Shown here one piece after another: positions 1 through 64,000 of a DNA stretch of 64,000 nucleotides (positions are counted from its first letter, which is position 1; each line of letters starts with the position of its first letter). The stretch covers positions 76,804,096 through 76,868,095 of the forward strand of contig CM065802.1 of assembly GCA_033398695.1 (NCBI GenBank). Direction: 5' to 3'. The notes beneath the pieces are model-generated. The model did not search any database, was not told where the DNA came from, and saw nothing but the letters and a program-made list of their open reading frames with translations. This stretch comes from Orobanche coerulescens (taxonomy: Eukaryota; Streptophyta; Magnoliopsida; Lamiales; Orobanchaceae). Made by a program: the position numbers and the translations under genes.

Positions 1-1
1 T

Positions 2-2862
2 CGGAGCCGGGAGTGTCCTCGTCCGCCCTTGACTTGTCATACTTGTGGTCAGTCGGGCCACAAGGCTTTCTTTTGTGAGCGGGTAGGATAGATTCTTGGT
101 GCTCAGACTTCTTTTCCAGCACCTAGGGAGCCGAGTGTGAACCAGGGCTCGTTTGCTCTGTAGTCTCCACCGAGTGCCAGCCGGGGGAGAGGTCGGGGTC
201 AGCCCGCTAGAGGGGGAGCTTCCAGTGTCGGCTCTGCCCATCCGCGTATCTATGAGATGAGGAGGGTCGATGATCCAGCGGCCAATGTAGCGACAGGTAC
301 CGTTCACATCCATTCCCATCCTGTCAGTGTGCTTTTTGATTCGGGTGCTACGCATTCATTCATCTCTTTGGAGTGTGTACGCCGTTAGAGTCTGGACTGT
401 TTGTCGCCTTGCGAGCCTTTCATCGTTAAACTTCCTAGCAGTGATAAAATCATTGGCGATCGAGAGGTCCGAGACTATTCTGTATTTATTTGTGAGAGGG
501 ATTGGCTCTCTAATCTTATTGTCGTTAGCATTGAGGGTGAGTATTTGATTCTCGAGGATGATTGGCTCGAGCGGCATGGTGCAATCATGAACTACCGCAT
601 GAGGATCATCACCATGCTAGCCGAGGACGGCACCGAGCACTCTTTCACGAGCCAAAAGAGAAACCAGAAGTTCGTAATTAACGCCTCGAAGGCGATGAGA
701 CTCCTGCAAAAGGGGTGTACTGGTTATTGGTGCTATGCCTTGAAGGCGGAGGATGGTGGAGTTGAGCTTTCATCGATTCCAGTCGTTAGCGAGTTTCCTG
801 ATGTTTTTCCTGATGAGTTACTGGGGCTGCCACCAGACCGTGAGGTCGAGTTCGCTATAGAGTTAGAGCCGGGTGCGGCTCCGATTTCTAAGGCGCCGTA
901 TCGCATGGCACCTTCAGAGATGGCCGAGTTGAAGAAGCAGTTGAGTGAGCTTCTTGCGTCGGGATAAATTCGACCGAGCGCTTCGCCTTGGGGCACACCG
1001 GTCCTGTTTGTGAGGAAAAAGGATGGTTCACTACGTTTGTGTATCGACTATCGTGAGCTAAATAAGGTGACCATCAAGAACAAGTATCCCTTGTCGAGGA
1101 TCGATGACTTGTTCGATCAGTTACAGGGAGCTGCGGTATTCTCGAAGATAAACTTGAGATCGGGGTACTATCAGCTTCGGGTGAAGGAGTCCGATGTCCC
1201 AAAAACAGCTTTTCGGACAAGATACGGACATTACGAGTTTGTGGTTATGCCTTTCGGGTTAACTAACGCAACGTTCGTGTTCATGCAGTTGATGAACAAG
1301 GTCTTTATCGCGTATTTGGATAAGTGTGTCATCGTCTTCATTGACGATATCCTTATCTATTCGAGGAATGAGGAAGAGCATGCCCATCATCTACGTGTGG
1401 TGTTAGACATTTTGAGGACTGAGCGGCTCTATGCGAAGTTCTCGAAATGCGAGTTCTGGCTGAAGGAAGTGATGTTTTTGGGTCACGTGATTTCAATCGA
1501 GGGGGTCCGTGTGAATCCACAGAAGATTGAGGTCGTGCTAGATTGGGCACTGCCCAAGAATGTGAAAGAGGTCCGTAGTTTCTTGGGTTTGGCTGGATAC
1601 TGCCGTAGGTTCGTCGAGGGTTTCTCGAAACTGGCTCGGTCGCTAACACAGTTGCTCCAGAAATCCGAGACATTCGTCTGTAATGACGGGAGGCAGGCGA
1701 GTTTTGAGAAGCTGAAGAGGCGTTTAACTTCAGCCCTGGTTTTAGCATTGCCGTGTGGCAACAAGGGTTTTGCTGTTTATAGTGATGCTTCAGGTCAGGG
1801 TCTTGGGTGCGTATTGATGAAGCACGGCAAGACCATTGCGTATGCGTCGAAACAGTTGAGGCCGTACAAGCTCAACTACCCAACTCACGATTTGGAGTTA
1901 GCGGCAGTTGTTTTTGCACTCAAGATTTGGCATCACTATCTTTTTGGCTCTGCGTGTCAGATTTTTACCGATCATAAAAGTCTGAAGTACATATTTATTC
2001 AGCGGGAGTTGAATATGAGGCAGATGAGGTGGTTAGAGTTTATTAAGGATTATGACCTTAAAATCCTTTATCATTCGGGCAAGGCGAACATTATGGCCGA
2101 CGCCTTGAGCCGGAAACCGGTTGCGTTTAGGACACTTGATATCCTCACGTCTCAATCTGAGCTTTAGCGGGTTTTGATCGAGTTGGATGTTGTGGTTTCT
2201 TGCCAGGAGCTGTCGGACAACTTTGCGCTTTAGAGATTTTGTCGTCTCTGATCAATGAAATTAAATTGAAGCAGTTGGAGGATCCGATGATTTCTCAAAT
2301 CCGAGAGAATGTTCTTAAAGGAAAGTCTCCTAGGTTTGTAATTCATGAAGATGGTGTAGTGAGATTCCAGAGTCGGCTGTGTGTGCCGAATGACTCGGAA
2401 CTGAGGCAGGGTATTTTGCGTGAGGCCCATGCTACGCCTTACTCCGTTCATCCTGGTTCGAGTAAGATGTACAAGGACCTGAGGAGGAACTTTTCGTGGA
2501 ATGATATGAAGGAGGAGGTCGCACGGTTTGTAGCGAGATATTTGACTTGTCAGCAGGTCAAAATCGAGCATCAGCGACCGGCTGGTTTATTGCAGTCGCT
2601 TCCCATTTCGAAATGGAAATGGGAAGATATTTCAATAGACTTCATCACGAGTTTGCCGAGATCGAGGTCGGGCATGAATATGGTTTGGGTGATTGTTGAT
2701 TGTCTGACCAAGTCGGCACATTTTCTAGGCATCAAGGATACTTGGGGCCCGAAGAGGTTGGCTTGTGTGTTTATTGCACAGATTGTGAGGCTTTACGGTA
2801 CTCCGAAGTCTATTGTTTCGGATCGTGATGGCCATTTTGTATCGCACTTTTGGCAGGCTGTG
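2..2862 (+). pseudogene. Gypsy gag-pol, first part (zinc knuckle, protease, RT, RNase H, N-terminal integrase)
   Basis: A CCHC zinc knuckle, CHTCGQSGHKAFFC, lies at 35-76 and marks the end of gag. The aspartic protease motif VLFDSGATHSF lies near 330-362. The RT shows [11 protein letters not shown] and the catalytic VFIDDIL box at about 1240-1355. RNase H follows with YSDAS and [11 protein letters not shown] (about 1776-1992). The integrase has a damaged HHCC finger (a cysteine replaced in RYLTCQQ) and the first two acidic residues, in SIDFITSLP and SDRDGHF. In-frame stops include TAG near 387, TAA at 965, TAG at 2165, and a frame change near 2225. Several stops fit CAG or CAA changed to TAG or TAA. 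The reading ends at the insertion point of element A in integrase. Confidence 0.9.
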
Positions 2863-3284
2863 CATAATGTTGACTCAAAGTATTTTGATGATGATTGGAT
2901 TCAAAACATTTAACAAAATTCATCTCAACGGGCTGTTTCATTGAAGTCAAAACATGCTACTAGCGCACGCTACACATTCAGAATAGCGCACGCTATCGAG
3001 GTCAATATGCAGACTGTGATACCCCATAGTAATAAACCGGGTGATTTTATATTTTGTGAACCGTCGCATAAATTTGGTTATCATGTCGGAGTTGAAAATT
3101 ATAGCACCCGTGTTGTTTAGAATAACAAACTTGAATTTTTAATTACGAAGTGGTACTATATATTGTATATATAATGTTCTATACGTCACCGTCGTGTCAA
3201 CATTCATTGAGATGAGATAGAGATAATAATTCGGATAGTTATAATGATATACATATAGGGATATGAAGAGAAAAGGGATAAGGA

Positions 3285-3420
3285 TAAGAAGGAAAGAAAA
3301 AGAGAGAAGGAGAGAGAGACAGAGAGAGGGAGAGAGAAAAGCGGGACAATGAAACAGAGAAAGAAAAAAAAAGACAGAAATGCATAAGCAGGAAAAGAAA
3401 GAAAGAGAGAGGAGGATGAG
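3285..3420 (+). repeat. GA-rich low-complexity tract in the LTR of B
   Basis: The tract is almost pure purine and is dominated by GAGAGA and GAAAGA units. The matching part of the 3' LTR at 9439-9503 has a longer, purer (GA)n run, so the tract length differs between the two LTRs of one element. Confidence 0.85.
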
Positions 3421-3689
3421 TTCCCGTGTTCCGCCGACAAGGAGATTTCTCCAATAAAACTTCGCAATCTATATATCCATTTGTTCGTATTAACCAGTAG
3501 ATCGTGAATATGTATTTAGATTTTCAAACCGATATCGGATTTATCCGAACGAGGCAAAAAACGGTAATGCCGTCGACTTGCCCGTACGGACTCCCCGGTT
3601 GTCGGAATTTCACAAACTTCATATCATTGCGAAGGTTTCGTCGCAAGGGGCTCGTTTCTGTCCTGAGTGCGAAGTTTCATAGCTGTTTG

Positions 3690-3935
3690 GTGAGGCGTGT
3701 GTGTGACGCGTGTATTTGTGTGTTACGTGTGTTGTGCTTGTGTCGGTTGTGTGTGTTGTGCTGGTGCTGGGCGTGTGTGTGGTGTGTGTGTGTTCCGTCT
3801 GTGTATGTGTGTGATTGCTCGTGTGTGTAGATGTGTGTGTGTGTGTATGAGATTGTTGTGTGTGCTAGGCCGTAGGTGTGTGTGTATGAGGAAGTGTGTG
3901 TGTGGTGTATGTCGGGGTGTGCCGACTTGGACGAT
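3690..3935 (+). repeat. TG-rich low-complexity tract in the LTR of B
   Basis: TGTGTG units are broken by CGTG and TGCTGG variants. The 3' LTR holds the counterpart at about 14297-14525. Reading through gives a cysteine-rich false ORF on both copies. Confidence 0.85.
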
Positions 3936-5433
3936 TGATGTTTTTTATATATAAAAATAGTGTTAGTCGATGTTAAAGAAGTTCCCAGTGAGGTTACGAT
4001 GGACTGGGAGACGTTAAAACGACTATTAGATAGTCATATAAAGGTTTGGGGTGGAAAACATAAATTTTGAAAATCCATGGCTATGCCATTTGAGAATTAG
4101 AAATAAAGTTAGACTTGATTGAAGTTTTCTAAATCTTCAATTTGACCCCAGTACTTTAATATTTTCTTTAAAAGTGTATAATCTTCTTGGTTTCAATCCA
4201 AAATGGGTCAAACGACTGCCAAATGGCTCCTAATTCGAAACACAACATTCTCACACCCCAATAACGCACAGAGTGTGTCCGTAATTATGTCTCACCTAGA
4301 CTCGGCTAAATTGGAATGTAAAGTTCTAATAGTTATATAAATCTTAACACGTTGAACATATAATATGATTCTTTTTAGGTTGAAGGTCTGGCTAATCGCT
4401 CAGTCTATTTTCCTTGTGAATCGAACCTTTTTCATTAGCTGGAATGCCAGGCAAGTACTTTGATTATGTTTGATGTACTTCGTGTGAATGAATATGTGAA
4501 AAATGTGTTTTCTGTGAAATGTGGGAATATCAGAAAATGTGAATTTAGAAACTGGTGATTTATGTGGTTTGTGACGTGTGTAATCAGCGGAAGTGTGAAA
4601 TTACGAATATTCAGTATCATTGTGCATTGACATGAAATAATATGTCATAAACATGCGTTGCAGAGCAGAAAATAATGAACATGTGAAAAATATGGTTGCG
4701 AATATTCAATATGGTTTGTGACATGTGTGATCAGTGGAAATGTGAATTTGCGGATATTCAGTATCATTGAGCATTGACATGAAATAATATGTCATAAACA
4801 TGCATTGCGGATATTGCGGAAAAATCCAAGTAAGCGACTTGGGTTGGCCAAAAGAGCCGAGCGGAATGGGCCCGTGTGCGTGAGTCGTGGCATGCATGGG
4901 AATTGCATTGCATTGCACATAAAATAATGATGATTGTGGTATTGTATTCCAGAATATATGTGATGGCAGTTTGATTTGGATGTTTATTCATTTGTAGTAC
5001 ATATTCATGAATCGTTGTACTTGCACCGGCTATTTGCTGACCCCTTCGGGGTTGAATATACTTGTTGCGTATTCAGGTGCAGGTCTTAATGGCAAACCAG
5101 CGCAGGAAGGACACGAGGATGGCGAGCAACACTGATATCATGCATTATTTGAGTATGTGGTCGTACTGTTGAGAACCGAGTTGTGTTTTGCCTTGTGCTC
5201 GCGCGAGTATTGTAGGGTAATGTGGGTTGTTTGTGGTTCAGTCATTTTGATGATGTTATTATGTCAGTTGGAGTCCCACAGGACAGTGTATTGTTGAGTG
5301 CTGAAATGTATATGGTTTGAAGTTGAGTATTGTCAATGCATGTGTGGATTTATATTGGTTTCAGCCTGATAGGTTCTCCAAAAAGAATCTACGGCACTGT
5401 AACATCTCTGTAAATCACGGGGGATTACAAATT

Positions 5434-5446
5434 GTGGTATCGGAGC
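5434..5446 (+). other. Primer-binding site of element B
   Basis: TGGTATCGGAGCC starts four bases after the 5' LTR. It matches the initiator methionine tRNA-type site TGGTATCAGAGC with one transition. Confidence 0.8.
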
Positions 5447-5450
5447 CTGG

Positions 5451-8400
5451 GTTTATGGATACCTAGGCTGTTGGTGTTTTGGGTCGGTCAAAGTCGAGTT
5501 GGTCGTCTGTTTATGATATCACTGGTTTGCTGCTACCTCGTGCGACCTGCGCTGTAAGTTCCTCTCATCCCCAAAATTATTTTAGTTCCGAGTATATGGA
5601 TTTTAAGTCCTTGTGAGCCGTATTTTGTTGGGGGCTTTGTTTATTAGCTTCTGATCTTATCAGAACCCTGCGGGAAACCAAAGTAATTTATTTGTAATTC
5701 TTCGAATTGTGCTCATTAATTATCCTCCGTGTATATGTTTGTGTAACTTGAGCCTACGAGCATATGGAGATGGTAAGTCTCTCGATTATAAGTCCCTCAT
5801 AGTTGTGCGGTAATTGTGTGGTGCTGATTCGATCAACCCTGGCCAAGGGGATAGAACTTGTTGGTGGAATTAGGGTTTTGAGATGTACATTGCGTATGCA
5901 GTCCGGGTGAAAATAATTATACTGTGTATTTTGGAAAATTAGGAATATTATCGATTCCTATATTCTTTTAAGAATGAGATTTGTAAATATTAATTTTAAC
6001 CGCTGAGGGAGTATGTTTAAAGTAGGGTTTGAAACTCTTTCAAATGGAGAAAAACTGCGATGTGATATGGTTATATCAAACGAGTATCTATTCGGTAGAA
6101 AATCTTTTCTCTCCGATTTAAACAAGTAGTAGAAGAAGAAGGATCTTCATTTTATCTAAGTTCCAAGGAATTTTCGGAAATGTTTCGGAGTATAGACGTC
6201 TTCGAAAATGTTAAAAAAATATAAATTGTGTGTGCATTATTTAAAAATGATTTCAAAACCGAGTGTAAAATAAAGCCTCCCCTTCCAATAAGAGTAGAGT
6301 AACTACAAGTTTTGGCGAAACATAGCTCGCCCTCTTATTTTCAAAGGAATTGTTTTCATAAAGTGCTGGTTCCACAATCGTAAGTTGTGGGATCGTGTGT
6401 CATGTGTGGACACAGGTTTGGTTGCGATTCAGATCGTTGCGTGTTTGTTGTCTTAGTGGGGGTATGGTTGTGATGGTGCTTTTTGGTTGGTATAGGTATG
6501 GCGCGCGCTATTGTACAGAATTGGCGCACGCTACCTTGTGGATAGCGCACGCTAATCTGTCCGGCATATGAACCGGACAGCAATCGTGATGTATCATTTC
6601 CACTCTTTTTCTTTTCTCCGTGGGCGACACCACAGTGTGAATCAAAGGTGACTAGGAATCGTGATCTTGGCCTATTTTGTTCCGTTTAAAGGTGTTTTGG
6701 AGTATAACATTATATAATCTATTGCTCTTCGTCGGATCGAAGCAATTCCGTGATTCTCTTGAGTTAACCATTTTGAATATTTTGTGCTTGATCTCATTTT
6801 CAACCCGATTCTGATGAATCAATTGATGTTAAATATTGTTGTTGGTCATGTCATATGAATGGTATATCCACAACTCTGACTTGTTCAACTCGGTTGACGA
6901 TTCTAAAGATGCTGAGGAACCACGAATAATTAACGTTCGATCAAATGTCCATAAACTATCGGTGGACAAAGAAAACGATCAAGGGGTGTCCCGTACCCCA
7001 GATGATGGTAGGTGATGCTTTCATAATACATCGTAATTGTTGATGCTTCCGACAATTGTGGTTTTGATTCTCTTTATCTTCTTTCCTTTTACCTCTAACT
7101 TGGTAGTTCTACGTATTGAGGACAAAACTCCCTTTGAGGGAGAGAAGAGTATAATAATCGGGATTCTTGCGCTTGTACAATGTAGGGCCCTGGACCCTTA
7201 TGGTTGACTCTGTTGTTGCACTACAGAACTTGCGAGTTCGGTGGTACTGCGATGATTGGCTTGATGTCTGAACCTATCACAATTGTGGTTTCCATCATGT
7301 ATTGGTTTCAAGATCTCGTTGTATAATCCCATTTTCGTTGAATATTGAACCATATTCCCTTGGCAACTTATGATCCCAACTATATCTAATCGTGATGTGC
7401 ATTGCTTTGATTTCAACCTGTTAACTAAATCACGTCACTACCGAGAAATTCTCGTGATGTTAGTAGTCATTTCGCATTCGTCAGAATTCTCAGAGATTTG
7501 GTCATTCGACCTTATGAAGTTGCTTGTTATATTATTATTTTATTTTCATTGTTCAAAATTTTGGGGACAAACTTCTTTCATTTAAAATGGATCGTAATAC
7601 CCGAATTTTTGACTTCTATATGTTTCCACCCTATCGACTCACTTATGTTCGTTGATACCTGCTGAATGTGTTTGTTCTTCGGTCTTTGCCGTTCGAGCGA
7701 GTTGTGGCATTGTTTCGGATTAGTCCATTTACGATGTGACTTTTCCCAAGTTTGATGCGGCCCTTGTGAACCCTATGCAAAGTGAATGTCTTGTAATTCC
7801 TACAAGCCCACTTAATGTCTTGAGTTGAGGCGTGAACTTCGGAGTTGTTTGATTAGTGTCGTCCCGATTAAGGTGGTTCGATCGTTGTGGTTCGATTGTT
7901 GTTGCTCGATCACGCATAGCGATTATCGAACGGCTGATTTCCTTAAGATTCGGGTACTCGTCCTAGTAAGTCATCTTCCCAACCTTTGAGGTTGTTAGAA
8001 TTATATACTTGTTCACCGTAAAGATCACATTTGATTATTGTACTATTTGGACGACATGGAGTTTGTGTTCGCCGTTGGCAGCAGATAAAATGTGTCATCT
8101 AAAATTTGCCTTGCCTTTGAGTGTTTTATATCCTAAGTTTTGAGACGAAACTTATTTCAAAAGAACTGGGATGTAATAACGTTTATTTTCCCGTTACTCC
8201 CTTCTCTTTTGATTTTTTTTATTTCATTCAGTTCGCTAGTCTTGATGATCAACATATGAGGGTTATCGTGTCTTAACATCAAGCGGGAGTACCAAGAGTC
8301 TACGAGTGCATCTCTTGGCTTGACCAATAATTTGGTTGTATTCGTACCATGGATTAACTCGATCCTTATCAGGTATCCTTGCGAGTCTATCACTAAGATA

Positions 8401-8525
8401 TTATTTCTTTATTATCATTGTTATGCAAGAGATAATTAACACTGGATGACGGCGCCGCCATAATAGTGGCTACTAGAAACAACTGTAGCACCGCTAGTGC
8501 CGCCGACTTAAGATTGGTTTGATAT
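5451..8525 (+). other. Internal region of B without recognisable genes
   Basis: No open frame with a known domain was found over about 3 kb. The first 130 bp resemble the untranslated leader of element D. A segment near 6499-6900 resembles the LTR remnant E, with a palindrome array at its start. Three decayed copies of the GAGGACGAAACTT stretch that normally precedes a gypsy 3' LTR lie near 7108, 7562 and 8137, with a fourth near 9131. This suggests that pieces of several LTR-element ends have accumulated here. Confidence 0.6.
6499..6554 (+). promoter_or_regulatory. Short palindrome array inside element B
   Basis: Sites TGGCGCGCGCTA, TGGCGCACGCTA and TAGCGCACGCTA start at 6499, 6522 and 6543, with offsets of 23 and 21. 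The downstream 300 bp resemble the LTR remnant E, whose own array uses the TTACGGCCGTAA motif instead. It looks like a U3 fragment of another LTR. Confidence 0.6.
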
Positions 8526-8605
8526 GTATATAAGGCCCTGAGGGGTATTCCCATGGTAAACTTAAGGCGCTGACCGAGAAGAAGCAGTTGAATGATCTTG
8601 TAAGT

Positions 8606-8986
8606 ATGGATCCTACTAAGCATACTCGTTGCTTCGAGCATATCAATTATCTAGAGGCCGTAGCACAATTTCAACGGGACGCGAGTCAGACTGCGCAGGA
8701 GGCAGCTATACGAGAACGCGAGCATGCTGCGCAATTAGAAGCTCAGTTGGCTGCAGTACGGCGTACTCTTCGAGAGAGGGAGGCACAGTACACCCAGGCG
8801 AGAGAGGCCCTCCAGGATCAAGCCCAGCAAGAGAGTGCGATGATACGGGCCAACGCTAAGGAGATCCTTGCTATCCTCCCAGCGGCCCCAATTCCGGTTG
8901 CAGAGGTTGAAGAGGATCCCGAGGAAGATCCCGAGGAAGACCCGGAAGAAGAGGTCGAAGAAAACTCTGTCGTCGTTAACCCATGA
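8606..8986 (+). CDS. Short coiled-coil ORF with acidic tail in element B, function unknown
   Basis: An ATG at 8606 opens a 126-residue frame (MDPTKHTRCFEHINYLEAVA). It has a long helical stretch rich in Gln, Ala, Arg and Glu that looks like a coiled coil (about residues 25-80). The tail repeats EEDPEEDPEED before a short end. The frame is also open upstream of the ATG. A TATATAAGG lies at 8526-8534, about 70 bp upstream. I do not recognise the family. It lies immediately before the polypurine stretch and 3' LTR, where some gypsy elements carry an extra ORF. It is the only long open frame in B, so it may be kept by chance or by selection. Confidence 0.45.
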   Translation: MDPTKHTRCFEHINYLEAVAQFQRDASQTAQEAAIREREHAAQLEAQLAAVRRTLREREAQYTQAREALQDQAQQESAMIRANAKEILAILPAAPIPVAEVEEDPEEDPEEDPEEEVEENSVVVNP

Positions 8987-9151
8987 GCTATGCTTAATGG
9001 GGCATGCTGTGTACCGATGTTTTCTTATAAATATGTACTGATGTAATGTTTACGATTTAAGGATAAAATTATTTATGGAGGTAATCTATAACCCGAATGT
9101 ATTTCATCAATCTTCTCCTTGTTTTAAGTTTTGAGGACGAAACTTCTTTGT

Positions 9152-9163
9152 AAGGGGGAAGGG
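9152..9163 (+). other. Polypurine tract of element B
   Basis: AAGGGGGAAGGG directly precedes the 3' LTR start TGTGATACCCC at 9164, after the conserved GAGGACGAAACTTC stretch. Confidence 0.8.
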
Positions 9164-9441
9164 TGTGATACCCCGTAGTAATAAATCGGGTGATTTTATA
9201 TTTTGTGAACCGTCGCATAAATTTGGTTATCGTGTCGGAGTTGAAAATTATAGCACCCGTGTTGTTTAGAATAACAAACTTGAATTTTTAATTACGGAGT
9301 GGTACTATATATTGTATATATAATGTTCTATATGTCACCGTCGTGTCAACATTCATTAAGATGAGATAGAGATAATAATTCGGATAGTTATAATGATATA
9401 CATATAGGGATAAGAAGAGAAAAGGAATAAGGATAAGAAGG

Positions 9442-9490
<49 letters not shown>

Positions 9491-9515
9491 GAAAGAGAGA
9501 AAAGCGGGACAATGA

Positions 9516-10732
9516 TATTGGAATATTTATTCCACACATTATTTAATGTGTTTTGATGATTAAAGTTGCTAAACAACAAAACAACATTAAGGCGAAGCAA
9601 AATGACGATGCAGACGAAGATGCAAAAAGTTGCAATCTGGACTGCATTAGCGCACGCTAAGGCATATATGTTAGCGCATGCTAACGAGGAGTAATCTGCA
9701 TTCCAGCCAAGTTTCGAAGTAAGCTGCAGTGAAGTTAGCTGATGGGATAGCGCACGCTACACGTTATCATTAACGCACGCTATCGAGCCTTGTTACCGTT
9801 GTGAAGGAATTCAAACACAGAATGACGTATGCAATGAAGTCAGCATTAGCGCACGCTACAAAGTATGATTAGCGCACGCTAAGATGTTTGAATCAAGTCA
9901 ATCCGAACGTTGGGAAAAGCAAGTCAAAGTCAGCATATCAAACGGATACTTTGACAATCCAGGCAACGGATATATTGTATTAGCGCACGCTACAATGTGC
10001 TATTAACGCACGCTAATACAAGAAGGTTACGTACGTAAGGCAGAAGGCATAACGTACGCTAAAGAAGAAACGAAGCTACTGGACTGAAACTAAGAACAGT
10101 CTAGCGCACGCTACAGGCACGCTAAAATATTAGCGCACGCTACCAGAGGAAGGCTAGCGCACGCTAGCAAGTCAAAACAGCCAGCAACGGCTAGTTTATG
10201 GGAAATGCCTATAAATACCATTCCTATGGTATTGGTTGAGTACAACAACTTCAAGCAAACAAGATATTCATCTGAGAATCATATTCTTACATTGTTGTTG
10301 TAATATTGAGATTATATTGTTAGTTTGAGTGTTTATACATTCAACATTATACACGAGCGAGAAAAAGAAAAGATACGATTTGATTCGGTGTTATTAGGAT
10401 CAAGGATCCGGCATTGTTAGAATCACAATCGCTATCTTAGTGAGGTTTAGCTAGTACCGATAGAAAGCTAGAGTGGTTGATTCCTTATCCAATAGAAAAG
10501 GAAAAATGGTTTTTCTCGGACCGATAGAAGACGAGCTTGTAACGGTAATCCCTCGACCGATAGAAGAGAGGCATAGAGGTTTTGATCTTAAGCCTAAGGA
10601 AAAAGATACATCGAGAGAGGACGTAGGCTTCGTTAATAGCCGAACCTCTATAAATCCTTGTGTGATTTATTTTCCGCAATTTATTTACGCTTCCGCACAA
10701 AACGGCGCAAATATCCGATTTGGTACCCAACA
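9516..10732 (+). repeat. 5' LTR of element C (1217 bp)
   Basis: It begins TATTGGAATATT, a mutated form of the TGTTGGAATATT seen at the 3' LTR, and ends TTGGTACCCAACA. It contains the palindrome array and a TATAAATA box at 10210. A run of about 45 bp near 10069-10118 differs strongly from the 3' LTR, while the rest is nearly identical. Confidence 0.93.
9648..10217 (+). promoter_or_regulatory. Paired palindrome array and TATA box in the 5' LTR of C
   Basis: Sites related to TAGCGCACGCTA come in pairs. Starts are 9648 and 9672, 9748 and 9771, 9847 and 9870, and 9981 and 10004. The within-pair offsets are 24, 23, 23 and 23. More sites lie at about 10050-10165. TATAAATA at 10210-10217 follows about 50 bp after the last site. 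The 3' LTR has the same arrangement, with TATAAATA at 13483-13490. Confidence 0.78.
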
Positions 10733-10734
10733 AT

Positions 10735-10746
10735 TGGTATCAGAGC
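10735..10746 (+). other. Primer-binding site of element C
   Basis: TGGTATCAGAGC begins two bases after the 5' LTR. It is an exact match to the usual site complementary to initiator methionine tRNA. Confidence 0.88.
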
Positions 10747-10790
10747 GGTACTCCAATACGCGGCTTAATATCCGAGGAGAATAAGATCAA

Positions 10791-12335
10791 ATGGCATTTC
10801 AAATGGCTCCAGTCGAAGGCCTTGCTCTCAACAGACCACCATTTTTTGATGGTGCGAACTTCATGACTTGGAAGAAGAAGATGTCGATATTCATTCGAGC
10901 TTACGACATCGAACTTTGGAAGGTGATTTGTCTTAGTCCCAAAATCCCGACAGACTCAAACGGAACTCTCAAAACCTTTGAAGAGTATGACGATGCGGAT
11001 TGGAAAAACGACCATTATAATTGCAAAGCGACGCAATTATTATACTGTGCTTTAAATCCGGAAGAACACAACCGGATATCATCGTGTGATAGTGCCAAAG
11101 AAATCTGTAAAATGCTTGAGGTAACACACGAAGGTACGTCTCAAGTCAAGGAGACGAAGATAAACATGCTCCTTCACGATTATGAATTATTCCAAATGAA
11201 GGACGACGAATCCATCTCAATTATGCTCGACCGATTTTCGGTCATCACTAATGGATTAGCATGTTTCGGAAAACCACTTTCGAGTAGTGAGAAAGTAAAG
11301 AAAATTCTCCGATCACTACCTCGAGAATGAGACGGTACGGTTACGGCAATAATGGAATCAAAAGATTTAAATACTCTCGATTTTAGTGCTCTCGTTGGTT
11401 CTCTTATCAACTACGAGATCGTTCTAAAATCTCGGAATGCCAAACCAAAACCGAAGGAAAAATCGATAGCCTTCAAGGCTAAAGTGCCGAGAAAGAAAGA
11501 AGAAATTCCGGTGGATGATAGCGACGAAGAAATGGCATACTATGCCAAGAACATTAATAAGTTCCAACACTTATTAAACCGAAGAAAGAAGGACATCCAA
11601 GCGGGCGAATCAAAGAAACCCGACAACACTTGTCGATTATGTGGTAAACCAGGCCACTTTGCTAAGAATTGTCGAGTAAAGCAAAAGGAGGTTCTAATCG
11701 CAACATGGAGCGACGAAGATCCCGATGAAGATTTTCTTGAACAAAATAATATCGCGCTCATGGCCCGGAGTTCATTCGACGATAGCGACGTCGAAAGCCA
11801 AGTAAGTAACTCATACGACGAACTCTTTGAAGCATTCGAGTTATTACATACGGACTATCAAAATGCTTTAAATGAAATTAAATCCCTCAAGTCTAAATAT
11901 AAAACTTTGGAAGTTGAAAACTCCAAAATACTTGAAAAAGGGAAATCTGTCGAAATCGATCATTCGAAATGCATTGAAAATGAGAATATTTTAAAAAATG
12001 ATCTTTTAAAAGTTCAAGATGAACTAAAAATTTTGACAAAGAAATTCTCGTGCGGCAACGATAAATTTGAACAAATGTTATGTGTTCAAAAATATACTTT
12101 AAATAAAGAGGGGTTAGGATTCAAACCACGTTCGAAAAACGAATCCGTTAATTTCAAAATACCCCGATGCGAAAAATGTTTGAAAATCGGGCATCACATT
12201 TCAAATTGCAAAAGCCCAAGACGGACGATAAAAATTAAAAAGATTTGGGTTCCTAAAGGAACAAACATTTCAAATATCGTCTACGTTTCAAAAGAAAAAC
12301 CCACTATAGGTTGGATCCCCAAAAATAAATTTTGA
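10791..12335 (+). pseudogene. Copia gag of element C, one in-frame stop
   Basis: The ATG at 10791 starts MAFQMAPVEGLALNRPPFF and the NFMTWKKKM block, as in the gag of element A. One TGA at 11328 interrupts the frame where A has Trp (PREW), consistent with TGG changed to TGA. The frame then runs open to 12335. It has a CCHC knuckle CRLCGKPGHFAKNC (11631-11672), a long Lys/Glu-rich coiled-coil-like region and a second knuckle CEKCLKIGHHISNC near 12170. The end, WVPKGTNISNIV then GWIPKNKF, resembles the region just before protease in SIRE-type polyproteins, so pol was lost immediately after gag. Confidence 0.88.
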
Positions 12336-12788
12336 CAAATGATATTTTACAAAAGGGGAGAAGGGATATTTTTGAGGGAAAATAATATTTTCAGGGGGAG
12401 TTTATTCCCTTATTAATGCATAAATTGGTATCATGCATATTTATATTTCATTTGGTATCCTTTATATTTTTTCTTTTTGATGAAAACAAAAAAGGGGAGA
12501 AAGATATGAATTGAGATAAAAAGGAGAAGGAGATGAATTGAGATAAAAATGAGAAAAATCGAAGAAGTCGAAAAGAAAAGAAAAGCATACAAATAGGGGG
12601 AGTTTAAAAATTGAAAAATGAAAAACGACGGAGTCGAAAAATAAAGGAGATTTTGAAAAGAAAAGAGAAGTGGAGAAACTAACGAAACGATCAAAGCCGA
12701 AAACTTTGATTCGTATAAATATACATATATTATTTTTTACAGATTATCCAATTCAAGAGTTGTTTTGTAATCATCAAAAGGGGGAGAT
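12336..12788 (+). other. Purine-rich untranslated tail and polypurine tract of C
   Basis: No coding frame was seen. The stretch has repeated AAAAGGGGAG and GGGGGAGTTT purine runs at about 12350-12605. It ends in a polypurine tract AAAAGGGGGAGAT at 12776-12788, directly before the 3' LTR. Confidence 0.8.
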
Positions 12789-14005
12789 TGTTGGAATATT
12801 TATTCCACACATTATTTAATTTGTGTTTTGATGATTAAAGTTGCTAAACAACAAAACAACATTAAGGCGAAGCAAAACGACGATGCAGACGAAGACGCAA
12901 AAAGTTGCAATCTGGACTGCATTAGCGCACGCTAAGGCATATATGTTAGCGCATGCTAACGAGGAGTAATCTGCATTCCAGCCAAGTTTCGAAGTAAGCT
13001 GCAGTGAAGTTAGCTGATGGGATAGCGCACGCTACACGTTATCATTAACGCACGCTATCGAGCCTTGTTACCGTTGTGAAGGAATTCAAACACAGAATGA
13101 CGTATGCAATGAAGTCAGCATTAGCGCACGCTACAAAGTATGATTAGCGCACGCTAAGATGTTTGAATCAAGTCAATCCGAACGTTGGGAAAAGCAAGTC
13201 AAAGTCAGCATATCAAACGGATACTTTGACAATCCATGCAACGGATATATTGTATTAGCGCACGCTACAATGTGCTATTAACGCACGCTAATACAAGAAG
13301 GTTACGTACGTAAGGCAGAAGGCATAACGTACGCTAAAGAAGAAATGAAGCTCTTGGTGGCCAGGAGCAGTCTAGCGCCACGCTTCTGAGCACGCTAAAA
13401 TATTAGCGCACGCTACCAGAGGAAGGCTAGCGCACGCTAGCAAGTCAAAACAGCCAGCAACGGCTAGTTTATGGGAAATGCCTATAAATATCATTCCTAT
13501 GGTATTGGTTGAGTACAACAACTTCAAGCAAACAAGATATTCATCTGAGAATCATATTCTTACATTGTTGTTGTAATATTGAGATTATATTGTTAGTTTG
13601 AGTGTTTATACATTCAACATTATACACGAGCGAGAAAAAGAAAAGATACGATTTGATTCGGTGTTATTAGGATCAAGGATCCGGCATTGTTAGAATCACA
13701 ATCGCTATCTTAGTGAGGTTTATCTAGTACCGATAGAAAGCTAGAGTGGTTGATTCCTTATCCAATAGAAAAGGAAAAACGGTTTTACTCGGACCGATAG
13801 AAGACGAGCTTGTAACGGTAATCCCTCGACCGATAGAAGAGAGGCGTAGAGGTTTTGATCTTAAGCCTAAGGAAAAAGATAAATCGAGAGAGGACGTAGG
13901 CTTCGTTAATAGCCGAACCTCTATAAATCCTTGTGTGATTTATTTTCCGCAATTTATTTAAGCTTCCGCACAAAACGGCGCAAATATCCGAGTTGGTACC
14001 CAACA
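12789..14005 (+). repeat. 3' LTR of element C (1217 bp)
   Basis: It starts TGTTGGAATATT and ends TTGGTACCCAACA, the same length as the 5' LTR. Differences from the 5' copy are few except for a cluster around 13345-13395. Confidence 0.93.
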
Positions 14006-16091
14006 AATGAAACAGAGAAAGAAAAAAAAGAGATAGAAATGCATAAGCAGGAAAAGAAAGAAAGAGAGAGGAGGAGGAGTTCCCGTGTTGTTCGTATTAA
14101 CGAGTAGATCGTGAATATGTATTTAGATTTTCAAACCGATGTCAGATTTGTCCCAACGGGGCAAGAAACGGTAATGCCGTCGACTTGCCCGTACGGACTC
14201 TCCGGTTGTCGGAATTTCACAAACTTCATATCATTGCGAAGGTTTCGTCGCAAGGGGCTCGTTTCTGTCCTGAGTGCGAAGTTTCATAGCTGTTTGGTGA
14301 GGCGTGTGTGTGACGCGTGTATGTGTGTGTTACGTGTGTTGTGCTTGTGTCGGGTGTGTGTGTTGTGCTGGTGCTGGGCGTGTGTGTGGTGTGTGTGTGT
14401 TCCGTGTGTGTATGTGTGTGATTGCTCGTGTGTGTAGATGTGTGTGTGTGTATGAGATTGTTGTGTGTGTGTGCTAGGCCGTAGGTGTGTGTGTATGAGA
14501 AAGTGTGTGTGTGTGTGGTGTATGTCGGGGTGTGCCGACTTGGACGATTGATGTATTTTTATATATAAAAATAGTGTTAGTAGATGTTAAAGAAGTTCCC
14601 AGTGAGGTTACGATGGACCGGGAGACGTTAAAATGACTATTAGATAGTCATATAAAGTTTTGAGGTGGAAAACTTAAATTTTGAAAACCCATGGCTAAGC
14701 CATTTGAGAATTAGAAATAAAGTTGGACTTGATTGAAGTTTTCTAAATCTTCAATTTGACCCCAGTACTTTAATATTTTCTTTAAAAGTGTATAACCTTC
14801 TTGGTTTCAATCCAAAATGGGTCAAACGACTGCCAAATGGCTCCTAATTCAAAACACAACATTCTCACACCCTCATAACACGCAGAGTGCATCCGTAACT
14901 ATGTCTCACCTAGACTCGGCTAAATTGGGATGTAAATTTCTAATAGTTATATAAATCTTAACCCGCTGAACATATAATATGATTCGTTTTAGGTTGAAGG
15001 TTTGGCTAATCGATCAGTCTATTTTCCTTGTCAATCGAACCTTTTCCATTAGCTGGAATGCCAGACAAGTACTTTGATTATGGTTGATGTACTTCGTGTG
15101 AATGAATATGTGAAAAATGTGTTTTCTGTGAAATGTGGGAATATCAGAAAATGTGATTTTAGAAAGTGGTGATTTCTGTGTTTTGTGACGTGTGTAATCA
15201 GCGGAAGTGTGAAATTATGAATATTCAGTATCATTGTGCATTGACATGAAATAATATGTCATAAACATGCGTTGCGGAGCGGAAAATAATGAACATGTGA
15301 AAAATATGGTTGCGAATATTCAATATGGTTTGTGACATGTGTGATCAGTGAAAATGTAAATTTGAGGATATTCAGTATCATTGAGCATTGACATGAAATA
15401 ATATGTCATAAACATGCATTGCGGACATTGCGAAAAAATCCAAGTAAGCGACTTGTGTTGGCCAAAAGAGCCGAGCGGAATGGGCCTGTGTGCGTGAGTC
15501 ATGGCATGCATGGGAATTGCGTTGCATTGCACATAAAATAATGATGATTGTGGTATTATATTCCAGAATATATGTGATGGCAGTGTGATTTGGATGTTTA
15601 TTCATTTGTAGTACATACTCATGAATCGTTGTACTTGCACCGGCTATTTGCTGACCCCTTCGGGGGTGAATATACTTGTTGTGTATTCAGGTGCAGGTCT
15701 TAATGGCGAACCAGCGCAGGAAGGACACGAGGATGGCGAGCAACACTGATATCATGCACTATTTGAGTATGTGGTCGTACTGTTGAGAACCGAGTTGTGT
15801 TTTGCCTTCTGCTCGCGCGAGTACTGTCGGGTAATGTGGGTTGTTTGTGGTTCAGTCATTTTAATGATGTTATTGTGTCATTTGGAGTCCCACAGGACAG
15901 TGTATTGTTGAGTGCTGAAATGTATATGGTTTGAAGTTGAGTATTATTAATGCATGTGTGGATTTATATTGGTTTCAGCCTCGTAGGTTCTCCAAAAAGA
16001 ATCTACGGCACTGTAATATCTCTGTAAATCACGGGGGCATTACACAGACAGGCAAGTCACCTGCAGACAAGTTGGAAATCTACCTGATGGT

Positions 16092-16835
16092 TAGCGCACA
16101 CAAGCTTCTCTTATCAGCGCACGCTAGTTGCCAAAATTAGCGCACGCCACCATATGTCTAGCGCACGCTATCGCATCGCATTCAGAGAGGACAGTAAGGT
16201 CTGGACAGAAAAAGAAAAACATTTGAGCACGCTATGAAAGAACATTTGCGCACACTATTCAGAAGCCTAGCGCACGTTAAACTAAAATATTTGGGCACGC
16301 TAACTGGAAGCATATTGGAGGTCCAATAGCTTCTGGACTCTAGCAAAGAAGCAGGAAGCGCACACTACTACAAGCTAACGCACGTTATCTGGAATACATA
16401 TAGCGCCCGCTACACAATACTTGTTAGCGCACGCTAAGTGTTCAAAATTCTACCATTAGTCAATTTATCCGTTGGAACGCAGAAGTCAAAAAGGAAATCC
16501 GGAAAATCTGGAAAGCAAATATTAATTATTACTAGCGCACGCTAAGTACACTTACTAGCGCACGCTAAGTGCAATTTTATCCGTTGGAAAAGAGACGTTG
16601 GGGAGACAAACCGACACAATCCAAAGATAGAAGAGAAGACCTGTTGACCAACCGATAACGCACGCTACAGAGGGCTGTCTAGCGCACGCTAGACATGTAT
16701 TTTTACCGTTGGAACAGTTTACTGACCGTTCAGATCAGCCAAGTCAAAGCACGATAACGCACGCTATAAAGGATTATTAGCGCACTCTAAAAATACATTT
16801 TTCAGCATATGAAGAAGGACTGGAGCCTATAAATA
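16092..16835 (+). promoter_or_regulatory. Phased palindrome array and TATA box in the 5' LTR of A
   Basis: Near-palindromic sites related to TAGCGCACGCTA start at 16092, 16115, 16138, 16159 (offsets 23, 23, 21), at 16223, 16246, 16268, 16291 (23, 22, 23) and at 16356, 16376, 16401, 16425 (20, 25, 24). More sites follow to about 16790. The TATAAATA box is at 16828-16835. The 3' LTR has the same layout with its TATAAATA at 24503-24510. Many copies differ by C-to-T or G-to-A changes at CG positions. Confidence 0.75.
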
Positions 16836-17424
16836 CTCATATCATTTGGGTATCCCAACACACAACTCCAAGAATTCAAAAGCATTATTGAGCTCAGATT
16901 ACTATTGTTCACTGCATTCTAAAGTTGTGTCAAGAAAAGATACAAGTGCTATACACATTGCTATATTCTATATATTTTGTATCTTCTTTATTTGTTGTGA
17001 GTATTGCATTACTCCTTCAATGATCTTGAGTGAAACGAATCAAGAGTTACTAATCCGGTGTTATTAGGATCTTTGATCTGGCATTGTTAGGATAACACTC
17101 TAACATTCGTAAGTGAGGATTGTCTAGTTCCTATAGAACACTAGGTACAAAAGTTTATTTTTGAGAGTGGTTGTGCTTGGACCAATAGAAGACAAGCGGT
17201 TGTAACGGTTGTGCTCGGACCGATAAAAGACGAGACAAATGTGTGTGGTTTTTCTTAAGCCAATAGAAAAAGAAGTCGGAGAGAGGACGTAGGCAAGTTG
17301 CCGAACCTCTATATATCGTTGAGTCTTTTACTTTCCGCACATTTTAATCTTATTCGCAAGAAAGTTTAATATTTCCCATTACCACTATTCAACCCCCCTT
17401 CTAGTGGTAAATTTATCTCTTCAG

Positions 17425-17440
17425 TTGGCATCGGAGCGGG
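17425..17440 (+). other. Primer-binding site of element A
   Basis: TTGGCATCGGAGCGGG starts two bases after the 5' LTR. It resembles the TGGTATCAGAGC site complementary to the 3' end of initiator methionine tRNA, with two transitions. The position and resemblance support reverse transcription priming by that tRNA in the ancestral element. Confidence 0.8.
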
Positions 17441-17485
17441 TCTCTTTCTAAGGCGTTAAACACCTAAGGGAAAAAGATCCGCAAA

Positions 17486-18484
17486 ATGGCTTAATTGGGA
17501 CAAATCGAAGGAAATACTCTCAACCGTCCTCCGTTCTTCGATGTCTCCAACTTTATGACCTGGAAGAAGAAAATGGCAATATTCGTTCAAGCCTATGATA
17601 TTGAAATCTGGAAAGTCATTGCTCTCGGTCCAAAACTCGCCAAGAAAGAAGATGGGTCGCTCAAAAAATTTGATGAGTTTAACGATGAAGATTGGAGGAA
17701 TACACATATAAATTCTCGCGCTACTCAACTCTTATATTGTGCTCTCAATCCCGAAGAACTCAATAGGATATCTTGCTACAAAAGTGCGAAAGAAATTTGG
17801 GAAATCCTCAAAGTTACTCATGAAGGAACCACCCAAGTCAAGGAGACCAAAATTAACATGCTACTTCATGACTACGAACTCTTCTCCATGAAAGACGAGG
17901 AAACGAGCACAAACATGTTGGATTGATTTTCGGCTATAACCAACGGGCTTGCATCCTTTGGAAAGCATATATCTAGTAGCGAGAAAGCTAAGAAAATTCT
18001 TCGCTCGTTGCCACGAGAATGGGATGTTATGGTGACGGAAATCATGGAGTCCAAAAATCTCAACAAACTTGAATTTAGCGCCCTCATCGGGTCACTCATC
18101 AATTATGAGATCGTGCTCAAGTCAAGAGGCACTAAACCAAAGCCTCGTGAAAAAGTAGTCGCATTCAATGTTGATAGCAATGTTGAGGAAGATGTTCCCG
18201 AAGATGAAGATGACGAAGAACTTGCTCTCTACGCCAAGAATTTTAGAAGGTATAAAAATCTAATTCAAATAAGGCGAAGTTTCCTTGGTCGGGACGGCAA
18301 GGCAGAGCAAAAGAAGAATGGCTATGTTCCTATAAAGAAGTTCGACAATAATTGTCGAAAATGTGGTCAAGTAGGTCACTACGCTAAAGAATGTCGAGGA
18401 TCCTCTTCAAAGCCTCAAATCGAAAGATTCAAAAATAAGGAGGTTCTAATCGCTTCTTGGAGTGATGATGATGAGGAGATTTAA
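17486..18484 (+). pseudogene. Copia gag of element A
   Basis: The ATG at 17486 is followed by TAA as the third codon. The reading then holds RPPFFDVSNFMTWKKKM, typical of the copia gag-polypeptide (UBN2-like) family, and a CCHC knuckle CRKCGQVGHYAKEC at 18353-18394. Stops in the same frame are TGA at 17924, where element C has CGA (Arg), and TAA at 18482 before the protease. The frame stays open between these stops, so the damage is mostly point substitution. Gag would form the virus-like particle in an active copy. Confidence 0.88.
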
Positions 18485-21400
18485 AGATCTCTCGACGCAA
18501 ATCTCGCATTTATGGCGCTCCACTCAGAAAGCAATATCGAGGTACCGGGACCAAAGAAAATCAAGTGGTACATTGATAGTGGGTGTTCATGGCACATGTA
18601 CGGATCCGAGGGATTATTTGAAGACCTCGAATATCAAGAACAAGGACATGTGACCTTTGGCGACAATCAAAAGGGAAAAATTAAGGGCAACGGAAAAGTC
18701 GGTAAGGAAACTTCTCCCTCCATTAATAAAGTATTATTTGTTGAAGGTTTGCATCATAATCTACTCAGCGTTTCTCAACTATGCGATGAAGGTTTTAAAA
18801 TTCTCTTTGAACAAACGCATTGCACGGCATTTAGAAATAATAAAATTGCATTTATCGATTTGAGATGTGGAAACATTTATATTGTTGATCTTAATGATAA
18901 AAGTTCATTTAATGAAAAATGCCTTATTACCTTAGATGATAATACATATTTATGGCATCGAAAATTGGGGCATACATCTCTACCTATCATTTCTATTTTA
19001 TCGAGACATGATCTTGTTCGTGGATTACCCAAACTCAAATTTAATAAGAAACATTTGTGTGAATCTTACATAAAAGGGAAGCATACTCGAGAATCTTTCA
19101 AACCAAAATTCGAGTTTTCCACTAGTCGCATTCTTGAACTTGTGCATATGGATTTGATCGGACCATCTAGATATGTTAGTCTAAATGATAAACTTTACAC
19201 TTTGGTTATTGTTGATGATTTTTCTCGATTTACTTGGGACAGATTTCTAGCTCATAAAGATGATGCATTTTCCAAGTTCTCTAAATGGTGTCGTTTGGTA
19301 CAAAATGAGAAAAATCTTTCCATAATTTCTATCCGTACCGATCACGGAGGTGAATTTGATTGCACTCCGTTTGAACTTTTATGTGACAAATATGGTATTT
19401 GTCACAATTTTTTGGCTCCTATAATGCCTCAACAAAATTGGGTTGTTGAAAGGAAAAATCGTTCTTTGGAGGAAATGTCAAGGACTATGCTTAACGAATA
19501 CTCTCTTCCACAATATTTTTGGGCCGAAGCAATTTTTACGGCATGCTATGTAATCAACCGAGTTCATATTTGTAGAACTCAACTTAAAACCCCGTATGAA
19601 TTATGGAAGGGCAAAAAGCCAAATATATCTTACTTTCATCCTTTTGGTTGCAATGTGTTCATTTTAAATAATGGTAAGGATAACTTGGGGAAATTTGATG
19701 CTAAATCCGACTCCGGAATATTTCTTGGTTATGATACAAATAGCAAAGCATATCGTGTTTATAACATTAGAACCAATAAAGTTGAAGAATATATTCATGT
19801 TAAATTCAAAGATATGATCTCACCCCCGAGAAAGGTAGAATGTTTTGATGATGCAGGTATTTTCCCGGATTCTCATTCCTCAAATGAAATGGAGAAAATT
19901 TCGGAAATCTAAAAGAACACAATTTAGGACTTACCGAAAGATTGGAAGCACATCAAAGACCATCCAAAAGATCTCGTGATTGGAAATATCGAAGACGGTG
20001 TTCAAACTCGAAGGAGAACCACCGAATATATTGCTTACTTTGCCTTTGTATACGGGATTGTTCCCAAAAATGTATCTGAAGCTCTTGATGATGAAAGTTG
20101 GGTAATGGCTATGCAAGAGGAGATCGTTCAATTCGAATGAAATAAAGTATGAATTTAGTTCCCCCGCCTAATGATAAAACTATTATCGGAACTAAATGGG
20201 TGCACAAAATCAAGTGTGACGAAGACGGCTATCCCATAAGAAATAAATCTCGTTTGGTCGCTCAAGGATATAGTCAAGAAGAGGGTCTTGACTTTGAAGA
20301 AAGTTTTGCACCTGTAGCTCGACTCGAAGCCATCTGGTTGTTATGTGTCTTTGCAGCTCACAAAAAGACCAAGCTATTCCAAATGGACGTGAAAAGTGCA
20401 TTCCTAAATGGCTTTATTCAAGAAGAGGTGTACAGCAACCTCCCGGATTCAAAGATTATCAGTTCCCAGATTTCCTCTACAAACTCAACAAGGCGCTCTA
20501 CGGTTTGAAACAAGCATGGTATGATCGTTTAAGCCAATTTTTAATTGCTAATGGTTATAAAAGAGGTAAAGTCGATAATACCTTGTTTGTGAAAATATTA
20601 GATAATGATATACTTGTTTGCCAAATTTACGTTGATGACATTGTTTTTGGAGCTACTAATGAATCCTTGTGCCAAGACTTTTCTAATCTTATGAAAGGAG
20701 AATTCGAGATGAGTATGATGGGAGAATTAACATTATTCCTCGGGCTTCAAATTAAGCAATGCGAAGATGGAATCTTTATTCATCAAACGAAGTACTCACA
20801 CGATATTCTCAAAAAATCCAAAATGGAGAGTAGCAAAACGATTTCAACGCCGATGTCTTCTTCGTTGAAATTAGATAAAGACGAAAATGGCAAATATGTG
20901 GATCAAAAATTATATCGAGGTATGATCGGATCCTTGGTATATTTAACTACCTCCGGACCGGACATAATATTTGCTATGTGTTTATATGCTCGATTTCGGT
21001 CTAATCCTAAAGAATCTCATTTGATTGCTTGTAAACGTATCTTTCGTTATTTAAAAGGGACCATTGGTCTAGGTCTATGATATCCTTCTTTCTTGGATTT
21101 TAATCTGCTTGCATACAGTGACGCCAATTTCGGCGGATGTAAAATTGATAAAAAGAGTACTAGTGGTACATGTCACTTCATCGGTTCATGTTTAATATCT
21201 TGGGGAAGTAAAAAGCAAACCAGTGTAGCTATGTCTACAGCTGAGGCCGAATATTTTGCAGCAGGGAGTGCCTGTGCGCAGGTATTATGGATTAAAAATC
21301 AACTCCGCGACTACGGCATTTATTTTGAAAATACCCCTATTTTATGTGACAACACTAGTGCAATTAATTTGAGCAAAAATCATGTGCTGCATAGTAGAAC

Positions 21401-21578
21401 TAAACACATTGATATTAGACATCATTTTTTGCGGGATCATGTTCAGAAAAAAGATATATGTTTAATTTTTGTCGGCTCAAAAGATCAATTAGCCGATATT
21501 TTTACAAAACCTCTACCTGAGGAATCTTTTAATTCTATTCGATTACAACTTGGTATGGGACATCTTGATAATTTTTAA
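18485..21578 (+). pseudogene. Copia pol of element A (protease, integrase, RT, RNase H)
   Basis: Protease is marked by YIDSGCSWHM near 18570. The pre-integrase finger shows LWHRKLGHTS and the integrase shows HMDLIGPS, then RTDHGGEF and VVERKNRS. RT follows with [12 protein letters not shown] and the catalytic YVDD at about 20630. RNase H has YSDANFGG and CDNTSAINLSKN and ends at 21578. Breaks are TAA at 19910, TAG at 19925, a frame change near 20148, another near 20430, a three-residue gap in KQA-WYDRL compared with the usual KQAPRAWY, and TGA at 21078, where a Trp codon is expected. Gene order puts integrase before RT, which defines Ty1/copia. Confidence 0.9.
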
Positions 21579-21626
21579 AAGTCCTTTGTCTTCGAGAAAT
21601 CATTTCATGCGACACTTTCCATACCT

Positions 21627-21850
21627 TAGCGCGCGCTAGACCTTTCTTATTAACGCGCGCTCTCCAGTATAACTTGCATCAATTTGAGCCCGATAGCGCA
21701 CGCTAAAGGCTTATATTTACGTGCGCTAGTAATCGTTCTTTCATATTCCTGGACGTCACCGGACAGTCCAGTAAGCCCCCATTTCAATCTTAGCATATGC
21801 TAACAAAATTCCACAGCGTACGCTAACACATTTTTTTTACCTACAAAAGG
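21627..21850 (+). promoter_or_regulatory. Internal palindrome array upstream of the env-like ORF of A
   Basis: Between the pol stop (21578) and the env-like ATG (21962) lie the same sites as in the LTR. They start at 21627 (perfect TAGCGCGCGCTA), 21651, 21694, 21717, 21791 (TAGCATATGCTA) and 21814, with pair offsets of 24, 23 and 23. A weak TATA-like ACAAAAGGG follows near 21842. The layout copies the LTR promoter arrangement and suggests a second promoter, which is inference. Confidence 0.55.
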
Positions 21851-21961
21851 GAAAATCGGCAGAATCCTTTAAGAACCCTAAATTACTTTTCAGCCTCCGA
21901 AAAACTCAAATCGCCCAATTCATCCAATCCAAAAAAATTCGTCCAAAACACTCAATCAATC

Positions 21962-23130
21962 ATGGCAAGCGGTTCTAGAGTACCTATGAAAAAGCAATAC
22001 AAGAGTTCGAAAAGAACCCGTGAGCCCGATTTTGATCCCAATCGGTTCGTCTCCTCCACAGCCTTCAAAATTTTTTTCAGAAATTCTTCCTCAGGAACAC
22101 TTGACCGATTGCTACTTCTTCAATTTTGGAAGCTTAGAAAGAGCAAAGGTAAACATACGTGAATTTTTTGATGCCTTGGTTATCGCTCGGTTTGTGGAAT
22201 GTAAGGAAATCATTTACCCTACCTTTGTACGATAGTTCTTTGCAAACTTGCATCTGGGAGACAGTGAAGGATCGTCTGGTTTAGTGCTTCGTAGTGTTGT
22301 TAATGTAATGGCAGTGAAGGTTTCTACGGAAATTCTTCACGGATTGTTTGGATTGACGGTGGAGGGTTTTGTTCGGACCTGACAGAGATTGAGGTTACCG
22401 AATTCTTGAGTTCGAAAGCGGTCATCGAGATAACCGATGAAGTATTCTAAAACAATGATTTCGGTATCCAAATCCGCTTGTTGTTAGTCGCCCTTACCAA
22501 GTGTTTGATGCCGAAGATCAATACGCAACACAAACTCGTCGGCATCGATAAGCATGTGGTGTACCGGGTCTTGAATGAAGATAAGGTGGATTTCGCTTCG
22601 ATTGTTATCAGTTAGATGAAGGTGAAAGGAGATTCGTTCCGTTCGAAGCATTATATCTTAAGATCGAGGAAAGTTGGGTTGCCGTTTGGTTCTATCCTTA
22701 CGGTTCTGTTTATACATTTTGCTATTGATCTTTCCGGAGAGGCATCGATTCCGGTGTCTCGGGGACATGAGATATGTGACCTTAGCCTCAAAGCGATGCA
22801 TTATGTCGAAACTATCAATAGAGGTTGGGTACTATTTTCTTATCTCCGGGAAGACGATCAAGTTCCAAAGGGAACGCGTATACCGCCATTGGCCGAACGC
22901 ATTTTTAGGTGAGGACTAGAAACGATTGGGGAACTCCAAACCGGAACGTTTGTCCGTCCTCCGAAAGTTAAGGGAAAGCGAAAGGTGGTGATAGACGAAT
23001 CTGAGGAAAATGATCTTCTTGCACGGATGCGGAGTCTCGAGAGTTCGCAAGTCGAGATTCGTGATGAAGTAAAGGCTCTCCGCTCCGACGTATCTCGAGA
23101 CATCAATTCGGTCAAGCATCTTTTGGAATA
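21962..23130 (+). pseudogene. Env-like third ORF of a SIRE-type copia element, decayed
   Basis: An ATG at 21962 opens a basic N-terminus (MASGSRVPMKKQYKSSKR), followed by RFVSS. After a frame change near 22070 the reading continues with KFFSEILPQ and KVNIREFFDAL, then FFANL and LHGLFGL. Later comes KVGLPFGSILTVLFIHFAIDL near 22670, which resembles the plant transposon-protein domain found downstream of pol in SIRE-like elements. A coiled-coil-like stretch (about 23020-23130) ends it. Stops and frameshifts are numerous. Whether this ORF ever acted as an envelope protein is unproven for the whole lineage. Family assignment rests on position and weak motifs. Confidence 0.65.
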
Positions 23131-23564
23131 ATTCATTCAGTTCACCAACCCGTCCTTTTCGTTTCCTACTTCTGCCGAAAACCCTTGGTGTCTCACGTCT
23201 CGATCCTCGTTTAAGACAAATGCTTTTGATGTATTTTGATATCTCTTTGTTTCCCATTATATGTTTGCATTTTTAGTGGTTTGACTTTGAATGATATAAT
23301 ATTGTATCTTGATGTACCCCGGCTAATGTTATTTGCTTTACTAATGAAGTTAAATTTACGGCTTTACTTGCGTTCGATTTGTCGTATTTTATATTCTTTT
23401 TATGATGGCTACGATTAAGGGGGAGTACCTTTTTGATCTTGTCAAAAAGGGGGAGAAAATACTCTACAAAAACCAAACACTAACGTACTCGAACAAAATT
23501 CTTTGATTCGAAATTTTTCCTAAAATGGTTTTCGAAGGCATATATTAAATATTTTGACATCATC

Positions 23565-23578
23565 AAAAAGGGGGAGAT
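23565..23578 (+). other. Polypurine tract of element A
   Basis: AAAAAGGGGGAGAT directly precedes the 3' LTR start TGTTGACTC at 23579. A very similar AAAGGGGGAGAT precedes the 3' LTR of element C. This is the expected site for priming of plus-strand DNA. Confidence 0.85.
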
Positions 23579-25669
23579 TGTTGACTCAAAGTATTTTGAT
23601 GATGATTGGATTCAAAACATTTAACAAAATTAACCTCAATGGGCTGTTTCATTGAAGTCAAAACATGCTACTAGCGCACGCTACGCATTCAGAATAGCGC
23701 ATGCTATCGAGGTCCATATGCAGACAGGCAAGTCACCTGCAGACAAGTTGGAAATCTACCTGATGGTTAGCACACGCAAGCTTCTCTTATCAGCGCACGC
23801 TAGTTGCCAAAATTAGCGCACGCCACCATATGTCTAGCGCACGCTATCGCGTCGTAGTCAGAGAGGACAGTAAGGTCTGGACAGAAAAAGGAAAACATTT
23901 GCGCACGCTACGAAAGAACATTTGCGCATGCTATTCAGAAGCCTAGCACACATTAAACTAAAATATTTGCGCATGCTAACTGGAAGCATATTGGAGGTCC
24001 AGTAGCTTATGGACTCTAGCAAAGAATCAGGAAGCGCACGCTACTACAAGCTAAGCACGTTATCTGGAAGACATATAGCGCACGCTACACAATACTTGTT
24101 AGCGCAAGCTAAGTGTTCGAAATTCTACCGTTCGTCAATTTATTCATTGGAATGCAGAAGTTAAAAAGGAAATTCGGAAAATCTGGAAAGCAAATATTAA
24201 TTAATACTAGTGCACGCTAAGTACACTTACTAGCGCATGCTAAGTGCAATTTTATTCGTTAGAAAAGAGACATTGGGGAGACAAACCGACACAATCCAAA
24301 GACAAAAGAAAAGACCTATTGATCAACCGATAACGCACGCTACAGAGGGCTGTCTAGCGCACGCTAGACATGTATTTTTACCGTTGGAATAGTTTACTGA
24401 TCGTTCAGATCAGCCAAGTCAAAGCATGATTACGCACACTATAAAGGATTCTTAGCGCACGCTAATAAAACATTTTTCAGCATATGAAGAAGGACTGGAG
24501 CCTATAAATACTCATATCATTTGGGTATCTCAACACACAACTCCAAGCATTCAAAAGCATTATTGAGCTCAGATTACTATTGTTCACTGCATTCTAAAGT
24601 TGTGTCAAGAAAGATACAAGTGCTATACACATTGCTATATTCTATATATTTTGTATCTTCTTTATTTGTTGTGAGTATTGCATTACTCCTTCAACGATCT
24701 TGAGTGAAACGAATCAAGAGTCACTAATCTGGTGTTATTAGGATCTTTGATCCGGCATTGTTAGGATTACACTCTAACATTCGTAAGTGAGGATTGTCTA
24801 GTTCCGATAGAATAATAGGTACAAAAGTTTATTTTTGAGAGTGGTTGTGCTTGGCATGGTTCTAAAAAACGCTAGGCGTTAGGCATTCGGATTGCTAACG
24901 CCTAGCGCCCAGAGGATTACTCGGGGATTAATCGGGGAATAATCGGACTAGGCGGATTTATTTTTTATTATTATTTTAATATTTTTTATATATAAAAAAT
25001 TATATATATGTAAAATAATTAAAAATAATTAAAATTTAACCATTTAAACAGATATATAATCAATTATATATTAAATTTGAAATACTGATATAGATATCAA
25101 TGAGTCCATATTATCCATAATATCTCAGTTTAGAAATTTGTAGTACTATTAGAACAAAATAAAAAAAATAAAAAAGTATAACCGCCTAGTCATCCGCCTA
25201 GTCGCCCACGTAGCTAGGAAATTTGAAACGTTGATATAGGTATAAAATAGTCCGTAGTATCTTATATTACCTTCATAGGTCCCAGCAGCCAGCCTAGACG
25301 ATCGATTCGTTACCCAAACGCCTAGTACAAGCGCCTAGGCCATAATCGGAACGGCCGAGGACCTTCTAGGGATTAATCGGAGGATTAATCGGCTTAGGCG
25401 GGGATTTTTAGAACACTGGTGCTTGGACCAATAGAAGACAAGCGGTTGTAACGGTTGTGCTCGGACCGATAGAAGACGAGACAAGTGTGTGTGGTTTTTC
25501 TTAAGCCAATAGAAAAAGAAGTTGGAGAGAGGACGTAGGCAAATTTCCGAACCTCTATATATCGTTGAGTCTTTTACTTTCCGCACATTTTATTTCTTAT
25601 TTGCGAGAAAGTTTAATATTCCGCATTACCACTATTTAACCCCCTTCTAGTGGTGAATTTATCTCTTCA
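23579..25669 (+). repeat. 3' LTR of element A, carrying a hAT insertion
   Basis: It starts TGTTGACTCAAAG, ends CTCTTCA and matches the split 5' LTR over its whole length. It is 2091 bp because a 564-bp hAT element plus an 8-bp duplication sits at 24855-25426. Scattered differences from the 5' LTR, largely transitions, indicate an old insertion. The next five bases are the cataa duplication, and then the integrase of G continues. Confidence 0.92.
24855..25418 (+). mobile_element. hAT-1: non-autonomous hAT transposon, 564 bp
   Basis: The 8-bp duplication gtgcttgg flanks it at 24847-24854 and 25419-25426. The 5' LTR of A lacks the insert and has one gtgcttgg copy. Inverted termini are CATGGTTCTAAAAA at the left and CAGTGTTCTAAAAA read from the right. 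Subterminal motifs such as GATTAATCGG and GCCTAGGC recur. The interior is AT-rich with no coding capacity. The 8-bp duplication and CA-type ends fit hAT. The strand is arbitrary. Confidence 0.92.
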
Positions 25670-26484
25670 CATAAGGCGTTGGGTACTCGTTTGTGTCTGA
25701 GTAATTCTTTTCATCCTCAGTCAGATGGGTAGTCGGAGTGGACTATCCAGAAATTTGAGGATATGTTGCGCGCTTGTGCTCTCGACTGGAGCAGTGACTG
25801 GGAGGAGCATTTGCCATTGATCGAATTCACGTACAACAATAGTTGGCACGCGTCGATTCGAATGGCACCGTATAAGGCGCTTTATGGGCGGCATTGTCGA
25901 TCGCCGATTTGTTGGAATGAGGCGTCCGATTTGGTCAGGACCGAACCGGATATCGCTTTAGAGATGAGGCGGAAGGTGGAATTGATTCGGGAACGGATGT
26001 TGACTGCTCAGAGTCGATAGAAGTCGTATGCCGACGTCCGTCGTCGACCTTTGGAGTTCGAGGTGGGAGACCACATTTTGCTAAAGGTGTCACCGACGAG
26101 AGGAGTTTTACGCTTCGGGAAGAAGGGAAAGTTAAGTCCGAGATTTATTGGCCCTTTGAGATTCTCGAGCGAGTCGGTGAGTTGGCATACCGTTTGGCGT
26201 TACCTCTGGCCTTGAGTCACGTTCATAGCGTTTTCCATGTTTCCCAGCTGAGGAAATATGTTCCGGATCCTAGTCACGTCAGCGACTATGGTGATATCGA
26301 TGTCGCCGAGGATATTACCTTCGAGGAGCGTCCCATGAAGATTTTGGAACACCGCGAGAAGCGACTGAGGCATAAGACCATTCCTTTGGTCAAGGTGTAG
26401 TGGTCGAGGCACGGTGTTGAGGAGGCTACTTGGGAAACTGAGGATAACATGTGTGCTAGGTACCCCGAGTTGTTTGATTCTTAA
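25670..26484 (+). pseudogene. Gypsy pol, second part (C-terminal integrase and chromodomain-like tail)
   Basis: This continues the integrase cut at 2862. It holds the third acidic residue region (FHPQSDG followed by SE), the helix LPLIEFTYNNSWHASI, and the GPF-type element with SHVHSVFHVSQLRKYV. It ends in a chromodomain-like segment, VEEATWETEDNM, then YPELF. Breaks are a TAG in place of Gln before SEWTI, TAG at 26018, a frame change near 26155 and TAG at 26398 within VKV-stop-WSRHG. All three TAGs sit where relatives carry CAG. The stop at 26482 is followed by the GACGAAACTT stretch and the 3' LTR. Confidence 0.88.
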
Positions 26485-26770
26485 GTTTCAGGACGAAACT
26501 TATTTTTAGAGGGGTAGAATGTAATATCCGAATTTTTCTTTCCCGGTATTATCATTTTTGGTGTATTTTTCATTTTTAGTGACTCACTTGTAACCGTATT
26601 GGTATTTCGAGAACACCTATTTCTGGACTTTTTGTCATCTGATTCTCGTAATTGTTATTTGGAACCACCGTTTCGGGGTTGCCGTAGATCCATCTAATGT
26701 TACTATGCTTGTTGTGAGCTTGATGTTTCGTTCGTGTTTCGGTGTTTTGGGGCCGTTATTATTCCGTGCC

Positions 26771-27162
26771 TATCGCGTGCTATTATTCTTGTTTAGCGCA
26801 CGCTAAGTACCATATAGTAGCGCACGCTACATTTGCTTCGTAGCGCGCGCTAGCGAGTCGAGTCTGGCAGTGGCAGTGAGTTTGTTCTGGCCTCTGCTCT
26901 CTGGACGAACAGATTAGCGCATGCTAAGAATTTGTCTTAGCACACGTTAATGTCGAGGGTTAGCGCACGCTGACTGTCCAGGTAGCGCGCGCTAATCTGG
27001 CAGTCCAGTACTGGATAATTTATTTCTGGATTCGGTTAGTTGCCCAAGTAGCGCACGCTATGTCCCGATAGCAGACCGAGACGCTGTTAGCGCATGCTAA
27101 ATTTTGGGTAGCGCACGCTAACCGTAACCGTTATCGCGCGCTAAGCTGTGTAGCTATATATA
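26771..27162 (+). promoter_or_regulatory. Phased palindrome array and TATA box in the LTR of G
   Basis: Sites related to TAGCGYRCGCTA start at 26771, 26794, 26818, 26841, then 26915, 26938, 26961, 26983, then 27049, 27088, 27109 and 27132. Offsets inside the runs are 23, 24, 23; 23, 23, 22; and 21, 23. The TATATATA box at 27155 lies 23 bp after the start of the last site. The forms at 26841 and 26983 are the perfect palindrome TAGCGCGCGCTA. The position fits U3 enhancer-like sites; the function is inferred. Confidence 0.75.
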
Positions 27163-27761
27163 CCCGAGAGTTGACCTTAGACGCGTCTATTCTTCATTTC
27201 ACATCCTTCCCCGTGGCTTTGACGATCTTTGGGCGATTTCTTGGCGATCTATTCTTCCAATCATCTCAACCATCATCTTCTTCGAGTTCTTGGTGTATAT
27301 TAGTGACACCAACACGTGTTCTTCGTCTTCAATCTGAGGTAAGCTCTAGAACCCTATTTTGGGGAGATTTAAGGGTTTTCACATTTTCGTCCGATTCGTT
27401 CCGTGTTGTTGATTAATTCATGATGAATATGATTAATCTTGTTGGTATTCTTAGTTTTCCTATGGATTCAAGGTATATTTCGTGGTATTTGCGTAATCGA
27501 GAGGGTTTGGTTGTGGTCCACCCTCGTTCTTGTTCTTGTACGAATATACATGAGTCGTAGGCGGGTTTTTGGGTGTTTTCCATCTCCATATTCGTTTAGA
27601 AATGGTTGTAATTATATTCTTCGAATCGTTAGGTTCGGTTTCGTCGGTTCCTAGCGATCGTGTTTGATTCCTTCTGTTCGTGTCGTCGTCAATTACTCAA
27701 GACAATTATTTTTGGAAACCTTTATGCTTAACATGAAATGGTAATTTGTATTGTGTGCTTT

Positions 27762-27990
27762 GCTCACCTCGGGAGGGTCCGACGGGGCCTCGAGGGAATC
27801 TATGACTTCACTCTGGATTCACGAGTTTGATTCGCTAGCCAGCTCGGGAGGGTCCTTAAAGGCCTCGAGTGGGATCAGTGGCTTCACCCCGGTCCTAGGC
27901 GATGCCTGTGCGTGATTTGTTTTATGATATGGCCAGCTCGGGAGGGTCCTTACTCCTTAGAGGCCTCGAGTGGGACCAGTGGCTTCACCC
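27762..27990 (+). repeat. Three-copy tandem repeat in the LTR of G
   Basis: Units with GCTCGGGAGGGTCC and GGCCTCGAG start near 27762, 27841 and 27933, with spacing of about 80-90 bp. The same unit type occurs twice in each LTR of element D and four times in solo LTR H, so copy number varies among related LTRs. The short ORFs across these repeats are not considered genes. Confidence 0.7.
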
Positions 27991-28744
27991 TGGTCCTAGG
28001 CAAATTGATTGTTGACTGTTTGTTCCGAAAAAGACATGTCTGGTTTTGGTTTTGAAATGAATTTGGTGCATTGTTCTATGAAATGTGTAAGCAAATGGTT
28101 TTCCATAATTACTTGTACTAGCGTAATTGCTAACCCCTCTGGGGACCCGTTTTGGGGAAATTCTTGTTATGGATTTCAGGTTATGTTCAGCCGGAGGAGC
28201 GGGCGCTGGGACAGTATGAGGATGCTGGCCAGGGTCGTTGACATATGCATTTGAGTCTTTTTATTTACGTTGTTCTTTCGATATGGTTGTTGTCTACCTT
28301 ATAAATTTATAGATTGTACTGGCGAGTACTTAGGCTTTTCCCTTCGGATTGTTGTTTGAAATCGTTGAAGTTAATTATGTTTGTCGGTGTTGATTATTCC
28401 GTCGTTGTACCGGGCGTGTTATTTGATTTTCATCTGGATGATGTGTATATTTACTGTGGTAATTCGTGTCTAGCCTGGTGGGTCCCATGTAGGGGTACAC
28501 AACACTGTAATATACCTCGAATATCTCGGGGGTGTTACAGTTGTAGTGTTTGTCGAGTGAGACTTGTTGTTGCGTGCTTTTCTTTGATTTAATGTGTGTG
28601 TATGTGTGGTTTGGTATGTTATGTTTCGTAATTTTCTCATTATTGTTTTGAATCATAGCCGGTGCATTAGTGTGACCGAGACGTTGCCGAACACCTAACC
28701 GGACCATCGGAACGATCGAGTCCTGACCGCAGGGCCTGGCCGAG

Positions 28745-29019
28745 TTACGGCCGCAATGCAGTGCCTGTTACGGCCGCAATGCATGGCCAGTTACGGCCGT
28801 AAGGCACCTGCACAGGTTAGGCAGCAGCCCAGGGTTGATCGGTTATGGCCGTAATACCTTGCCGGGTACGACCGTAATGCCCTGTTACGGCCGTAAGGCG
28901 TTGCCTGGTAACGGCCGTAATATGCCGAGCGAATTAGACAGTACGATCGAGTAGGCCGATTACGGCCATAATACACTACCGATTACGGCCGTAAGAGCTC
29001 GGCAGTTTGGGTATATAAG
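28745..29019 (+). promoter_or_regulatory. TTACGGCCGTAA array and TATA box in LTR remnant E
   Basis: Sites start at 28745, 28768, 28791 (offsets 23, 23), then 28843, 28866 (23), 28885, 28909, then 28960, 28983 (23). The forms at 28791, 28885 and 28983 are the perfect palindrome TTACGGCCGTAA. Others show single changes, mostly C/T or G/A. TATATAAG follows at 29012. The motif differs from the one in G, but period and placement are the same. Confidence 0.78.
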
Positions 29020-29982
29020 GGCTGGGCGCGGGTGCAGTCGGCATTTTTCCTCATTTCTTCATCTCTTTCGCGATCCTTCAACAAGATTCGAGGGTTTTGA
29101 CTGGCACATCTTTGAGGATCATTTGGGAAGATTGCTTGGTGTCTATTATCATCATCTTCCAAACCCTTGTTGTCCGGATCGAAGGTCATCCCTTGTAATT
29201 TCCTAGAATTGATTTTTCGGAGGTTATTTCTCAATTTCGTTGATTCATCCGATTCTGATGGAAAGGATGATGTTGTTGGGCATCGTGGATCATGATTTAC
29301 GGATTGTATATCCGTATCTTGAATTCGTTTGAGTCCAAACTTGATTTTCATGTTCGTAGGGAGCCTTGAGCATTTAATGTCCGATTAAATGTCTCTAAGG
29401 GTTTTCCATTGGTTCTTGGGTGCGTTTCTCGTCATTGTTAACCGTTATACTTGTAGTTGTAATATCTGCAATTTTGATTTCCAGTATTTTTCTTTATTTG
29501 GCGAGATTCCATTTTGACGACTCGCTTGTGACCGTTTTGTCATTTCGAGAATGATTAATTCTGCACTTTTTGACATCCGAGTTCGTTTCGGTGTCGTTTT
29601 GTTGAGTTCCGTGTTCTTAGGCGACTTTTCCGCACTTGATTTTGATTCTTGCGAATCTCGTCCGAAACTGTTGTTTCAAGTTTCTCATAAGTTCATTTAG
29701 CGTTATTATTCATGTTGCGGGCTTATATTTGGTGTTTCGATCATGTATAGTGTATTTCGGACATTTTGGGCCATTTTCGTAATTTCCCAAAGTTTAGGGT
29801 AATTACTTCATTTGTCGAATTTTGAAATTTCGAGTGGTCGAAATCATATGTTCTATTAGTGCTTAGATTCGTCTTTACGAGTACTTCGTAACCGTATCTT
29901 CGATTTATATTCAGGTTTGGGTTTCGGGGTCGTTCGAGCCAGTTTGGACAGCAAAATCCTTAATCTGCTGTCCAATGCAGAC

Positions 29983-30080
29983 ATACGGCCGTAACTTGCT
30001 ATACTTACAGCCGTAACTTGCTTTACTTACGGCCGTATCTCTTGTTATGTACGGCCATACATACCAGTCTGCCTTATATC
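29983..30080 (+). promoter_or_regulatory. 22-bp phased TTACGGCCGTAA array in the 5' LTR of D
   Basis: Four sites start at 29983, 30005, 30027 and 30049, each exactly 22 bp from the last. A TTATATC box lies at 30074-30080, 25 bp after the start of the last site. The 3' LTR repeats this with starts 35329, 35351, 35373 and 35395, again 22 bp apart, and a TATAT at 35421. Confidence 0.8.
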
Positions 30081-31164
30081 GGGCAAACCCCTTTTTCTCT
30101 CCCATTTTCTTCTATTTTCGTTCCTACCGACGGGTTCGTGCAATTTTGGGAGATTTGGGCGATTCCAATCTTCAGAACTTCAATCTATCCTGTTTCTTGG
30201 GTCATTGTTGTTGATTAACATCAACAAATCTCCTCCTTACCATCTAGATCGAAGGTATAATTCTCAGAACCCTGGTTTTGATAAATTTGGGGGTTTGTCT
30301 TGATTTCATGAGTTTAATCCGAAATCGTTGATTCCTTTATTGTTATCTAGTCATGTTGATCATAACCCATGGTTTAGAATTTTGTTTTCATGATTTCATC
30401 GGGTCGATTCGCGTTCTTGGCCATTTTGGGGGAAACCCTTAAACTTTCGTCATTTGTTCCTTGAATTTCGTAGCTTTAGGTAGTGTTATGGAATTCATTT
30501 TCATTGTTATTATCCTTCGTAGTTTATTATCTCGATTTGGCATTCGGTGGAGTCGACAGGTTCGTAGTCAGTTCGTGCCATCCTACTTCGGCCGATTCTC
30601 CACGTTCGTGATTATTTGAGGCAAGTACCTTGTCCATACATCTCTCGTTTTGTGGATATGATGATTGGTGATTGTCTTGGTATATTTGTTTGATTGTTTG
30701 AGATGAACTTTCAAAAGATTCGATTTCGCCTCGTTAAGGGCTCACTTTCAAAATGCGTGTGTTTTGTGAATGGTGTGTTTCGTGAATGGTTAAGTGAACC
30801 CCATGAATACGCTTGGTGTTGTTGTGCTTTGATAATATACATACATATTTTATCTCATTTCAGTGTGTTGTGATTTGACACTTGTGTTGTGCTATGTGTT
30901 TATCGCCTTTGGGTGAGTTGTTCGGATATCCTTGGCGTGCTATGTTATTTGTGTGAATGTGTGGATATGGTCGAAGGCCTACGGTGACACATGGCATGTG
31001 ACCATATGGTCAGGATGTAACAAGTGATTGATCGAACTGTGAGAGCCTAAGACAAGACCTCTGGTGACATATGGCATGTGATCATATGGTCACGAGACAA
31101 CAAGTGATTGATCCAACCGTGAGATGACGTGGCATGTGTTCACGGTGTGATGTATATGTATTTT

Positions 31165-31356
31165 GCTCACCTCGGCAGGGTCCGACGAGGCCTCAAGGGA
31201 ATCCAATTGTACAGCCCTGGATTCAGGAGTTGGTGTGTATATGATTTGTGAATGTATTTTGCTCACCTCAAGAGGGTCCAACGAGGCCTCGAGGGAATCC
31301 AATGGTATAGCCCTGGATTCACGAGTTTGTGTTGTATTTGTGTGACCAACATTTGC
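31165..31356 (+). repeat. Two-copy 96-bp tandem repeat in the 5' LTR of D
   Basis: Units beginning GCTCACCTC start at 31165 and 31261 and include GAGGCCTC and CCCTGGATTCA. The same pair occurs in the 3' LTR near 36515-36690. Related units occur three times in G and four times in H. Both strands read open through the repeat, giving false ORFs. Confidence 0.8.
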
Positions 31357-32131
31357 ATATCTTGGGTGATTATGTTGTGTTGATTTTATGTCCGTCGAAG
31401 ACACGTGACGTGGGTTTTAACCCCATGAATTGTTGTTTGTTTTATTTGTGAAAACAAAACATTTGGGCTGTGACCCCTGTTGATTTTGGAAAGAGAAGGA
31501 TTCGATAATCCTAAATTTGTTTTCTATTAAAACTCTCGATGGCTTATTAAACCATTTTGTAAATTGTTTCTCTTGAATTGTGATCTTTCGGTTTTGGAAT
31601 GTTTTGCCCAAACTCTTGCTTCGGGAAGTATTTTTCGTTGTGTTTGAATCTTTGCGGATTCCTGGTCATTATTATTCTTGGAACTTGAATTGTATGACTC
31701 GTCTTTTGCACTTTGTACTTTCACTAGCAAAATAGTAGAATTTTGCTAACCCCCGAGTAATCAGGGGGTTGTATGTCTATATTGCATTCAGGTTTTGGGG
31801 AGCATAGCACAGGGTCAGCATGAAGGATAATAAAAGATGATCGATACTAATCACATGAGGACCCGTTTGTTGTTGTATTGGTTCAGTTGTACGTCATTTC
31901 CACTGCAATATTTTCCCCGTTGTACGGGAGTATTTTGTATTTGACCCCTGCGTGGGCATATATTGAGATTTAGTTGTATGTATTAATTGAAAGACCAAAT
32001 CGGTCTACTGAGTTATTTTAGCCTTAAAGGCGATGTTTAGATGTTTAATTATTTTTACCAGCCTGGTAGATCCTTGAGGAAATGGTCTACGGTGTGTAAT
32101 GTCCCTGAGTGGATTGGTGGTGTTACATAAA

Positions 32132-32142
32132 TGGTATCAGAG
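32132..32142 (+). other. Primer-binding site of element D
   Basis: TGGTATCAGAG begins four bases after the 5' LTR and matches the initiator methionine tRNA-type site. The following 150 bp are a leader shared in part with elements B and J. Confidence 0.82.
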
Positions 32143-33378
32143 TTTTAGGTTGTGGAAACCTAGGCTGTCGGGTTTAGTGGTGTCTGTTGAGTTTTGTCTC
32201 GTTGGATTTTGCCTAAATGAGTCGTGTCGCGACGCGTCGTCTGAGTTGGTTGGTCTTGATTAGTATCGTGGGGAGATCATCATCTTCATGCGACCTGTGG
32301 ATGTAAGTCTCCCTTCTTTGTGTTGTGCCTCGTGTGACACGAGTTACTGGTATGATTATATGTTAAGTGATGGAATCTTTATGCAGATTCTTGGTTTCGT
32401 AATGCGTTTATGTGACTCTCATATTTCGTTTATATGAGGAGTGTTGTCATTATTTATGTCCTTTTGACTGTGATATTTGACTGTTTGTTTTCGGTAAAAG
32501 ACATGTGTTGTCTTGGTTTTGAACGAGTTGATGCGTGTATTATGATGTATGTAAGTGAAGGTCAATACACGTGAGTTTTGGGCATTCTGGCCTATTGGAT
32601 TTTTGAAAACCTCGAGTATCCTAGAAAATAAAATTCGAGACGTACTTTTAAATGGATTGTATTTTCGAGGCGCCTACTGGCGCAACTATCTGTTTCAAAA
32701 TTCTTCTACTTTGAGGACCAAAATATTTTTTTTTGGTATTCCAGTAATTTTGGAAATGCATTTGCTTAGACCCAAGGGTCGAATATTTCTGAAAGTTTTT
32801 CGCTAAAAGAAAGTGTCCTCATTTTTATCAAACGCATGATAGTTTTCAAAGTCTCGAAAATGATGTTTGTACAACTTTTTGAAAATGTGATACTCAAGAT
32901 CAACTGATGTTTCCAAAAATTTTTTTCTCTTCAAAAAGTGGTTTTCGTTTTTTTTATAAAACCTATTTTTCCTATGTGAGGCCTGGGAATGTATGTATGA
33001 TGTTCGCACCTTCGTTAGGGGGTTAACCCCCGAATTATGATTGAATTGGTGGTGTGACCGTTGAGTCGTTCGCCACGCATTTGTTGTGTTAGCCCTCTGT
33101 GAGAGGTGTAATGTTGGTATTGAATGTTGTCGCTTCGTGGTGATTTGCGTGTTATCGCACCTGTGCGAGCTATTAGAGCTTAGGTTCGTACGATTGTGTA
33201 CATGTGTAATTGTTTCATGATGTTTGTAATTATGTGTTGGTTATCGTTCGGGCCGTTGAGGTTTCCGAACGACACCGTCGTTGCTGTGATGTTTGTATAT
33301 GTGTTGCTTTACGATGGTAATCGTTGTAAGTGTTGCGTGTTATGATTTTCTATTGTGCTGAGTGGTTGCTTATTCAGT
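32143..33378 (+). other. Untranslated leader of element D
   Basis: About 1.2 kb with no convincing coding frame lies between the primer-binding site and the gag ATG. It is T-rich and holds short open frames of no recognised family. Confidence 0.7.
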
Positions 33379-34408
33379 ATGCCGAGGGGCAAAGGTCGTG
33401 GTCGTGGCGACCGGATGCGTGATCGGGATCATGCTGCTGGTGATGATATCGGTATCATTGTTGCTACTATTTTACAGCAGGTAGCTACACAGATGACTCA
33501 GTTTACTCAGGCAGTTTAGCGTATTACAGATGTAACCCAGAACACTAGTGCAAATCAGTGGCTTCGAGAAGTAGTTCGTATGAACGCCCCTCGTTTCACT
33601 GGTGCTGCAGATGCATTAGGCTGGGATGGTTGGATTTTCCAGTTGGAAAAGATATTCGAGGTAGTCGATTGTCCAGAAGAACGTAAAGTACCAGTCGCTC
33701 AGTATCTTCTCGACAAAGATGCCGCTAGTTGGTGGGAGGCTGTTAAGCCTCGAGATCGTGTTGTCACGTGGGCCGAGTTCCAGAGATTCATGAGAGATGA
33801 GTTTTGTCCGGAACCAATCAGGAATCAGAGGATTAATGAATTCTTTTCGGCGAAACCGCAAGATGTACCGTTGTCTCAAGCTATTATTGATTTTAGCAAA
33901 CAACTCAGCTATGTGCAGGATCAGGTAAGGACGGAAGAAGATAAGATCTGTCATTTTAGTAGACGGATGAAGCCGTAGGTTCGTCAGTACATGGCAGGCC
34001 TCACTTGTACTTCCTTGAGAGGTTATCAGAATCGGGCGTTAGCCTATGAGCTATCCAGATTATCGACCGAGAGTATGTCAAACTCGAAGAAACAGAAAAC
34101 CGTTGGGAACTTTTCAGGAATCAGGGGAGTGGGCCCCCTGAAGCTGGGACTTCGTATCGTCATCCTAGGATGGTTCCTCGATCGTGTGATCAAAGGAGTA
34201 GTACCCCTGCAGTGAGTAATGTGAGCAGCATGAAGTCATGCTATAACTATAGTCGAGCGGGCCATACCGCAAAGAATTGTCGTTCACCGTTAGTCAGCTG
34301 TTTCGAGTGTGGCCAGGTGGGTCACCGAGTTGTGCATTGCGAGACGGTAGCTGAGAGATTTGAGGATCGAGATTGCGTCTCTGCTCCGAAAGGACACAAA
34401 GATGCCTA
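33379..34408 (+). pseudogene. Gypsy gag of element D
   Basis: The ATG at 33379 starts with a basic MPRGKGRGRG segment. TAG at 33517 interrupts the frame where relatives have Gln. The retrotransposon gag core follows: WIFQLEKIF, ASWWEAVKPRD and WAEFQRFMRDEF (about 33622-33800). TAG at 33976 and a frame change near 34160 follow. Two knuckle-like motifs come next: CYNYSRAGHTAKNC, with the second Cys changed to Tyr-Ser, and CFECGQVGHRVVHC near 34299-34340. The reading ends at 34408 with no protease. Gag supports particle formation in active relatives. Confidence 0.85.
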
Positions 34409-34803
34409 GTGTGGTTTTTGAGGATTTCGGCGTAGTCCGAATTGTTTGTGATTGTCCTTGTGAATCGTTTAGTGTTTATTTTCTGTTTTCTCGACTGTGC
34501 GTGTTTCCTTGTAATAGGTGCTTTGTGTTTTGTGATTGTTCAGATAATTGACTTGATTGTATTATCTATTTGATGACGCTTGTCACTTGTTGGTTTTATT
34601 ATGTCTCTACCTGTGGCGTTGTGTTGGTTGTCGTGGAGCGTGTTTTCACGCCGTATTTTTTTTCTTTGCGTTGCTTGTAACATTTCACCGTTGGGTGCGA
34701 GTTTTCGGTTCTGGTGTATCTTGTTGAGTGTTTCCTGGCGGGATATTGCTTCTCCCTACCTGTTTTAAGTTTCGGGACGAAACTTCTTTTAAGGAGGATA
34801 GTA
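34409..34803 (+). other. Untranslated 3' internal part and polypurine stretch of D
   Basis: No pol motif is present. The region is T-rich and ends with TTTCGGGACGAAACTTC and AAGGAGGATAG just before the 3' LTR. This is the usual end of Tekay-type internal domains. Confidence 0.75.
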
Positions 34804-37474
34804 TGTAATATCCGCAATTTTGATTTCCGGTATTTTTCTTTTTTTGGATAAAGTCCATTTTGACGACTCTCTTGTGATCGTTTCGTCATTTCGAGAATGA
34901 TTAATTCTACACTTTTTGACGTTCGAGTTCGTTTCGGTGTCGTTTTGTTGAGTTCCGTGTTCTTAGGCGATTTTTCCGCACTTGAGTTCGATTCTTGCGA
35001 ATCTCATCCGAAACTGTTGTTTAAAGTTTCTCGTAAGTTCATTTAGCGTTATTATTCATGTTGTGGGCTTATGCTTGGTGTTTCGATCATGTATAGTGTA
35101 TTTTGGACGTTTTGGGCCATTTTCGTAATTTCCCAAAATTTGGGGTAATTACTTCGTTTGTCGAATTTCGAGCCTTCGGGTGGTTGGAATCGTGTGTTCT
35201 CTTAGCGCTTAGATTCGTATTTACGAGTACTTCATAACCGTATCTTCGGTTTATATTTAGGTTCGGGTTTCAGGGTCGTTCGGGCCAGTTTGGACAGCAG
35301 AATCCGTAAGCTGCTGTTCAGTGCAGACATACGGCAGTAACTTGCTATACTTACGGCCGTAACTTGCTTTACTTACGGCCGTATCTCTTGTTATGTACGT
35401 CCGTACATACCAGTCTGCCTTATATCGGGCAGACCCTTTTTTCTCTCCCATTTTCTTCTATTTTCGTTCCTACCGACGGGTTCGTGCGATTTTGGGCGAT
35501 TTGGGAGATTCCAATCTTCAGAACTTCAATCCATCCTGTTTCTTGGGTCATTGTTGTTGATTAACATCAAAAAATCTTCTCCTTACCATCTAGATCGAAG
35601 GTATAATTCTCAGAACCCTAGTTTTGATAAATTTAGGGGTTTGTCTTGATTTCATGAGTTTAATCCAAAATCGTTGATTCCTTTGTTGTTATCTAGTCAT
35701 ATTGATCATAACCCATGGTTTAGAATTTCGTTTTCAAGATTTCATCGGGTCGATTCGCGTTTTTGACCGTTTTGGGTGAAACCCTTGAACTTTCGTCGTT
35801 TGTTCCTTTAATTCCGCGGCTTTAGGTAGTGTTATGGAATTCATTTTCATTGTTGTTATTATCCTTCGTACTTTATTATCTCGAGTTGGCGTTCGGTGGA
35901 GTCGGCATGTTCGTAGTCGATTCGTGCCATCCTACTTCGGCTGACTCTCCGCGTTCGTGATTATTTGAGGCAAGTACCTTGTCCATACGTATCTCGTTTT
36001 GTGGATATGATGATTGGTGATTGTCTTGGTATATTTGTTTGATTGTTTGAGATGAACTTTCAAAAGATTCGGTTTCGCCTCGTTAAGGGCTCACTTTCAA
36101 AACGCGTGTGTTTTGTGAATGGTGTGTTTCGTGAATGGTTAAGTGAACCCTATGAATACGCTTAGTGTTGTTGTGCTTTGATAATATACATACATATCTT
36201 ATCTCATTTCGGTGTGTTGTGATTTGACACCTGTGTTGTGCTATGTGTTTATTGCCTTTGGGTGAGTTGTTCGGATATCCTTGGTGTGTTATGTTATTTG
36301 TGTGAATGTGTAGATATGGTCGAAGGCCTACGATGACACATGGCATGTGACCATGTGGTCAGGATGCAATAAGTGATTGATCGAACCGTAAGAGCCTAAG
36401 ACAAGACTTGCGGTGACATATGGCATGTGATCATATGGTCATGAGACAACAAGTGATTGATCCAACCGTGAGATGACATGGGATGTGTTCACGGTGTGAT
36501 GTATATGTATTTTGCTCACCTCAGAAGGGTCCGACGAGGCCTCGAGGGAATCCAATGGTATAGCCCTGGATTCAGGAGTTGGTGTGTATATAATTTGTGA
36601 ATGTATTTTGCTCACCTCAGGAGGGTCCGATGAGGCCTCGAGGGAATCCAATGGTATAACCCTGGATTCACGAGTTGGTGTTGTATATGTGTGACCAAGA
36701 TTTACATATCTTGTGTGATTATGTTCTGTTGATTTTATGTCCATCGAGGACACTTAACGTGGGTTTTAACCCCGTGAATTGTTGTTGGTTTTATTTGTGA
36801 AAACAAAACATTTGGGCTGTGACCCCTTTTGATTTTGGAAAGAGAAGGATTCGATAATCCTAAATTGTTTTCTATTAAAACTCCCGATGGCTTATTAAAC
36901 CATTTTGTAAATTGTTTCTCTTGAATTGTGATCTTTCGGTTTTGGAATGTTTTACCCAAACTCTTGCTTCGGGAAGTATTTTTCGTTATGTTTGAATCCT
37001 TGAGGATTCCTGGTCATTATTATTCTTGGAACTTGAATGGTATGACTCGTCTTTTGCACTTTGTACTTGCAACAGTAAAATAGTGGAATTTTGCTAACCC
37101 CCGAGTAATCGGGGGGTGGATGTCTGTATTGCATTCGGGTTTTGGGGAACATAGCACAGGGTCGACATGAAGGATGATGAAAGATGATCGATACTAATCA
37201 CATGAGGACCCATTTGTTGTTATATTGGTTCAGCTGTACGTCATTTCCAATGCAATATTTTCCCCGTTGTACGGGAGTATTTTGTATTTGACCCCTGCAT
37301 GGGCATGTATTGAGATTGAGTTGTATGTATTAATTGAAAGACCAAATCGGTCTACTGAGTCATTTTAGCCTTAAAAGCGATGTTTAGATGTTTAATTATT
37401 TTTACTAGCCTGGTAGATCCTTGAGGAAAGGGTCTACGGCGTGTAACGTCCCTTAGTGGATTGGGGGTATTACA
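34804..37474 (+). repeat. 3' LTR of element D (2671 bp)
   Basis: It starts TGTAATATCCGC and ends GGGGGTATTACA, followed by gtagt. It matches the 5' LTR along its length with scattered substitutions. Confidence 0.92.
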
Positions 37475-38029
37475 GTAGTGATCATGTTTTCGTTGTTTTT
37501 GCTGGAGGATTTTAGGTGTTTGAGGTTTCCCAGTTGAGCCGTGTTCGTCGGAGGGTTCGATATAGGTTACCGAGGCAAGTATTCTTGTCTATGCGATTTA
37601 TATTGTGTGAATTGAGGTTGCATATGAAATTGTGTTGGTTTATGTAATCTTGTTGATTGTGCTTTAGGTGAATTATCGTAGTTGTTATGTGGTTATATGA
37701 GTTAGCGTTGGTTCATTGCTTGTCATAGAGATATGTCAATAAAGACGTAGTGCCGGGTAGATTTTACACTTAGATATGTGCTATAATGTTTTGGTGATCA
37801 CCGGCTTGTGTGGGTTATGTCATGTGTTATGAGTTGGGTTAGTCGTGTTGGTTGTTAGGTTGTTATGCCGTTGATGTGCGGAGATGCGTTAGGATTGTTA
37901 GGTCGTAGTTATGCGTCGGTTAATTGGCCATTTCTAGCAAGTGCCTTGATTATATATATATTGTGATTGACTTTCGAGGCTTGTGGTTTACACTGTGAAT
38001 TGTGGGACGTGTGTGTGTGTTGTTGTTCT

Positions 38030-38157
38030 TCCACCCGGAGTGTTCGACGGGGCATCTGGGGGCCGCTACTAAGGGGTACGGCCGCGGAAGTGGTTCCCCA
38101 CCCGGAGCGTTCAACGGGGCGTCTGGGGGTCGATACTAAAGGGTACGGTCGCGCTTT
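38030..38157 (+). repeat. Two-copy tandem repeat in LTR remnant E
   Basis: Two units of about 70 bp share CCACCCGGAG, TTC(G/A)ACGGGGC and ACTAA(G/A)GGGTACGG. They occupy the place in E that corresponds to the tandem repeats in the D and G LTRs. Confidence 0.7.
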
Positions 38158-39147
38158 ACCAGGTGTGGTTTTCATCTTGAGGATGGTGTTGATGTATCCG
38201 ATAATTGTGATATATCCGGAATATCACAACATTTTGGTTCTCGATGTTGATGTACATTATATATTTAATTTTGTTACTTGGCTAGAATGGCACTAGGTTA
38301 TGTGTCGTAAGAGTTAGCTCCTTGATTGTGAGGTTTTGGTATTAGAAAACAAACCTTGATATTGTTTCCGTGTATTTTAGTTGGAAAAAATTTTGGGCTG
38401 AGATCCCTATGGTTGTGTAAATGTTACTTGTGGGAGATGACTTGGGCGGAGACCCAAATGTTTTAAAATGATTTCGTAATTAAGGACGTGAGGTCCAGAA
38501 GGATTTGCTATTAATGTAAATGTTTGTTACATAAAAGAGATTTGGGACGAGATCCTATTATTTTTGGAAAAGTTTTATAATCTCGGACTTGAAGTCCCAA
38601 AAGACTTTCTGTCGTTTTCCAAAACTCCCGAGTTGATATATATTATTTTCAAAGACTTGAGCTATACCTTAAATATTGAAAACCTCTTGGGAACTTCTTT
38701 CACAAATGTCATTACTTTAATATAGCTGATATTGGCGTGATATATTTTGTATAGACTGAATAATTGTACTAGCCATTCCAATGTTAACCCTTAAATGGGG
38801 GAACTACGTATCATGCATTTCAGGTGTGCTTAGTTCGTTGGAGCAACCACATGGACAGCATGGGAGAAGACGAGCCGCGATACTAATCAAGAGTTAAGAG
38901 TCCAGTTTGATGTTGTTGTATTGTTGAGTCATTTTCAATCTTTCGATGTATTGTATTTTGACCCCTGCATGGGTATATACAATAATGAGTTTATTTTTGG
39001 GTTGATTTAATCGTGAGACCTCATTGGTCATTGTAATTAATATTTGACCTTATCGGCCTGTGTTGGTAAGCTGTTTGATCTCGGCCGGTCAAACATTGTC
39101 GTATCATGGTTGTTAGCCGGGTAGATCCTTCTAGAAAAAGGGTCTAC

Positions 39148-41648
39148 TGTAACACCCCAAACTAGACGACTATTACAGTGCCGTGGACCCCCGACTGGGA
39201 CCCACCAGGCGAATGAAAATTAATGACTTAAATAATATAATTATAGTACCGAACCACATTATATCATCAATTACTCCGATGAGGAGTTTCAAGTACAACA
39301 CACCCAAGATAATACAGAATACATGTATATTTTATATGAAGATAAAATATACAACACTGAATGAAAATGAGTATCCAAATGGAAATCTGCAGCGGAAATA
39401 AAATGAAGACAACATGAATGTCTGAAAGGACTGGGGCCCCCTACTAGTATCACTGGGACTTCTCACCATCAACGTTCTCTTCCCGTGCCTTTGCCTTGCC
39501 ATGACCTGAAAACAATGTCCCCCAACGGGGTCAGTTACACAGAACAACAATCCTCAAGAGTTGAATATACACAATCATGATATATCTTAATTATGAAATT
39601 AAGCTGAAGAGGGGCATCGTAGTACGCCCGTAATGGTATGTGCACGTGCACAAGACGAGTGTCCGGACACACCCACCCTTGTACCTAATTAGTCTCACGG
39701 AGGTACGTTACCGTGTGCACAGTCCATTGTGTCGGTGAACCCGAACACGTGACCATCATGTGCCCGACTAAAAATTCCACACATCACCACCCGACCACGC
39801 AATATGAACCCAGAAGGTCATATGAACGAGAATGACCATGATGAATATTAATGAATAACAATCCGACAAAGTCAAGAATGACTCACCGAGATGAAATAAT
39901 AGTGAAGTGAATGATAGCTCAATGAAATGATTGGAACCGTCGTTCCTCGTGAACGAAGTTATTATTCGACAATTACAAGTCTCAATACGGTTAATACATT
40001 ATGAATGAATCATGATTATGACCGAACAACAACGAAAGGAATGAATATCCTTTTAACCGAGTAAGAATTAACTTACTCAATACCGGTGAAGAATGTCCTT
40101 CCTCGAACAAACGTCCTACAATGAGATATCGGTCGCTCGAACAACCTTGAATAACACAAATACCAACAATCCGCTCAGTATACGCATCAACACGATTATT
40201 ACTAACTCAAAACGTCGATATGACAAATCCAAGTTCATTGGGTCATTATAACAAACACGTTGTAACCACTCTTCGATTGTTTACAACCAATCCTTAATTA
40301 TACCAATATCAAATCCCCAAGGAGTGTTCAATCTAACAAAACATCTTCAACACAATCCATAATCCAAAATAAATACTCAAATCGAGATTTCAAACAACAT
40401 CTAATCGAAAATCCCTAAATCCAAATCAATATTCAAGGTGTTCTTGAATAAACCCAAATAATCCGATGATAATCCTTAACAATACATAATCACAAGTATA
40501 TCACTTCATATATCATGATCATCACGTCCAAACATCATAACCCAACACAAAATCGAAATCCAAGGTGTTGAAGAATTTACCTCTTGAAGATCCAAATACT
40601 TTGATCCGGTGAAATCGTGTTAAATCGACTATCCAAGCGTCACAAACGAATGAAGGTGATAAAAACCAAACACCCAAGTGACTGATGATGAAAAATATGT
40701 CCCAAGAACTCTCTCTCTCGGAAATAAGGTGAAGAAGTGAGAAAAATGAGCTCAAAGTCCCGTCCAAGTCCTTAAGTACTGCCATGGTTACGGCCGTAAC
40801 TCGGCCTACTTACGGCCGTAACATTCCCAAGTCAACGGCCTTACGGCCGTAACCAGCCATCTCATACGGGCGTAACTCGCCCTCGTCGAAACATCTGCCG
40901 ACAGACATATGGCCGTACCCGCACATGCCTTACGGTCGTTACTAGACTGATACGGCCGTACTCGGAAAGGCTTACGGGCGTATGAAACCTTCGTCGAAAC
41001 TGACCGGGCACCCTGCTCGAATCGTACGGCCGTAACCAGCCAAGCCTTACGGCCGTACCTGCCTCATGTTATGGCCGTATGCCGCAATCCTTACGGCCGT
41101 AAGCCCTCTTCATCCGACATGACCTGAAAATCACGAACGCATGTTACGGCCGTAGCCTGCCTATCCTTACGGCCGTATCTACCCTTCGGCCAAAACATCC
41201 TTAAGCCAACGAATGCATGTTACGGCCGTAATGCATGATTAGTTACGGCCGTAACTCACTGCTGGAAGTGACAAAAATCTGGCGACTCCGTCTCCTCTTT
41301 ACAAACGATGAATGATTCGACATACAATACTTGTATGAATGCAATTAAATCCACTAACATGAAATAGGTGATATTTCCAATGCAAGACTATCAATCACGA
41401 TGATTATGATAATATTCTCGTCTCGATTCTCAAACAGAGATGAATGACGATCGGTAACTGATACACGGCTAAATTATGCCAACGAAGAATACAGATGAAT
41501 GAATCATGAATGATGAGTGATTATTAATGAGTGAAAATTACTGAGTGACAATTACTGACTGGTAAATACTGAATGATAATGAATGAATTACAATCGGTTA
41601 TTACATTTACGGCATGTAATATTCCCAGTGGTACTTAGGGGTGTTACA
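39148..41648 (-). mobile_element. F1: gypsy LTR on the minus strand (solo or truncated), 2501 bp
   Basis: It has TGTAACACCCC and GGGGTGTTACA termini and lies in reverse. Its minus-strand end (GCCTGGTGGGTCCCA...TTACA) resembles the end of the LTR of G. A TTACGGCCGTAA array and a TATA-like ACTTAAGG lie in the correct minus-strand order. No internal domain is attached. The flanking bases tctac and ttctt do not match, so no target duplication supports a simple solo LTR. One flank may have been deleted or recombined. Confidence 0.75.
40775..41260 (-). promoter_or_regulatory. TTACGGCCGTAA array in F1 (minus strand)
   Basis: Plus-strand starts include 40788, 40810, 40841, 40864, 40907, 40930, 40950 and 40972, with offsets of mostly 20-23 and two larger gaps. 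Further sites run to about 41252. In minus-strand order the array lies upstream of a TATA-like ACTTAAGG at about 40771-40778, as in the plus-strand LTRs. Confidence 0.72.
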
Positions 41649-42227
41649 TTCTTGATTATGGTCATACTATTTATGTTGTTCGTGTACTTATTCCGCTGCA
41701 TTGTACTTCCATATATTTTATATTTTTTTGGGTGTATCCATCTTTGCGTTTGAATCGCTATTTTAATACTTTGAGTATTTTGAATGTGGTTTTAATACTT
41801 CAGGTCCGAGTCGTTTCTCCTCGTGAGTCATTATTGATCGGACTAGTATCAATAGATCTTCGCGTCATATGAAACCTATGCAAGTGACATGTCCCACCTA
41901 TGAAATACGGTACGTGATTCTTGTGCCATGGTTTAATTACTGGCAAGATGAATTGATATAATTGATTAATCCTTCTGTTGATCTTGTTGGACTCTATCAT
42001 TTGTTGGTATGCTCGATTGATATTGTTGGAGTCTATCATTTTGCCGGTATTCTTGGTTGACCTGTTGATCTTGTATTTGTTTCAACTTCGTGACGATGCT
42101 GTCAATATTTTTGTGGCACAAATGGTGCGAATAATTTATTGATTTACTATCAATTATCGTGGAACACATAGCTCATTGTCGCTATTAATTTAGCTTTATT
42201 GATTAACCTATGAGACGTGTTTGAGTT
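41649..42227 (+). other. Leader region of decayed gypsy element J
   Basis: No coding frame was seen. The stretch near 41835-41900 (GATCGGACTAGTATC...CATATGAAACC) resembles the leader of element D, so this is probably the untranslated region ahead of the gag remnant at 42764. No LTR of J was identified. Confidence 0.5.
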
Positions 42228-42724
42228 TAAGGCTGTTCTTGGTCCGGTTCGGTCTGGGTATTTTCTTTTCGGGTCTGGACCGTTAAGATATCTAGTATTA
42301 TCGGTTCCGGTCCTTACCGGTTTCGGGTCCCAACTTCAATACTTGTATCCGGACCGCTAACGTTTTGGGTGAATATCGCTCTTGGGTATTTCGGGCGGGT
42401 TCTCGGGTATATTGGATCGTTAAAAGCCCTAATTACCAAAACCTCATAATCGAAACAAGAATGGATGTTTTTTTTTCAAATGTATGGTATGGAAATTAAG
42501 AGATAAGGTCTTTTAAACTTATTTTTTCTATATGTACTAATACCTTATATAATATTTTGTACGATGTATGTTTACGAAAACTTACCTTTTTTCTTACCGG
42601 GTAACGGTTTCGGTCCTTATCGGTTTCGGTTCTAAATTCGGTACCAGTATTCGGACCGCTAACGTTTCGGGTGAGTATCGGTCCGAGGTATTATCGGGCG
42701 GTTCTCGGATTGCTAACATCCCTA
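42228..42724 (+). mobile_element. hAT-2: non-autonomous hAT transposon, 497 bp
   Basis: The 8-bp duplication tttgagtt flanks it at 42220-42227 and 42725-42732. Left end TAAGGCTGTTCTT and right end read in reverse TAGGGATGTTAGC form imperfect inverted termini. The interior repeats GGTTCCGGTCC and GGTTTCGGTC units. No coding frame. The strand is arbitrary. Confidence 0.85.
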
Positions 42725-42968
42725 TTTGAGTTGTGGTCATGATTTCGATTTCATACTTCTAGTATGGAAAGAGATAACAGAGGATGTGGTAACGAGGCAG
42801 AGGCTACAGAGCGGGCCGAAACCTAGGACCATAAGCTAATACGTGCGCAAACGCAATGATGGACTGGAGTTCGACGGGCAGTGTTGTTGCCTACTTGGTC
42901 GATAGTGCTACCCTCTCTCTGATAGCCAGTGATTCATGATATGGGAGCCGTACTCGGGGCATGAAACA

Positions 42969-45900
42969 TATAACACACTGAAAAAGTAGTTATTAAGTTA
43001 GGTGGACCCATAGTGGGACCTACCAGACGATACAAATATATTGGTCAATCATAATATAACTGCAGTACCGAACAAATATGTTATCAAACACTCCGACGAG
43101 GAGTTTATACAACACTTGGATATAATTGTAACAATACCTAAGATTCAAAATACAAGTATAATCTATAATAAAGATGGAGAACACCCAAGACAATACAAAA
43201 TATAGAGAAGTATAATACAACTGAAGTAAAGTACACGATTTAACATAACCAGAAAAAAAGAAGACTCGGCCCCCAACTAGTATCCTTCAAACTAGGGCTG
43301 GGATAGGTCGGTTTTTTGAAAAAATAGTCTAGAACCGAAATTCAAAATTTGTTATGTAATTCGGATTCGGTTCCTGATCTTTTTCTTTAGGAACCGAACT
43401 TTTAGGAACCAAAGTAATTTTCTCAAGGAACCAAAATACCCGAACCGAAGTTTCTATTTCAAATTTCTCAGAAAGAACCGAAACTTTTTCGGTTTACTTC
43501 ATTTTCTTTGATTATTTTTAAATTTATCTGATAAAGATATATAAATTATGGTGTTTTAATTTATATAGTATGTAAAGCAATTAGAAATAAAAGTATAGTA
43601 TGGTTTATATTTTGGGTATTATGGGTTATAATATATTATTTGGTTATTCACGTTAATTTCGGGTATTACGGTCAATAAAATTTTGAAATTATAATAACCG
43701 AACTCGAACCCGAAGTTTATTTTAGGACCCGAACTCGAATTTTTTTAATGATTTTTTTCTCAATACCCGAACCGAACCGCACCGAAATTGATAGTTCGGT
43801 TTGGATTTGCGGTTATTCGAGTCCTAAGTCCCAACCCTACTTCAAACCCTTCGACGTTACTATGCTCCCCTGTGGTTTGGCCTTCCATCGATATAAAATA
43901 CAAACAATAAGTATTTCGCCCAAAATCACAGGTTCAGATACACATGATAATAAGTCAAGATGTTACATAAATCATATACAATATATCTCAATGAAATAAA
44001 CTTGACAGTCGAACATACCCCTTGGGCATATGAACAGCCAACTGCAACCGTGGGACATACCTAATCACACATGGTGTATGAACGACCAACAATATGGCTC
44101 AAGGACGGACATCACAGTATGCACGACTCAGAAATATGTCTGTGCACATATCCACTCCGTATACGGAATCCTCATATTATATGTGTGACAATGTACCTAA
44201 TTAGTCTCACAAAGTAACTGTCTCGTATGCATAGTCCAATATGGAAACATCAGCACACGAACATATGTACCCGACTAAAAATCCTACACATAACCAATTG
44301 GCACGCAGATGTGACTCCAGAAATGTCATGGTACAACATGACAACAAAAACCCAAATCCAACAAGGATAAGAGGAACTCATCGAAGTGAAACAACGATCA
44401 ATGAGATCAATGATACCAAAGATAGTACACTTGAGATTACAATCCCAGAACGAAACAATTGACATGATCAACAACAATACCTCGATATGAATCGTAAAAT
44501 CATAAAGCATTAACACATACACGAAATGTACAACATTCACAAGAATCACTATAATTATAACGAAGCAAAATAACTTGCCTCAATACTGAAAATGAACAAT
44601 AGTCCTTGCTTGAATGAACGAGCTGCGTCCTTCGACAATCAACAATCACTCTAGCAACCTTGAATAAAATACAATTCATTCCGTATCAACAACCGAAAAA
44701 CCAAGTCTCAATGACTCAAACACACTATTATCCTCGGTTCGGTGACCCAACTGCTTCGAATAATTCATCCCAACAGATAGATAACAATCTTCACATATTT
44801 ATAATTAAAACCCATTTGATCTTGTGAAAACCTATCACAATAATTAAACCCCCGATGGATAACATCAAACATCCAAACTCAATAACATCATTTACGATTA
44901 TTCCAACTTATAATGAGTTCTTCATGTTCATTAACCCATATTCAAAGTGTTCTTCAACACAAATCCAAGAATCTCAAGATATAATCATATACATCTTATA
45001 ATCATACATATATATTCATATAAATCATGATTATATACCCAACAACATCATAATCCATCTTGTAATGAAATTAAAAGATGAAGAACAATACCTCTTGGAG
45101 AATCAGATGAGACCTACATTTGAATTCTCACCAAATCACTTCCCAAGCTCAATAAGTGTGATACAAAATCATCCACATTAATACCCAAGTTTGTAGAGCT
45201 TCACATAATCCTCTCCATGAACAATCTCTCTCTCTCGAAAATGTGAAGAAATAAAGTGAATGCGTGTTAAAACCCGACATGCGCATATATGTACTGTCAT
45301 AACATACGAATATATCTACAAAAGTTACAACCGTAACTATCTCACGTACGGTCGTATGTATAACACATACGGTTGCACCTTTCACAACTGTCATCCACTC
45401 ACATCGAAAGTCAACAGACATACAGTTGTACTGCAATCACGTATGATCGTATAATACCTATATACGATCTTACTCTTGCATGAATATGGGTGTAGAAACC
45501 TTACTTTGAAAACTTAAGAAACCAACAGGCGCATGTATATGACCGTAACATGGGTCACATATGGCCGTAACAAAAGAAACATACGACCATAACCTAAGTT
45601 ACATACAACCGTACTCTACATCTCAAGGAAAAAACAAACACAAACCAGCAGTTTCAAAAGCTTACCTACTGGCGTATAATGTAATACAACCTGATAAACC
45701 TAATCTACATCAAATCTGACGATGGAAACACCACAATAAGGCCATACAGTAAACAACATAAGGACGTAGCAATTGCCAAGCACGGCTGTAACATATGCAT
45801 AAGTTACAAGCGTAATGGCTAACACTCCAAAAATCCAAACTTCACAAAGTTCGACTTTCAAGCATAATCAACACAAGGCATCGAGTACGAACAACACACT

Positions 45901-45986
45901 AATTCAGTACAACCTCAATGTATGAATAAAATGTAAATACAAATAGTGTAATAAATAAAAACAAGAAATTACACATGGATATTACA
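42969..45986 (-). mobile_element. F2: solo gypsy LTR on the minus strand, with a hAT insertion
   Basis: It reads TGTAATATCC from 45986 leftwards and ends at a mutated TATAACACAC at 42969. After removal of hAT-3 it is about 2463 bp, close to F1 (2501 bp), and shares GTGGACCC and CTCCGA(C/T)GAGGAGTTT blocks with F1. The flanks aaaca (42964-42968) and ggaca (45987-45991) differ by two G/A changes and could be a decayed duplication. Degraded TTACGGCCGTAA sites lie at about 45300-45830. Confidence 0.72.
43293..43839 (+). mobile_element. hAT-3: non-autonomous hAT transposon, 547 bp
   Basis: The 8-bp duplication cttcaaac flanks it at 43285-43292 and 43840-43847. Ends are TAGGGCTGGGAT and, read in reverse from the right, TAGGGTTGGGAC. 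The interior repeats GAACCGAA and CCGAACC units and is AT-rich with no coding frame. The TAGGG ends resemble those of hAT-2. The strand is arbitrary. Confidence 0.92.
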
Positions 45987-46950
45987 GGACAAACTGAGGG
46001 TGTGTGAGGCTACCCTTATGCTTTGATGGAGAGGATGGTAGCCCATATGACATAGATGAAGAGACTGATAAAGACTTTGCCATCTTTCTTGGCTCATGGT
46101 CAGCAGCAGAGAGTTCCCCAACAGTCACCTCAGGTGCAAGGGAGAGCGTGAGTCAAATTATTGGTGATATCTCTCGCCAGCGACCACCAATATTTGATGG
46201 ATCGAATGAATTGACTAATATTGGTCACTCGATCGAGCATCTTGTGAAATTATTCAACATGGTTGAGTGTCCCAAAGAGAATAGAGTTGCAGTAGCAACT
46301 TTCTATCTCAATAAGAGCATTCACTCATGGTGGCTATCTATGAAGCCCACCGATAGTTTTTGGAAGTGGGATGAGTTCAAGATTTACATGTTAGAGAGAG
46401 ATTACCCGACCTATCAATGAGAGTCCAATTTATTTGAATTGATGCACCTAGATCCTTCTGATGAGGATGATATGTCGTATGTTGTCGAGAAGTGTCAAGA
46501 ACTTCTCCCTTTTGCCTTTTTGATTGTTCGAACGAAGGTTGATTAGATAAAGTACTTCAACAAGAGGTTGAAGCCTCGTATGTGTATGCAGTTACTTAAT
46601 CACCACTAAAGGAAGTTACCCGAGTTTTTTGAGAATGCTCTCTAGTTTGAGCTTACTTTGAAAGAGATTGCTAAGAAGCAACCGACATCCTCCGATACGA
46701 GACTGAGAAACCAGAACTAACCTAATGATAGTCAGAAGACGTTCAAGAAACCATAAGATGTCCTATCTTATTATGACCATCCATCTATTGCATCGAGACC
46801 AGTGGATAGCAGTCCCGAGAAGCCAGTTCGGCCATTGCTTGTTTTTAATTACGGAGAACTAGGACAGTTCAATTCCAAATGTTCGCGGCCGACGATTACT
46901 TGTAACACATGTAGAGGTGTCGGACACCAGGCTAGATTTAATCTTGTACT

Positions 46951-47210
46951 AGAAATATATTAATATATTTTAATATTTTTACTGTAAAATTAAATCTAAA
47001 CGAAATTTTACAAAAAATAGTTATAGCGGACCGATAGAAAACCTTCAGAAAATTAGTCAAATAATTACTTAGTGTAATGTGCGAATTTTTAGGACACCGA
47101 AAACTAGCCTCTTCTCTATTGGGATATTATGATGTAAAACAATGACAAGATTTAGACCAAATTTGGTATAATTCAAATATCTGGTGTAATTCAAATATCC
47201 AGTATGCCCC
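46951..47210. other. AT-rich stretch without recognised features
   Basis: It lies between the gag remnant of J and the poly(A) end of the LINE. It contains ATATATTAATATATTTTAAT and a short direct repeat TAATTCAAATATC. No gene, terminal repeat or known element end is seen. Confidence 0.5.
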
Positions 47211-47439
47211 CATTTTTTTTTTTGAGAAACAGATTACTGCATTTCATTCATGAAAAATCAGTACAAATTGGAGAAAGCAGAACTAACAAGTCATCTCCGT
47301 GAGACCATCCTTATCACTAACTACACACTTAGACAAGTCATGAGCCAGTATTTGCAGAACAAAAGATATGAGTTAAAGTAATCATGCTAAACAAGCTGGC
47401 TTTATTTTTGAGTAGTAGACATGATAGCTTTAATCATCT

Positions 47440-48061
47440 CTGAACAGTCACTCTCTAAAATCACATCCTGAAACCTAAGCGATAGTGCCAAATCGAGTCC
47501 AATTTTGACAGCAAAGGACTCAACAGTTTCTGGGCAAAGTATGTATGGAAACTAAAGTTGTCGCCAAGCCAACACTTACCAACTGCGTCTCGTATAACCA
47601 CTCCTATCCCAGCTGTGTTACAAGCCTTTAAGATTGATGCGTCCACATTGATCTTCACAGAAGTCCCTTCCGGTGACCACTCGTATTCGAATCCGGTGGT
47701 ATAGGCTTTGCAAAGTGATTCTGGGCAGCTTTAATATGCACCGAAGGTCACCAACTCCAGCGGGTCTCCATGCTTTCCGCCGCCAGGGTGTTTCTATGGT
47801 TCCAAATACACCAACACACACAGACAAAGTATTCGAACTGCTGTACCTGGAGAACCTATTTTATGGCTTTAATCCATTCCCAAATGTCAGCAAAAGGTGA
47901 AGAAACAATATGAACAGGCAGGCCAGAAATGGCCCAAACTAGCCGAGCAAATTGACAAGAGGAGAAGGTATGCAAGATAGTTTCGTCAGCTTCAAAACAC
48001 AGTGGGCACAAAGAACTCACATCAATTCTACGCTTAATCAGGTTCATAAGGACGATCAAGA
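47440..48061 (-). pseudogene. LINE ORF2 C-terminal part: zf-RVT and RNase H-like domains
   Basis: On the minus strand the zinc-binding segment LIKRRIDVSSLCPLCFEADE is followed by ILHTFSSCQFARLVW (about 48050-47930). This fits the zf-RVT domain that follows RT in plant LINEs. Further on comes KINVDAS and GIGVVIRDAVG (about 47658-47590), an RNase H-like segment. Frames shift between the two parts and the RNase H part is truncated and mutated. Confidence 0.8.
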
Positions 48062-48550
48062 TCCGTCATCAGCAATAACCGAGATAACTTTCTTCCGATA
48101 ATTCAAAATAGCCCCATAACGATTGAGCCAATCGTCTCCAAGAATTAAATCGTCACCATGAATATCGACCATGATAAGATGTGATGGCCAATTCCCCCCT
48201 CCTATCGACACAGGAAAATTTCTAGCTTCTAGATTTCCCACAATTCTCTCTCCACTCGGCAGACTCACAACATAAGGTTCACAATCATGTAAACATGAGA
48301 TTTTCAAATGATTAACACAGTTCAGTGATATGAAAGAATGTGTAGCTCCTGAATCGAATAAGACACTAACTGGTTTCAAAAGAATCTGAATCGTACCTGA
48401 TGCAACAGCAGTGTTCTGATCATCTGACCTCCTCATCTCATAAAGGCACGGAGGAACGGACCCAGCACTAGATGCTTCCCTTTTTCCAAGATTCTGCGGT
48501 TGTAGACCACTCTGATGTGTCAGGTTCACACTCGTCTCTTTCGGAACTTG
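48062..48550 (-). pseudogene. Gypsy protease fragment embedded in the LINE ORF2
   Basis: On the minus strand, about 160 residues are open without a stop. They run from RREASSAG-like linker sequence through YEMRRSDD, the protease motif VLFDSGATHSFISL and ILGDDWLNRYGAILNYR. The arrangement parallels the protease of G at 230-600, including YEMRR and the DDWLERHGAIMNYR equivalent. LINE sequence lies on both sides: NLHVPNMIRVFL upstream and LMNLIKRRIDV downstream. No LTR and no other gypsy domain is attached, and no clear target duplication was seen. Insertion by template switching or repair is possible. Confidence 0.75.
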
Positions 48551-49410
48551 CAAGAAAAACACGGATCATATTGGGAACATGTAAGTTCGAGCAACACAAC
48601 CAATCTTTCTTATGAATAGTGGAGCTACTAGCCGCACCCATGTGTAACACCCCCAATCCGCTCAGGGATATTACACCTCGTAGAACCTTTCCTCAAGGAT
48701 CTACCAGGCTGGTAACAACATAGAACAACTCAACAATGCCTTTAAGGCTAAAATGACTCAGTAGACCGATTTGGTCTTTCAATAAATACATACAACTCAA
48801 ACTCATTACATGCCCACGCAGGGGTCGAATACAACACACTTCCGTACAACGAGAAAGAATACTGCAGCGGAAAATAAACTATAACTAAACCAATGACATC
48901 ATACGGATCCTCGTGTGATTAGTATCGTTCATCTTCAATCATCCTTCGTGCCGACCCTGTGTTATGCTCCCAAACCTGAATGCAAAAACAGACATCCACC
49001 CCCCGAATACTCGGGGGTTAGCAAAACTCCACTGTTTTGCTAGTGCAAGAACAAAGTGAAAATACGAGCCATACAATTCACATTCCACGAATAACAATAA
49101 CCAGGAATCCTCAAAGATCCAAACGTAATGAAAAGTACTTCCCGAGGCAAGAGTTTGGTAAAACATTCTAAAACCGAAAGGTCACAAATCAAGGGAAAAC
49201 AATTTATAAAACAGTTTAAAATGCCATCGAGAGTTTTAATAGAAAACAATTTAGGATTATCAAATCCTTCTTTTTCCAAAAATCAATAGGGTCACAGCCC
49301 AAAGGTTTTGTTTTCGCAAATAGAAAACCGACAATAATTCACAAGGTTAAAACCACGTCACGTGTCCTCGACGGACATAAAAATCAATATCAACTCGTGA
49401 AGTTTTACTT

Positions 49411-49770
49411 GTGAATCCAGGACTCTACCATTGGACTCCCGCCGTGGCCCCGTCGAACCAACCCACGGTGAGTAAAATACATTCACTAAATATACACCAA
49501 CCTGTGAAGTTTTTACTCGTGAATGCAGGGCTCTGCCATTGGACTCCCACCGTGGCCCCGTCGAACCAACCCACGGTGAGTAAAATACATTCACTAAATA
49601 TACACCAACCTGTGAAGTTTTTACTCGTGAATCCAGGGCTCTACCATTGGACTCCCGCCGTGGCCCCGTCGAACCAACCCACGGTGAGTAAAATACATTC
49701 ACCACGCGTGAATCCAGGGCTCTACCATTGGATTCCCGCCGTGGCCCCATCGAACCAACCCGCGGTGAGC
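49411..49770 (-). repeat. Four-copy 108-bp tandem repeat in solo LTR H
   Basis: Units marked by GTGAATCCAG or GTGAATGCAG start at 49411, 49519, 49627 and 49708. The spacing is 108, 108 and 81 bp, so the third unit has lost 27 bp. Both strands read open through the array, which explains the long false ORFs here. D has two and G three related units. Confidence 0.85.
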
Positions 49771-50698
49771 GAAACAATCATGCACAAATAACATATCACA
49801 CCAAGGATATCCAAACAATTCGCCAAGAGGCATCAAACACTTAGCAAAACACCACTTCAAACCATAACGCACCGAAAAGAGATAGTATATGTACACACGC
49901 ATTAGCAAGCGCAACATCAACACCAAACATATCCAAAGGATTCACGTATTCACTTACAACCCACACAATTTACAAAACACACGCGTTTTGAAAGTGAGCC
50001 TTTAACGAGGCTAGCCGAATCTTTTGAAAACTCGTTTCAAATAATCAAACAAACATATAAAGACGATCACCAATTATAATATCCATAAAACAAGAATTGT
50101 ATGGACAAGGTACTTTTCTCGAAATCGGCACGCAAGTATTCCGACGAACACGGCTCAACCGGAAAGCTTCGAAACGCCCGATGCTATCGAAAAGGAAGAC
50201 GACAACGAACGGAAGGGTTCGACATGGTTTCTTCGCAAGAAACTCGACCCTAACACCATATAATCAATAATTCAACGATCATACGAGGAAGAATAATCGT
50301 AGAACGTCCGAAAACCCCTCTAAGACATTCTATCGGACACCTTCAAGGCGTCGATCAAGAACTCGACCAAAACAACGAATCGATACGATCCAACCATGGA
50401 ATAACAAGGGAAATGATATAATACATCTAAATATTCATCAATCCATCATAATCCTAAGTTAAATCGGATTAATCAGACGAAAACAACCAAAATACCCAAA
50501 TTCCCCAAAACTAGATTTTTAGAAATCTAACCTTGATTCGGTAGATCGGAGGAGGTTATGGGATGATTGATTGATGATATGAACTCCAAGACTTCATGGA
50601 TTTATTGTCCAACAACATCTCTCCATGATCAACACACCCCCAGCCGCGGAAGAGAAGAAAAACGAGTGAGAATTTCCTGAAGAAAACGTCTGTTGGCC

Positions 50699-50869
50699 TT
50701 AAATAGCCGATCACGGCCGCCTTTACGTACGTAATCGCCATGGCTTACGACGAATCGCCATGGCGAACTCACGCCTAGAAATGCCGGAAACGTTACGTGA
50801 CAAGCACGGCTGTGGCCTTACGTACGTAATCGGCCTTATGTACGTAATCGCCGAGCACTACGGCCGTAA
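50699..50869 (-). promoter_or_regulatory. TTACGTACGTAA-type palindrome cluster and TATA-like box in H
   Basis: Perfect TTACGTACGTAA sites start at 50723 and 50818, with TTATGTACGTAA at 50836 and CTACGGCCGTAA at 50858. Weaker forms lie at about 50711, 50744 and 50792. Read on the minus strand they precede a TATTTAAG at 50699-50706. Spacing is less regular than in D or E. Confidence 0.65.
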
Positions 50870-51417
50870 TCGCCAAGGCTACTGGGCCTGCATCGCCGGC
50901 CATGACTCGGTCGGGGCCAACTCCGACGGCCCGAACGACCCCGAAACCCGAACCTGAATACGAATCGAAGATACGGTTATGAAGTACTCGCAAAGACGAA
51001 TTCGAACACTAAGAGAACACACGATTCCGACCACCCGAAGGCTCGAAATTCGACAACGGAAAGTAATTACCCCAAACTTTGGGAAATTACGAAAATGGCC
51101 CAAAACGCCCGAAAATCACGATACGTGATCGAATAACCAAACCGAAGTTTACAACACGTCTAACAAAGTTAAACGGACTTACGGGAAACTCGAAACAGCA
51201 GTTTTGAACGAGATTCACAAGAATCGAACTCAAGTGCGGAAAAGTCGCTAAAAAACACGGAACTCAACAAAACGGTACCGAAACGAACTCGGATGTCAAA
51301 AAGTGTAGAATTAATCATTCTCAGAATGACGAAACGATCATGAGCAAGTCGTCAAAATGGACTTCCGCCGAAAAAAAAGAAATTACCGGAAATCGAAATT
51401 ACGGGTATTACACCATG

Positions 51418-53400
51418 TTCTTCTTAATTTCTCTAGCCACAAAGTAAGCTGTACAAACGGAGTAATAGCCAGACTTAGTAAAGAACAAGCGCCTTAAATC
51501 AGCAAAACTAGGATTGCCCACGGGGATTCTAATGATTTCTTAAACATCATCCTTCCAAAAGACAAAATTTAGTGCATCAATGTCCCAACCCTGGCCGTCA
51601 AGAAGCAGAAAATTAGAGACTGGGATTTCCCCAATGTTAAACAAATCAGGGGCAAAAGGTTTTCTAGAAATCGTCCTAGGAATCCAATTGTCCCCCAACA
51701 CTAAAGCTTTTCCCATCCTCAATTCTCCAAATCAACCCATATTTCACCAAATCAATTGAGCCAAAAATACTTCCCCAAGTGAACGAAGAATTTTGTTTAA
51801 TGGAAGCATCAAGATATCACACTCCGGAAAGTATTTAGCTTAAGGACACATCTTAAAAGGGAATCAGGATTTTGAAGAATTCGCCAAACATGCTTTCCCA
51901 ACATAGCCAAATTAAAAGACCTCAATCCCGGAAACCCATACCCCCATCACGTTTGCTCTCACAAAGACTATCCAACTTAACCCAATGGATCTTATCCCAC
52001 TTTCATCACCCCACCAGAATTTGGAGATTATGTACTCAAGCTCATAGATGAGATACTCAGGTAGTCTAAAACAACTCATCACATAAGTCCGAATAGACTG
52101 GAGAACCGACTTAATCATAATTTCCTTACCAGCCCGAGAAAGGTGTTTTTCTCCAAACCCTTGAGTTTAGCCCATAACTGTTCCCGCAACCACCCAAAGA
52201 CCTCCCTCTTAGACCTGCCCATCTTAGTAGGAAACCCAAGATACTTCTCATGTTTTTCAACCACCCGAACCGAAAGTACAGCCCTTACCTCCTCCATCCT
52301 CTCCCTTCTAATATTTCGACTAAAAACCACCATCGACTTATCAATATTAATCAACTACCCAAAGAAACACTATACATATGAAGGATATTATTAATCCCAA
52401 CAGAAGACTCCTAAGTGGCCTCACAAAAAATTAGGGTATCATCAGTAAATAGGAGATGAGACACACTAGGAGCACAAGGACTAACAGACATACCTCTCAG
52501 CACCCCCTACTCTCCGCATCAGCAAATTAAAGAACTAAGGGCCTCGATACAGAAAAGTAACAAATATGGTGATAAAAGTCCTCCTTGACGTAATCCCCGC
52601 TTAGGGTGGATGGAACCAGAAATTTCTCCGTTTACTTTAACAAAATAAGAAACGGAGCACACGGAGAGCATAATTAATTGTATGAAGGCATGCTCAAAAC
52701 CTAGTCTACTCAACACACGGTCAAGGAAAGGCCACTCAACCCGGTCGTAAGCCTTACTCATAAAGTCTCCTCACAATCCAACATTTCTTCCAAATCCTTC
52801 TTCAATCTCTACTCTGTCCGCTTATTCTCCACATAAAAAGGTAAAGTCTGAAGTTTCTCCAATTCTGTGTTAAGCTTACGGACCTCTGCACGAATATTAG
52901 GAAAGCTCTTGTTACTCCAACTCATTAGCCCAACCAAACAATTCTCCAAATTTACTTCGAAACCCTCATCCGGATCCCACGCATCAGAAATCACCTTCCC
53001 ACAATCTGACGAACGAATCCCACCAATTCGAAATGGGATTGCTTTGCCCGCCGGATAGCCTGAGGTGCGACTTAGTGGGAGAATACGGCAAGCATCGCCA
53101 AATGATCTAAGCGTCGGGATGTGATGTGCCGTATATGGGTTTGAGGAAATAAGCGTTTCCAATTATGTGTTGCTACAGCCCTGTCCAGCCTTTCTTTAGT
53201 GTTAAAAATGGACCTCTCTGTGATTATTCCATGTAATTGGGTAGCCTATAAAACCCAGTTCCACCAAGTCATTATGGGTCAAAGCTACACGGAAATACCT
53301 TAATCTCCAAGTATGCTTCCTTTTGGCTGTGTCCGGATCCCTGTAGAAGCATGCGAATCTCTAAATAACCGGACTATCAACTAGTTGAACATTAGCGTAT
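51418..53400 (-). pseudogene. LINE ORF2: endonuclease tail and reverse transcriptase
   Basis: On the minus strand an endonuclease tail (DLVELGFIGYPITWNNHR, near 53260) is followed by the linker CLVGLMSWSNKSFPNI. RT follows with SKAYDRVEWPFLDRVL (about 52755) and GLRQGGLLSPYLLLF, where GD is usual. The catalytic TDD box is in LLFTDDTLIF near 52455-52430. Later blocks are EKYLGFPTKMGRSK (about 52250) and ISKFWWGDES (about 52020). Several frame changes and stops make it non-functional. The N-terminal endonuclease is missing or unrecognisable. Confidence 0.85.
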
Positions 53401-53410
53401 GTGGTTTCTG

Positions 53411-54716
53411 CTATAACTCAAAACCTATGTTGCACAGGTGCGGGGGGCGGGTGCAGGTGCGGGCAGATACGGGTGCGGGATACGGGTTTTTGAAAATGTT
53501 ATGGTGCGATACGGCAAGGATACGTCTGTTTATTTTATATTTTATATATAACACTTGTTAAATATAAAAAACAACAATTCAAATATCACCAGAAAAGCAA
53601 TTCCAATACATAAAACAAGTTATACAAAAAACAATTCAAAATGGCTTTGAGCAGTGGAGCTTTCTGATGCTGTTCGTGAATGCTGCTAAAGGTAAAAATA
53701 ATTACTTATTAGATGATTTACTTTTTGTATTTTAGTTTATTTAATTTACTTTTTAAAAATTACAAAAAAACCCTAAAAAAATAAAAAAATTATAAAAAAA
53801 AAATATACGGATACGCATATCCTGTGTAAGGATATGCGAGTCCTGTGCAAGGATCCGCGAGTCCGTTTTTTTTTTTTTTTTTTCACGGATTCGCCACGTG
53901 GCGAATCCCATGCGAATCCCACGCGAATCGTGTTGGAAATGGTTTAGTAATTAACCATTTATTAAGAATAAATATTGTTAATTAAATAATTATTATTTAA
54001 TTAAAATATTTATTGAATGTTAATCTACGTCATGAGTAGATGAACGTGGTATATTTAATATTTCTAAACCGATTTCCGGTGAGTGAGATATTATATGTTA
54101 AAGTTGGATGTTGGAGTAGGAACTAACATGATATTAGTTATCCCACATTGATTGTGGATGGATGTTTTGACTTGTATTTAAAGTCTTTGCCTTTATGGGC
54201 TTAATAACAAGTGGGTTGGTGTATATGGGTGTCCTCGCGCACACACACACACCCGCGCGCCGCCGTCGACCGACCGACCGTCCGGGTCGGGGCGGGTCGG
54301 GCACGGGCTCGGACTGGGTCTCGATCTCGGTCTCGGTTCAGAACTTGGATCTTAGATCTTGGCAATGGGTGCAAAGGTTTCGTACTAGGCTTATTAGATA
54401 TTGGTTTGGGCTTAGCAGTCTGGTTATGGATATTAGGCAGGTTATAGTTTGTGGACTTTAGGTGAGTAATAAACACTTGGCGAGAAGCTTCAAATAGGTT
54501 TTGGTCGGCAGATGGCTTTGGGTCGGTGGCCCAGTATGTCTGTAGGGCACAAGGGATGATAACTGGGCGGGTATGGTTTGGTTGGGACAGGGAATTATAG
54601 CTAATGGGCTTGGTGAATGGCTGGGGTCATAAGGGGATTGAACAGGGGTGGAATGTTGGGCTGGGCTAAGGTGGGGTGATTGGGTCGGCCCAAATTAAAA
54701 TCAATGGACGTTTCAG
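53411..54716. other. Unresolved repeat region within the LINE
   Basis: The part at 53420-53935 opens with ATGTTGCACAGGTGCGGG, holds AT-rich sequence and a T18-like run near 53862, and ends with GGATTCGCCACGTGGCGAATCC and GCGAATCG repeats. This resembles a plant MITE-like element, but clear termini were not proven. The part at 53936-54190 is AT-rich with a TATTTAAAGTC box and could be an LTR piece. From 54239 come (CA)n and (CGAC)n-rich simple repeats and a C-rich strand that could be the proline-rich ORF1 tail of the LINE. No gene is supported. Confidence 0.45.
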
Positions 54717-54720
54717 ATAG

Positions 54721-55200
54721 ACCTGACAAAATAGGTCCAGACCGCGGGCCGACCCAGCCCGCCCGTTTTTGGGCGGGCATTGGGCTTCATATTTTTTGCC
54801 CAAAAAAAATCGGGTCCTTTTAGCCCGGCCCAGATTATGGAACTTTGTGATTATTTTTGTAGTATCTCATATCAATAATAATATTATTTTATGAATTTAT
54901 AAGAAAGTAGTAGTGATAAATGATATGATGATCAAATAAAAATATTTGTATATTTGTCTTTTGATTATGGTTGTGTAGTAAATAATGTAATTATCAAATA
55001 AAAATAATTGTATATTTATTTATCTGATTGTGATAGTATAGTGAATAATATAATAATTAAGGATCGAGAAATATTTCTATCTTTATTTAGAATTAATATT
55101 TCAAAAAAAAAAGTTGAGGCCCGCGGGCCGGGCTGACCCAGATTTGGCCCGCGTGTTTTTCACCCGGTCCATTTGGGCCGAGTCCGCCCATTTGCCAGGT
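54721..55200. mobile_element. Possible small TIR element, 480 bp
   Basis: The left end ACCTGACAAAATAGG and the right end read in reverse ACCTGGCAAATGGG are inverted and alike. GC-rich ends with GCGGGCCG and GGCCCGCG flank an AT-rich core without coding capacity. The 8-bp flanks tcagatag and catgatag share only the last five bases, so a hAT assignment is tentative. Confidence 0.5.
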
Positions 55201-55544
55201 CATGATAGGGTTTGGGAGGGAAACTCAGTTTGAAAAGTCAAATCATCACCCGTAGAATGATCTGTTACTACCATTTCATGTCATGATTCACGTGAACAGG
55301 ATCTTCCTCAATTAAGATTGATTTTCCTTTATCTTTTCTTAAAATAGAACCAGCCACTTGAATCATACGTCGTAATGATTTCGTAACATCAATATCAACT
55401 CTAAACCTTAAAGAAGTACCAATAAATCCCTTTTCATGGGAATTATAAACAGCCTTAAACGTATCCATCGCATTGCCCAGAATCTTAGCTATCCCCGGAT
55501 GCATTAACAATAACATTAACGGAACACTACTACAAAAACAGTAT

Positions 55545-55600
55545 TCACTGACACTTAGTTTCTGACACTTTATCAAAAGTGTCAGTAAATTCAGACATTT
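55545..55600 (+). repeat. Left subterminal repeats of the CACTA element
   Basis: ACTGACACTTAG, TCTGACACTTT and AAGTGTCAGTAA lie within 60 bp of the left end in both orientations. Similar ACTGACACTAA sites form the right subterminal region. Such sites bind the transposase in this superfamily. Confidence 0.85.
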
Positions 55601-56468
55601 GACTCATTTTCTATCTTTAACATAATTGTATCATAAGATACTGACACTAAAGTATCACTAATTTAAAAAAAGTCTTCCCTTATTTATAGTATTTATAAAA
55701 AACTAGGTTTACCTTACCATATATGGAGCGGCAAAGAACAAAAATCAGCCGCTCCATCCTTCTCCCTTTTTCTCCTCTTTTCCATTGCAAAACACACACA
55801 CTGAAAAATCGGATGCACACACTCAATCGTATAAACACACATACAATCATACAAACACACACACGAACGTATATGCTACATCAAGGTCATATGAGAGGCG
55901 GATGGAGTTTCGGGGAGCAGGCTAAGTCGGCGATTTGGCATCGCAATCGGGCGTAGGTTCATAGGTAAGGTTTCAGGTAAGATTTTTCTCATTTTTTAAA
56001 AGGAATTTGAGTTCTGAGATTGTGAATTAACCTCCATCTTAGGTGTCATCGGATGAAAAATAAAGGGGTTGAAGGTGGTTCTGAAAAGGGATTGATTTGG
56101 TGCGAAAGGGTAAATCGGATTGAGGGTTATCCTGGGAAAAATTGATTGGAGAATATGGGAGCAATTCTTTCTGTGAAGCTTGAGGGTTATCCTGGGAAAA
56201 CTTTTGTGCGTGTGTGTGCAATATTTTTCTTGAATTTATTTGTTACCGTGTGTTTTGTTAGTTAATGTTCCAGAAATCACGATTGAAGTTTTCAAATACC
56301 GAATTGCAGTTAATTAATAAATAAATGAAAAAATCATTTATGTTTTAGATTCTGGATTTTAAAACGATTGTAGAACTTGAATGGGGGTTTCTCCATCTCT
56401 CTCTCTCTTTCTCTAATGTGTGAGGATCATATGGGGTTCCAAGTATTGATTAATTTATCAACTTGTAG

Positions 56469-56990
56469 ATAGATGCTCATGTTGGTGGCGTGAATGATAT
56501 TGCTTTTGCTCATTCCAGTAAGCAGCTTTGCATAGTTACATGTGGGGATGACAAGACAATTAAGGTAGCAGCCATTTAAGATAGTAGTCTCCCAATCATG
56601 TATTTTGGTTTCCTCATTTACTCTCGTGTTACAGGTGTGGGATGTTGCCGCTGGTCGCAGGATGTATACATTTGAGGGCCATGAAGCTCCTGTATATTCT
56701 GTCTGTCCTCATTATAAAGAAAATATTCAGGTATTATATTAGTAGATTGATTCTTCTTCATTTTTAACAGTTGCCTTGTTGAATTCTTTATGAAATGAAT
56801 AGTGTCCTTTAATGTATAAAAATGAGAGGGCTTTCTGATTCTAGTTAGTATGCAGTTTATTTTCTCTACTGCAATTGATGGGAAAATAAAAGCATGGCTT
56901 TATGATTCTTTGGGATCAAGAGTAGATTATGATGCCCCTGGACTTTGGTGCACGACAATGGCATACAGTCTTGATGGAGCCAGTACTAAA
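56469..56990 (+). pseudogene. Captured TOPLESS-related WD40 exons
   Basis: Three exon-like blocks with GT-AG borders are visible. The block at 56469-56564 (32 codons) reads IDAHVGGVNDIAFAHSSKQL and ends CGDDKTIK. The block at 56635-56730 (32 codons) reads VWDVAAGRRMYTFEGHEAPV and ends YKENIQ. The block at 56856-56985 reads FIFSTAIDGKIKAWLYDSLG and ends WCTTMAYSLDG. This order matches the first WD40 region of TOPLESS and TOPLESS-related corepressors. Similarity stops at about 56985 and a TAA lies at 57003. Introns are retained, so capture was from genomic DNA rather than mRNA. The fragment lacks the N-terminal tetramerisation and EAR-binding domains. Confidence 0.88.
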
Positions 56991-57559
56991 AATTCTGTCC
57001 GTTAATCTTTCCCAAGAAAATGTGGGTTGGACAGACTTGAATCATTCAAGGACAAAAGATGTTTTAACATTAAGCACTCCAGAAATAGTATTAAAACATA
57101 AATGATTTTTGCATTTATTTGCAGTTGGCACTAGTGTTGGTGCTAATATTCTGGTATATCAAACTACCAGCCAAGGGAAACACCATGCTGATAAGAAAAA
57201 TTACTTCTACTTCTGTAGAAATAAAATGCATATGAATATTCCATCTAGATCAAAATTGAGGAAAATGAAGAGTTGGTAGATCAGACCTGCTATGTCGGAT
57301 GGGTTTGATATGAAGATGTCTCTTTTTTCTTTCAAATTTCCATCAGTTCGCCAAGCATCGGGATGTTGTTTATAAATGAAGACGCCAATGAAATTGAAGG
57401 TGTAAAGCATTTTTGGATTTGGTAGATTTTCAGTAGCAGTTAAAATGCAAAGTGGGTCTTAACTTGTTCTTTTTTCTTTTCCTGTAATTGTTATCCTCTT
57501 TGAGTAGGTTCTGGTCTAAATAACAATTTCGTCTTTCTTAATGGTATGCCTCTGTGCAG

Positions 57560-58530
57560 GAAAGTTGAATCTGGGACAACTTGATGCCCACGAAGATGAA
57601 GATGGTCCAGAATCAAGAGCAATAGAAGGACAGGAGAATGTGAGATTAATTGTCAAATGTCGATCCATTGCTTAAATTGTTCTAGGACATTTAGGAGGCT
57701 ACATTTAATCACGGAGTTTATTCAACCTTATTCTCAGACCCTCTAGTCATTATAATAGTTTTGGATGGATCTTGCATCAGTCCCTTAGCTGGAAAAAAAG
57801 TGCTATTAGAAACTAGAGAATGATTCTAACCAGTTGAGATATCTAGACACTTAATCATGACACTAAACGGTTTACCTTATAAATGTATAAATTTTCAGTA
57901 TGCTTTATCTATATCTCTCTACTATTATTTGTTTAAGTCTTTCATTATTTTATTACATCTTATTTTAAAAAAACGTAAAACTGGCTTGATGCCGCATAAC
58001 TCAATTTCATCTATTCATTTGATATTTTTTTAAACCTAGCCTTGTAAGTAAAAGTTACTTTTACTTGGTACTTTACGTTTGCAAGACCATCTTATAATAT
58101 TTTAAGATAAAAGTGTTGGACTCGATCATTTACAGGAACTAGAATTTTCTTCGGTCCATCCCTTTTTCCTATTCTTGTTTCATCTACTTGCCGTTTTCAT
58201 GTTATATGAGGTTCATCTAACTTTTACCAATGAGGTCTTTAGCCCCGGGCGCCAATATTTCAACCTAGTTGAACATAATTTGCATGTCTTCAGCTTTTTT
58301 TTTTTTATCAATTTTTGTGATGGGATGTTAATTTCATTTTACTCGCGCTTTTTCAATTTTTGAGATGATCATATTTAAGTTTTAAAAATAAAATATGTAT
58401 TATAGAAAACCTTTTCATTTTCCTCAGATCTATTTCTACTTCCAACTGTGTCACATCATTGTTATTGCAGAGGCATAAAAGCAAGAAGGAAGTGATGGAG
58501 GATATTATAACTAAAAGCAAGTTCTTCAAG
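57560..58530 (+). pseudogene. Captured NOP14-like exons
   Basis: Block one at 57560-57639 reads KLNLGQLDAHEDEDGPES and ends with a GT donor. Block two at 58471-58530 reads RHKSKKEVMEDIITKSKFFK between AG and GT borders. The KSKKEVMEEII-KSKFFK type of segment is typical of the nucleolar ribosome-biogenesis protein NOP14. The two blocks keep a continuous frame across the intron. The rest of the gene is absent. The assignment rests on recall of the family and on about 45 residues. Confidence 0.68.
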
Positions 58531-58968
58531 GTTGTGCTTGTTTGCAGCTTGTGAACTCTTTGCTTGCTCTTTACTGATTATTATTATTATTATTATTTAT
58601 AGTCCAGTATACTTGAATGAAACCTGCAGTTGATGATGACGATGATGTTATCTGTTGTGGGCAGGAGCGGGGCCGGGGGTTGCTGATGCAAAGAGTAGAT
58701 AGAAACTGACATCAATTACCTTTTTTGACTAAATTGGAAATTTAACATATCAACTGAGTTTAAGGAATTTCACCGCAGACCAAACTATTTTTGTTTATAT
58801 GCTGCTTTCTTTTTTTCATGACTATTTAAATTACCCAATGGTTGTCTTTCACAGTTGAATCAGTTGAGTTTATTTAACACTTGAATTATGTGAATGCTTG
58901 TTGATGTGTATAATATATACATATATTTTTAAGAATGCTCCATTGAGGTTTTTGTTGTTTGTGCTCAG

Positions 58969-59307
58969 TATACGGTAGCAATGATGGGCTTCGGTCCCGA
59001 AGATAAAAATGTCATAGAGTTGACTTACAATTATGGTGTCACCGAATGTGACCAAGGCAATGCTTATGCTCGAGTTCGATCTCTTCCTCGCCTAGTGTTT
59101 TTATCCTACCACATTTAGCGTTTCTTGACCTTTGTGATACGGTTTAATATTCAGATCGACTGAATCTTGCGTAAAGAAATAGGATGATGATGTTTATCAA
59201 ACCGGCAGATTAGGCTTTGTGGTGGGAAAATTACCAGAGAACCTGGCCCTCTACCTGGTATTAGCACCAAGATTACGGCATGCCTAGATCCTGATGGTTG
59301 GAAGATG
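58969..59307 (+). pseudogene. Captured glyoxalase I (lactoylglutathione lyase) exons
   Basis: Block one (58969 to about 59073) reads YTVAMMGFGPEDKNVIELTY and continues NYGVTECDQGNAYA. Block two (59183-59307) reads DDVYQT, then after a disturbed stretch LCGGKITREPGPLPGISTKI and ends CLDPDGWK. These are hallmark segments of plant glyoxalase I, which uses glutathione to detoxify methylglyoxal. Block two has a local deletion or frameshift after DVYQT. The rest of the enzyme is missing. Confidence 0.88.
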
Positions 59308-59412
59308 GTATGGCCATTGCTTATCAACATTTATTTATGGAATTAAATTAAATTTATTTTTAAGGAGGCTCATGCAGATTGTTTCAATTTTAAATATTAT
59401 ATCTGCGTGCAG

Positions 59413-59499
59413 GTCCGACTCATCTATGAAATGATGGGAGATAGAAGATGGGCTGAAGCTTATTTCAAATCCGGGAAGGACATATCCCATTTACATGAC
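59413..59499 (+). pseudogene. Captured exon of an unidentified plant gene
   Basis: A 29-codon block with AG before it and GT after it reads VRLIYEMMGDRRWAEAYFKS and continues GKDISHLHD. It does not match the expected next exon of glyoxalase I. It may belong to a fourth captured gene. I do not recognise the family. Confidence 0.45.
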
Positions 59500-59959
59500 G
59501 TTTCTTTGTTTACATTTGCTCTCTTACCACTGCATTTTGTTGCCACCAATGTAGACTACAATTTGAAGTTTCTATGTATGAGTCTTTTTGTCAGGTCTGG
59601 CAGCAGACTCGACTGATTTACCGACCAGCTTAAATCCATTTCCAAGGCCCAGCTGCAAAACTTGGTTGAAGTGATTTGTTAGTAGTTAAGTTGAATGCTT
59701 GATTAGTATATTTGATTGAGGTGTTCTATTGGTATAGTTTAGAAGTTCCCAGACTTGGTAGTTTAGTAGTTTGATTGTATTTTGATGGCTCTCGATGCTT
59801 GGTTTTGTATTCTGCTGTTTTTTTAAGTCAATTGCATTTGTGATGTTTTATAAGTGAAATGTCTGTTTGAAAATTTTAATTTATGGTATTTTTTTTCATG
59901 TAATTAAACAAAAAAATGTAATTGAGATAATAATACATTTTTTTTCACAAATCTGAACA

Positions 59960-60255
59960 TATATTGACACTAATAGTGTCAGTAATTATTTTTACTGACA
60001 CTTTATAATAGTGTCAGTAATGCTAAAGCCAGAACATACTGACACTAATGTTTAGTGTCATTAAAAAATTAATTACTGACACTATTTTAGTGTCAACAAA
60101 ACAAAATACTGACGCCATTTTAGTGTCAGTATTTATTGACTCTTGTATTACTGACACTAAAAATTAGTGTCAGTATTTTCTGGCTTTAGCATTACTGACA
60201 CCATTATGAAGAGTCAGTAAAACTAATTACTGACACTATTTTAGTGTCAGTAAAG
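59960..60255 (+). repeat. Right subterminal repeats of the CACTA element
   Basis: More than ten copies of TACTGACACTA or its complement TAGTGTCAGTA occur in about 300 bp. Several form short inverted pairs such as CTGACAC followed by GTGTCAG. Density is higher than at the left end. Confidence 0.9.
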
Positions 60256-60600
60256 GGGATATTTGTACTAGTGGAAGGCCAGAAGCTTGAACAACAAACT
60301 CACACAAATCTGAAGGAACTCGGACTGGGTCGTCGTTAGCTTAGAAAAGACGAAGGATCACCAAATTTTTGTGGAACGCCCACGGTCCCCTTGCCGGAAC
60401 CCGACCTTTATCCACAACATGTTCGAACTGGACTAGGATTCTATCTTCTCCCACTTTTTGCATCTTAACATTCCGAATCAGATTTCACCCAGCAGTCATA
60501 GTATGCTCAAAGGCCTCAAGATTAATGGATTTACGAGAGAGCACCCTGTTGCTACCCAAAATATTATCCGGAGATAGATATTGCTGGAATGAATGGATAG

Positions 60601-61097
60601 CAAACAAAGTGCGAGAGCACTTCCGTGGGAAAGTAAATAACACAAGATTTGCCGGGGTTGTTAGTCCCGGGCTTGAATGCTCTCGCGAGATGTTATTAAT
60701 ACAAATATTCTGGGATACAAGTACTAATGTTAGAGTACAATTACAATGAGGGTAAATACCCTAGTTATCTTAGCTAGTGAGCGTGTAGATTGCCGGAAGA
60801 ACCAGATCTGATGCTCTGTGAGTTCTTATAACAACGTTGATGAGCTGTGACAACCGTGAGAAATCGACAGTCTCTCACGGTGAGTAGCTGCTGTATGCTT
60901 GAGCTCCTGGGCTTGTGAGTTTCTGTGAATCTGCACTGTGGGGACTTCTTATCTCTGCCGACTGACTTCTGGTTGAGAGGTGCTGAGAGAGAAGTCCTGA
61001 GGTAAATTCGGGAGAGGAAGCCAAGAGCTTGAAAGTATGTATGTTTGTATGTATTTTCGTGAATGAATTCGAACCTTTCTCCAGTTGCTGGATGTCC
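60601..61097 (-). other. Leader-like region downstream of a minus-strand TATA box
   Basis: No coding frame of a known family was seen. Read on the minus strand, the region follows the TATAAATA at 61107-61100. The element or gene that owns this leader was not identified. An inverted pair, TGCTCTCGCGAGA-type, lies near 60680. Confidence 0.4.
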
Positions 61098-61099
61098 CC

Positions 61100-61743
61100 T
61101 ATTTATAGGACTGAGAGATGTTGGGCGATCGCCTTTGCTGTATTATAATAAGCGGGCGATCGTCTTTTAGCACATGGGCTGGTCCCCCTAAAGTCTGCAG
61201 GAGTTGCTGGCAGCCAGCTGTGCGGTCCAATGAGAAGTCTGCACGTGTCTGAGTCGCCGTCACGGCCGGTCCCACCTTGTACCTTTCGGCGGGATTTTCG
61301 GTAGGTGAGAAGGTGGTGACAGGCTGTGGTCAACGATCCATGAAACGTAGCGCCTGTCGCGGATCTGCACATGGGCGCTGCTTTGAGGTCCAGTCTTTGT
61401 GGACTTTGACGGACGATGGTCTCTGTCTGCGGCATAGGACGATCGTCTTAAGTCGGGCACCAGAATCGATCGCTAGGTGCCAAGGGGCGATCGCCTTTGG
61501 AGTCGATCGCTAGATACCCAAAGGCAGTCTGGTATCTTCGGTTAGGCGAGTCCGCCATAGCTTGATTGGTTGTGGACTCGGTCGCTCGGCCTTGTAGTCG
61601 ATCACTTGTCGAGGTGAATAAATCTCGACACAACAATTGCCCCCAAGCTCGCTCCGATGTTGGAAACGTGGTGTGAGGTGGTTCTGCTGGCGATCGCTGA
61701 ATTTTGACGAGTGACTCTGCATTTTACTGAACTGGCGATCTTC
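61100..61743 (-). promoter_or_regulatory. GGCGATCGCC palindrome cluster between divergent TATA boxes
   Basis: Sites GGCGATCGCC or one-base variants lie at 61124, 61155, 61438, 61465, 61486, 61502, 61689 and 61734. Left of the cluster is a minus-strand TATAAATA (61107-61100). Right of it is a plus-strand TATAAAAA at 61997. The cluster is less regular than the LTR arrays but follows the same idea of repeated CG-containing palindromes beside a TATA box. Confidence 0.55.
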
Positions 61744-61996
61744 TTTGAGCTGATTGATTCTGAATTTGGACGACCTGGTAGGTCGCTGAAAAGAGCGGGA
61801 AATGGCAGCGGATGCGGAAAAGTCTCTGGGGCACGTGTCGGGTTCCTATTGGGGGAGACCGACGGTCATTTATGACTCCTCGTCTGACGCGTCCTTGAAA
61901 AGACGCGTACGAGGGTTTCAAGGGAGCATTAATTGCGACGGTTGCGCTCCAACCCCTTAGATTCTCCTTAATTGCACATGAGTCCCTGCCATCTCC

Positions 61997-62004
61997 TATA
62001 AAAA
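61997..62004 (+). promoter_or_regulatory. TATA box of the gene at 62158
   Basis: TATAAAAA lies about 160 bp upstream of the first ATG, with a C/T-rich stretch (CTCACTCTTACAC) about 25-35 bp downstream as a plausible transcription start. Confidence 0.65.
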
Positions 62005-62157
62005 GGCGCAGGGTTGCAGTGCTCACTCTTACACTTTTTTATCGGAGAAAGAGGAATAATACCGCTGAAGAATTTTCCTGGAGATCTGACTGCCGATCGT
62101 CGATCGATTCGATCTTTGGTAAGAAAACACTCCTTTTCTCCTCTTTTAAATTCGAGA

Positions 62158-64000
62158 ATGTCTGGAACATCTTCTTCACACGGAGTGGGCACTAGTTCCG
62201 TCGCCGGGGAGGATCCTCAGCAGATTTCCATCTGGAGACGGCCGCTGAGGCTATCCGCGCCGGTATTGACCCCACGGAAGTCGAGGCACTGTTCAATGAG
62301 GCCGACGTGGCTAGGGAGGCGGCGGTTGAGCACGGACGCTCGCAGATGGAGAGAGATCTGGCGGTGAAGGCCTATTGGGAGCGGCATAGCGCCTTTGGCC
62401 ATGCCTATGTGGCCTTTGCTGAGATTATGAAGAGGTTGGCCGGTCCGTCTCCAAGATTCGATTACCGGGAGTATTCGATCGCTCACCCTTACCAGTTTGC
62501 TAAACGGTCGCTGTTTCGGGCTGCGCAGCGATCTCTGTGGTCTCTTGGCCAAATCAGGAGTTCGGCGACCAGGAAAGACCTGGCCGTCTGGAGGACGAGG
62601 TACCATGTTCCTTCATATGTGGATCTATTTGCGCCGGCGGAGAATGAGCGAGCCGACCAACCCCCGACGGGTATGGTCGCCGTGAACGAGGCGATTATGG
62701 AGACGGGGCTGCGTTTCCCTCTATCTTTTGCTGTCTCCCACTTGCTGGCCGTTTGGAACGTGGCGCCGCTTCAGCTTACGCCGAACGCCTGGTTCCAGAT
62801 CATCTGTGCCCTTACCTTGTTCGGCGATCACCGACTGTACCGCCATCCATCGCCGTCGGAGATTAATCATTTGTTCAAGCTGACAGTTCAGAAGGGGTCT
62901 GTTAGCGGCTATCATATCCAAGGCCAATCCAGTCGGGTGATTCTGGGAGTTCCGAACAAGGTGCGGGGCGATCCGGCTAAGTGGTTCTGGGTCTCCGGTG
63001 CGTGGAAGGCCTCTGCCAGTGATAATCCTACAGGCGACCTGGAAATCCCCACTAGCTTTCGGGAGAGGAATCCGGGTAAGGGTTCAGACTCTCCCTTTGT
63101 TCGGATATGTTCTGAACTGATCTAATTTAGTTTTGCTTTTGCAGGTTTCCATATTCCGATGATCGACGAACTTCCTTTCGACTTTCTGGTCGTCTGGGAG
63201 TGGATACGAAGTTTGCTGGACGACGATCTAGATGCTTGCCGGATTAATAAAGAGAGCCGTAGGCTGTCTGCTTGGCTATTCTGTTTTCCACGTCATCTCA
63301 CGGTCTCAGGTATGAGTTTCTGCGATCTCTAATTGCTTGGCGATCGTCCTGCTTGGAGAGTGTGTCTGACCGTGATTGTTCTTTATTGCAGAAGTCCAGT
63401 TTCCTCGTTTCTTAGAGCCCCCACTGGAGATAGCTATGTCGAATCCCGGAGTTTTGGGCCGTCTCCGCCAGAACAAGTCATCTCGGGCTCCTCCTGTGGC
63501 ATTACCTATTATTCCGGAGGTGGAGCCCCGCGTAGAGCCGACCGTGGCGGAGGAAGTTCGTGAGGAGGGGCTTCGAACGAATCGCAAATGGCAGAGGTCA
63601 GGAGAAACTCCAGTTTCTGCCCCAGCCAGTGAAGTGCCGATCGCCGCGCCTCCGATCACCGTTGTTCCTCCGACGAGTGAGACTACGCCCTCTGCGACTT
63701 TCCTGCGGGAGATGGTGATCGCCGAAGCTGAGACCCTTCACGGGAAGCCATACTTAGACCGCGATCCTGAGAGAGCTGAGAGGTAGACTTTGTTTGTGTG
63801 TTGGGTTCCGTCATTTACGTGGGAGATGTGCTAACTTTTTGTTGATTGATGCAGGATCCGTAGCACTGATCCATCTTGTCCGCTGATGCTGCAGGATTTT
63901 CTAGCGAGCCGATCTCCTCGCCAGGCCTGCGATGTCCCGCTATATGTCAACCGGGCCGTTTCTGCTTTACCGAAGGCCTGGACGACCGATTTAGATGCGA
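62158..64000 (+). CDS. Intron-containing ORF of the putative gypsy-type transposase family, runs off the window
   Basis: The ATG at 62158 begins MSGTSSSHGVGTSSVAGED, but the main frame is entered only after a one-base shift near 62215-62222. From there helical sequence (TAAEAIRAGIDPTEVEALFN) leads to an open frame to the first intron. The core has MVAVNEAIMETGLRFPLSFA, LQLTPNAWFQIICAL and RGDPAKWFWVSG, which fit the domain named putative gypsy-type transposase (Transposase_28). Introns with GT-AG borders are 63076-63144, 63310-63391 and 63783-63854, and all keep the frame. After the core come HIPMIDELPFDFL and a proline-rich linker. The name of the family is historical and catalysis is not shown. 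The frameshift could be a mutation, an assembly error or a missed exon border. Confidence 0.68.

Follow-up and report, generated by a model that had tools for sequence, protein, structure and literature searches.

Paired 12-bp palindromes upstream of TATA-like boxes in copia and gypsy LTRs of Orobanche coerulescens: putative binding sites with a possible VANC-like reader

In Orobanche coerulescens, LTRs of both copia and gypsy retrotransposons carry 12-bp palindromic sites which are grouped in pairs about 23 bp apart or in tetrads composed of two such pairs. The sites and their spacing are conserved over the spacers that separate them, and the class of palindrome can switch within a single LTR family. 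The paired palindromes probably represent binding sites within U3, and the reader that we favour, at slightly under an even chance, is an env-like protein of the PF20167 family which would exert a VANC-like anti-silencing activity and would be shared in trans. The observations come from a stretch of 64 kb of contig CM065802.1, analysed at its full length and termed the window below, and from sampled loci.

Five palindrome arrays with offsets of 21-24 bp had been described for this DNA in an earlier note; all five were recovered in place by a re-scan of the window and the offsets were correct, the long gaps between groups having been omitted there. Matched by offsets, element C of that note corresponds to copia A in the present nomenclature (9.5-14.0 kb), element A to copia C (2.9-3.0 and 16.0-25.7 kb), and elements G, E, and D to the gypsy LTRs X, W, and Y, respectively. 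Unless indicated otherwise, all features are on the plus strand. The 5' LTR of copia A contains 12 sites of class T1 (TAGCGCACGCTA; 9648..10166), mostly in pairs 23-24 bp apart and with a TATA-like box 43 bp past the last site, and a second copy of this array is located in its 3' LTR (12923..13439). In copia C, T1 arrays are found in the 5' LTR (16092..16789; groups of 4, 4, 4, 2, 2, and 2 sites) and in the 3' LTR (23672..24464; 19 sites, TATA-like box 38 bp past the last one), and three additional palindrome pairs with offsets of 24, 23, and 23 bp (21627..21825; six sites) are located internally, upstream of an env-like ORF. LTR X (26771..27143) has 12 T1 sites in groups of 4, 4, 1, and 3 (start offsets 23, 24, 23, 74, 23, 23, 22, 66, 39, 21, and 23 bp) and a TATA-like box 11 bp past the last site. 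The LTR fragment W (28745..28994), for which "gypsy" is the label of the earlier note, carries sites of class T2 (TTACGGCCGTAA) in groups of 3, 4, and 2 with spacers that resemble each other (start offsets 23, 23, 52, 23, 19, 24, 51, and 23 bp), and the 5' copy of LTR Y contains a T2 tetrad with offsets of 22, 22, and 22 bp (29983..30060).

Further arrays lie beyond the range covered by the earlier note. They comprise a T1 pair at the start of the copia C 5' LTR (2961..2995), separated from the remainder of the LTR by a nested insertion (3015-16044); three T1 sites with offsets of 23 and 21 bp inside an older LTR-like sequence (6499..6554); the T2 tetrad in the 3' copy of Y (35329..35406), again with offsets of 22, 22, and 22 bp; and three arrays on the minus strand, namely LTR Gm with 16 T2 sites in groups of 2, 2, 4, 4, 2, and 2 (40788..41254), a decayed T2 array termed Hm with groups of 2, 3, and 2 (45325..45815), and LTR Z (50723..50869). 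Relatives of Gm flank gypsy genes in two sampled loci (L036 and L042). Z carries sites of class T3 (TTACGTACGTAA) plus one T2-like site and is a relative of the T2-bearing Y (79-85% over the longer aligned parts), which exemplifies the switch of motif class within one LTR family. The tail is missing from three short T3 arrays of 3-4 sites (L045:1640, L046:1541, and L050:3). Among ten proteins scanned, four were gypsy ORFs that gave a Pfam match, in each case to gag-pol domains only, and for the lineage of X, Y, and Z, which we take to be Tekay/Del, matches were limited to gypsy-type reverse transcriptase/RNase H, integrase, SH3, and gag. In viral contigs, neither a copy of the paired motifs nor a relative by reverse transcriptase was found.

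The proximity of the last site to a TATA-like box claimed previously holds, with start-to-start distances of 23 bp in X and 29 bp in W. All 13 of the non-copia LTR arrays were positioned 11-17 bp upstream of such a box, the TATA pattern having been widened with variants for Y, Gm, and Z after inspection of those sequences. In the eight LTR arrays with a TATA-like box, the T1 centre reads CA on the promoter strand in 70 cases versus 2, and in five arrays without such a box, for three of which the strand is arbitrary, the count was 10 versus 9.

The spacing exceeds chance expectation. In 10 non-redundant arrays of the window, 47 of 82 consecutive offsets measured 22-24 bp, compared with a mean of 6.2 and a maximum of 16 in 2,000 runs of random site placement. 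When palindromic centres were scored irrespective of motif (5 of 6 pairs), the top count was obtained at lag 23 (23 seen versus 1.9 expected), and lag 22 gave 11 versus 1.7; within the range from 8 to 53, eleven further lags stood out, each scoring 6 to 12 counts. The earlier proposal of a spacing common to both superfamilies and to different motifs is thus supported. Arrays were defined by at least three sites with gaps of at most 120 bp, so that isolated pairs are missed, and up to 2 mismatches were permitted in the sampled loci and up to 3-4 in the list for the window. Each count took one LTR copy apiece from A, C, and Y; L042:6489, the second LTR of one element, was excluded from the set of 101 groups discussed below and included in the offset and spacer analysis. 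The random sample was the first of five lists (20 of 100 places), and the choice of 19 arrays for the "one per family" test and of five T3 arrays was made after their offsets had been seen.

The earlier note had read the spacing as the mark of a protein or nucleoprotein array, taken here as a long one on an open-ended repeat of 22-23 bp. The dominance of the 23-bp offset would fit such an array, which is contradicted by the group sizes: groups of at least five sites number 0 of 101 in one set and 1 of 48 (a group of six) in a second set. Groups end at two or four sites with one exception of six, and the offsets from one group to the next span 29-199 bp, most of them falling at 42-118 bp, which makes a continuous array very improbable. 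Counting against the pair rule, single-site groups number 19 of 101 and 13 of 48, and three-site groups 9 of 101 and 1 of 48; the counts are not fully independent because many arrays are related to one another. Within tetrads, the middle offset ranges from 18 to 25 bp and the outer offsets hold near 23 bp. A helical phasing with all sites on one face was considered and rejected, as offsets of 23 and 18 bp break a single face. Beside groups with an odd number of sites, a decayed partner with at most 4 mismatches was found at 18-25 bp in 7 of 51 windows (control windows: 1 of 51 and 4 of 50), which is a weak hint. Equally improbable is an origin of the arrays by tandem duplication, with units about 23 bp long retained by chance. 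The spacers of W and Y are similar (0.60 identity), so local duplication contributed there, and in the within-array comparisons 2.7% of 376 spacer pairs reached an identity of at least 0.7, compared with 0.5% for shuffled spacers. On average, however, spacer identity is 0.35 versus 0.30 for shuffled spacers, matches at lag 23 fall from 113 to 37, within the range of other lags, once the sites are masked, and an array generated by slippage would not halt at two or four sites. A tandem origin is contradicted for most arrays.

Copia A and C have features of Sireviruses. Copia C encodes RVT_2, SH3_retrovirus, and rve domains, and in copia A, likewise counted as copia-type, only Retrotran_gag_2 and a zinc knuckle were detected and no pol ORF was seen. 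Sirevirus-type polypurine tracts with the AT/TG attachment site are located before the 3' LTRs at 12779..12790 (copia A) and 23569..23580 (copia C), the AGGGGGAGATTG at 12779 and 23569 occurred in 0 of 100 shuffles, and with further AGGGGGAG tracts at 12393 and 12595 and at 23418 and 23448, respectively, three tracts precede each 3' LTR. In copia C, boxes also precede an env-like gene (about 21962..23131), which is fragmented into frame pieces. Pfam gave just two weak, sub-threshold matches across seven env-like pieces, and hhalign matched the piece at 22616-22909 to the alignment of the PF20167 family (probability 93, E 3.3e-7, 62 columns). The earlier statement that no such protein is visible is corrected in that a candidate, the broken remains of a PF20167 gene, is present with three palindrome pairs ahead of it, and boxes precede the env-like gene in both plants examined.

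The VANC analogy drawn in the earlier note gained support, as the best structural match of PF20167 protein models is VANC21, with a moderate TM score of 0.43 and an identity of 4-11%. The folded proteins came from L051 and one other record, both outside this genome, the gene of the window being broken. A first, full-length model gave no Foldseek match at E 0.001, and 9lnj was not among its 35 matches listed. In a profile search against solved structures, no sequence relation of PF20167 to VANC was seen, 9lnj being outside the best 60 of 148 matches and coiled coils ranking top. A PF20167 match was reported for an ORF of a sunflower Athila element in a paper whose available text contains neither "VANC" nor "DNA binding", and open-access searches retrieved neither literature linking VANC with an envelope-like retrotransposon DNA-binding protein nor a title on plant LTRs for the motif words.

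In the proposed mechanism, the palindromes are putative binding sites within the U3 promoter, and the working unit would be two 12-bp palindromes about 23 bp apart, a tetrad consisting of two such units. One dimer may occupy each palindrome, and the two dimers of a pair would touch near the TATA box. As the most likely reader, the Sirevirus env-like gene product would combine a VANC-like domain with a coiled coil. It would act as VANC does on VANDAL, by recognising the motif cluster proper to it and then opening the promoter or removing its methylation, and gypsy LTRs that carry identical palindromes would borrow this protein in trans. Different palindromes in one LTR family would then arise because a change of motif class swaps the reader. 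In a broader and somewhat more tentative form, PF20167 "envelopes" of plant retrotransposons in general may be no envelopes but sequence-specific, VANC-fold anti-silencers, each reading one class of paired palindromes, with exchange networks of copia and gypsy elements forming around the classes and switching by replacement of U3 arrays. Of the earlier interpretation, the fixed spacing across superfamilies and motifs and the VANC analogy are retained, and the continuous array and the absence of a candidate protein are given up.

The reader could instead be a host transcription factor family binding as dimers or tetramers, on whose sites copia and gypsy elements converged, with the classes corresponding to paralogues and the env-like protein serving another role. 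We regard this as somewhat less likely than the PF20167 reader. In its favour, the scanned gypsy ORFs with a Pfam match are gag-pol only, the ENV gene is absent in 4 of 13 box-bearing Sireviruses, so that boxes need no ENV in cis (Bousios et al. 2010, PMC2829016), and the 11-17 bp to the TATA-like box would suit an ordinary activator. Against this stand the boxes preceding the env-like gene in two plants, the rapid motif switching within an LTR family, which is easier to reconcile with a fast-changing reader borne by the element, and the resemblance of the env-like models to a sequence-specific anti-silencer. Improbable, in our judgement, is that adjacent palindromes pair as RNA or DNA hairpins which feed small RNAs or serve a structural role, as proposed for maize Sireviruses, whose LTR palindromes are hotspots of small-RNA mapping (PMC5311732). 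The offset of 22-24 bp is close to the length of small RNAs, but compensation between adjacent T1 sites is not clear (8 of 91 deviating arm positions versus 5.4 with shuffled partners), and T1 pairs are parallel rather than non-parallel by 131,744 to 9,675, which would place mismatches at the hairpin centre. A mixed-class count gave 56 of 304 neighbour-complementary, 20 of 304 self-complementary, and 86 of 304 neighbour-identical positions, figures which the A/T positions of T3 confound.

For the role of env-like genes in plants and for that of the Sirevirus boxes alike, the modelled link to VANC21 offers one testable answer, the pair rule providing the exact design of a candidate binding site. 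If an element-encoded PF20167 reader is confirmed, anti-silencing by DNA-binding proteins of transposable elements would extend beyond Mutator-like transposons, and unrelated elements would share a reader or compete for it within a genome where the copies of one 12-bp word reach a million. Sites of p53 or of MADS quartets likewise consist of two palindromes, each bound by one dimer and read jointly by a tetramer; the likeness is one of logic, and a relation in sequence or fold is not claimed.

The closest described counterpart of the boxes in copia A and C are the RM boxes of Sireviruses (Bousios et al. 2010, PMC2829016), many palindromes which lie in the upper LTR half, on the upstream side of the TATA box, and likewise ahead of ENV, in elements that share the AGGGGGAG polypurine tracts and the AT/TG attachment site. 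As far as described there, RM is Sirevirus-specific within Ty1/copia, the comparison set of that study, the section on RM contains no spacing data, a binding factor common to the boxes could not be given, and a function of ENV had not been demonstrated; boxes in gypsy LTRs, the pair/tetrad rule, and class switching inside LTR families go beyond this description. A CGG-CCG core was reported for 12 of 13 elements with RM boxes and is present in T2 and absent from T1 and T3 (TWACGTACGTWA), so that the latter two resemble RM boxes in their working without bearing their signature. In copia RNase H contigs (L052-L055), a repeated perfect CpG palindrome was not found. Del (Tekay) gypsy LTRs contain a CpG-rich stretch of variable length and sequence between better conserved parts (Cruz et al. 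2014, PMC4029996); the main text of that paper lacks words in "palindrom-" and gives no CpG island for its eudicot Del elements, whereas the variable stretch here resolves into palindrome groups. In the Tnt1 superfamily, U3 likewise forms a module whose evolution outpaces that of the remaining element, in an account which concerns one copia superfamily and, as far as available, mentions no palindrome classes common to gypsy (PMC1838419). VANDALs (Hosaka et al. 2017, PMC5735166) share with the present elements clusters of short motifs in one orientation in non-coding element DNA and a turnover of motifs between related elements, and the VANC6 motif also occurs in an unrelated element; in the portions available, VANDALs are Mutator-like DNA transposons, the VANC21 motif is a non-palindromic 9-mer, and VANC motifs spread by tandem repeats, in contrast to the mostly unrelated spacers found here. 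VANC removes DNA methylation, which for the present elements is proposed by analogy, and because their carriers are LTR retrotransposons, the paired palindromes may work like a VANC system rather than be one.

The 12-bp palindromic boxes arrayed upstream of TATA-like boxes in these LTR retrotransposons belong to several classes. T1 (TAGCGCACGCTA) and T2 (TTACGGCCGTAA) were defined in the arrays of the window, whereas T3 (TWACGTACGTWA) and T4 (GTGCCGCGGCAC, repeated offset 21 bp) emerged from a random sample of 200 kb, drawn as twenty 10-kb segments from the first 70 Mb of each of contigs 1 to 10. When the palindromic 12-mers of this sample (five of six pairs, three or more G/C) were ranked by frequency, a repeated offset was found for three of the top 25 listed, namely T1, T3, and T4. 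The arrays are real and genome-wide: the whole genome holds 1,017,744 exact T1 copies versus 56 of the pattern read backwards, and 184,551 T2 places versus 83 for its control. The random sample contained 43 exact T1 sites; the genome-wide total would predict about 56. T1 pairs in the same orientation at exactly 23 bp occur at 131,744 places (control 0), and T1 followed by reversed T1, one of two opposite arrangements and counted at this distance only, at 9,675. Visual inspection of L036, which is related to the minus-strand LTR Gm, revealed a further box type of about 22 bp: T2 is replaced there at 5900-6560 by longer palindromes of CCGTGCCGATCGGCACGG type, probably a fifth class.

The positions and offsets described for the window in the earlier note were confirmed in their values; the long gaps between sites had been omitted there. 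A chance origin of the window arrays is excluded, and the excess of 22-24 bp offsets holds beyond the window: the random sample provided 22 arrays, two of them the LTRs of a single element, and 81 of their 153 consecutive offsets fall in this range (null mean 11.7, maximum 24 in 2,000). When sites 26 bp or less apart are joined, 31 arrays, the related ones of which are not independent, yield 101 groups: 19 single sites, 43 twos, 9 threes, 30 fours, and none larger. Groups of even size numbered 73, compared with 40.8 (sd 4.6) after shuffling offsets within arrays, and groups of five or more 0 compared with 11.3, each value being reached in 0 of 5,000 shuffles. Because the rule was formed on this set, ten arrays from L001-L030 were tested separately; their sequence was new to the analysis, though exact T1 positions had already been listed. 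They gave 13, 19, 1, and 14 groups of sizes one to four and one of six, so that 33 of 48 were of size two or four (16.5 expected, sd 3.4). With one array per family, hand-chosen by the analyst, the count was 52 of 66 (24.2 expected). In the 30 tetrads, outer offsets averaged 22.6 bp (sd 0.93) and middle ones 21.9 bp (sd 2.1, range 18 to 25), a difference matched in 0 of 5,000 within-tetrad shuffles. Group sizes and this contrast together therefore identify the pair of palindromes as the array unit; the single sites (19 in the 31 arrays, 13 in the ten) are perhaps decayed pairs, a possibility weakly hinted at by a search for decayed partners next to odd-sized groups.

Recent duplication of one unit with similar spacers, which the earlier note had set against its own reading, was rejected as the origin of the arrays on masked-site lag counts and spacer identities. 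Masking the sites reduced exact 8-mer matches at lag 23 from 113 to 37, a count in the range seen at other lags, and spacer identity within arrays was 0.35 versus 0.30 for shuffled spacers (376 pairs); the exceptions are LTR fragment W and gypsy LTR Y (0.60), to which local duplication contributed.

Sites and their spacing are conserved, whereas the spacer sequence varies. Five long T3 arrays (nine or more T3 sites) end in offsets of 51-55, 23, 18, and 23 bp, and their tails are 0.81 identical in sites and 0.32 in spacers. The T3 arrays of L038 and L045 precede gypsy genes, L043 is a relative of L038 (68%), and L032 and L050 each have one side that aligns to the LTR of copia A (70% and 80%). 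No TATA-like box was seen downstream of the L050 array. Agreement in offset order between gypsy and copia T3 groups was equaled or bettered in only 4 of 5,000 shuffles. Four related T1 LTRs are 0.75-0.85 identical in sites, 0.54-0.77 in spacers, and 0.88-0.94 in the 5' flank; the array region overall thus evolves rapidly, with retention of its sites.

In eight LTR arrays that have a TATA-like box (four being relatives), 70 of 72 oriented T1 sites place their centre CA on the promoter strand; the split is 10 to 9 in five arrays lacking such a box. Seventeen arrays were examined for the position of the box, with the TATA-like pattern widened for the weak boxes of Y, Gm, and Z. Measured from the start of the last site, the box begins at 23-29 bp in each of the 13 LTR arrays outside copia and at 50-55 bp in each of the three from copia; no box was found to follow the env-side array. 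In the flanks inspected, the T3 groups of L038, L043, L045, L046, and L050 adjoin an inverted repeat whose core is TATA-like (e.g., TGGCTATAAACTTAGCCA), often on the strand opposite the other promoter and possibly a divergent promoter. In the copia C LTR, CCGTTGGAA recurs between palindrome groups at 16469-16477, 16581-16589, and 16706-16714; its reverse complement may resemble the plant M-phase (MSA) element.

Related LTRs can carry different classes. Y (T2), its relative Z (T3), and L031, L043, L046, and L047 (T1) are 80-92% identical over the initial 330-485 bases, as well as further downstream; the array regions in between do not align across classes. More distant switches separate copia A (T1) from L032 and L050 (T3), gypsy LTR X (T1) from L037 (T4; flanks 70-79%), and Gm (T2) from L042 (T1; 69-76%). 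LTR Z also has, at 49403-49807, tandem units of about 108 bp downstream of the promoter, with related repeats there in X and Y.

The 3,046-bp contig L051, assigned to a bacterial MAG from rumen, carries a coding region for a copia RNase H (65% to copia C). Downstream of it lies a 435-aa ORF that is intact and matches PF20167 (E 1.2e-22), the family of the Sirevirus env-like gene. About 150 bp before this ORF lie four TTGGGTCGACCCAA copies (0-2 mismatches; offsets 22, 16, 22), a tetrad of two pairs built on another palindrome. Copia-type RNase H sequences occur in the contigs L051-L055, which are filed under bacterial genomes; L051, at least, looks like plant DNA. In the window, a 5-bp duplication (CAGAC; 3010-3014 and 16045-16049) flanks an element that has inserted into the LTR of copia C; this inserted element in turn contains copia A. 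A 309-aa ORF (62196-63122) is 50-64% identical to relatives in Orobanche gracilis and O. hederae; its match to Transposase_28 (PF04195) stays below threshold.

As reader of the boxes we tentatively favor an element-encoded protein like the anti-silencing VANC proteins of Arabidopsis VANDAL elements; that a host factor reads them is a less probable alternative. The known counterpart of the arrays is the Sirevirus repeated motif, or RM box (PMC2829016). As far as literature searches show, four points are novel: the membership of gypsy elements, the grammar of pairs with free spacers, the switching between classes, and the lead from the env-like gene to VANC. Class switching is similar to the way U3 evolves as a module in Tnt1 (PMC1838419) and to the plasticity of CpG islands in Del LTRs (PMC4029996).
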